Assembly (NCBI RefSeq): GCF_003946885.1
Contig: NZ_RWKQ01000040.1
Coordinates: 1,164 to 34,459 of the forward strand
Source: Specibacter cremeus
Lineage (GTDB): Bacteria; Actinomycetota; Actinomycetes; Actinomycetales; Micrococcaceae
DNA length: 33,296 nucleotides
Direction of reading: 5' to 3'
In this document: positions 1-33,296 of the stretch, piece after piece
How the letters are laid out: every line of letters starts with the position of its first letter
Position numbering within the stretch: position 1 is the stretch's first letter
The notes under the pieces: model-generated
Databases searched by the model: none
Seen by the model: the letters and a program-made list of their open reading frames with translations, nothing else
Told to the model about the DNA's origin: nothing
Position numbers and translations under genes: made by a program

Positions 1-10
1 GGCTATCGTA

Positions 11-84
11 CGCCGAGGTAGTGCCAACGCGTCGAGGTCGCGGGACATATCCCGCTACCTCGACGCGTTCGTGCTACCTCGGCG
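11..84. repeat. Long imperfect inverted repeat upstream of lutABC
   Basis: Left arm 11-45 and right arm 50-84 pair over 35 positions with about five mismatches, around a 4-base loop (46-49). The arms end in CGCCGAGGTAG / CTACCTCGGCG. There is no T-tract on either side, so a classical intrinsic terminator is not clear. It could end transcription of a gene to the left of the window, or be one copy of a dispersed palindromic element. It lies about 60 bp upstream of the likely lut promoter. Confidence 0.8.
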
Positions 85-135
85 AACGGGGCGGCGGACC
101 TTCCGCGAAATAAGAGCCCACCGGGCCTATATTCG

Positions 136-173
136 TGTGGTCAGTCCACATGTTCCGTGATTTGCCCTACAGT
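136..173 (+). promoter_or_regulatory. Candidate lutABC promoter with overlapping operator-like repeat
   Basis: TCCACA (145-150), a 17-base spacer and TACAGT (168-173) make a plausible housekeeping promoter. The expected start of transcription (about 180) falls on the lutA ATG at 181, which has no Shine-Dalgarno sequence, so a leaderless mRNA is likely. An inverted repeat TGTGG-N5-CCACA (136-150) overlaps the -35 element. lut operons are often repressed by GntR-family LutR, and a repressor site here would be sensible. The regulator itself is not in the window. Assigned by eye only. Confidence 0.45.
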
Positions 174-180
174 GGGACGC

Positions 181-963
181 ATGAGAATTGCGCTGTTCGC
201 CACGTGCATCGTGGACGCCATGTATCCACGCACGGCCCGGGCCACGGTGGCCATCCTGGAGCGGCTGGGCCACGAGGTGGTTTTCCCGGCCGGGCAGGCC
301 TGCTGCGGCCAGATGCACGTGAACTCCGGCTACTTCAAGGAAGCGCTGCCCGTGGTCAAGAACCACGTGGAGGCGTTCGATATGGACGATTACGATGTCG
401 CGGTCGCCCCTTCAGGGTCCTGCGTGGCCAGCGTGAAGCACCAGCACCAGATGATCGCCCGGCGCTGCGGCGACACCGCGCTGGAAGCCAGGGCCGGCGT
501 CGTCGGCGCCAAGACCTACGAACTTTCGCAACTGCTCACCGACGTCCTGGGCGTCACCAACGCGGCGGCGCAGCTCGGCTCGCACTTCCCGCACACGGTG
601 ACCTACCACCCGAGCTGCCACGGCATGCGGCTGCTGCGCCTGGGGGACAGGCAGCGGACACTGCTGGCGACCGTGGGCGGGATCGAGCTGGTGGAACTGC
701 CCGAGGCCGACCAGTGCTGCGGGTTCGGCGGCACGTTCTCCCTGAAGAACGCCGACGTCTCCAGCGCCATGCTGGCCGACAAGGCCGCGAACATCCGCGG
801 CACCGGCGCGGAACTGTGCTCCGGCGGCGACGCGAGCTGCCTGCTGCACATCGGCGGCGGCCTCTCGCGGCAGGGCAGCACGGTGGGGACGCTGCACTTC
901 GCGGAGATCCTGGCCAGCACCCTCGAACAGCCCGCCGAGATGGAAATGGCGGGCATGACGTGA
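181..963 (+). CDS. lutA: LutA, L-lactate utilization (Fe)-S oxidoreductase subunit
   Basis: A 260-residue cytoplasmic protein of the two-CCG-domain family (also called YkgE). With LutB and LutC it oxidises L-lactate to pyruvate. The two cysteine-rich domains are visible: CCG at residues 41-43 with PSGSC at 78-82, and HPSCHG near 143-148 with CCGFGG at 179-184. These resemble the heterodisulfide-reductase-type cluster ligands. The start at 181 (MRIALFATC) was chosen over an in-frame ATG at 157, because the family begins directly with this strand and the likely promoter -10 lies at 168-173. The stop TGA overlaps the lutB ATG by one base, indicating translational coupling. Confidence 0.9.
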   Translation: MRIALFATCIVDAMYPRTARATVAILERLGHEVVFPAGQACCGQMHVNSGYFKEALPVVKNHVEAFDMDDYDVAVAPSGSCVASVKHQHQMIARRCGDTALEARAGVVGAKTYELSQLLTDVLGVTNAAAQLGSHFPHTVTYHPSCHGMRLLRLGDRQRTLLATVGGIELVELPEADQCCGFGGTFSLKNADVSSAMLADKAANIRGTGAELCSGGDASCLLHIGGGLSRQGSTVGTLHFAEILASTLEQPAEMEMAGMT

Positions 964-2447
964 TGAGCGGCACCTTTCTGGGCATGCCCGTGTTCGGCAC
1001 CGGCAACCTGAACGCAACCGAGCCGTTCCCGACGGCCGCGCACCGCGAGCTGGGCAATGCGCAACTGCGCGCGAACCTGGGCCACGCCACGCACACCATC
1101 CGCGACAAGCGCCTCAAAGTGGTCTCCGAACTGCCCGACTGGGAGGACCTGCGGAACGCCGGCAGCGCCATCAAGGAGAACGTCATGGCGCGGCTGCCGG
1201 AGCTGCTCGAGACGTTCGAGGCGAACTTCACGGCCCGCGGCGGCATCGTCCACTGGGCCCGCGACGCCCGGGAGGCCAACGAGATCGTCACGGCGCTCAT
1301 CCGTGCGACCGGCGAGACCGAGGTGGTCAAGGTCAAGTCGATGGCCACCCAGGAGATCGGGCTGAACGAACACCTGGAGAGCCAAGGCATTGAGGCGTTC
1401 GAGACGGACCTGGCCGAGCTGATCGTCCAGCTGGACCGTGATAAGCCGAGCCACATCCTGGTCCCGGCCATCCACAAGAACCGCAGCCAGGTCCGCGACA
1501 TCTTCCTGCGCGAGATGCCCGGCGTCGACCCGGCCCTGACCAACGAGCCGGCCCGGCTGGCCGAGGCCGCCCGCAAGCACCTGCGCCGCAAGTTCCTGTC
1601 CGCCAAGGTGGCGGTCTCCGGGGCGAATTTCGGCCTGGCCGACACGGGCACGCTGGCCGTGGTCGAGTCCGAGGGCAACGGGCGCATGTGCCTGACGCTG
1701 CCGGAGACGCTCATCACCGTCATGGGCATCGAGAAGCTGCTGCCCACCTTCACCGACCTGGAGGTGTTCATGCAGCTGCTGCCGCGCTCCTCCACGGGCG
1801 AGCGGATGAACCCGTACACGTCCCTGTGGACGGGCGTCACGCCGGACGACGGGCCGCAGAACGTGCACCTGGTCATGCTGGACAACGGCCGCACCGCCGC
1901 ACTGGCCGATGGAATGGGCCGTTCCGCGCTGCACTGCATCCGCTGCTCCGCCTGCATGAACGTCTGCCCCGTGTACGAGCGCACCGGCGGGCACGCCTAC
2001 GGGTCCACCTACCCCGGGCCCATCGGCGCGATCCTCTCGCCCCTGCTCACCGGCATCACGAGCGAGGAGAACGCATCGCTGCCGTACGCGTCCTCGCTGT
2101 GCGGCGCCTGCTTCGACGCGTGCCCGGTGAAAATCAACATCCCGGAGATCCTGGTGCACCTGCGCGGCGTCGACGTCGACTCGCGCCGCCGCGCCGTCAA
2201 GGTGCCCTCCGAGATGGACCTGATGATGAAGGGCGCCCAGTGGGCGTTCTCGTCCGGCAAGCACCTGGGCCTGCTGGAGAAGGGCCTGCCGCTGGGCCGG
2301 CTCGCGGCCGGGCGCGACAAGTTGATCAAGAAACTGCCCGGGCACCTGGCCGGCGGCTGGACGCAGAGCCGCGACATCCCGGCCCCGCCCTCCCAGTCGT
2401 TCCGGCACTGGTGGGCGGCCAATCGCGAGACGAAGGAGCAGGCATGA
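963..2447 (+). CDS. lutB: LutB, L-lactate utilization iron-sulfur protein
   Basis: A 494-residue protein of the LutB/YkgF family. It has an N-terminal LUD-type domain followed by a ferredoxin-like segment with two 4Fe-4S motifs: CIRCSACMNVCPVY from residue 325 and CGACFDACPVK from residue 380. A C-terminal tail typical of the family follows (DUF3390-like). It is thought to pass electrons from lactate through the LutABC complex to an unidentified acceptor. The same frame is open far upstream (to 135), but the start at 963 (MSGTFLG) fits the family and gives a TGATG overlap with lutA. Its own stop overlaps the lutC start. Confidence 0.92.
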   Translation: MSGTFLGMPVFGTGNLNATEPFPTAAHRELGNAQLRANLGHATHTIRDKRLKVVSELPDWEDLRNAGSAIKENVMARLPELLETFEANFTARGGIVHWARDAREANEIVTALIRATGETEVVKVKSMATQEIGLNEHLESQGIEAFETDLAELIVQLDRDKPSHILVPAIHKNRSQVRDIFLREMPGVDPALTNEPARLAEAARKHLRRKFLSAKVAVSGANFGLADTGTLAVVESEGNGRMCLTLPETLITVMGIEKLLPTFTDLEVFMQLLPRSSTGERMNPYTSLWTGVTPDDGPQNVHLVMLDNGRTAALADGMGRSALHCIRCSACMNVCPVYERTGGHAYGSTYPGPIGAILSPLLTGITSEENASLPYASSLCGACFDACPVKINIPEILVHLRGVDVDSRRRAVKVPSEMDLMMKGAQWAFSSGKHLGLLEKGLPLGRLAAGRDKLIKKLPGHLAGGWTQSRDIPAPPSQSFRHWWAANRETKEQA

Positions 2448-3088
2448 GCGCCCGCGACGACATCCTGGCCCGGATCGCCTCCGCGCTGCGCGACGCGCCC
2501 GTGGCGCCGGCCATCCCGCGCGACTACCGCCGGGCCACGGCGCTGACGGGCGAGCAGCGCCTGGCGCAGCTGGTGGACCGGCTGGAGGACTACAAGGCGA
2601 ACGTGGCCGTGGTGCCCGCCGCGGCGGCCGCCGTGACGGTCGCCCAGTTGCTGGCCGGCGCGTCCTCGATCGTGGTGCCGGAGGGCCTGCCGTCGTCGTA
2701 CCTCTCGGCCTTGGCGGACCTGACGGACGACGGCGGCGCGCCGGCCGTGCTGGTCGACTCGCCGGCGCGGCGCCTCACCGTCGCGCAGCTCGATGCCGTG
2801 GACGCGGTGGTGACCGCCGCGGCCGTGGCCGTGTCCGAGACGGGCACGATCATCCTGGACGGCAGCCCCGACCAGGGCCGGCGCATCATCTCGCTGGTGC
2901 CCGACCGGCACGTGTGCCTGCTGACCATGGACCAGGTCGTCGAAGTGCTGCCCGAGGCCATCGCCCTTTTGGACCCCACCCGGCCGCAGACCTGGATCAG
3001 CGGACCCAGCGCCACGTCCGACATCGAGCTGGAACGCGTTGAGGGTGTGCACGGGCCGCGGACCCTGGACGTCATCGTTCTCAGCTAG
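2444..3088 (+). CDS. lutC: LutC, LUD-domain subunit of lactate oxidation
   Basis: A 214-residue LutC/YkgG family protein. It starts MSARDDILARIASALRD, with the usual N-terminal helix, and the LUD domain (about residues 60-214) contains the family signature SETGTIILDG. LutC is required with LutA and LutB for growth on L-lactate in Bacillus subtilis. The exact catalytic division between the three subunits is not settled. The ATG lies inside the end of lutB (ATGA overlap), so the three genes form a tightly coupled operon. The next gene, fic, is convergent 42 bases downstream. No lactate permease or LutR gene is visible. Confidence 0.9.
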   Translation: MSARDDILARIASALRDAPVAPAIPRDYRRATALTGEQRLAQLVDRLEDYKANVAVVPAAAAAVTVAQLLAGASSIVVPEGLPSSYLSALADLTDDGGAPAVLVDSPARRLTVAQLDAVDAVVTAAAVAVSETGTIILDGSPDQGRRIISLVPDRHVCLLTMDQVVEVLPEAIALLDPTRPQTWISGPSATSDIELERVEGVHGPRTLDVIVLS

Positions 3089-3130
3089 GAGCCCAACTGT
3101 GGTGTGCTTTAAGCACGGTGGATTCGAGGG

Positions 3131-4282
3131 TCAGGCATCGATGCCGTCCCGGAGGATTTGCGGCAGGAACCCCAGCCGGTCCAGCTCGCGCACCAGGAAC
3201 GTGGTGAGCGGGCCGGGTGCGAGGAGCAACTGGTAGGAACGCTTGCCCGGCACGACCGGCTCCAGGAATCCCTCGTTGAGGAGCCGCCGGATGGCTTGGC
3301 TGCGTGTTGAGGGTGACCCTGGCAGATCCGCCGCCAGGTCGGCGGACTTCACTGTCCCCACTTCAGCCGAGGTGCGCAATGCTGCAGCCTCGGCGGCGGA
3401 CAATAGGCCGCTGCGCCTGCATCGATCGATGGCGGGGAGCACGAGATTGCTGATGACGAAGTCGCGCTGGCCTAGGCGGCGGGTCTTTTGCAGGTCGTCG
3501 TGGAGGCCATTGATGACGTATTCGCACCAGCGGATGGTGGCCGCTGGCTCGAGGGAGTCCGCATCGGACAGGCGATCGTAGTAGAGCTGCCGGTTGGCGC
3601 CGAATACGGCCGTGGGATTCAGTGCCCGGTACACGGTCGTCGAGGTGAAATCCTGCTTGACGAGCATGGCATATGTCAGCAGGCGCGCTACGCGGCCGTT
3701 GCCGTTCGCAAAGGGGTGGATCCAGAGGAACCGGTGATGGGCGATGGCGGTGCGGGGCAGGTCAAGGTTCTTCGGCTCGGTCGCGTTGATGAATTCGACC
3801 AAGTCAGACATCTCGGCCGGAACCACGCTGGCCAATGGAGGCGTGTGCCCGGAATCCTGAATCTTGACCTCGGACGTCCGGTAGCTACCGGGAGTGGGGT
3901 CGCCCTCTCGAATCAGTCCTCCGACGGCGATCCTGTGGAGTTCCCGAATCATGACCTGCGTTATCGGCGCGCCGGGCACAACGTGGGTATCAATGAAGTC
4001 ACTGGCAGCCTGCAACTGGGTCAATTCGCGGACGGAGTCGTCGAGTCGGGCACCTGCGCCGGCAGCCTTCATGTCGACGACGGCATCGAGGATCGTGGTT
4101 CGGTTCCCTTCGATGCGCGCACTTGCGATGCTCGTCAGGAGCTGAAACAGGGACTTCAGCTGGAGGAAGGTCTGTAGTTCAGCTGTGGGTCGGGCCATGT
4201 CGCCGCGAAGTCGTTCAAGGGCCATGATCGATTGAGCGAGGTCCGAGGTGAACGAGAACTCCGGGATTTGCATATCAGTCAC
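3131..4282 (-). CDS. Fic-family protein AMP transferase with C-terminal winged-helix-like region
   Basis: A 383-residue Fic protein. The active-site motif HPFANGNGR (residues 189-197) is intact, so nucleotidylation of a target hydroxyl from ATP is expected. An N-terminal SARIEGN (residues 54-60) matches the inhibitory [S/T]xxxE[G/N] helix of self-inhibited class II Fic proteins, with E58 the likely clamp. Residues about 300-365 look like a winged helix, suggesting DNA binding. The first start is GTG at 4282; an ATG three codons later is also possible. By eye the gene and its upstream DNA are less GC-rich than the neighbours, so transfer is possible. No antitoxin gene is adjacent. The target is unknown. 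Confidence 0.85.
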   Translation of the reverse strand: MTDMQIPEFSFTSDLAQSIMALERLRGDMARPTAELQTFLQLKSLFQLLTSIASARIEGNRTTILDAVVDMKAAGAGARLDDSVRELTQLQAASDFIDTHVVPGAPITQVMIRELHRIAVGGLIREGDPTPGSYRTSEVKIQDSGHTPPLASVVPAEMSDLVEFINATEPKNLDLPRTAIAHHRFLWIHPFANGNGRVARLLTYAMLVKQDFTSTTVYRALNPTAVFGANRQLYYDRLSDADSLEPAATIRWCEYVINGLHDDLQKTRRLGQRDFVISNLVLPAIDRCRRSGLLSAAEAAALRTSAEVGTVKSADLAADLPGSPSTRSQAIRRLLNEGFLEPVVPGKRSYQLLLAPGPLTTFLVRELDRLGFLPQILRDGIDA

Positions 4283-4288
4283 GTCAGG

Positions 4289-4316
4289 ATTTTACCATCG
4301 TACGATGTGGAATTAA
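4289..4316 (-). promoter_or_regulatory. Candidate fic promoter with a palindrome in the spacer
   Basis: On the minus strand, TTAATT (4311-4316), a 16-base spacer and TAAAAT (4289-4294) resemble a housekeeping promoter. Transcription would start at about 4282-4283, at the GTG start codon, implying a leaderless mRNA. The spacer holds the perfect 12-bp palindrome CATCGTACGATG (4296-4307), well placed for a repressor, possibly the Fic protein itself through its winged-helix-like C-terminus. Confidence 0.5.
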
Positions 4317-4485
4317 TCTCGGCATCCGATCTGCCTCATGAATTCAGGGTTCTTCCAAGGAATATGGTGACTCACATTTAATTCTCTGTATCCCGTGATC
4401 TGCTGCGGGCACGTCCGGCAACGGCTGGGTGGTGCCACGAAGATGGCGTCGCCGCGGCTACCGCCCGGCGCGCCGGCGTGGCAGC

Positions 4486-5013
4486 ATGGCTGGCATGAAA
4501 TCCTCGGAACTGCTTGCGGACGCGTTTGGCCGGATCGACTCGACCGTGCGGGAGGTCCTGGACGGGCTGGACGGGACTGCGCTGAACTGGCGCCCCGACC
4601 CGGCGGCGAACTCGATTGCCTGGCTGTTGTGGCACCTGGCCCGCATCCAGGACGAACAGGTGGCGCACGTGGCCGGCGTCGACTCGCGATGGCGTGCCGG
4701 CGGGTTCCATGAACGGTTCGGCTTTGACCTTGACCCCCACGGCACGGGCTACGGGCACTCGGCCGAGCAGGCCGCCGTCGTCCGCGTGGAGACGGCGGGC
4801 CTGCTCCTCGACTACCTTGGTGCGGTCCAAACCCAGAGCCTCGACTACGTGGCCGGGCTCGACGGTGCCGACTTCGACCGGATCGTGGACCGCCGCTGGA
4901 CCCCGGCCGTCACGCTCGGCGTGCGGCTGGTCAGCGTCATCGACGACTGTGTCCAGCACGCCGGCCAGGCCGCCTATGTGAAGGGGCTGTTTGCCCGCGC
5001 CGCGGACCGGTGA
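4486..5013 (+). CDS. DinB-like / DUF664 family protein
   Basis: A 175-residue protein of the DinB four-helix metalloenzyme superfamily. It shows the typical early segment LNWRPDPAANSIAWLLWHLA, with a metal-ligand-type histidine in WHLARIQD, and the late DDCVQHAGQAAYVKGL, whose QHAGQ motif is characteristic of the DUF664 branch. In actinobacteria several members are thiol S-transferases that use mycothiol, but the substrate here cannot be told. The start is uncertain: ATG at 4486 or 4495, or an upstream start at 4429 that adds an arginine-rich tail unlike the family. No strong Shine-Dalgarno is seen. fdhA follows in the same direction after 179 bases. Confidence 0.75.
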   Translation: MAGMKSSELLADAFGRIDSTVREVLDGLDGTALNWRPDPAANSIAWLLWHLARIQDEQVAHVAGVDSRWRAGGFHERFGFDLDPHGTGYGHSAEQAAVVRVETAGLLLDYLGAVQTQSLDYVAGLDGADFDRIVDRRWTPAVTLGVRLVSVIDDCVQHAGQAAYVKGLFARAADR

Positions 5014-5020
5014 GGGCCCC

Positions 5021-5049
5021 TTACATATTTCCGCGTTCCATCCTAGACT
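5021..5049 (+). promoter_or_regulatory. Candidate fdhA promoter
   Basis: TTACAT (5021-5026), a 17-base spacer and TAGACT (5044-5049) lie just after the DinB-like gene stop. They would give a leader of about 135 bases before fdhA. Within it, 5145-5172 can fold as ACGGCC/GGCCGT enclosing GCCC/GGGC. Whether this leader hairpin has a role is unknown. Assigned by eye. Confidence 0.4.
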
Positions 5050-5192
5050 GGCCGGAACCCCCTGCCATCGCCACTAATGGCGCGCACCTCCGGGACCTCT
5101 GGGGTCACCCGGGTGCGGGCTCGGGGCCGCTTCTTAGGTGGAAAACGGCCGCGCCCACCCGGGCACGGCCGTCGTGCGAGGAAGGGAAAACC

Positions 5193-6407
5193 ATGTCAGG
5201 AAACAAAGCCGTTGCCTACAAGGGACCGGGTCAGGTCGAGGTCATCGAGATCGACTACCCGACGTTCGAACTCAAGGACGGCCCGGGCGTCAATCCGGCC
5301 AACGTGGGGCGGAAGGTACCCCACGGCGTCATCCTCAAGACCGTGGCCACGAACATCTGCGGATCCGACCAACACATGGTGCGCGGGCGCACCACCGCTC
5401 CGACCGACCTGGTGCTCGGGCACGAGATCACCGGCGAAGTGGTGGAGGTGGGACCGGATGTGGAATTCATCAAGGTGGGCGACATCTGCTCGGTGCCGTT
5501 CAACATCTCCTGCGGCCGCTGCCGCAACTGCAAGGAGCGCAAGACCGGCATCTGCCTGAACGTCAACCCGGACCGTCCGGGCAGCGCCTACGGGTATGTC
5601 GACATGGGCGGGTGGGTCGGCGGCCAGGCCGAATACGTGCTGGTGCCGTACGCCGACTGGAACCTGCTGAAGTTCCCGGACCGCGACCAGGCGCTGGAGA
5701 AGATCATGGACCTGGCCATGCTCTCGGACATCTTCCCGACCGGCTTCCACGGCGCCGTCTCGGCCGGGGTCGGGGTCGGCTCCACCGTCTACGTGGCAGG
5801 GGCCGGACCCGTGGGCCTGGCCGCGGCGACGAGCGCGCACCTGCTGGGCGCCGCCGTCGTCATTGTCGGCGACATGAACGAGGACCGGCTCGCCCAGGCC
5901 CGCACGTTCGGCTGCGAGACCGTGGACCTGTCCAAGGGCGATCCGGGCGGGCAGATCGAGCAGTTGCTGGGCGTGCCCGAGGTCGACTGCGGCATCGACG
6001 CGGTCGGTTTCGAGGCGAAGGGCCACGGCGCCGATGCGAGCCACGAGGCGCCGGCCACGGTGCTGAACTCGCTCATGGACATCACGGCCGCCGGCGGCTC
6101 ACTCGGCATCCCCGGCCTGTACGTCACGGGCGACCCCGGCGGCATCGACGCGGCCGCGCAGAAGGGCTCGCTGTCCCTGAGCCTGGGCACCGGCTGGGCG
6201 AAGTCGCTGGCGTTCACCACCGGCCAGTGCCCGGTGATGAAGTACAATCGCGCGCTCATGATGGCCATCCTGCACGACAAGACGCACATCGCCAGGAACG
6301 TCAACGCCCTGGCGATCGGTCTTGACGAGGCGCCGCAGGGCTACGCGGCCTTCGACGCGGGCGCGGCCACGAAGTACGTGCTGAACCCGAACGGCTACCT
6401 GAACTAG
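5193..6407 (+). CDS. fdhA: Glutathione-independent formaldehyde dehydrogenase (zinc alcohol dehydrogenase family)
   Basis: A 404-residue zinc-dependent medium-chain dehydrogenase that oxidises formaldehyde with NAD and needs no added glutathione. Catalytic zinc ligands are visible as C56 (NICGSD), H77 (GHE) and D179, and structural-zinc cysteines as C107, C110, C113 and C121. All are shifted by ten residues from the corresponding Pseudomonas putida enzyme positions as I recall them. The NAD-binding GAGPVG motif is at residues 203-208. The ATG at 5193 follows GAGGAAGGG at a suitable distance; the upstream in-frame extension is not family-like. It may use formaldehyde or other aldehydes. It is convergent with fliW across the repeat at 6421-6468. 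Confidence 0.9.
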   Translation: MSGNKAVAYKGPGQVEVIEIDYPTFELKDGPGVNPANVGRKVPHGVILKTVATNICGSDQHMVRGRTTAPTDLVLGHEITGEVVEVGPDVEFIKVGDICSVPFNISCGRCRNCKERKTGICLNVNPDRPGSAYGYVDMGGWVGGQAEYVLVPYADWNLLKFPDRDQALEKIMDLAMLSDIFPTGFHGAVSAGVGVGSTVYVAGAGPVGLAAATSAHLLGAAVVIVGDMNEDRLAQARTFGCETVDLSKGDPGGQIEQLLGVPEVDCGIDAVGFEAKGHGADASHEAPATVLNSLMDITAAGGSLGIPGLYVTGDPGGIDAAAQKGSLSLSLGTGWAKSLAFTTGQCPVMKYNRALMMAILHDKTHIARNVNALAIGLDEAPQGYAAFDAGAATKYVLNPNGYLN

Positions 6408-6420
6408 CCCCGGAATCTGT

Positions 6421-6468
6421 GACGCAGCAAGTGCTCAAAAACCGCGAAAAACGAGCACTTGCTGCGTC
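6421..6468. terminator. Perfect 16-bp inverted repeat between convergent fdhA and fliW
   Basis: GACGCAGCAAGTGCTC (6421-6436) and its exact reverse complement (6453-6468) flank a 16-base A-rich loop. The position, 13 bases after the fdhA stop and 15 bases after the fliW stop on the other strand, suits a bidirectional terminator. There is no T-tract after either arm. The sequence resembles palindromes I recall as common between genes in Arthrobacter-like genomes. Confidence 0.7.
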
Positions 6469-6483
6469 TCAGTTGGGTGGGGG

Positions 6484-6849
6484 TCAGGCGGCGAGGGGGT
6501 GGCGCAGCGGCCAGTCGGCGCCTTCGAGGATGACCTGCGCGCAGGCGCCGGAGACCGGGTTCAGCACGATCGGCGCGGCCAGGTTGACCGTGGTCTGCGC
6601 CGCCGGGTTCGCCACCACCAGCACGGTCGGCACGACCCCGGCGGCCAGGCCCACGGATTCCAGGACGGTTCGCGCCAGGCGCGGCGCATAGTCCGGCAGG
6701 TACACGGACGCGTCCAGCACGAACAGCCGCGCGGCCGTTTCGCCGGAGGACAACGTGAAGAGCCCGGCGGCTCCCGGCACGGGCTCCAACACGAACTCCG
6801 TGGCCGGTTCCAGCCCGGGCGGCGGGGCCGTGAATCGGACGACGCTCAT
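6484..6849 (-). CDS. fliW: FliW, flagellar assembly factor and CsrA antagonist
   Basis: A 121-residue FliW-family protein. Family features include the FVLDASVYLPDYAP segment (residues about 43-56), VVANPA, and TVNLAAPIVLNP (about 87-98). A QVILEG strand and a final RHPL follow. In Bacillus FliW binds unassembled flagellin and, when free, blocks the RNA-binding repressor CsrA, coupling flagellin translation to secretion. It is the last gene of the minus-strand arm and overlaps flgL by four bases (ATGA). csrA, the usual partner, is not beside it or anywhere else I could see in the window. Confidence 0.9.
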   Translation of the reverse strand: MSVVRFTAPPPGLEPATEFVLEPVPGAAGLFTLSSGETAARLFVLDASVYLPDYAPRLARTVLESVGLAAGVVPTVLVVANPAAQTTVNLAAPIVLNPVSGACAQVILEGADWPLRHPLAA

Positions 6850-7724
6850 CGGAGGAAGTCCATCAGCGTGTTCGGCAGCACCTTGGCCGAGACGGCCAGC
6901 GACGCCTGGTAGGCCAGCTGCTGCTTCTGCAGGTCCAGGATCGCCTGGCCCAGGTCGAGGTCCTCGATGCCGGAGCGCTGGTTCTCCAGCCGCGCCGCCG
7001 AGGCCGTGTTCGCGTCGGCGGCCCGCAGCAGCCGCGCATGCCGGGCGCCGATCTCGGTCCGCCCGTTGATCACGCTATTCAGGGCCGTGTCTATGGCCGA
7101 CAGGTTCCCCGCCACGTCGCCTCCAGTTCGCAGGTCGGAAGAGAGCTTGGTCAACAACCCAAACACGGACGTGCCCGCGTCACCGAAGATCGCGGCGCCG
7201 TCACCGTCCACGCGAATGGTCGTGTCCGGCCCGACCCGCCGCTCCACGGTGCCGGCCGATCCGCTGTACACCGGCGGATTCCCGTCGACAAACGCCGCGG
7301 CCGCGTCCGAGTTCCCCGCGAAAATGTTCCGGCCCAGGTATTTCGTGTTGGCCTGCCCGAGCAAATCGGACCGGATCTGGTCCACCTCGATGGCGATCGC
7401 CTCACGCCCCGCCGGGTTGATGGCACCGTTCGCACCCTGGAGCGCCAGGTCCTTCACCTTCTGCATGAGCGTCGTTGCGGAGGCCAGGGCGCTGTCCGCC
7501 ACGGACAGCCAAGCGTTGCCGTTGTCGATATTGCGTCCATACTGGTCGGTGGCGGCCTGCGCGGCGCGCACGGCCATCGAGTCGGCGGCCGCGCCCGGGT
7601 CGTCGGAGAGCTGCCCGATCTTCTTGAGGTCCTGCGCCGATTGCTGCAGCGCCGCCAGCCGGGCCGCGTTCTGCTGCAACCCGCGCTGGGCCGCGGCGTA
7701 GGCGGTCTCCATGGTCACGCGCAT
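6846..7724 (-). CDS. flgL: FlgL, hook-filament junction protein 2 (HAP3)
   Basis: A 292-residue flagellin-like protein that joins hook to filament outside the cell. The N-terminal helix region (MRVTMETAYAAAQRGLQQN, then DDPGAAADSMAVRAA) and the C-terminal helix (LDLGQAILDLQKQQLAYQASL ending NTLMDFLR) match the flagellin D0/D1 fold, with a short middle domain. The length is typical. The ATG overlaps the flgK stop by one base, so translation is probably coupled in the flgN-flgK-flgL-fliW unit. It is exported by the flagellar type III system without a cleaved signal. Confidence 0.92.
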   Translation of the reverse strand: MRVTMETAYAAAQRGLQQNAARLAALQQSAQDLKKIGQLSDDPGAAADSMAVRAAQAATDQYGRNIDNGNAWLSVADSALASATTLMQKVKDLALQGANGAINPAGREAIAIEVDQIRSDLLGQANTKYLGRNIFAGNSDAAAAFVDGNPPVYSGSAGTVERRVGPDTTIRVDGDGAAIFGDAGTSVFGLLTKLSSDLRTGGDVAGNLSAIDTALNSVINGRTEIGARHARLLRAADANTASAARLENQRSGIEDLDLGQAILDLQKQQLAYQASLAVSAKVLPNTLMDFLR

Positions 7725-9127
7725 CAGCGGCCCACCCGCCCGGTCTGGTTGATCAGCGTGTCAAGCGCCTCGTCGACGGCCGTCATGACGCGGGCGGCCG
7801 CCTGGTACGCGTGCTGGAAGGCCAGCAGGTTCACGTTCTCCTCGTCGAGGTCCACGCCCGCGTTCGACCGTTGCGCCGCCACCGCGCTCGCGCTGACCGA
7901 CCCGGCCAGCGTCGCCTGCTGCAACCCCGCCTTGATGGCCATCCCGGCCGTCATGACCGCGCCCTGCCACAGCTTGTCCGGCGAATCCGCGCCCGTGCCC
8001 AGCTGCGACACGGCGTCCGCCACGGACCCGTCCTTCCCGCCCGTGCCGGCGGCGATGCCGTCCGGACCGACGGGCACGACGGCGAGCCCCAGTGCCGCCG
8101 GCACGCCGGCTTGGAGGGAGAAAAAGTCGGTCGGGCCGCCGCCGGGGGTCACCCCGTTGTTCGCGGTGATGGCCCCGTTGACGGCGTTGGCCAGTTTGGC
8201 GGCCAGCGCGTTGTAGGCGGCGGCGGTCTGCGCGATGGCGCCGCCGTCGCCGGCGGGCGCCAGTACGGACAGGGCACCGGCCAGGCGGCCGCCGTCGAGC
8301 CCTGCGGCGACACCGGGGTGCCGCTCCCATTCCAGGGTGACCGGGGCGCCGTCGGCCATGCCGGCCGCGCCGGTGAGCTTGAGCGTGTTCGCCTGCTTGC
8401 CGGAGACCAGCGCATTGCCGCCCACAAGCACCTCCACGGTGCCATCGGGTGCGTCGCGCGCGGTGCCGCCGGCCAGGTCGGCCAGGTGTTCCGTCAGCGT
8501 GCCGCGCTGGTCGATCAGGTCATTGGCCGGCGTTCCGGCGGCCTGGGCGGCGCGGATTCGTTCGTTCAGGGTGGCGACGGCGGTGGCCGTGGCATTCACG
8601 TCGGCCACCATGGCGGCGGCCTGGTCGCGGGTCCGGGACCACTGCCCGTCCAGGGCGCGGTAGCCGCTCGCGATCGACTGCACCAGCCCGGTCGCCTTCT
8701 GCAGCAGGACGGACGACGGGCCCGCCTCGCCCGGATAGTTGTGGACTTCCTGCCACGCGCCCCAGAAGCCGTTCAGCTGGCTGGAGATGCCCGTGTCGCC
8801 TGGCTCGCCCAGCGTGTCCTGGATGCCGGACAACGCGTCGGCCCGCACCGAGGCGTAGCCGGCGGACGCGAACGCGGTATGGACGCGGCCGTCCAGGAAC
8901 GTATCACCGAAACGTGTGACGCCCGTGACGCGCACACCCTGGCCCACCGGTGTGCCGGCGTCGTTCAGGGCGCCGCGGGCCGGCACGCCGGCCCCGGCCA
9001 GGTCCACCCGTTGACGGGTGTAGCCGGCCGTGTTGACGTTGGTCAGGTTCTGGCCCACGGTATTCAAGCCGGTCCGGGCCGCGTTCAGGCCGCTGAGCGC
9101 AGTGTTCAGGCCGCTAAAAGTACTCAC
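7724..9127 (-). CDS. flgK: FlgK, hook-filament junction protein 1 (HAP1)
   Basis: A 467-residue hook-associated protein. The N-terminus carries the rod/hook signature (ALSGLNAARTGLNTVGQNLTNVNTAGYTRQRV). The C-terminus has the matching domain (SNAGVDLDEENVNLLAFQHAYQAAARVMTAVDEALDTLI). The start is GTG at 9127 (STFSGLNTAL follows), preceded by AAGGA. It lies 42 bases after flgN, the gene of its likely chaperone. It is secreted by the flagellar export apparatus and assembles at the hook tip with FlgL. Confidence 0.93.
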   Translation of the reverse strand: MSTFSGLNTALSGLNAARTGLNTVGQNLTNVNTAGYTRQRVDLAGAGVPARGALNDAGTPVGQGVRVTGVTRFGDTFLDGRVHTAFASAGYASVRADALSGIQDTLGEPGDTGISSQLNGFWGAWQEVHNYPGEAGPSSVLLQKATGLVQSIASGYRALDGQWSRTRDQAAAMVADVNATATAVATLNERIRAAQAAGTPANDLIDQRGTLTEHLADLAGGTARDAPDGTVEVLVGGNALVSGKQANTLKLTGAAGMADGAPVTLEWERHPGVAAGLDGGRLAGALSVLAPAGDGGAIAQTAAAYNALAAKLANAVNGAITANNGVTPGGGPTDFFSLQAGVPAALGLAVVPVGPDGIAAGTGGKDGSVADAVSQLGTGADSPDKLWQGAVMTAGMAIKAGLQQATLAGSVSASAVAAQRSNAGVDLDEENVNLLAFQHAYQAAARVMTAVDEALDTLINQTGRVGR

Positions 9128-9169
9128 TGGTGTCCTTGGCAGGTTGTCGGGGGCAGAGGAGCAGGTGAC

Positions 9170-9652
9170 TCACACGCTTCGGTCAAGGAAGCGCGAGGCG
9201 CCCTCCTGGCTGGTGTGGCCGGTGTGGTCGTACGTGCCGGCTTCCGGAACCAGGGTGGCCAGCGTGTCCTGGGTGGAGCGCAGCCCGCCGCGCAGGAATT
9301 GCAGGTTCGTGTCCCGCAGGCCACCTGCCTCGGCCACCTGGGCCGTCAGGGCTCGGTGGTGGTCGATGAGGATCTCCTGCCACGGGCCCTCCGGCGCCGC
9401 GGCAGCCAACTCCGGCAGGCCGGCGTCGTCCGCCAATCCCCACGCCGTGGCGACCGCCGCCGCGGCGACAGAACGCTGCAGCGTCGCGTCCCGCAGGCGG
9501 AGGGTAACCTGCTCCACCTCCCGCGCCGCGTGGTCGAGCCAGCGCGTTTGCCCGGAGGTCAGGATCAGCGACTCCTCCTCCAGCTTGAAGATGAGCAGGT
9601 CCAGCATCTCCCGCTCGCGCCAGAGCAGATTGGTCAATTCCTGGGGTCCCAT
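9170..9652 (-). CDS. flgN: FlgN-family export chaperone for FlgK and FlgL
   Basis: A 160-residue, largely helical cytoplasmic protein. Its start, LTNLLWREREMLDLLIFKLEEESLILTSGQ, is typical of FlgN, which escorts hook-associated proteins to the export gate. It is the first gene of the minus-strand unit and directly precedes flgK and flgL, its expected clients. The ATG at 9652 is preceded by AAAGGA and lies about 36 bases after the predicted sigma-28 start site. Sequence conservation in this family is weak, so the call rests on helix pattern, size and position. Confidence 0.8.
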   Translation of the reverse strand: MGPQELTNLLWREREMLDLLIFKLEEESLILTSGQTRWLDHAAREVEQVTLRLRDATLQRSVAAAAVATAWGLADDAGLPELAAAAPEGPWQEILIDHHRALTAQVAEAGGLRDTNLQFLRGGLRSTQDTLATLVPEAGTYDHTGHTSQEGASRFLDRSV

Positions 9653-9918
9653 GGAGTTGTCCTTTCGGTGGGGCGGAAGGGAGGCTGTTTTCCACTATCG
9701 GCACTCGACGGCTCGGCGTTAGCGGGCAGCCGCCCAGCAGTTGTACTCGAAACGTTATGGAACTTTTCAGTAACACATGCGTGCGCCACGCTCGAATGGG
9801 CGCTTCTGCCCTTACAGTGGGGATCGTCTCATGCCGCACGTGGCCGGGGTCTCAACTGGGGGAGCCGGCCGCGTTGCTTTGCCAGTTTTGTTGAGGGGAA
9901 TCTGGAGGGAATCTGGGG
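9653..9918. promoter_or_regulatory. Divergent intergenic region between flgN and fliA
   Basis: At 266 bases this is the longest gene-free stretch. It holds the flgN sigma-28 site (9695-9721, minus). On the plus strand I find no GCCGATAG-type site for fliA. TACAGT at 9813-9818 sits in a CCCTTACAGTGGGG context close to that of the lut -10, but has no good -35. Close to the fliA start an 11-base unit, GGGAATCTGGA, is repeated in tandem (9896-9917). Confidence 0.6.
9695..9721 (-). promoter_or_regulatory. Sigma-28 (FliA) type promoter for flgN-flgK-flgL-fliW
   Basis: On the minus strand TAAC (9718-9721), exactly 15 bases and GCCGATAG (9695-9702) match the enteric sigma-28 pattern TAAA-N15-GCCGATAA. 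The same architecture recurs at four other sites in the window. The expected start near 9688 leaves a leader of about 36 bases before flgN. Confidence 0.88.
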
Positions 9919-10740
9919 GTGGAACGTGATGAACGTGACCGGCTCGTGGTGGAAAATTTGCCGCTGGTGGGGTTTCTGGTCAATGAGTTGTGCCTGAGGG
10001 CAGACCATTTGTCGCGGGAGGATTTGGCGCAGGCGGGGGCCGAGGCGCTGATCCGGTGCGCGGAGTCGTTTGACGAGGGGCTGGGCGTGCCGTTCGGCGC
10101 CTATGCCCGCCGCCGGATCAAGGGGGCCTTCGCCGACGAATTGCGCCGGGACGACTGGGCGACGCGCGGGGCACGATCGCGGATGGGCGAGCTGGCCGGC
10201 ATGCAGGAGGCGCTCACCGCGTCACTGGGCCGGACGCCGACCACCGGGGAGCTTGCCGCCGCGCTCGGGGTGGACCGGGCCTCCGTCGAGGCGTCGCGGC
10301 AGGACGCCGCGCGCAGCGTGACGCCGCTGACGGACACCATCGCCGAAATCGTGGCGGTGTCCGCGGGGTCCCCGGGCCTGCCCGAGGACCAGGTGGTGCG
10401 CGACGAGCACGACGCTTTCCTGACCCACGCGGTGGCCGCACTGCCGGAGAAGATGCGCTACATCGTCGAGGCGGTCTACTACGAGGACCGCAGCGTCAAG
10501 GAGCTGGCGGAAGAGCTCGGGTCGAGCCACTCCGCCGTCTCGCAGCAGCGGGCCGAGGCCATGCGGCTGCTGCGCGACGGGCTGGAACGGCACTACCTGG
10601 CGACGGCGGACGAGTCGACGCCGGCGCATGCCCGCATCTCGGCGACCCGGCGCGAGGAGTACCTGGCGGAGTTGGGTACCCGGACGCTCGGCGGGATCAC
10701 GCGGACCCGGGCCGCCCTGGCCGTGCCGGCCGCCGGGTGA
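9919..10740 (+). CDS. fliA: FliA-like sigma-28 RNA polymerase sigma factor
   Basis: A 273-residue group 3 sigma factor. Region 2 is clear (ENLPLVGFLVNEL, LSREDLAQAGAEALIRCAESFD, FGAYARRRIKGAFADELRRDDW). Region 3 spans about residues 90-130 (LGRTPTTGELAAALGV). Region 4 has a helix-turn-helix (VKELAEELGSSHSAVSQQRAEAMRLL). FliA/WhiG-class factors read promoters like the five found here. The GTG at 9919 follows GGAGGG (9904-9909) by nine bases. About 40 residues extend past region 4. It could be a WhiG-type factor, but its position at the head of the flagellar genes favours FliA. No anti-sigma FlgM gene was recognised. Confidence 0.88.
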   Translation: MERDERDRLVVENLPLVGFLVNELCLRADHLSREDLAQAGAEALIRCAESFDEGLGVPFGAYARRRIKGAFADELRRDDWATRGARSRMGELAGMQEALTASLGRTPTTGELAAALGVDRASVEASRQDAARSVTPLTDTIAEIVAVSAGSPGLPEDQVVRDEHDAFLTHAVAALPEKMRYIVEAVYYEDRSVKELAEELGSSHSAVSQQRAEAMRLLRDGLERHYLATADESTPAHARISATRREEYLAELGTRTLGGITRTRAALAVPAAG

Positions 10741-10803
10741 TCGAGCCTGTCCCCTCGGTGATTGAGCCTGTCGAAATCAGGTGACGGGTCTCGACAGGCT
10801 CGA
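10741..10803. repeat. Palindromic repeat cluster with two alternative stems downstream of fliA
   Basis: The 11-base arm at 10764-10774 (GAGCCTGTCGA) pairs perfectly with 10791-10801. A second left arm at 10741-10751 (TCGAGCCTGTC) pairs perfectly with 10793-10803, so the two stems exclude each other. The cluster starts directly after the fliA stop and could end that transcript. The GAGCCTGTCGA / TCGACAGGCTC pair is a motif I recall as frequent between genes of Micrococcales. Confidence 0.75.
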
Positions 10804-10835
10804 CTCCCGGCCCAGGATCGACCCCCGGGGGCTCC

Positions 10836-10862
10836 TAACGGCGGGCGCCGGGGTGCCGACAG
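10836..10862 (+). promoter_or_regulatory. Sigma-28 (FliA) type promoter for fliC
   Basis: TAAC (10836-10839), 15 bases and GCCGACAG (10855-10862), followed by TGG, match the shared motif of this locus. The start near 10869 gives a leader of about 57 bases to the flagellin ATG. That leader holds the CsrA-like sites listed separately. A perfect CCCCCGGGGG palindrome lies just upstream of the -35 element. Confidence 0.88.
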
Positions 10863-10872
10863 TGGCGGGTAA

Positions 10873-10918
10873 GCTGCCCACGGACGGGCGGCGACAGCGA
10901 CACCCAACTCACGGAGGA
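10873..10918 (+). promoter_or_regulatory. CsrA-like binding sites in the flagellin leader
   Basis: A seven-pair stem (10873-10879 with 10886-10892, one G-U pair) closes a six-base loop ACGGAC (10880-10885). This is the ANGGA-in-loop form preferred by CsrA/RsmA proteins. A second ACGGA (10911-10915) overlaps the Shine-Dalgarno GGAGGA (10913-10918) seven bases before the ATG. The pairing of an upstream hairpin with a site on the ribosome-binding site is the layout known for Bacillus hag. The binding is predicted, not shown. Confidence 0.55.
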
Positions 10919-10925
10919 CTCAACC

Positions 10926-12104
10926 ATGGGCATGCAAGTCAACACCAACCTCGCGGCAAACAACGCCTACCGCAACCTCAACAACACCCAGAATGCGCTG
11001 TCCAAGTCGATGGAGAAGCTCTCCAGCGGCCTGCGCATCAACCGTGCCGCGGACGACGCCGCCGGCCTGGCCATCTCGGAAGGCCTGAAGTCCCAGGTCA
11101 ACGGCTACACCGTCGCGGCCCGCAACGCCCAGGACGGCATCTCCGTCGTGCAGACCGCTGAAGGCGCCCTCACCGAGGTCAACTCCATCCTGCAGCGCCT
11201 GCGTGACCTGGCCGTCCAGGCCGGTAACGACTCGAACAACACGGATTCCCGCGACGCCATCAAGAAGGAAGCCACCCAGCTGTCCTCCGAGCTGACGCGC
11301 ATCTCCCAGACGACGAACTTCAACGGCACCAAGCTGCTCGACGGTTCGGCGAACCTGAACTTCCAGGTCGGTGCCGACGGCAACGCGGCGTCCACCATCA
11401 AGGTCGACCTGACCAAGGCCAACGTCGGTGGCATCGCCAGCGCCCTCACGGTCGGCGGCGCGTCCACCGGCACGACGTTCAACATCGCGGCATTCAACGC
11501 AGCGACCGGCGACCCGACCGGCCTGAACGCGGGAACGTACACGTTCAAGTCGGTCAAGGGCGGCGTCACGACCACCGTCGCCGTGACCACCGCCTCGAAT
11601 GCCACGACGGCGGATGACTTCGCCGCCCAGCTGAACAAGGACGCCGGGTTCTCGGCCGGGTACACGGCCACCGTGGTGAAGAACGCGAACGGCACCGGCT
11701 CGGCCATCACCATCAGCGCCAACGACGGCGGCGCCGTGGACACGGTTGACCCGTCCGGCAGCGGCGTGTTCAATGCCGGCACCGCGGCCGCCCCGGGCGC
11801 CGGCCTGGACTTCAGCAGCAATGCCGGTGCACAGTCGGCCATCAACCAGATCGACACCCAGATCAAGGCCGTCTCCGCCGCGCGCGCCGACATCGGCGCC
11901 GTGCAGAACCGCATGGAGTCCGCCATCAACAGCCTGAACGTCGGCAAGGAAAACCTGACGGCGGCGTCGTCCCGCATCACGGACGTCGACATGGCCTCGG
12001 AGATGGTGAGCTTCACCCGCTCCAACATCCTCTCGCAGGCCGGCACGGCAATGCTGGCGCAGGCCAACCAGAGCAACCAGGGCGTCCTGAAGCTCCTCGG
12101 CTAA
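10926..12104 (+). CDS. fliC: Flagellin (filament subunit)
   Basis: A 392-residue flagellin, the extracellular filament subunit. The N-terminal D0/D1 region (residues about 1-160) has the family sequence MQVNTNLAANNAYRNLNN, KLSSGLRINRAADDAAGLAI and ISQTTNFNGTKLLDG. The C-terminal D1/D0 (about 300-392) has RADIGAVQNRMESAINSL, DVDMASEMVSFTRSNIL and a final QGVLKLLG. Residues about 165-295 form a threonine/alanine-rich variable domain with a YTFKSVKGG stretch like flagellin D2 inserts. The ATG at 10926 has a strong GGAGGA. It is the first gene after its sigma-28 promoter, and fliD and fliS follow. Confidence 0.96.
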   Translation: MGMQVNTNLAANNAYRNLNNTQNALSKSMEKLSSGLRINRAADDAAGLAISEGLKSQVNGYTVAARNAQDGISVVQTAEGALTEVNSILQRLRDLAVQAGNDSNNTDSRDAIKKEATQLSSELTRISQTTNFNGTKLLDGSANLNFQVGADGNAASTIKVDLTKANVGGIASALTVGGASTGTTFNIAAFNAATGDPTGLNAGTYTFKSVKGGVTTTVAVTTASNATTADDFAAQLNKDAGFSAGYTATVVKNANGTGSAITISANDGGAVDTVDPSGSGVFNAGTAAAPGAGLDFSSNAGAQSAINQIDTQIKAVSAARADIGAVQNRMESAINSLNVGKENLTAASSRITDVDMASEMVSFTRSNILSQAGTAMLAQANQSNQGVLKLLG

Positions 12105-12117
12105 ACCTGACACACCG

Positions 12118-12178
12118 GCCGGGGCGCAGGCCCCGGCAGCCGTGGCGGCCGCGCACCAGAGCGTGCGCGGCCGCCGCG
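12118..12178 (+). terminator. Two GC-rich hairpins between fliC and fliD
   Basis: A 7-bp hairpin (12118-12124 with 12131-12137) is followed by a 12-bp perfect stem (12144-12155 with 12164-12175), extendable to 15 bp including a G-T pair, around an 8-base loop. No T-tract follows. Because fliD has no recognisable promoter of its own, this is probably a partial terminator or an mRNA-stabilising 3' end for the abundant fliC message. Confidence 0.6.
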
Positions 12179-12212
12179 GCGCCACACACGTACTGACGAG
12201 GGGAACCGCCAC

Positions 12213-13595
12213 ATGGGCATGGGCATCGACGGGATGGTTTCGGGCCTGGACACGACCTCCATCATCAACGCGCTCATCGCCGCGGAGGCCCGTCCGCAGA
12301 CCTTGATGAAGAACGCGGTCACCACGGACTCCGCGCTCCTGACCGCCATGCAGGGGCTCAACACCAAGTTCGCGGCCCTCGCCACGCAGGCCGGCGCCAT
12401 CGCCAAGACCGGCGGGCTGGACATGTACCAGGCCTCCTCGAGCTCCAGCGCCATCACCGTCTCGGCCTCCTCCGCCGCACGCACCACGAGCCTGGACCTC
12501 ACCGTGGACCGGCTCGCGACGGCGCACGCGGTGGTCAGCGCGCCCCTCACCGCATCGCCCGGCACCACAATGACCTTCGTGCGCCCGGACGGCACCAACA
12601 CCCAGGTGACGGCGGCCAGCACCAGCCTGGACGACATGGCGTACGCCATCAACCACTCCGCCGCCGGCATCTCCGCCGTCAAGGTCGCCGCCGGCCAGGA
12701 CGGCACCGGCGCCACCGTGTACCGGCTCCAGCTCACCGCCAGCGACACCGGTGCGGCGCACCAGTTCACCGCCGTGTTCGGCAGCAAGGCGGAGTACGAC
12801 GCCGGGACCGCGCCGACGCTGCTGGGTGCGGCCGGCGCGGCCACCCTGCGCACCGGCCAGGACGCCCAGGTCACCTTGTGGGCCGGCACCCCGGCGGCCA
12901 CCAGCATCACGAGCGCGGGCAACACGTTCACGGCGATCGCCCCGGGCCTGGACATCACCGTCAACCAGGTCACGACAGACCCGGCCACCGTCACGGTCGC
13001 CAGGGATTCCGCCAAGGTCACGGCCACCGCAAAGGACCTGACCAGCAGCATCAACATCATCCTCGGCTCGATCTTCACCCAATCGACCGTGGCGACGTCC
13101 GGCAGCGGGGCCGGCGCCACCGTCACGGGCGGCCTCTTCACCGGCGACAGCACCACCACCACCGCCAAGAACGCGCTGTTCAACGCCGTGACCGCGCCCA
13201 TCAACGGCAATTCCCCGGCCTCGATCGGCATCAACTCGACGAAGAACGGCGACTTCTCCTTCGACGCGGACGCCTTCGCCGCCGCCTACGCCAAGGACCC
13301 GGCCACCGTCCAGCAGACATTGCAGACCATCGCGGACCGCGTGTCCGCGGCCGCAACGTCCGTCTCCGACCCGACCGATGGCACGCTGTCGCAGCGCATC
13401 AAGGGCCAGCAGGCGGTCATCGACGACCTGAACGGCCAGATCCTCAACTGGGACGACCGGCTCGCCGCGCGCCGGTCCTCCCTCCAGGCCGTCTACACGA
13501 ACCTTGAGGTCCAGCTGAGCAAGATGCAATCGCAGCAAAGCTGGCTGACCGCGCAGATCAACTCGTTCTCCTCCAGCGGAAGCAGTTCCAAGTGA
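12213..13595 (+). CDS. fliD: FliD, filament cap protein (HAP2)
   Basis: A 460-residue capping protein that promotes flagellin polymerisation at the filament tip. The N-terminal FliD_N domain opens with GIDGMVSGLDTTSIINALIAAE. The C-terminal FliD_C domain ends in a long helix (DDLNGQILNWDDRLAARRSSLQAV, then LSKMQSQQSWLTAQINSFSSS). The ATG at 12213 follows GAGGGG by nine bases; an in-frame ATG two codons later is also possible. It is separated from fliC by hairpins and overlaps fliS by four bases (GTGA). It is exported unprocessed, with FliS- and FliT-type chaperones expected nearby. Confidence 0.94.
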   Translation: MGMGIDGMVSGLDTTSIINALIAAEARPQTLMKNAVTTDSALLTAMQGLNTKFAALATQAGAIAKTGGLDMYQASSSSSAITVSASSAARTTSLDLTVDRLATAHAVVSAPLTASPGTTMTFVRPDGTNTQVTAASTSLDDMAYAINHSAAGISAVKVAAGQDGTGATVYRLQLTASDTGAAHQFTAVFGSKAEYDAGTAPTLLGAAGAATLRTGQDAQVTLWAGTPAATSITSAGNTFTAIAPGLDITVNQVTTDPATVTVARDSAKVTATAKDLTSSINIILGSIFTQSTVATSGSGAGATVTGGLFTGDSTTTTAKNALFNAVTAPINGNSPASIGINSTKNGDFSFDADAFAAAYAKDPATVQQTLQTIADRVSAAATSVSDPTDGTLSQRIKGQQAVIDDLNGQILNWDDRLAARRSSLQAVYTNLEVQLSKMQSQQSWLTAQINSFSSSGSSSK

Positions 13596-14017
13596 CCGTC
13601 CAACAGGCCCGTGCCCTGAACGCCTACCAGCGCGAGGCCGTCCTCTCCGCCTCCCCGGCCCGGTTGCTCACCCTGCTCTACGACCGGTTGCTGCTGGACC
13701 TGGCCCGCGCGGCGGAGGCCCAGGGTACCCAGGACTGGCCGGCCGCGCACGAGCTCCTGATCCACGCCCAGGACATCATCGCCGAACTGTCGGCCACGCT
13801 CGAGCCGGGCGCTTGGGACGGCGCGGACCACCTGGCGGGCCTGTACAGCTACGCCGGCACAGCGCTCATGAACGCCAACATCCACCGCGACCCGGCGCCC
13901 GTCCGCGACTGCATCTCGCTGCTGGAGCCGCTGCGCCAGGCCTGGCACGAGGCGGCGGCCACACCAGCTGACGGTGTTTCGGCGGCCAGTGTTTCGGAAG
14001 GCAGGGTGCCGGCATGA
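13592..14017 (+). CDS. fliS: FliS, flagellin export chaperone
   Basis: A 141-residue helical cytoplasmic chaperone that keeps flagellin unpolymerised before export. The signature LNAYQREAVLSASPARLLTLLYDRLLLDLARA (residues about 9-40) and the later LYSYAGTALMNANIHRDP are classic FliS. The start is GTG at 13592 within the end of fliD. A short alanine/serine tail follows the domain. Its stop overlaps the next small gene (ATGA), giving a fliC-fliD-fliS-(fliT-like) unit. Confidence 0.92.
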   Translation: MTVQQARALNAYQREAVLSASPARLLTLLYDRLLLDLARAAEAQGTQDWPAAHELLIHAQDIIAELSATLEPGAWDGADHLAGLYSYAGTALMNANIHRDPAPVRDCISLLEPLRQAWHEAAATPADGVSAASVSEGRVPA

Positions 14018-14310
14018 GCATCTGGCCGGACATCCTCGACACCTTGGAGGCGGAGGTGGCACTGGCCCGCACGCTGGCACGGGCCCAGGCCCACGCCGTC
14101 GCGCGCCAGACCGGCCCCGCCTGGGAGCCGTCGGCCGATCCGGGCCCGCTGCCCGCCGACCTGGCGGGCCGCGCGCGGCGGATCGCCGCCGCGCAGGTGG
14201 AGGCCGTCGCCTCGCTCCGGGAGGCCATGGGCGAGACCGCAGCCCGGCTGGGGCAGGCCGCACCGGCGCGCCGCGAGGCCCGATCCGTGTACCTGGACGT
14301 CATCGGCTGA
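14014..14310 (+). CDS. Small helical protein in the fliT position
   Basis: A 98-residue protein, almost entirely predicted helix and rich in alanine, arginine and glutamate, with no membrane segment (starts MSIWPDILDTLEAEVALART). It overlaps fliS by four bases (ATGA) and is the last gene before the flgB promoter. In many bacteria this position holds fliT, the chaperone for the FliD cap. The size and helical character fit, but I see no diagnostic FliT motif. Treat it as a candidate FliT-like chaperone of unproven function. Confidence 0.6.
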   Translation: MSIWPDILDTLEAEVALARTLARAQAHAVARQTGPAWEPSADPGPLPADLAGRARRIAAAQVEAVASLREAMGETAARLGQAAPARREARSVYLDVIG

Positions 14311-14359
14311 TCGGTCGCTCCTTTTCGGCCGCAACGACGGACGACGACGGCGGCCCGCC

Positions 14360-14386
14360 TTACGCGCCTCACGGCGTTGCCGATAG
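14360..14386 (+). promoter_or_regulatory. Sigma-28 (FliA) type promoter for the flgB operon
   Basis: TTAC (14360-14363), 15 bases and GCCGATAG (14379-14386), followed by TGG, match the locus motif. The start near 14393 gives a leader of about 65 bases to flgB. This places basal-body, C-ring and export ATPase genes under FliA. Confidence 0.88.
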
Positions 14387-14393
14387 TGGGGGA

Positions 14394-14431
14394 TGAGCAC
14401 GGACCGCTCACTTCCAGGCCACGGATCGGCC
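14394..14431 (+). promoter_or_regulatory. Two consecutive GGA-loop hairpins in the flgB leader
   Basis: TGAGC (14394-14398) pairs with GCTCA (14406-14410) around the loop ACGGACC. GGCC (14417-14420) pairs with GGCC (14428-14431) around the loop ACGGATC. Both loops present ACGGA, the same core as in the fliC leader. Neither overlaps the Shine-Dalgarno GAGGAA (14445-14450). CsrA binding is inference; the stems are short. Confidence 0.4.
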
Positions 14432-14457
14432 CCCCTACTTCGGCGAGGAATTGCGCA

Positions 14458-14799
14458 GTGCTGGATTCTGTGGTCACCGTGGCGTTGACGAGCGCGCTCA
14501 ACGGGCTGTCCGAACGGCAGCGCGCCATCGCGGACAATATCTCCAACGTCAACACCCCCGGGTACCGGGCCAAGCGGGTGCAGTTCGAGGACGCCCTGGC
14601 CGCATCGGTGCGTGCCGGCAGCGGCGCCGCGGCCGCGACCACCGGGCTGTCCATGGAGCCCACCCAGCTGAACGGGAACAACGTCAACCTGGACACCGAG
14701 ACGCTCTCCAACATCGAGACGACGTTGCGGTACCAGTTCGCCGCGCAGGCCGTCAACGGCGAGTTCACCGCCATGCGCACCGTGTTGAAGGCCAACTGA
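14458..14799 (+). CDS. flgB: FlgB, proximal rod protein
   Basis: A 113-residue rod protein. The N-terminal rod signature is plain (LTSALNGLSERQRAIADNISNVNTPGYRAKRVQFEDAL), and the C-terminus is LRYQFAAQAVNGEFTAMRTVLK. The GTG at 14458 was chosen: GAGGAA lies seven bases upstream, while an earlier in-frame ATG at 14377 overlaps the promoter -10. It is the first gene of an eleven-gene run of overlapping or closely spaced genes to flgE. The flgC ATG overlaps its stop. The protein is secreted through the flagellar gate and assembles on FliE and the MS ring. Confidence 0.93.
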   Translation: MLDSVVTVALTSALNGLSERQRAIADNISNVNTPGYRAKRVQFEDALAASVRAGSGAAAATTGLSMEPTQLNGNNVNLDTETLSNIETTLRYQFAAQAVNGEFTAMRTVLKAN

Positions 14800-15185
14800 T
14801 GGCCGACGCAATCGGGATCGCCTCCACCGGCCTGACCCTGCACCGCAAGTGGCTCGACGCGGTCTCCGACAACCTGGCCAACGCGAACACGGCCACGCGG
14901 ACCAGCGCCCAGGCGTTCCGCGCCCGCTACGTGCTGGCCGAGGCCGGCACGGGCACCTCGGGGGTGTACGTGGCCGGGGCCGCCTATGGGGACGCCACCG
15001 GCCGGCTGGTCCACGAACCGGACAACCCGCTGGCCGACGCGCAGGGGTACGTGCGCTACCCGGACATCGACCTCGCCTCCCAGATGGGGCAGCTGATCAT
15101 GGCCCAGCGCGGCTACCAGGCCAACGCGGCCGTCGTCGACCGGGCCAAGACCATGTACGAGGCCGGATTGCAGATTGGAAAGTAA
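14799..15185 (+). CDS. flgC: FlgC, proximal rod protein
   Basis: A 128-residue rod protein. The N-terminus ASTGLTLHRKWLDAVSDNLANANTA is a variant of the rod/hook signature. The C-terminus VRYPDIDLASQMGQLIMAQRGYQANAAVVDRAKTMYEAGLQIGK is the highly conserved FlgC ending. The ATG at 14799 overlaps the flgB stop by one base (TGATG). The upstream open frame is not rod-like. It is exported and built into the rod with FlgB. Confidence 0.94.
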   Translation: MADAIGIASTGLTLHRKWLDAVSDNLANANTATRTSAQAFRARYVLAEAGTGTSGVYVAGAAYGDATGRLVHEPDNPLADAQGYVRYPDIDLASQMGQLIMAQRGYQANAAVVDRAKTMYEAGLQIGK

Positions 15186-15188
15186 CCG

Positions 15189-15494
15189 ATGAGCCTTCAA
15201 CCCATCGCCGGCGTCACCGCCACCGCGTACCTTCCCGACGCGACCGGCACGCCCGGGTCCGCCGCCGCGCCCGGCTCCGGGTTCGGCACGGCGCTGGCCG
15301 GCGCCCTCGACAACGTCCAGACGCTCTCCGCGGACGCGAACAAGCTGGCCGTGCAGGCCGTCACCGGCAACCTCGACGACATCCACCAGGCCACGCTCGC
15401 CGCGACCCGCGCCCAGGTCACGCTCGAACTCGTCTCCACCCTGCGCAACAAGGGTGTCGAGGCGTTCAACGACATCATGCGGATGCAGGCCTGA
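15189..15494 (+). CDS. fliE: FliE, MS-ring/rod junction protein
   Basis: A 101-residue protein of the hook-basal body FliE family. The conserved half is residues about 40-101 (LAGALDNVQTLSADANKLAVQAVTG, DDIHQATLAATRAQVTLELVSTLRNKGVEAFNDIMRMQ), and the N-terminus is variable. FliE joins the MS ring to the rod and is an early export substrate. It starts three bases after the flgC stop, and its own stop overlaps the fliF ATG. Confidence 0.92.
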   Translation: MSLQPIAGVTATAYLPDATGTPGSAAAPGSGFGTALAGALDNVQTLSADANKLAVQAVTGNLDDIHQATLAATRAQVTLELVSTLRNKGVEAFNDIMRMQA

Positions 15495-17074
15495 TGCCCC
15501 CGGCCATTGCGAACGCCTGGGGCCGGGTTGCCGGGGCGGTGCGGGGATTCTCGTTCGCCCAGCGCACGCTGGCGATCCTCGCCGTCGCCGTGCTGGTCCT
15601 CGGCACGGTGGCGCTCACGGCCTGGCTGACCAAGCCCACGTATTCGCCGCTGTTCTCCGGCGTGTCGGCCGCGGACGCCAACTCGATCGTGTCCCAGCTC
15701 AAGACGGACAATGTCCCGTACCAGCTGGCCAACGGCGGGTCCACGATCCTGGTGCCGGACGCCAAGGTGTACGACGAACGCCTGAAGGCGGCCGCCGCCG
15801 GGCTGCCTTCCGCCACGACCGGCGGCTATTCGCTGCTGGACAACATGGGCGTCACGTCTTCCGAGTTCCAGCAGAACGTCACGTACAAGCGCGCCATGGA
15901 GGGCGAACTGGCCAAGACCATCATGGCCATGGATGGCGTGGCGAACGCGTCGGTGAAGCTGGCCATCCCGGAGAAGACGGTGTTCACGTCGACGAAGACG
16001 GACCCGACGGCGTCCGTGTTCGTGGAGACCACCCCGGGCGCGCAGCTGGGCGACAACCAGGTCAATGCGATCGTGCACCTGACCTCGTCCGCCGTCGAGG
16101 GGCTCAAGCCGGCCAACGTGTCCGTCGTCGACGCGAAGGGCAACGTGCTCTCCACCGGCGGGGCCACCGGCAGCGCCGACAAGCAGGCCACCGACTACGA
16201 GGGCCGCGTGTCAGCCGACGTGCAGGCCATGCTGGACCGCGTGCTCGGACCGGGCAAATCAACCGTGTCGCTGACGGCCACCATGGACAAGACGTCCTCC
16301 GACATCGTGAAGGAATCGTTCAAGGCCCCGGCCGGCGGCGCCCCAGCGCTGAACGAATCATCCAGCTCGCAGAAGTCGACCGGCGGCACGGGGACCGGCG
16401 CGGGCGTCCTGGGCCCCGACAACATCGCCGTCCCGAACCCCTCCACGGCAGCCGGCGGCAACAGCGAGTCGACGCAGGCCACCCGGAACAACGGCGTGGA
16501 CAAGACGACCGAGAACACGACCGTCCCGGCCGGCATCCTGCAGCGCCAGTCCTTGTCCGTCGCCGTCGACAAGGGCGCCGCCGGCAGCATCGATGCGGCC
16601 ACGCTGACCGAGATGATCTCGACCGCGGCCGGTGTCAACACGGCCCGCGGCGACACCGTCACGGTCAAGCTGGTGCCGTTCTCCACCGCCGCGGCCGACG
16701 CCGCGAAGGCCGCCCTGGACGCGGCCCGGAAGGAGGCCGACGCGGCCGCCACTGCGGCAACGTGGCGCAACATCGGGCTGGGTGCGTTCGGTGTGCTCGT
16801 GGCGCTGCTGGCGCTGGTCCTGTACGCCCGGAAGAACCGCCGCCAGGTGCGCGAAATCGTCGACCTGGGCGAGAAGGCGGGCCCATTCGTCCAGGTGGAG
16901 TCACTGCCGCTGACGTCGGCGCTGCCCGCCATCCCGGAGCCCGTCATCCTGCCGGCGGCCGAGGAATCCGACAGCGGCGCCAAGCGCGCCTCGATCAACG
17001 CGCTGGCCGTCGCCGACCCGGAAAAGACGGCGGCCCTGTTGCGCTCGCTCATGGATGAGCGGGTGACCAAGTGA
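15494..17074 (+). CDS. fliF: FliF, MS-ring protein
   Basis: A 526-residue inner-membrane protein forming the MS ring. There are two membrane helices, at residues about 24-46 (LAILAVAVLVLGTVALTAWL) and 424-447 (IGLGAFGVLVALLALVLYA). Between them lie the ring-building domains (LFSGVSAADANSIVSQLK, then the YscJ/FliF core with EGELAKTIMAMDGVANASVKLAIPE). The cytoplasmic tail ends with a FliG-binding segment (PEKTAALLRSLMDERV). The length is typical. The ATG at 15494 overlaps the fliE stop (TGATG). The stop overlaps the fliG GTG. Confidence 0.95.
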   Translation: MPPAIANAWGRVAGAVRGFSFAQRTLAILAVAVLVLGTVALTAWLTKPTYSPLFSGVSAADANSIVSQLKTDNVPYQLANGGSTILVPDAKVYDERLKAAAAGLPSATTGGYSLLDNMGVTSSEFQQNVTYKRAMEGELAKTIMAMDGVANASVKLAIPEKTVFTSTKTDPTASVFVETTPGAQLGDNQVNAIVHLTSSAVEGLKPANVSVVDAKGNVLSTGGATGSADKQATDYEGRVSADVQAMLDRVLGPGKSTVSLTATMDKTSSDIVKESFKAPAGGAPALNESSSSQKSTGGTGTGAGVLGPDNIAVPNPSTAAGGNSESTQATRNNGVDKTTENTTVPAGILQRQSLSVAVDKGAAGSIDAATLTEMISTAAGVNTARGDTVTVKLVPFSTAAADAAKAALDAARKEADAAATAATWRNIGLGAFGVLVALLALVLYARKNRRQVREIVDLGEKAGPFVQVESLPLTSALPAIPEPVILPAAEESDSGAKRASINALAVADPEKTAALLRSLMDERVTK

Positions 17075-18087
17075 GCGACGTCGCCGAGCTGACCGGGACG
17101 CAGAAGGCCGCCGCCGTCCTCATGCAGCTGTCCCAACCGGCGGCCGCGGCCGTCATGACGCATTTGAGCGAGGCGGAGGCGGAGGCCGTGGCCGTCGAGA
17201 TCGTGGCCATGCGCCGGGTCAGCCCGGACGTCGCCGACGACGTCATCGGCGAATTCCACGAGATGGTGGTCAGTGGCCGCCGTGCCGCCCTGGGTGGTCC
17301 GGAGATGGCCGCCGGTCTGCTCGAGGCCTCTTTCGGCGCCGAACGCGCGGCCGGCCTCATGGACCGGCTGGCGTCCAACCTGGCGGGCAAGCCCTTCGAG
17401 TTCCTGGAGGACGCCGAACCGGCCCAGGTCGTGTCGCTGCTCGAGGGCGAGCTGCCGCAGACCATCGGGCTGGTGCTCGCCCACCTGGGCCCCGACCGCG
17501 CCTCGGCGGCACTGGCCGGGCTGCCGGCCGAACAGCGCGTCGACGTCGCCCAGGCCATCGCCACCATGGGCGCCGCCGCCCCGGAGGCCGTCGGCATCGT
17601 GGCCGACACCCTGCGCCAGCGTGCCTTGGCGGTCGTCTCGCCGCGGGAGAAGACGGCCGTGATCGGCGGCGTCCAGCCGTTGGTCGAAATCATCAACCGG
17701 GCCGACATCGCCACCGAACGCGCCCTGCTGGCGGAGCTCGAATCCCGGGACCCGGACCTGGCCGAGGAGGTGCGCTCCCGCATGCTCACGTTCTCCGACC
17801 TGGTGCACCTGGATGACCGCGACGTGCAGCTGGTGCTGCGCGGCACCGAGGCCCGCGCCCTGGCCATGGCCATGAAGGGCGCCGACGCCCAGGTCATCGA
17901 CGCCATCAAGCACAACATCTCCGAACGCAACCGCGAGGTGCTGGAGTCCGAGGTCGAATCGCTCGGCCCGGTCCGGGTTTCCGAGGTCGAGCAGGCCCGC
18001 GCCGACGTGGTGCGCACCATCCGCGAGCTGGAGGCCGAAGGGTCCATCACGATCCGGCGTGGGGAGGAGGACGCCATTGTCTACTGA
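17071..18087 (+). CDS. fliG: FliG, flagellar rotor/switch protein
   Basis: A 338-residue C-ring protein that links FliF to FliM and turns on MotA. The N-terminal domain (TGTQKAAAVLMQLS), middle domain (ELPQTIGLVLAHL at about 127-139) and C-terminal torque domain (LDDRDVQLVLRGTEARALAMAMKGA) are all present. Family members usually have EHPQ in the middle domain; here residues 127-130 are ELPQ. The charged torque helix (SERNREVLESEVESLGPVRVSEVEQAR) is intact. The GTG start lies in the fliF end (GTGA overlap). fliH starts inside its last codons. Confidence 0.94.
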   Translation: MSDVAELTGTQKAAAVLMQLSQPAAAAVMTHLSEAEAEAVAVEIVAMRRVSPDVADDVIGEFHEMVVSGRRAALGGPEMAAGLLEASFGAERAAGLMDRLASNLAGKPFEFLEDAEPAQVVSLLEGELPQTIGLVLAHLGPDRASAALAGLPAEQRVDVAQAIATMGAAAPEAVGIVADTLRQRALAVVSPREKTAVIGGVQPLVEIINRADIATERALLAELESRDPDLAEEVRSRMLTFSDLVHLDDRDVQLVLRGTEARALAMAMKGADAQVIDAIKHNISERNREVLESEVESLGPVRVSEVEQARADVVRTIRELEAEGSITIRRGEEDAIVY

Positions 18088-18787
18088 GCAGACCCGGTCT
18101 ACCGGGCAGACACTGTCCCTGGCCCCGTCCGACCGCGTCCTCCCCGCGGCCTTCCCGGTCGTGGCCGGCACGGACCACCGGCGGGCCCGGGAGCGCGGCC
18201 ACACCGAAGGCCGCGCGGCCGGGTACGCCGCCGGGCTCCGGCACGCCGAGACGGAGACCGAAGCGGCACGGCGCCACATGGAGGCCGAACACGCGGCACT
18301 GCTGCAACGGGTGCGGTCGGACGCCGCCACGGCCCTGGCCCGCCAGCTCGCGACCCTGGAGGCGGCGACGCGAGCCCTGGAACGACGGACGGCCCCCGTG
18401 CTGGCCGACGCCGAGACCGTGTTGGCCGACTGCGCGCTGCAGCTGGCGCAGGCGGTGCTCGGCACGGTAATGGACGACGCCGGAACGCGGGCCCGCGCGG
18501 CCCTCACCAGGGTGCTGGGCCACCCCGGCGCGGCCGGCCCCGTGCGTGTCCGGCTGCATCCGGACGACCTGGCCGTGCTGGAGCGGCCACTCACGGACGC
18601 CGCGGACGCCGGCCTGGCGAACCCCGCCTTCGCGCACCTTGACCTGTCGAGCCTCGACGTCGTCGCGGACGATTCGCTCGCCCCCGGCGACGCCGTTGCC
18701 GACTTCCCGGACGGCTTCCTGGACGCGCGCATCGGCACGGCGCTTGAGCGGGCCCGCGCCGCGTTGTTGACGGACGGTTCCGCATGA
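18077..18787 (+). CDS. fliH: FliH, negative regulator of the flagellar export ATPase
   Basis: A 236-residue cytoplasmic protein that binds FliI and tethers it to the C ring and export gate. Near residue 40-60 four glycines are spaced by exactly three residues (G-HTE-G-RAA-G-YAA-G), the GxxxG repeat typical of FliH. A long alanine-rich helix follows, and the C-terminal domain shares the V-ATPase E-subunit-like pattern. The likely start is TTG at 18077, because GGAGGAGG lies six bases upstream and overlaps the fliG end. A GTG at 18059 is the alternative. The stop overlaps the fliI ATG. Confidence 0.87.
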   Translation: MSTEQTRSTGQTLSLAPSDRVLPAAFPVVAGTDHRRARERGHTEGRAAGYAAGLRHAETETEAARRHMEAEHAALLQRVRSDAATALARQLATLEAATRALERRTAPVLADAETVLADCALQLAQAVLGTVMDDAGTRARAALTRVLGHPGAAGPVRVRLHPDDLAVLERPLTDAADAGLANPAFAHLDLSSLDVVADDSLAPGDAVADFPDGFLDARIGTALERARAALLTDGSA

Positions 18788-20166
18788 GCGTCGCGACGAC
18801 CGTCCGCGCGGGGCATGCGCCAGTGCGGGCGGACGGGCTGCCGGGCCTGCTTCCGGGCCTGCTGTCGGTGGCGTTCCCCGCCGCGCTGCGCGCGGCCGCG
18901 CCCGAGCGCGTCGGCGAGGTGACCGCCGTCGTCGGCCTCACCGCCTCCGTCAGCGGGCTGGACTGCGCGGTGGGCGACATGGTCGCCATCGGCGCCCCGA
19001 CCCCGGTGGACGCCGAGGTGGTCGCCGTGCAGGGCGGGATCACCCGGATCATGCCGCTGGGCCCCGTCGCCGGGCTGGCCCGCGGCATCCCCGTCCGCGC
19101 GCGGCGTGAGCCGCTGCTGGTGCCCACCGGCGACGGGCTGCTCGGCCGGGTGCTGGACGGGCTCGGCCGGCCCATCGACGGCCTGGGGCCGCTGCCGCCG
19201 CACGCCGGCGTGCCGCTGGAGAACGCCACACCGAACTCGATGGACCGCGCCCGCATCACGGCGCCGCTGCACACCGGCGTGCGCGTGCTCGACACACTCG
19301 TCACGGCCGGCCGCGGGCAGCGCCTGGGCCTGTTCGCCGGCTCCGGCGTCGGCAAATCGTCGCTGCTGTCCATGATCGCGCGCGGCACCGAGGCGGAGGT
19401 GTCGGTGATCGCCCTCGTGGGGGAGCGCGGCCGCGAGGTGCGCGAATTCCTCGAGGACGACCTCGGCCCCGACGGCCTGGCCCGCTCCATCGTCGTCGTC
19501 GCCACCAGCGACGAACCCGCGCTGGTGCGCCGGCGGGCCGCGTTCACGGCCACGCGCATCGCCGAGTCGTTCCGGGACCGCGGCGCCGACGTCATGCTCA
19601 TGATGGACTCGCTCACCCGCGTGGCCATGGCCCAGCGCGAGATCGGGCTCTCGGTTGGCGAGCCGCCCGCCACGCGGGGCTACCCGCCGTCGACCTTCTC
19701 CTTGCTGGCGCGCCTGCTCGAACGCGCCGGCACGGACCGCACCGGGTCCGTCACCGGCATGTACACGGTGCTCGTCGACGGCGACGACCACAACGAACCG
19801 ATCGCCGACGCCGTCCGGTCGATCCTGGACGGGCACGTCGTGCTGGACCGCAAACTGGCCGTGGCCGGCCACTTCCCGGCCGTCGATGCGCTCGGTTCCA
19901 TCTCGCGCGTCGCGTCGAAGGTGTGCACGCCGGCGCAGAAGCACGACGCCGGGACGTTGCGGAAGGTGATGGCGGCGCGTCGGGCCGTGCAGGACCTGAT
20001 AGACGTGGGCGCCTACCACGCGGGGACGAACCCGTTGGTGGATGCGGCGCTGGCGCACGCCGGCGCGATCGAGGCGTTCCTGCGCCAGGACATGGACGCG
20101 CAGGTTCCGGGTGCGGCCGCGTGGGAACAATTGCGTAACCTGACCGAGGCGATGGGTGGGATCTGA
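18784..20166 (+). CDS. fliI: FliI, flagellar export ATPase
   Basis: A 460-residue F1-beta-like ATPase that powers the cytoplasmic export platform. Walker A GSGVGKSS includes K191. Walker B is VMLMMDSLTRVAMAQREIGL. ATP synthase-family landmarks include GLGRPIDG, RGREVREF, GEPPATRGYPPSTFSLLARLLERAG and the C-terminal helical domain. The length is standard. The ATG at 18784 overlaps the fliH stop by four bases, and its stop overlaps the fliJ ATG by one. It acts with FliH and FliJ, encoded on either side. Confidence 0.96.
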   Translation: MSVATTVRAGHAPVRADGLPGLLPGLLSVAFPAALRAAAPERVGEVTAVVGLTASVSGLDCAVGDMVAIGAPTPVDAEVVAVQGGITRIMPLGPVAGLARGIPVRARREPLLVPTGDGLLGRVLDGLGRPIDGLGPLPPHAGVPLENATPNSMDRARITAPLHTGVRVLDTLVTAGRGQRLGLFAGSGVGKSSLLSMIARGTEAEVSVIALVGERGREVREFLEDDLGPDGLARSIVVVATSDEPALVRRRAAFTATRIAESFRDRGADVMLMMDSLTRVAMAQREIGLSVGEPPATRGYPPSTFSLLARLLERAGTDRTGSVTGMYTVLVDGDDHNEPIADAVRSILDGHVVLDRKLAVAGHFPAVDALGSISRVASKVCTPAQKHDAGTLRKVMAARRAVQDLIDVGAYHAGTNPLVDAALAHAGAIEAFLRQDMDAQVPGAAAWEQLRNLTEAMGGI

Positions 20167-20606
20167 TGGGCAACACGTTCAGGCTGGCCGGGTTGTTGCG
20201 GTTCCGGCAGGTGCAGGCGGATGAGGCCGCGGGCGTGCTGGCCCGCACCAACGGCCGGCGGCGGGCGCACCAGGACGCGATCGCGGCCGCCCGCGACAAA
20301 CTGGGGACCACGCCCGGGGAGCCCGGTTCGGCGGCGGCGCTGGCGGCGGCGGCGGCCGCCCGGTCGGCGGCCCGGCACATGCTGGCGGACCTGCACGCCC
20401 TGACCGACTCGCTCGACGACGCGGCCCGCGCGGCCGAGGCCGACCTGGTTGCCGCCAAGACGGCGTCCAGCACGCTGGAAAAACTGGCCGACCAGCACGC
20501 CGCCGCCCTCCTGGTGGAGGACCTGCGTGCCGAGCAGCAGGTGCTGGATGAGCTGTCCGGGACGCTGTACCGGGCGGGGACGCCCGGTGCGGGAGTCGGC
20601 CGATGA
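20166..20606 (+). CDS. fliJ: FliJ, flagellar export stalk protein
   Basis: A 146-residue, strongly coiled-coil cytoplasmic protein starting FRLAGLLRFRQVQADEAAGVLARTN, the typical FliJ opening. A long run of alanine, arginine and glutamate heptads follows. FliJ acts like the gamma stalk between the FliI ring and FlhA. Sequence conservation is low, so the call relies on the opening, the coiled coil and its place directly after fliI. The ATG overlaps the fliI stop. The stop overlaps fliK. Confidence 0.85.
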   Translation: MGNTFRLAGLLRFRQVQADEAAGVLARTNGRRRAHQDAIAAARDKLGTTPGEPGSAAALAAAAAARSAARHMLADLHALTDSLDDAARAAEADLVAAKTASSTLEKLADQHAAALLVEDLRAEQQVLDELSGTLYRAGTPGAGVGR

Positions 20607-22279
20607 GCATCCCGGCGTCCTTCGACCTGCCCGCATCGTTTGAACCGCCGGCCGGTGGGTCCACTCCCCGCGCCGACGCGGCGGGCCGCGGCGGTGGGTT
20701 TGCCGAACGGCTGCGCCACGCCCGGCTCAAGGACATGTCCGGGGCGACTGTCCCGCCCGGAAACGACGTCCCGCGCGGGACGCCTGGATCCGGTGGCACC
20801 GGATCTGCGGGCCCTGGATTCGACGTCCCCGGATTCGACGTCCCCGGGTCCGGGGTGGCCGGGCCTGACGTGGCCGGCGCGCTCTTGCCGAACCCGACCG
20901 GTCCGGATCCCGCCGCAACAACGGGTATCACTGCCGTGAGTGCGTTCGCCTTTGCTGCCGCACCGCCCGTGCCGACCGGGCCGGCCGTGCCGACCGGTAC
21001 GTCGGCCGGGGCCGTTCTCGCGGCACAGGCCACGGCGACCGCCGCGAGTGGGAGCTTGGCCGCTGGACTGGCTACGGGACCGGACACGACTTCGGCGGCC
21101 GGTCCCGGACCGTCGACGACCCGCGATGGCGGCGGCACCGCCGGGGTGCCGGTTGCCGGGATGCCTTCGGCCTCAATGCCCGACGCCGCGGTGCCTGTGG
21201 TCTCAATGCCCGTTCCCGGTGCACGGGGGCCCGTTCCGGCCCCTGCGAGCGGACTGACGACCGGCATCCAGGCCCCCGGAATTGGGACGTCCGGCACTGC
21301 GACTCCCGGCACTGCGACTCCCGGTACCGTGCCGCCCTCGGCTGGCACGGCCACGGCGGCAGACTCCACTCCGTCGACCGCTCCGCCGACTGGGCCAGCG
21401 ACCGCTCCGGCCGGCCAGGCCCGCCCGGGGTCGTCGGGCATGCCTGCCGCCGGTCCCGCCGCCGGGAACCCGCAGGCCGTGTCACTGGGCATTGACGGCG
21501 CAGGCATTGACGGCGCATGTATTGATGGCGCACGGGGCGCAGCCGCGGCGACCGGTGCCGTCACGGCCGCCACGGGCCAGCCGGTGACCGACGCGGTCCC
21601 GGCCGCTCTGGCCGACCAAGCCGACAAGCCGGCGGCCGGGACCGCGAACGGCGCCCCCGCCCACGATCCGGCGATCGGCGCCAACCGGGCCGCAGACCCC
21701 GCAGCCAACCCCGTGCTGGCGCCGAGCGGCCCGGCCGCGGCGACTTCCGTCGTCGTGCCTTCCCCCGCCGCCGCGACGACACCGCCGCCAACCACCCAGC
21801 CGGTCCCGACGCTCGTCGACCAGCTGGCCAAGCCGCTGTTCACGTTGTCGGGCGCGCCGGAGGGGCGGCATGTGATGACGGTCGAGGTGGTGCCTGATGC
21901 GCTGGGACCCGTGACCGTGCGGGCGCACATCGGCGCCGACGGCATCCGGATCGAGTTGCTGTCCGGCACCGACGCCGGGCGTGACGGGCTGCGCGCCATC
22001 CTGGCCGACCTCCGGCGCGACCTGGCCGGGCAGGGCATGAACTCGTCGCTGAGCCTCGGCTCCGGGACATCCGGCGACCCCGGCAGGCCCGGCGGCTGGA
22101 CCGCCGGTGGCTGGAACCCGGGCGGCTCGAACCCGGGTGGCTGGAACCCCGGCCAGGGATCCGGGCGCGAGTCCGGGCGCGATGCGGACGGCCCCTACCG
22201 CGCTCCCGGGCCGGACCCGGCACCCGCACGCGGGGCCGCCGGGACGCGGACCGGCAGCACCTTGGACATCACGGTTTAG
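20603..22279 (+). CDS. fliK: FliK, hook-length control protein with repeat-rich ruler
   Basis: A 558-residue FliK-like protein. The C-terminal Flg_hook domain, about residues 395-485, is recognisable (LFTLSGAPEGRHVMTVEVVPDALGPVTV, GIRIELLSG, LRAILADLRRDLAGQGM). It switches export specificity when the hook is finished. The first 390 residues are alanine/proline/glycine/threonine-rich low complexity that should behave as the ruler. Four tandem arrays of 15-bp units (pentapeptide repeats) are visible at 20816-20845, 21293-21322, 21488-21532 and 22091-22150; the last lies after the hook domain. It overlaps fliJ by four bases and precedes flgD. Confidence 0.85.
   Translation: MSIPASFDLPASFEPPAGGSTPRADAAGRGGGFAERLRHARLKDMSGATVPPGNDVPRGTPGSGGTGSAGPGFDVPGFDVPGSGVAGPDVAGALLPNPTGPDPAATTGITAVSAFAFAAAPPVPTGPAVPTGTSAGAVLAAQATATAASGSLAAGLATGPDTTSAAGPGPSTTRDGGGTAGVPVAGMPSASMPDAAVPVVSMPVPGARGPVPAPASGLTTGIQAPGIGTSGTATPGTATPGTVPPSAGTATAADSTPSTAPPTGPATAPAGQARPGSSGMPAAGPAAGNPQAVSLGIDGAGIDGACIDGARGAAAATGAVTAATGQPVTDAVPAALADQADKPAAGTANGAPAHDPAIGANRAADPAANPVLAPSGPAAATSVVVPSPAAATTPPPTTQPVPTLVDQLAKPLFTLSGAPEGRHVMTVEVVPDALGPVTVRAHIGADGIRIELLSGTDAGRDGLRAILADLRRDLAGQGMNSSLSLGSGTSGDPGRPGGWTAGGWNPGGSNPGGWNPGQGSGRESGRDADGPYRAPGPDPAPARGAAGTRTGSTLDITV
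20816..20845 (+). repeat. 15-bp tandem duplication in fliK
   Basis: Two identical copies of GGATTCGACGTCCCC (20816-20830 and 20831-20845) encode the pentapeptide repeat GFDVP-GFDVP. A more diverged GSGVA/GPDVA pair follows at once, suggesting an older, decaying array. Confidence 0.9.
21293..21322 (+). repeat. 15-bp tandem duplication in fliK
   Basis: Two identical copies of GGCACTGCGACTCCC (21293-21307 and 21308-21322) encode GTATP repeats. A partly matching third unit (GGTACCGTGCCGCCC) follows. Confidence 0.9.
21488..21532 (+). repeat. Three 15-bp tandem units in fliK
   Basis: GGCATTGACGGCGCA occurs twice in perfect copy (21488-21502, 21503-21517) and a third time with four changes, three of them in its first three bases (21518-21532). 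It encodes GIDGA-GIDGA-CIDGA. Confidence 0.9.
22091..22150 (+). repeat. Four 15-bp tandem units in the fliK 3' end
   Basis: Units at 22091-22105, 22106-22120, 22121-22135 and 22136-22150 share the pattern GG(C/T)GGCT(G/C)GAACCC. They encode GGWTA, GGWNP, GGSNP and GGWNP, a glycine/tryptophan/asparagine tail placed after the hook-domain region. Confidence 0.9.
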
Positions 22280-22304
22280 ATCACGACTTGGAAAGGAGCA
22301 CCCC

Positions 22305-22796
22305 TTGAGCATTGGCGCCACAGAGCCCGCAGCGCCCGTCGGTTCGACGTCCCCCGTTGCACCGGCCACCGCGGTGACCGGGCTGTACAACACGTCCCAG
22401 GGTCGCAAGCCCAAACAGGTCATGGACTCCGCAGTGTTCATGAACCTGCTCGTCACGCAGCTGCGCAACCAGGACCCGTCCTCGCCCATGGACACGAACC
22501 AGATGATCTCGCAGACGACGCAGCTGGCCACCATGGAGAAGCTGACCAGCATGGACACGACGGCCACCGAGAACTTCTCGCTGCAGATGCGCACGTCCGC
22601 CGCCGCGCTGATCGGACAGCTCGTGTCCTGGAAGGACGCCGACGGGGCCGAGCATTCCGGCATCGCCGGCGCCGTCTCCTTCGCCGGGTCCGTTCCCACC
22701 GTGACGATCGGCACCGACAAGGTGGCGCTCGACTCGATTTCCGGCGTCACCACGACGCCGGCCCCCACACCGACCGCCGCAGTACCCACCGCCTAG
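22305..22796 (+). CDS. flgD: FlgD, hook-cap scaffolding protein
   Basis: A 163-residue protein that caps the growing hook. The conserved N-terminal region is clear (MDSAVFMNLLVTQLRNQDPSSPMDTNQMISQTTQLATMEKL, residues about 40-80). The C-terminal half is short, as in Gram-positive FlgD, and ends in a proline/threonine tail. No ATG fits; TTG at 22305 is chosen because GAAAGGAG (22290-22297) lies just upstream. It follows fliK by 25 bases and precedes the hook gene by 12. It is exported and lost when the hook is complete. Confidence 0.92.
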   Translation: MSIGATEPAAPVGSTSPVAPATAVTGLYNTSQGRKPKQVMDSAVFMNLLVTQLRNQDPSSPMDTNQMISQTTQLATMEKLTSMDTTATENFSLQMRTSAAALIGQLVSWKDADGAEHSGIAGAVSFAGSVPTVTIGTDKVALDSISGVTTTPAPTPTAAVPTA

Positions 22797-22808
22797 AAAG
22801 GTTCTTCC

Positions 22809-23981
22809 ATGCTTCGCTCCCTGTACTCCGGCATCTCCGGACTCCGCTCGCACCAGACCATGCTCGACGTGACGGGCAACAACATCGCGAATGTCAACAC
22901 GGCCGGCTTCAAGTCCTCGACCGTGCAATTCCAGGACACGCTGTCCCAGGTGACCAAGTCCGGCTCCGCCGCGCAGGCGGCCGTCGGCGGCACGAACCCG
23001 GCCCAGGTCGGCCTCGGCGTCCAGGTGGCCGGCATCTCCACGAACTTCGCCCAGGGCTCGGCCCAGGCCACGGGCCGCTCGACCGACATGATGATCTCCG
23101 GGGACGGATTCTTCGTCACCAGCAAGGGCGGCCAGCAGCTGTTCGCCCGCGCCGGGTCGTTCGACTTCGACACGCAGGGCCGCCTCGTCTCCCCGGACGG
23201 TGCGCTGCTGCAGGGCTGGGCGGCCGTGAACGGGCAGGTCAACACGGGCGGGGCGCTCGGCAACCTGGCGATCTCCAAGGCCATGACGACGCCGTCGGCG
23301 GCCACCACGAGCACCGTCCTCGGCGGCAACCTGCCCAGCGACGCGGCCGCCGGCACCAAGCTGGTCCGCGACGTGCAGGTGTTCGACGCGTCCGGCGCCA
23401 AGCGCAACGTCTCGCTCGAGTTCACCCGCACGGCCGCCGGCTGGGACGTGGCCGGCACCGACGGCGGCACGACCGGCAACACGTCGCTGACGTTCAATCC
23501 GGACGGCACGCCGGCCGGCGGCGGCGTCATGGCCCTCGGCGGCATCACCGTGGACCTGGCCAACGTCACCGGCTATGCGAACCTGTCCACCGTGGCCGTG
23601 ACCAGCAGCAACGGCAATGCGGCCGGCACGCTCGAGTCCTTCGCGCTGGGCGCCGACGGAACCCTGACGGGCACGTTCAGCAATGGCGAGAACGCCGTCA
23701 TCGGCAGGGTGGCGCTGGCAAACTTCACGAACCCGGGGGGTCTGGAGAAGGATGGCAACTCCAGCTACCGGGCCACGGCATCCTCCGGCGGTGCCGTGAT
23801 CGGAGCACCCGGCCAGGGCGGGCTGGGGGAGCTGGCCGGCGGGTACGTGGAGATGTCCAACGTGGACCTGTCGCAGGAATTCACCAACCTGATCGTGGCC
23901 CAGCGCGGCTTCCAGGCCAACGCCCGCATCATCACCACCTCCGACGAGGTGCTGCAGGAACTCACGCAGCTCAAGCGGTAG
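22809..23981 (+). CDS. flgE: FlgE, hook protein
   Basis: A 390-residue hook protein. The N-terminal signature (MLRSLYSGISGLRSHQTMLDVTGNNIANVNTAGFKSSTVQFQD), the middle D1 segment (GDGFFVTSKGGQQLFARAGSFDFDTQGRLVSPDG) and the C-terminal end (SNVDLSQEFTNLIVAQRGFQANARIITTSDEVLQELTQLKR) are all standard. The length is nearer FlgE than FlgF/FlgG, and the position after fliK-flgD supports hook. The ATG follows AGAAAGG. It ends the flgB-flgE unit; a strong inverted repeat follows. Confidence 0.93.
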   Translation: MLRSLYSGISGLRSHQTMLDVTGNNIANVNTAGFKSSTVQFQDTLSQVTKSGSAAQAAVGGTNPAQVGLGVQVAGISTNFAQGSAQATGRSTDMMISGDGFFVTSKGGQQLFARAGSFDFDTQGRLVSPDGALLQGWAAVNGQVNTGGALGNLAISKAMTTPSAATTSTVLGGNLPSDAAAGTKLVRDVQVFDASGAKRNVSLEFTRTAAGWDVAGTDGGTTGNTSLTFNPDGTPAGGGVMALGGITVDLANVTGYANLSTVAVTSSNGNAAGTLESFALGADGTLTGTFSNGENAVIGRVALANFTNPGGLEKDGNSSYRATASSGGAVIGAPGQGGLGELAGGYVEMSNVDLSQEFTNLIVAQRGFQANARIITTSDEVLQELTQLKR

Positions 23982-24003
23982 CCCATTCGGGGCTTGCGGC
24001 CGT

Positions 24004-24060
24004 CCAGTGATCGATACATCGGGGTGAGGAGCCCCAACACCCCGATGTATCGATCACTGG
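24004..24060. terminator. Perfect 23-bp inverted repeat after flgE
   Basis: Arms 24004-24026 and 24038-24060 are exact reverse complements (first bases CCAGTGATCGATACATCGGG) around an 11-base spacer. It begins 22 bases after the flgE stop and ends 16 bases before the next sigma-28 site. That fits a unit boundary, but there is no T-tract. The stem is longer and less GC-rich than normal terminators. Confidence 0.8.
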
Positions 24061-24076
24061 ATCCGGCAGTCCCGGC

Positions 24077-24103
24077 TAACGGCGGGCCCGAGTCGGCCGA
24101 CAG
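24077..24103 (+). promoter_or_regulatory. Sigma-28 (FliA) type promoter for swrD-motA-motB
   Basis: TAAC (24077-24080), 15 bases and GCCGACAG (24096-24103) match the locus motif. The start near 24110 gives a leader of about 60 bases before the 24170 ATG. Confidence 0.85.
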
Positions 24104-24169
24104 TGTGCGGTGACAGGAGAACGGGAGAAGATACCGGACACCGCGTGCGCGCCGAAGGATGGGCAGAAC

Positions 24170-24463
24170 ATGATTGTGGTAACCCGGTTGGACGGGCGCC
24201 AATTCGCGCTGAACCCGGATCTCATCGAGCGGATCTTCGAGTCCCCGGACACGACCGTCGTCATGGCCGACGGCGCCCGCTACATCGTCACAGAGTCGAT
24301 GCAGCAGGTCATCGAGCGGATCGCCCGCTTCCGTGCCCGCGTCATCTCGCTCGCCCGCGACTACACGGACGACGCCGATGCCCCCAACCCGTTCGACTCG
24401 CCGCGATTGAGCATCATCCACCCGGCCGGACCGGCCGACGGACCCGCGAAGCCGGGAAGGTAG
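24170..24463 (+). CDS. swrD: FlbD/SwrD family flagellar motor protein
   Basis: A 97-residue cytoplasmic protein of the small FlbD family (Bacillus SwrD, not the Caulobacter regulator FlbD). The family core MIVVTRLDGRQFALNPDLIERIFESPDTTVVMADGARYIVTES is followed by a helix and an acidic, proline-containing tail of about 30 residues. SwrD raises motor power in Bacillus subtilis. The ATG at 24170 has GAAGGA ten bases upstream; the in-frame ORF start at 24110 is not family-like. It lies three bases before motA, which supports a role with the stator. Confidence 0.88.
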   Translation: MIVVTRLDGRQFALNPDLIERIFESPDTTVVMADGARYIVTESMQQVIERIARFRARVISLARDYTDDADAPNPFDSPRLSIIHPAGPADGPAKPGR

Positions 24464-24466
24464 GCC

Positions 24467-25273
24467 ATGGATCCGGCAACCATCATCGGCGTCCTCATCG
24501 CGTTCGGCGCGCTGGTGGGCATGATCACCCTCGAGGGCTCGTCCGTGACGGCGATCCTGCTGCCGCCGCCGATGATCCTCGTATTCGGCGCCACGATCGC
24601 CGTCGGCATCGCCGGATCGACCATCAAGGACACGCTGCACGCGTTCAAGTCGCTGCCGCGGGCGTTCACCGGCAAACCGCCCAAGCCGGCCGAAAGCATC
24701 GACGCTGTCGTGGCGCTCGCCGAGAAGGCGCGGCGCGAGGGCCTGCTCGCGCTCGAGGAGGATGCCGCCGCCACCAAGGACCCGTTCCTGCGCGAGGCCC
24801 TGCAGAACATTGCCGACGGCGTGGACGGTGACGAACTCCGCGTCCTGCTCGACGACGCCATCGAGACGAAGATCAAGGGCGACCGCACGGCCGCCGGATT
24901 CTTCCAGTCCCTGGGCGGCTATGCGCCGACCGTGGGCATCATCGGCACCGTCGTCTCGCTCACCCACGTGCTGGAGAATCTGTCCGATCCCAGCGCGTTG
25001 GGCCCCATGATCGCCAGCGCCTTCGTGGCCACGCTGTGGGGCCTGCTGTCCGCGAACTTCCTCTGGCTTCCCCTCGGTGCCCGGCTCAACCGGCTCTCCG
25101 ACCTCGAGGTGGACCGCATGACGCTCATCATGGAAGGCGTCCTGGCGGTGCAGTCCGGTTCGCAGCCGACGCTGCTGCGCGAACGGCTCACGGCCCTGGT
25201 GCCCGCCCACCACCGAAACGGCCGTGACAAGCCCGGCAAGGGCGGTTCCGGCCCGATGAAGTCGGCGGCGTGA
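24467..25273 (+). CDS. motA: MotA, stator ion-channel subunit
   Basis: A 268-residue inner-membrane protein with four helices in the MotA/TolQ pattern. Two are near the N-terminus (IIGVLIAFGALVGMITL, PPPMILVFGATIAVGIAG), then a large cytoplasmic loop, then two late helices (APTVGIIGTVVSL and MIASAFVATLWGLLSANFLWLPLG). The conserved prolines of the third and fourth helices are present. With MotB it forms the stator channel that drives FliG. Which ion is used cannot be decided here. The ATG follows GGAAGG. Its stop overlaps the motB GTG. Confidence 0.95.
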   Translation: MDPATIIGVLIAFGALVGMITLEGSSVTAILLPPPMILVFGATIAVGIAGSTIKDTLHAFKSLPRAFTGKPPKPAESIDAVVALAEKARREGLLALEEDAAATKDPFLREALQNIADGVDGDELRVLLDDAIETKIKGDRTAAGFFQSLGGYAPTVGIIGTVVSLTHVLENLSDPSALGPMIASAFVATLWGLLSANFLWLPLGARLNRLSDLEVDRMTLIMEGVLAVQSGSQPTLLRERLTALVPAHHRNGRDKPGKGGSGPMKSAA

Positions 25274-26073
25274 GCCCGGCCCGCCGACGCCGCCGCGGCT
25301 CCGGCGGCGGCGACCACAACGACGAACGCTGGATGGCCTCCTACATGGACATGGTCACGGTGCTCATGTGCATGTTCATCGTCCTGTACGCCATGTCCAG
25401 CGTCGACAATGCGAAGTTCGCGAAGCTCAAGGAATCCCTCGCCACCGGGTTCGGCCAGGTGCACACCCAGAAGGTGGACACGGCCAGCGGCATCATCGTC
25501 CCGCCCAAGGATGTGGGCAAGACCGGCCTGTTGACTGTCAACGACATGGACCTGGCCCTCCGCGAGGCCGACCGGCTCACGGCGCTGCGCGACACCATGC
25601 ACAGCCGGCTCATGGCCCGCGGCCTGGACGGCAATGTGCAGTTCAAGATCGACGAACGCGGCCTGAGTGTGAAGCTGGTCGGGTCCCAGACGTTCTTCCT
25701 GCCGGACAGCCCGCAGCTGTCCACCCGGGCCACGGCCGTGCTGGACACCATCGCGCCCGTGCTCGTCGGGTCCGGCCTGCAGGTTTCCGTGGAGGGGCAT
25801 GCCGCCAACGCCATCACCGGGTATCCGTCCGTGTGGGAGCTGTCGGTCGAGCGTGCCGTCGGTGTGGTGCGGTACCTGGTGGAGCGCCGGGACCTGCCCG
25901 GGGGGCGGGTCATGGCGACGGGGTTCGGCGCCACCCGGCAGGTCAATGACGACTCCACCGAGGCGTTGCGGGAACTGAACCGGCGGGTGGACATCGTGGT
26001 CCTCTCCGACCAGCCGGAGAGCGTCCGGGCCCTGATCCCGGAGGCGTTGAAGGCGCGCGCGAACCGCTCCTAA
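25270..26073 (+). CDS. motB: MotB, stator peptidoglycan-anchoring subunit
   Basis: A 267-residue protein with an arginine-rich N-terminus, then one membrane helix WMASYMDMVTVLMCMFIVLYAMS. D27 in this helix corresponds to the essential ion-binding aspartate. The C-terminal OmpA-like domain binds cell wall (VSVEGHAANAIT, WELSVERAVGVVRYLVER, RVMATGFGATRQV, NRRVDIVVL). The GTG start overlaps the motA stop by four bases. The fliM promoter begins 12 bases after its stop. The fliL gene that often follows motB is absent. Confidence 0.94.
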   Translation: MSPARRRRRGSGGGDHNDERWMASYMDMVTVLMCMFIVLYAMSSVDNAKFAKLKESLATGFGQVHTQKVDTASGIIVPPKDVGKTGLLTVNDMDLALREADRLTALRDTMHSRLMARGLDGNVQFKIDERGLSVKLVGSQTFFLPDSPQLSTRATAVLDTIAPVLVGSGLQVSVEGHAANAITGYPSVWELSVERAVGVVRYLVERRDLPGGRVMATGFGATRQVNDDSTEALRELNRRVDIVVLSDQPESVRALIPEALKARANRS

Positions 26074-26084
26074 CGACCCGCTGC

Positions 26085-26111
26085 TTACGAAAGGCGCGGG
26101 CCTGCCGATAG
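26085..26111 (+). promoter_or_regulatory. Sigma-28 (FliA) type promoter for fliM-flhA
   Basis: TTAC (26085-26088), 15 bases and GCCGATAG (26104-26111), followed by TGG, match the locus motif. The fliM ATG lies only eight bases after the -10 box, so the message is probably leaderless or nearly so. Confidence 0.87.
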
Positions 26112-26119
26112 TGGCGGAC

Positions 26120-27028
26120 ATGCGCCCTTTGTCAGTCGAGTCACCCCTGCCCGATACGCGGGCCGGCGCGGCGGCCGAGGCGTACGACTTCGGGCGCCGC
26201 ACCACCCTGGCCCGCGAGCACAGCCGCGTCCTCGAGCTGGCCTTCGACACGTTCGCCCGGCAGTGGGGCATGCAGCTCTCGGCCCGGCTCCGGGCCAGCT
26301 GCGCGGTCGTCGCCGAGGAGGTGCGGCTGGCCAGCTACGACGAATACGCCGCCGCGCTGCCTGCCACGACGGTCATGGTGTTGTGCGCGCTCGAGGGGCT
26401 GGACGCCAAGGCCGTGCTGCAGTTCCCGTCCGAGGCCGCCCTGACCTGGGTCTCGCGCATGCTCGGTGGTGGCGCCGGCACGGGCGCCCCGGACCGCAAG
26501 TTCACGCAGATCGAGCAGTCGCTGGTACGCAACCTCATGGACGACGCCGTCGAGGACCTGGGCTATTCGTTCGGCTCGCTGCTGCCGTCCCGCCCCGCGG
26601 TGGACGCCATCGCGTTCAACTCGCAGTTCGCCCAGGCCGCCGCCACCGACGCGCTCATGGTCGTGGCCGCGTTTTCGGTGCGCGTCGGCGACGGCAACTG
26701 GCGGGCGACGGCGGCCCTGCCCGCCGCTGCGCTGCTGCCGCAGCTCGGCTCGGGCAGCCCGACCAGTGACCCGGCCGACGCCGCCGCGGCGTTGCGCGCG
26801 CAGGTCGCCCAGGTGCCCGTGGACGTGGCGCTGGCGCTGCCCCCCGTGCCGGTGACGCCGGTGGCCATCTTGAACCTTGCCGTCGGCGACGTGGTGTCAT
26901 TGCGCCATGCGACATCCCGGCCCCTGGACCTGACGCTCGGCGGCAAGCCCGTCGCCCGCGCCGTCGGGGTGACGCACGGCTCCCGCCGGGCCGGCCAGAT
27001 CGTAACCATCGAGGAGACCGCCCCATGA
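26120..27028 (+). CDS. fliM: FliM, C-ring switch protein lacking the CheY-binding peptide
   Basis: A 302-residue switch protein. The middle domain begins AYDFGRRTTLAREHSRVLELAFDTFARQWG and includes the GG-rich stretch MLGGGAGTGAPDRKFTQIEQSLVRNLMDDAVEDL. The C-terminal SpoA domain follows (VSLRHATSRPLDLTLGGKPVARAVGVTHGSRRAGQIV). The N-terminal EIDALL-type peptide that binds phosphorylated CheY is missing; the first 22 residues are unrelated. The ATG at 26120 is chosen, because the alternative GTG at 26111 overlaps the promoter -10. It overlaps fliN by four bases (ATGA). Confidence 0.91.
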   Translation: MRPLSVESPLPDTRAGAAAEAYDFGRRTTLAREHSRVLELAFDTFARQWGMQLSARLRASCAVVAEEVRLASYDEYAAALPATTVMVLCALEGLDAKAVLQFPSEAALTWVSRMLGGGAGTGAPDRKFTQIEQSLVRNLMDDAVEDLGYSFGSLLPSRPAVDAIAFNSQFAQAAATDALMVVAAFSVRVGDGNWRATAALPAAALLPQLGSGSPTSDPADAAAALRAQVAQVPVDVALALPPVPVTPVAILNLAVGDVVSLRHATSRPLDLTLGGKPVARAVGVTHGSRRAGQIVTIEETAP

Positions 27029-27738
27029 GCACCACCCTGGCCCTGCATGCCGCCGCCGCGGAGGCGCTGGCCGCCATGCTGCCCTCGCCCACGGCCCTCG
27101 AGGCCACGCCCCATCCGCGGGCCGCCGGGGAACTGCCGCCCGCGGGGACGACGGTCATCGCCGACCACCTCGGCGCCGTCAGCGCCGAGTTCGCCCTGGT
27201 CCTCTCGGCCGACGCCGAGGACGCGGCCCGGCAGGCGGGCGGCACGGCCGCCGTCGTGCAGGCCGACGTGCTGCGCCCGGCGCTGGAGGCGGCGTCCGCG
27301 GCGCTGGGTTCCGGCGTGCTGGGCGAAGTCACCGCCGCGGACCCGGCCACCCGCTTCCCGGACACGCAGTCCGTGGATACGGACGTGGCCGTGTTCCGGC
27401 TGGCCGCCCCCGGCGCCGACGAACCGTTCGCCTGGTTCGCCGTGCGGATCAAGGACGGCGCCGCCGGCCGGTCCGCGACGGTCAGCGCCCACAAGCTGGC
27501 GCGCATCAGCGACGTCGAGATGGCGTTGTCGGTGGTGATCGGGCGCACCCGCATGACGGTCTCCAACGTGCTCGGCCTGGAACCCGGTGACGTCGTCGAC
27601 CTGGACCGTTCCGCCGGCGCGCCCGCGGATGTGCTGCTCAACGGCCGGCTGATCGCCCACGGCGAGGTCGTCGTCGTGGACCAGGACTACGCCGTGCGCA
27701 TCACGAAGATCCTCGACACGGCCGAAACCATCGGCTAG
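27025..27738 (+). CDS. fliN: FliN, C-ring protein with extended N-terminal domain
   Basis: A 237-residue protein, about 100 longer than enteric FliN. The SpoA/FliN domain is at residues about 160-233 (ISDVEMALSVVIGRTRMTVSNVLGLEPGDVVDLDRSAG, then VLLNGRLIAHGEVVVVDQDYAVRITKIL). The first 150 residues form an alanine-rich alpha/beta region that may be a reduced CheC-like domain as in FliY, but no phosphatase motif is recognisable. It is coupled to fliM by an ATGA overlap and builds the base of the C ring. Confidence 0.9.
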   Translation: MSTTLALHAAAAEALAAMLPSPTALEATPHPRAAGELPPAGTTVIADHLGAVSAEFALVLSADAEDAARQAGGTAAVVQADVLRPALEAASAALGSGVLGEVTAADPATRFPDTQSVDTDVAVFRLAAPGADEPFAWFAVRIKDGAAGRSATVSAHKLARISDVEMALSVVIGRTRMTVSNVLGLEPGDVVDLDRSAGAPADVLLNGRLIAHGEVVVVDQDYAVRITKILDTAETIG

Positions 27739-27743
27739 AGGAC

Positions 27744-27771
27744 ACGTTCTGGTGGATACGTTCTAGTGGAT
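27744..27771 (+). repeat. Tandem duplication of the fliO start region
   Basis: The 14-base unit ACGTTCT(G/A)GTGGAT occurs twice (27744-27757 and 27758-27771). The first copy makes a four-codon reading frame, GTG-GAT-ACG-TTC-TAG (27752-27766), whose TAG overlaps the fliO GTG at 27766. AGAGGA (27737-27742) is well spaced for the first GTG, not the second. Confidence 0.85.
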
Positions 27772-28200
27772 ACCTTCCTGCTGGTGCTGCGCGTCGCCCT
27801 GTCGTTGGGCATCGTGGTGGTGCTCCTGTGGATGGCACAAAAACGCCTGGGCCGGGGCACCCGCGCCGGCGCCGGCGTCGACCTGCAGGTCGTGGGGAAA
27901 CGCAGCGTCGGCCCCAAGTCGTCGGTCGTGCTGGTGGAGACGGACGGGCAGCGGTTCCTGCTGGGCGTCACCGAACACAACGTCCAGGTGCTGCATGCCG
28001 CCGCGGCACCGGAGCGGCCGGCCCCAGAACCCGTCGCCGACCCCGCCGTGTCAGGGCGGCGCTTCTCCGCCGCCCTGACCGGCGCCGAATCCTCCGGGCG
28101 GCACGCCGACGACGGGCCCGGGCCGCTGGCCGGCTCCATCCTGTCGCCGGCAACCTGGCGGCAGGCCGGCAACGCCCTCCGCAAGGGCATGCTCGGGTGA
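27766..28200 (+). CDS. fliO: FliO, flagellar export-gate assembly protein
   Basis: A 144-residue single-pass membrane protein. A membrane helix at residues about 5-24 (LLVLRVALSLGIVVVLLWMA) is followed by a small cytoplasmic domain (LQVVGKRSVGPKSSVVLVETDGQRFLLGVTEHNVQVLH) typical of FliO. A variable tail comes next. FliO helps FliP form its ring. The start is GTG at 27766, preceded by a duplicated start region; translation may be coupled through the mini-frame upstream. The stop overlaps the fliP GTG. The call is supported by the position before fliP. Confidence 0.88.
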   Translation: MDTFLLVLRVALSLGIVVVLLWMAQKRLGRGTRAGAGVDLQVVGKRSVGPKSSVVLVETDGQRFLLGVTEHNVQVLHAAAAPERPAPEPVADPAVSGRRFSAALTGAESSGRHADDGPGPLAGSILSPATWRQAGNALRKGMLG

Positions 28201-29054
28201 GCGCGGCGTCGCTCCCCCGGCGGCGCGTCGCTGAGCCGATTGTCTGGCGACAGGTCGCCAGGGTGGCGCTGGCGGCGGCACTGCTGGCCGCCGTCGTCCT
28301 CGCCTGGCAGCTGCTGGTGTCCGCGCCCGCCCACGCCGTCGACCCGCCCACCGATCCGACACCGCCCGCCCAACCCGGCACCGGCGGCGTCAACGTGACC
28401 ATCAACGGGATCAACGGCCAGCCGAGCTCGGCGATCGTGACGCTGCTGGCCGTGACGCTGCTGTCCGTGGCGCCGGCGCTGCTGCTGATGATGACGTCGT
28501 TCACGAAGATCTTCGTGGTGCTGGCCATGGCCCGCAACGCCCTGGGCCTGCCGTCCGTGCCGCCGAACCAGGTGCTGGCCGGGCTGGCCCTGTTCCTGTC
28601 GCTGTTCATCATGTCCCCGACGCTAGTGGACATCAACAACGCCGCCGTGCAGCCGTTCCTGGCCGGGCACCTGGACGTCAACGCCGCGTTCGCGGCCGCC
28701 GGCAACCCGTTGCGGCACTTCATGCTGCCGCAGACCCGGGAGGCGGACATCGCGCTCATGACGCGGGCGGCGAACCGGGCGAACCCGGCCGACCCGGCGT
28801 CCGTGCCCATGCTCACCCTGATCCCGGCGTTCATGATCTCGGAGCTGCGCAGCGCGTTCATCATCGGGTTCGTCATCTTCATCCCGTTCCTGGTCATCGA
28901 CCTGGTGGTGTCCTCGGCGCTCATGTCCATGGGCATGATGATGCTGCCGCCGGTCATGATCTCGCTGCCGTTCAAGGTGCTGCTGTTCATCCTGGTGGAC
29001 GGATGGGGGCTCATCATCACCGCCCTGGTGCGCAGTTACACGGGGGCCGGATGA
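28197..29054 (+). CDS. fliP: FliP, export-gate core protein
   Basis: A 285-residue membrane protein of the FliP/FliQ/FliR export gate. A long N-terminal signal peptide (arginine-rich start, hydrophobic run, then SAPAHA at about 45-50) precedes a short proline-rich linker. The FliP core follows, with SFTKIFVVLAMARNALGLPSVPPNQVLAGLALFL, LTLIPAFMISELRSAFIIGF and DLVVSSALMSMGMMMLPPVMISLPFKVLLFILVDGW. The GTG at 28197 overlaps the fliO stop (GTGA); the upstream open frame is not family-like. The stop overlaps fliQ. Confidence 0.95.
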   Translation: MSAASLPRRRVAEPIVWRQVARVALAAALLAAVVLAWQLLVSAPAHAVDPPTDPTPPAQPGTGGVNVTINGINGQPSSAIVTLLAVTLLSVAPALLLMMTSFTKIFVVLAMARNALGLPSVPPNQVLAGLALFLSLFIMSPTLVDINNAAVQPFLAGHLDVNAAFAAAGNPLRHFMLPQTREADIALMTRAANRANPADPASVPMLTLIPAFMISELRSAFIIGFVIFIPFLVIDLVVSSALMSMGMMMLPPVMISLPFKVLLFILVDGWGLIITALVRSYTGAG

Positions 29055-29323
29055 ATTCCGCCGAGGTCCTCAACATCGCCGTCCAGGCGCTCTGGCTGGC
29101 GGCGAAGCTGTGCGCGCCCATCCTGGTGACCGCCCTGGTCATCGGCTTCGCCGTGTCCCTGCTGCAATCCATCACGCAGATCCAGGAGCCCACGCTTGCA
29201 TTCGTGCCCAAGGCCGCCGGCGTGGCCATCGCGCTGGTCGTGGCCGGGCACTGGATGATCACGGAGATCGTCGGCTTCACGCACACCCTGTTCGACAAGA
29301 TCCCCCTGCTGTTGGGCGGCTAG
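29051..29323 (+). CDS. fliQ: FliQ, export-gate protein
   Basis: A 90-residue two-helix membrane protein. The family segments are VLNIAVQALWLAAKLCAPILVTALVIGFAVSLLQSITQIQEPTLAFVPK and the second helix AGVAIALVVAGHWMITEIVGF. The length is standard. The ATG at 29051 overlaps the fliP stop by four bases. It assembles around the FliP-FliR core. fliR begins one base after its stop. Confidence 0.95.
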   Translation: MNSAEVLNIAVQALWLAAKLCAPILVTALVIGFAVSLLQSITQIQEPTLAFVPKAAGVAIALVVAGHWMITEIVGFTHTLFDKIPLLLGG

Positions 29324-29324
29324 C

Positions 29325-30101
29325 GTGGACGCCACGCTGCATATCCCGATCAACGCCGGCTGGTTGGAGGCGTGCCTGCTGGCCACGGTCCGCATCACCG
29401 CGTTCGTCGTCATCGCCCCGCCGTTCTCCTACAACGCCATCCCGGCCCGGATCAAGGGCATGCTGGCGATCGGGCTGGCGCTGGCCATGACGGCCCGGTT
29501 GCCGGCCCGGGCCGTCAGCGACACCGGCCCGTTCGTGCTGTCCCTCCTGCTGGAGCTGGTCACCGGCGCGGCGCTGGGCCTGCTCGTGTTCATCGTGTTC
29601 TCCGCCGTGCAGGCGGCCGGGTCGCTGCTGGACACGTTCGGCGGGTTCGCCATGGCGCAGGTGTTCGACCCCCAGTCCATGGTCAACGGCGCCCAGTTCA
29701 CGCGGCTGTTCCAGATGACCGCGCTGGCCCTGCTGTTCGCCTCCGACGGGTACCAGCTCATCATCGCCGGCCTGGTCCGTTCCTTCGACGCGGTCCCGCT
29801 CGGCGGCGCGCTGGATTTGACCCACCCCGTCACCGCCATGACCGGGGCGCTGACCCAGATGTTTCTGGCGTCGATGCAGATCGCCGGTCCGCTGCTGGTG
29901 GTGCTGTTCCTGGCCGACGCCGGGCTGGGCCTGCTCACGCGCGTGGCCCCCGCCCTGAACGCGTTCGCCATGGGCTTCCCGCTGAAGATCATGCTGCTGC
30001 TGGCCCTCGGCGGGCTGGCCGTCATGGGGCTCGGGCACGTGGTCGCCGGCATGGTGGCAGGCACGACGGCGCACCTCGCCGAGGTGGGCAGCGGTGGCTG
30101 A
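29325..30101 (+). CDS. fliR: FliR, export-gate protein
   Basis: A 258-residue multi-pass membrane protein. The family features are ATVRITAFVVIAPPFSYNAIPARIKGMLAIGLAL near the start, QAAGSLLDTFGGFAMAQVFDPQSMVNGAQFTRLFQMTAL in the middle, and FLADAGLGLLTRVAPALNAFAMGFPLKIMLLLALGG near the end. The GTG at 29325 begins one base after fliQ. It completes the FliPQR channel. Its end overlaps flhB by eight bases. Confidence 0.94.
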   Translation: MDATLHIPINAGWLEACLLATVRITAFVVIAPPFSYNAIPARIKGMLAIGLALAMTARLPARAVSDTGPFVLSLLLELVTGAALGLLVFIVFSAVQAAGSLLDTFGGFAMAQVFDPQSMVNGAQFTRLFQMTALALLFASDGYQLIIAGLVRSFDAVPLGGALDLTHPVTAMTGALTQMFLASMQIAGPLLVVLFLADAGLGLLTRVAPALNAFAMGFPLKIMLLLALGGLAVMGLGHVVAGMVAGTTAHLAEVGSGG

Positions 30102-31254
30102 GGCGGGGGAGAGAACCGAACGGGCCACCGAACGGCGGATGAAGGAGGTCCGGGAGAAGGGACAGCTGACCCGCTCCCAGGACCTGACCGCGTGGGTCGG
30201 CGTGGGCGCGGCGGCCATCATGGCGCCGGGCGTGGTCTCCCGGGCGTCCAACGCGCTGGCCGACCAGCTGTTCACGGCCACGCAACTGGCCGCGCACCCC
30301 GACCCGCAGCGTGCGTTGGCGGCCCTGTACTCGGGGCTGGCGGCACTGCCGGGCATCCTCGGCCCGCTGCTGCTGGTCGTCGCCGGTGCCATCGTGGCCG
30401 CCGCGGCCGTGCAGGGCGGCATCCGGTTCAAGAAGTTCAAGCCGAAATTCGAGCAGTTCAACCTGCTCACCGGCGTCAAGAACGTATTCGGCACGCAGGC
30501 CCTGTGGAACGGCGTGAAGGCGCTGCTCAAGACCGCCGTCGTGGGCCTGGTCCTGTACCTGGTGGTCCAGGGTCTGGTGCCGTTCCTGTTGCAGGCCGGC
30601 GGGCTGCCCGTGGCCGTGCTGCTGAATACGGCCGGCGGCGGCCTGGTCAAGCTCCTCGAGTTCGCCGTGGCGGCAGGGCTGCTGCTGGCCGTGGCCGACG
30701 TGTTCGTGGTGTCCCGCCGAAACCGCAAGCGCACCCGCATGACGAAGCGGGAGGTCAAGGACGAGAACAAGTCCACCGAGGGCGACCCGATGATCAAATC
30801 GGCCCGGCGCTCCCGGCAACTGGCGTTGGCACGCAGCCGCATGATGTCCGCCGTGGCGAGCGCCGACGTCGTCCTCATCAACCCCGTGCACGTGGCCGTC
30901 GCGCTGCGCTACGAACCCGGCAAGTCCGCGCCGCGGGTCGTGGCCAAGGGCGCCGACCGGGTGGCGCTGCGCATCCGCCAGCGCGCCGAGGAGAAAAGCG
31001 TGCCCATGGTGCGTGACATTCCGCTGGCCCGCGCCCTGCACGGGGCGTGCGCGCTGGGCGAGGAGATCCCCGTGGAGCTGTACAACCAGGTGGCGGCAGT
31101 GCTGGCGTTCGTCATGGCGCTGAAGAAACGCGGCCAGGGCCGCGGCGTGCACCGGATCCTGCCGGCCGGCTCCGCCATCCCGCCCGGGCTCGTGCCGGAA
31201 CGCACCCGCCACCCCGAACCCCGTCCCGCCTCACCGCAAAGGAAATATACGTGA
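30094..31254 (+). CDS. flhB: FlhB, export-gate substrate-specificity switch protein with NPVH site
   Basis: A 386-residue membrane protein. The N-terminus ERTERATERRMKEVREKGQLTRSQDL, four membrane helices, the linker (RFKKFKPKFEQFNLLTGVKNVFG) and the cytoplasmic domain (MTKREVKDENKSTEGDP) are typical. The autocleavage site, NPTH in nearly all homologues, reads NPVH at residues 263-266, within VVLINPVHVAVALRYEPG. Asparagine, proline and histidine are kept. A basic, proline-rich tail of about 35 residues follows the conserved domain. The GTG start overlaps fliR by eight bases, and the stop overlaps the flhA GTG. Confidence 0.94.
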   Translation: MAEAGERTERATERRMKEVREKGQLTRSQDLTAWVGVGAAAIMAPGVVSRASNALADQLFTATQLAAHPDPQRALAALYSGLAALPGILGPLLLVVAGAIVAAAAVQGGIRFKKFKPKFEQFNLLTGVKNVFGTQALWNGVKALLKTAVVGLVLYLVVQGLVPFLLQAGGLPVAVLLNTAGGGLVKLLEFAVAAGLLLAVADVFVVSRRNRKRTRMTKREVKDENKSTEGDPMIKSARRSRQLALARSRMMSAVASADVVLINPVHVAVALRYEPGKSAPRVVAKGADRVALRIRQRAEEKSVPMVRDIPLARALHGACALGEEIPVELYNQVAAVLAFVMALKKRGQGRGVHRILPAGSAIPPGLVPERTRHPEPRPASPQRKYT

Positions 31255-33296
31255 ATCGGAATGTCTCCCGGCTGGCCATCCCGATGGGCGTGGTCGGCAT
31301 CGTGCTGCTGCTCGTGGTCCCCATCCCGACCATGCTGCTGGACGTCCTGATCATCATCAACATCGTGTTCGCGCTGCTGGTGCTCATGACCACCATGTTC
31401 GTGCGGAAGCCGCTGGACTTCTCCGTGTTCCCTTCGCTGCTGCTCGTCGCCACGCTGCTGCGGCTGGGCCTGAACGTGGCATCGACGCGCCTGGTGCTCG
31501 GGCAGGCGCACGCCGGGCAGGTCATCCAGGCGTTCGGCGAGGTCACCGTCAGCGGCAACCTGATCATCGGCGGTGTCATCTTCCTGATCCTCGTCGTCAT
31601 CCAGTTCGTCGTGGTGACGAAGGGCGCCGAGCGTGTCGCGGAGGTCGGGGCCCGCTTCACGCTCGACGCCATGCCGGGCAAGCAGATGGCCATCGACGCG
31701 GACCTGAACGCCGGGCTGATCAGTGACACCGAGGCCCGAGAACGGCGCGCCGAGGTGTCCGCCGAGGCCGATTTCTACGGCTCCATGGACGGTGCGTCGA
31801 AGTTCGTCAAGGGCGACGCGATCGTCGGCATCATCATCATCGTGATCAACCTGGTCGGCGGGATCGCCATCGGCATGGTGCAGCGCGGCATGAGCATCGC
31901 CGACGCCCTCCACACCTACTCGCTGCTGTCCGTCGGCGACGGCCTGGTCTCGCAGATCCCGGCGCTGCTCATGGCCGTGGCCACCGGCATGATCGTCACC
32001 CGCTCCAACGCCTCCGCGGACATGGGCACGACGGCGGCCGTGCAGCTCACGCAGTCGCGCCCGGCCCTGCTGGTGGCCGGCCTCGCGGCGATCATCATGG
32101 CCGTGATCCCGGGCATGCCGGTGTTTCTGTTCCTGGCCGTAGGCGCCATCCTGCTCCTCATCGGCTGGCGGGTGAAGGCCGCCGAGGACGCGGCGGCCGC
32201 GGCCGCCACCGCGGCGTCCCCGGACGCCGGGCCCCGGCCCGAGACGACCGAGGACATCATCGAGCAGATGCGCGTGCACCCGCTGGAAATCCAGCTCGCC
32301 ACCGACCTGGTGGACCTGGCCTCCGGGTCCGCGGACGACCTGCTCGCAAGGATCCGGGCGCTGCGGCACAAGATCGCCATGGAACTGGGCGTCGTCGTCC
32401 CCCCGGTGCGTACGCGCGACCACGTGGAACTGCCGCCGTCGACCTACGTCATCCGGATCGCCGGCGTGGAAGCCGGCCGCGGCACCGCCCCGGCCGGGCG
32501 CGTGCTGGCCCTGGGCGAGGCGCTGTCCGGGCTGCCGGGCACGGCCACCGTGGAACCCGTGTTCGGCCTGGCCGGCAAGTGGGTGCCGGCCGAGATGCGG
32601 CACAGCGCCGAAATGGCCGGGGCCACCGTGATCGACAGGGTGTCGGTGCTGGTCACGCACCTGTCCGCCGTGGTCACCGCCAACGCCGCCAGGCTGCTCA
32701 GCCGGGAGGACGTGCGGGTGCTGACCGAGGGCGTGAAGGAGGTGTCGCCGTCGACCGTGGAGGACCTGGTGCCCGGGCTGTTGTCGCTCGGCGAGGTGCA
32801 GCGGGTGCTGCAGGGGCTGCTCGGCGAGCAAGTCCCCATCAACGACCTGCCGCGCATCTACGAGGCCCTCTCGCTGGCCGCCAAGAACGGCACGGAGCCG
32901 GAGGGACTGGTCGAGGCGGCGCGGGCCGCGTTGGGCCCGGTCCTCGCCGACAAGCATCTGGAACAGGGCACGCTGCACGTCATCATGGTCGACCCGCTGC
33001 TGGAGCAGGGGCTGCTGGAGGGGCTGCGGCCCTCCGAGCTCGGCACCCAGATCGTGGTGCCCCCGGATCGCCTTGAGACGTTCCTGGCCTCCGTGGCGGA
33101 CACGGCCGGCGTGGCGGAGGCGGCCGGGCACTCACCGGTGCTGGTGTGCGCGCCGGCGCTGCGCCCGGCGATCTGGCGCCTGGTGTCGGGGCGGATGAAG
33201 GGGCTGCCGGTGTTGTCTTATACCGAGGCCACGGCCGGAAACCCGGCCATCGAGACGGTGGGAGTGGTGCGCGATGCCCAGCAGATTTCAGCTTAG
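31251..33296 (+). CDS. flhA: FlhA, export-gate and docking-platform protein
   Basis: A 681-residue protein, complete, ending on the last base of the window. The N-terminal half has about eight membrane helices and the conserved FHIPEP-family loop (VGARFTLDAMPGKQMAIDADLNAG, then EADFYGSMDGASKFVKGDA). The C-terminal cytoplasmic domain (about 340-681) docks chaperone-substrate complexes. The GTG at 31251 follows AAAGGAA by six bases and overlaps the flhB stop; the upstream open frame is in flhB. It is the last gene of the fliM unit visible here. Confidence 0.95.
   Translation: MNRNVSRLAIPMGVVGIVLLLVVPIPTMLLDVLIIINIVFALLVLMTTMFVRKPLDFSVFPSLLLVATLLRLGLNVASTRLVLGQAHAGQVIQAFGEVTVSGNLIIGGVIFLILVVIQFVVVTKGAERVAEVGARFTLDAMPGKQMAIDADLNAGLISDTEARERRAEVSAEADFYGSMDGASKFVKGDAIVGIIIIVINLVGGIAIGMVQRGMSIADALHTYSLLSVGDGLVSQIPALLMAVATGMIVTRSNASADMGTTAAVQLTQSRPALLVAGLAAIIMAVIPGMPVFLFLAVGAILLLIGWRVKAAEDAAAAAATAASPDAGPRPETTEDIIEQMRVHPLEIQLATDLVDLASGSADDLLARIRALRHKIAMELGVVVPPVRTRDHVELPPSTYVIRIAGVEAGRGTAPAGRVLALGEALSGLPGTATVEPVFGLAGKWVPAEMRHSAEMAGATVIDRVSVLVTHLSAVVTANAARLLSREDVRVLTEGVKEVSPSTVEDLVPGLLSLGEVQRVLQGLLGEQVPINDLPRIYEALSLAAKNGTEPEGLVEAARAALGPVLADKHLEQGTLHVIMVDPLLEQGLLEGLRPSELGTQIVVPPDRLETFLASVADTAGVAEAAGHSPVLVCAPALRPAIWRLVSGRMKGLPVLSYTEATAGNPAIETVGVVRDAQQISA

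Follow-up and report, generated by a model that had tools for sequence, protein, structure and literature searches.

In textbook flagella, staged transcription and the restraint of sigma-28 by FlgM set the build order. For Actinoplanes missouriensis, a zoospore former with several FliA-family sigma factors and a -35 element reading CTCA, Jang et al. are said to have found in 2016 one conserved sigma-28-like promoter before flagellar genes and to have proposed one sigma factor for all of them. According to a passage of PMC8325347, Actinoplanes flagella genes are transcribed by WhiG-like flagellar sigma factors, and the sigma-28 consensus given there is a -35 of TAAA, about 15 bases and a -10 of GCCGATAA. 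In the Hag-FliW-CsrA checkpoint of Bacillus subtilis, as outlined in part of PMC7652899, CsrA has two sites in the flagellin leader, one of them over the Shine-Dalgarno sequence; the same part describes the stabilisation of flhDC by CsrA in E. coli. Excerpts of PMC4894983 report that CsrA of Campylobacter jejuni binds several flagellar messages beyond flagellin, with flgB hardly enriched (at most 1.6-fold in the table passage), and sections of PMC10746217 describe later actinobacterial classes as being without FlgM and 14 of 69 flagellated species as having no chemosensory system.

The window analysed here is a stretch of 33,296 nucleotides from Specibacter cremeus, for which the first-pass annotation had proposed five sigma-28 promoters of identical spacing before flgN, fliC, flgB, swrD and fliM. 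All five are exact matches to TWAC-N15-GCCGAYAGTG, with sequence and N15 spacing as claimed (the intervals given were 2 bases short of the 29-base motif), and the genes behind them bear out the names assigned. The sites and the gene runs that follow them are:

9693-9721, minus strand: FliA-type promoter of flgN-flgK-flgL-fliW, exact motif; pre-flgN site in 47 of 51 loci
6484-9652, minus strand: run of flgN (9170-9652), flgK, flgL and fliW (6484-6849)
10836-10864, plus strand: FliA-type promoter of fliC-fliD-fliS-orf, exact motif; pre-fliC site in 44 of 58 loci, misplaced rows removed
10926-14310, plus strand: run of fliC, fliD, fliS and a small reading frame without a Pfam match
14360-14388, plus strand: FliA-type promoter of flgB to flgE, exact motif; pre-flgB site in 53 of 64 loci
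14458-23981, plus strand: run of flgB, flgC, fliE, the fliF region, fliG, fliH, fliI, fliJ, fliK, flgD and flgE
24077-24105, plus strand: FliA-type promoter of swrD-motA-motB, exact motif; pre-swrD site in 45 of 51 loci
24170-26073, plus strand: run of swrD (FlbD), motA and motB
26085-26113, plus strand: FliA-type promoter of fliM to flhA, exact motif; pre-fliM site in 37 of 41 loci, 38 of 41 by a wider search
26120-33296, plus strand: run of fliM, fliN, fliO, fliP, fliQ, fliR, flhB and flhA

The MS-ring gene fliF is named by position alone, its reading frame having no Pfam match; fliP is also identified by position, and fliJ and fliK score slightly under the Pfam cut-offs. It is notable for what follows that fliW is the last gene of the flgN run and that csrA starts about 1 kb past the end of the window, with one reading frame between it and the fliM run. 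As judged from sequence, the five sites would be sigma-28-type promoters heading five gene runs that are putative operons, within which there may also be internal or read-through promoters.

The exact motif occurs nowhere else in the 4.3-Mb genome, and read backwards it does not occur genome-wide at all. With up to two mismatches allowed, the window contains 5 matches against 0.29 expected, a number reached by none of 100 shuffles. The same relaxed scan of the genome yields no credible further FliA targets, its 44 matches being noise next to 57 for the backward control, and two additional one-mismatch matches lie inside reading frames, one with a rhodanese domain and the other glycosyltransferase-like. 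Among the further members that the first-pass annotation had thought of, csrA does lie behind the fliM run; neither flgM nor any chemotaxis gene turned up in the genome. In the form TAAC-N15-GCCGATAG, the window motif agrees with the sigma-28 consensus except at one -35 base and the last -10 base. Across 249 sites, a set in which misplaced rows gave two duplicates, CCGA is nearly invariant and most spacer columns are low in information.

Of 265 upstream regions taken from 66 related loci and the window, 226 have a site at the matching place; the counts are not fully independent, since two loci (L031 and L043) appear to be the same. A site was found in 1 of 732 upstream regions of 13 other flagellar genes. 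These counts cover stretches of at least 150 bases and genes with a tblastn match; two fliC rows (L073, L099) and one fliS control match were removed as misplaced upstream stretches. The sample comprises 60 stretches from 58 of 98 FliG-positive genomes, three of them (L085, L087, L101) representing a second FliG without a cluster. At least one site is present in 16 of the 17 sampled genera and all five in 10 of 17; named Arthrobacter have five sites and Cryobacterium three or four, within the extent of the loci. At fliC, the site is a low-scoring one in 14 of the 58 loci.

The sigma factor that would use all five sites is encoded between the divergent flgN and fliC runs:

9919-10740, plus strand: fliA, sigma-28-like sigma factor; best NCBIfam match FliA_WhiG at 123 bits, under the cut-off of 189.6

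It might be argued, from this sub-threshold score and from a -35 of TAAC where the textbook has TAAA, that the motif is instead used by another sigma factor or a DNA-binding regulator. We regard this as highly improbable: the -10 and the 15-base spacer fit the sigma-28 consensus, the closest solved chains to the fliA product are FliA, and the genome encodes a single FliA-like sigma factor. Among the family genomes, FliA and FliG occur together in 97, FliG alone in 1 and FliA alone in 1, and good FliA sites are absent from the two g4 loci, where FliA identity drops to 33-34%. The comparison therefore lends strong support to the earlier claim that nearly the whole flagellum forms one FliA regulon (226/265 against 1/732; FliA with FliG in 97/98), and a flat FliA regulon, as predicted from the promoters, is well supported: since the sites head all five flagellar runs, basal body, export gate, motor, hook and filament genes would share one transcriptional tier.

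The accompanying claim of a flatter hierarchy has fared less well, as it was drawn from promoter sequence; the order may have moved to RNA, and fliA itself has no FliA site upstream (0 of 40), which leaves one upstream step. When nine loci of the genus are aligned, a TACAGT-like box shows upstream of fliA. These features would fit a model in which FliA boosts operons with housekeeping promoters of their own, like the Bacillus fla/che operon, so that early genes would be FliA-independent. We think this quite unlikely, because the fliM start codon is locked to its FliA site and the distance from site to gene is nearly constant at flgB. No FlgM that would restrain the sigma factor was found in this genome, and none scored over the cut-off in 295 family genomes, three control genomes having given matches. 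There is a single weak FlgM match under the cut-off (G051, 22 bits against 25). Chemotaxis genes were considered as additional FliA targets, and the 98 flagellated genomes of the family yielded no chemotaxis protein over the cut-off. As neither staging nor FlgM is evident here, where the order comes from becomes a direct question.

It seems probable that the answer lies on the messages, and three of them have features that bear on it:

26120-26122, plus strand: ATG start codon of fliM, lying exactly 8 nt past the -10 octamer; all 38 loci with the site keep this distance, 37 of them in frame
10876-10889, plus strand: hairpin GCCC-ACGGAC-GGGC of the fliC leader, with a hexaloop of CsrA type; all 57 aligned leaders have A-N-GGA in the loop, and the stem shows covariation
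10911-10918, plus strand: ACGGAGGA, second A-N-GGA over the fliC Shine-Dalgarno sequence; A-Y-GGAGGA in 57 of 57 aligned leaders
14395-14409, plus strand: flgB leader hairpin 1, GAGC-ACGGACC-GCTC; loop GGA in 58 of 60 aligned leaders
14417-14431, plus strand: flgB leader hairpin 2, GGCC-ACGGATC-GGCC; loop GGA in 58 of 60 aligned leaders

The fliM message is probably leaderless; starting at the start codon, it would offer no leader to regulate. The idea that all five runs share a leader can be set aside, the swrD and flgN leaders being without a hairpin conserved across the set. In the fliC leader (57 aligned; L073, L095, L097 and L099 excluded), 90.5% of pair cells in the hairpin are standard against 71.7% in shuffled alignments, none of 500 being as high; of the five measures of covariation, two fail to surpass shuffles. 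In the one g4 fliC leader seen, that of L095, a GCCGATAA is retained and GGA sits in the loop of another stem, which does not fit the pattern. With one GGA site in a hairpin and the other over the Shine-Dalgarno sequence, the fliC leader has the arrangement of the CsrA-FliW checkpoint and is a putative target of CsrA.

By a strict pattern, 56 of 64 flgB leaders have two hairpins, 3 have one and 5 have none. Four loci are excluded from the alignment of 60; three (L061, L095, L096) have no such hairpins and the fourth (L094) has both GGAs. Covariation is uninformative here because the stems hardly vary. RNAalifold returns hairpin 1 only, and the folding preference is weak, with a mean probability over 58 leaders of 0.44 for hairpin 1 and 0.19 for hairpin 2; the latter is near 0 in the window, where a short fragment folds differently. 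A switch between hairpins and start codon proved too weak to claim: when the hairpins were forced in the 58 leaders (L063, L064 and L094 excluded, as for folding), freeing of the start codon went from 0.210 to 0.368 against 0.261 to 0.326 in shuffled sequences, with a rise in 41 of the 58 leaders and 45 of the 58 controls (p 0.039 for how large the rise is, among related sequences), and hairpin 1 pairs with the start codon in some loci only. The leader is found in 10 families of one order. Rfam 15 has no match in the window at gathering score, the only two at the flgB leader having E above 5 and lying on the opposite strand. In family f9, second leader matches (L122, L128) are not at flgB, and the 358-aa reading frame behind that of L122 has no Pfam match.

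Over 63 loci, pattern hairpins number 169 in the flgB and fliC leaders against 126 in the remainder of 2.48 Mb, both strands included. In a separate count against listed gene starts, 115 hairpins lie close to none. Taken by itself the window has 5 pattern hairpins, within the shuffled range (mean 2.8, maximum 7), so its hairpins are notable by conservation only. This concentration in two leaders, and a fliC A-N-GGA loop that stays invariant while its stem changes in pairs, count against the view that the sites are real sigma-28 promoters and nothing more, the hairpins being kept for RNA stability or translation independently of CsrA. That view does draw on the independence of promoter conservation from the leaders, on the weak folding and lack of covariation of the flgB stems, and on two loci, L063 and L064, that keep CsrA and have lost both flgB GGAs; we nevertheless consider it unlikely. 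CsrA is present in 95 of 98 genomes with FliG and in none of 197 without, and csrA and fliW are both found in the present genome, where CsrA scores slightly under the NCBIfam cut-offs and over that of Pfam. In the two complete, flagellated g4 genomes without CsrA, flgB hairpins and good FliA sites are both missing; g4 serves as an imperfect control, the fliC leader of L095 still having GGA in a loop.

We therefore think it likely that a single sigma tier is combined with an assembly order shifted to CsrA and FliW, with CsrA binding as a predicted step. The flgB and fliC messages would present A-N-GGA hairpins of the kind bound by CsrA. Since the second fliC site lies over the Shine-Dalgarno sequence, as in Bacillus hag, CsrA should repress fliC, and FliW, released on flagellin export, would take CsrA off the fliC message. 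At flgB both sites are well removed from the ribosome site, on its upstream side, and here we would favour stabilisation or activation. It is tempting to go further and to propose, tentatively, that there is no transcriptional cascade at all: one sigma factor would drive everything, and CsrA would act with opposite sign on two messages, protecting or activating flgB through a two-hairpin leader and repressing fliC at its ribosome site, unable to touch the leaderless fliM message with csrA behind it, until switched off by FliW on flagellin export. The flgB leader would then be a new, order-wide cis-acting RNA.

The GGA-loop leaders are testable candidates for the order of hook and filament; the flgB leader, spanning 10 families without an Rfam match, gives work on actinobacterial CsrA a defined RNA, and fliM is a natural example in which promoter and start codon are locked together. 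A search of the open-licence literature, by titles and the starts of abstracts, found no actinobacterial CsrA leaders or leaderless fliM, and we know of neither leader hairpins nor a leaderless fliM from Actinoplanes missouriensis. The likeness to that organism is in the single sigma-28-like promoter sequence across flagellar genes; a one-sigma flagellar regulon is thus not new in kind, and the newer part is the leaders. In the account of simplified actinobacterial flagella (PMC10746217), the word 'promoter' is absent from the main text and sections 7 and 8 are without leaders. The Campylobacter jejuni genes fall, in the portion of PMC4894983 concerned, into hierarchical RpoD, RpoN and FliA classes, unlike those here, and the E. 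coli message set out in part of PMC7652899, flhDC, encodes a master regulator, whereas flgB is structural. The Bacillus subtilis checkpoint, as that part presents it, shares csrA, fliW and a two-site flagellin leader, the sites here being candidates; it differs in that csrA here comes after the fliM run, with fliW as the last gene of the flgN run, and in that two candidate sites here are also carried on the basal-body leader.

The sigma-28 (FliA)-type motif TWAC-N15-GCCGAYAGTG occurs in exact form five times in the window and, in a whole-genome motif scan, nowhere else in the 4.3-Mb genome, bearing out the five matching sites noticed in the first-pass annotation. Family searches name flgN, flgK, flgL and fliW (all on the minus strand), fliA, fliC, fliD and fliS, flgB to flgE, swrD, motA and motB, and fliM to flhA, with fliF and fliP named from gene position alone; the nearest named locus found is that of Arthrobacter sp. 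H35-MC1, whose FliG is 76% identical.

Of 295 genomes of the window's family, 98 are FliG-positive; conservation was assessed in 60 stretches surrounding FliG in 58 of these, together with six named loci and the window. The scan, at fixed spacing, covered some 220 bases ahead of each gene, and misplaced rows were removed; not every stretch extends to all five genes.

Upstream regions with a site score of 10.5 or more out of 12, by first gene of each run.
flgN (run to fliW, minus strand): 47 of 51
fliC (run to fliS): 44 of 58
flgB (run to flgE): 53 of 64
swrD (run to motB): 45 of 51
fliM (run to flhA): 37 of 41

In total, 226 of 265 upstream regions carry a site (228/267 before misplaced rows were removed), as against 1 of 732 (2/734 before removal) for 13 other flagellar genes taken as controls. 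At least one site is found in 16 of the 17 genera sampled and all five in 10, and none in one genus (g4), in whose loci no site scores 10.5. The distance from site to gene is nearly constant within each operon type, and the information content of 249 accepted sites lies mostly in the -35 and -10 columns with little in the spacer; because the sites were themselves picked by matching, independent evidence comes solely from their positions and from the flatness of the spacer. The proposal that almost the whole flagellum falls within one flat FliA regulon, although it rests on sequence, is well supported by this comparison.

The genome itself has one FliA-like gene. Counting FliA as present at 120 bits or more, FliA and FliG occur together in 97 of the 295 genomes, FliG alone in one (82% complete) and FliA alone in one; three genomes (L085, L087, L101) have a second FliG-like gene without a flagellar cluster. 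In the two g4 genomes FliA is only 33-34% identical, and the fliC promoter there, seen in only one of the two (L095), retains GCCGATAA without a good -35. The position of fliA varies, as in some genomes (e.g. G236, G084) it lies near csrA and not between flgN and fliC. None of 40 fliA upstream regions has a FliA-type site, and therefore something else must switch fliA on; a TACAGT-like box upstream of fliA in nine loci of the window's genus hints that this could be a housekeeping promoter.

Of the further FliA targets suggested at first pass, csrA does follow the fliM run, starting ~1 kb past the window end with one reading frame in between (a putative ORF in L041:460-1424; the first base beyond the window, L041:460, is a single N), while flgM and chemotaxis genes were not found. 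Across all 295 genomes FlgM never exceeded the cut-off (G051 gave one weak match), and the same holds for MCP signalling and CheW domains in the 98 FliG genomes. G164, the sole genome over the MCP/CheW cut-off, is without a FliG match; weak matches below the cut-off occurred for MCP in G155 and for CheW in G153 and G270. The entire family apparently swims without chemotaxis. Fittingly, a loose pattern for the CheY-binding motif (EID..LL-like) matched near the FliM start in 0 of 38 loci (window FliM, 26120-27028).

The site before fliM, present in 38 of 41 loci when searched more widely, is followed exactly 8 nt past the -10 octamer by ATG or GTG in 38 of 38; in 37 of them this codon shares the reading frame of the FliM match. 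Sigma-28 transcription starts about 8 nt past the -10, practically at the start codon, and the fliM message should therefore be leaderless, which would leave no leader for CsrA to act on.

According to PMC7652899, CsrA recognises a GGA held in a small hairpin loop, frequently a hexaloop. Two successive hairpins, both with GGA in the loop, are present in 58 of 60 aligned flgB leaders; under a strict pattern, 56 of 64 leaders have both hairpins, 3 a single one and 5 none, and both g4 loci lack them. The stems hardly vary, so covariation is no test here, and hairpin 2 is poorly supported by folding alone. No Rfam family matched in the window or at this leader. When the flgB leader was modelled by covariance, matches came from 34 of 218 genomes sampled from the order, whether flagellated or not, across 10 families including the window's; outside that family, 26 of 28 places precede flgB. 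Near copies of the leader with a -10-like box lie away from flgB in two genomes of one family (L122:4624-4716, before a 358-aa ORF with no Pfam match; L128:4779-4869, minus strand) and may mark a second target.

All 57 aligned fliC leaders share a hairpin at one constant position, its loop reading A-N-GGA, and in each of them a further A-N-GGA overlaps the Shine-Dalgarno sequence. The stem covaries, with standard pairs in 90.5% of cells versus 71.7% when shuffled and one inner pair reading C-G 41, U-A 10 and G-C 2 times in 54 distinct rows, although two of five covariation measures come out no higher than in shuffles. In L095 there is no A-N-GGA hairpin of the usual type but a longer, dissimilar stem whose loop holds GGA. 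Over 63 loci (2.48 Mb, both strands), a simple hairpin pattern gives 169 matches in flgB and fliC leaders versus 126 in all remaining sequence; by nearest gene start, the hairpins fall on flgB and fliC, with 115 near no listed gene start. The window alone has 5, no more than random copies can give (mean 2.8, maximum 7); the weight therefore falls on conservation.

CsrA exceeds the Pfam cut-off in 95 of 98 FliG genomes and 0 of 197 others, the three exceptions being one incomplete genome and the two g4 genomes. The rule linking CsrA to the flgB GGAs is not simple: L063 and L064 keep CsrA without either GGA. These two leaders, in which both GGA loops are gone together and the stems, csrA and the fliC site are retained, are a natural experiment. 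Flagellin is under CsrA-FliW control in Bacillus and Campylobacter, according to PMC7652899 and PMC4894983. With fliW as the last gene of the flgN run and csrA downstream of the fliM run, both plausibly belong to the FliA regulon. The csrA Shine-Dalgarno region (CCACGGAAGGA, L041:1440-1459) contains A-N-GGA, making autoregulation possible.

The proposed flat FliA regulon resembles that of Actinoplanes, in which one sigma factor is reported to serve all flagellar genes (Jang et al. 2016). PMC8325347 states only that Actinoplanes flagella genes are transcribed by WhiG-like flagellar sigma factors. PMC10746217 describes later actinobacterial classes as without FlgM and finds no chemosensory system in 14 of 69 flagellated species. 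In titles and abstract openings of open-licence literature, neither leaderless fliM nor CsrA-type leaders on flagellar genes of actinobacteria came up. A one-sigma flagellar regulon is thus in itself of a known kind, and the advance likely lies in a second, post-transcriptional layer that, with no detectable FlgM, would act on the flgB and fliC messages through two conserved candidate CsrA-type leaders beside a third message, fliM, predicted to be leaderless.
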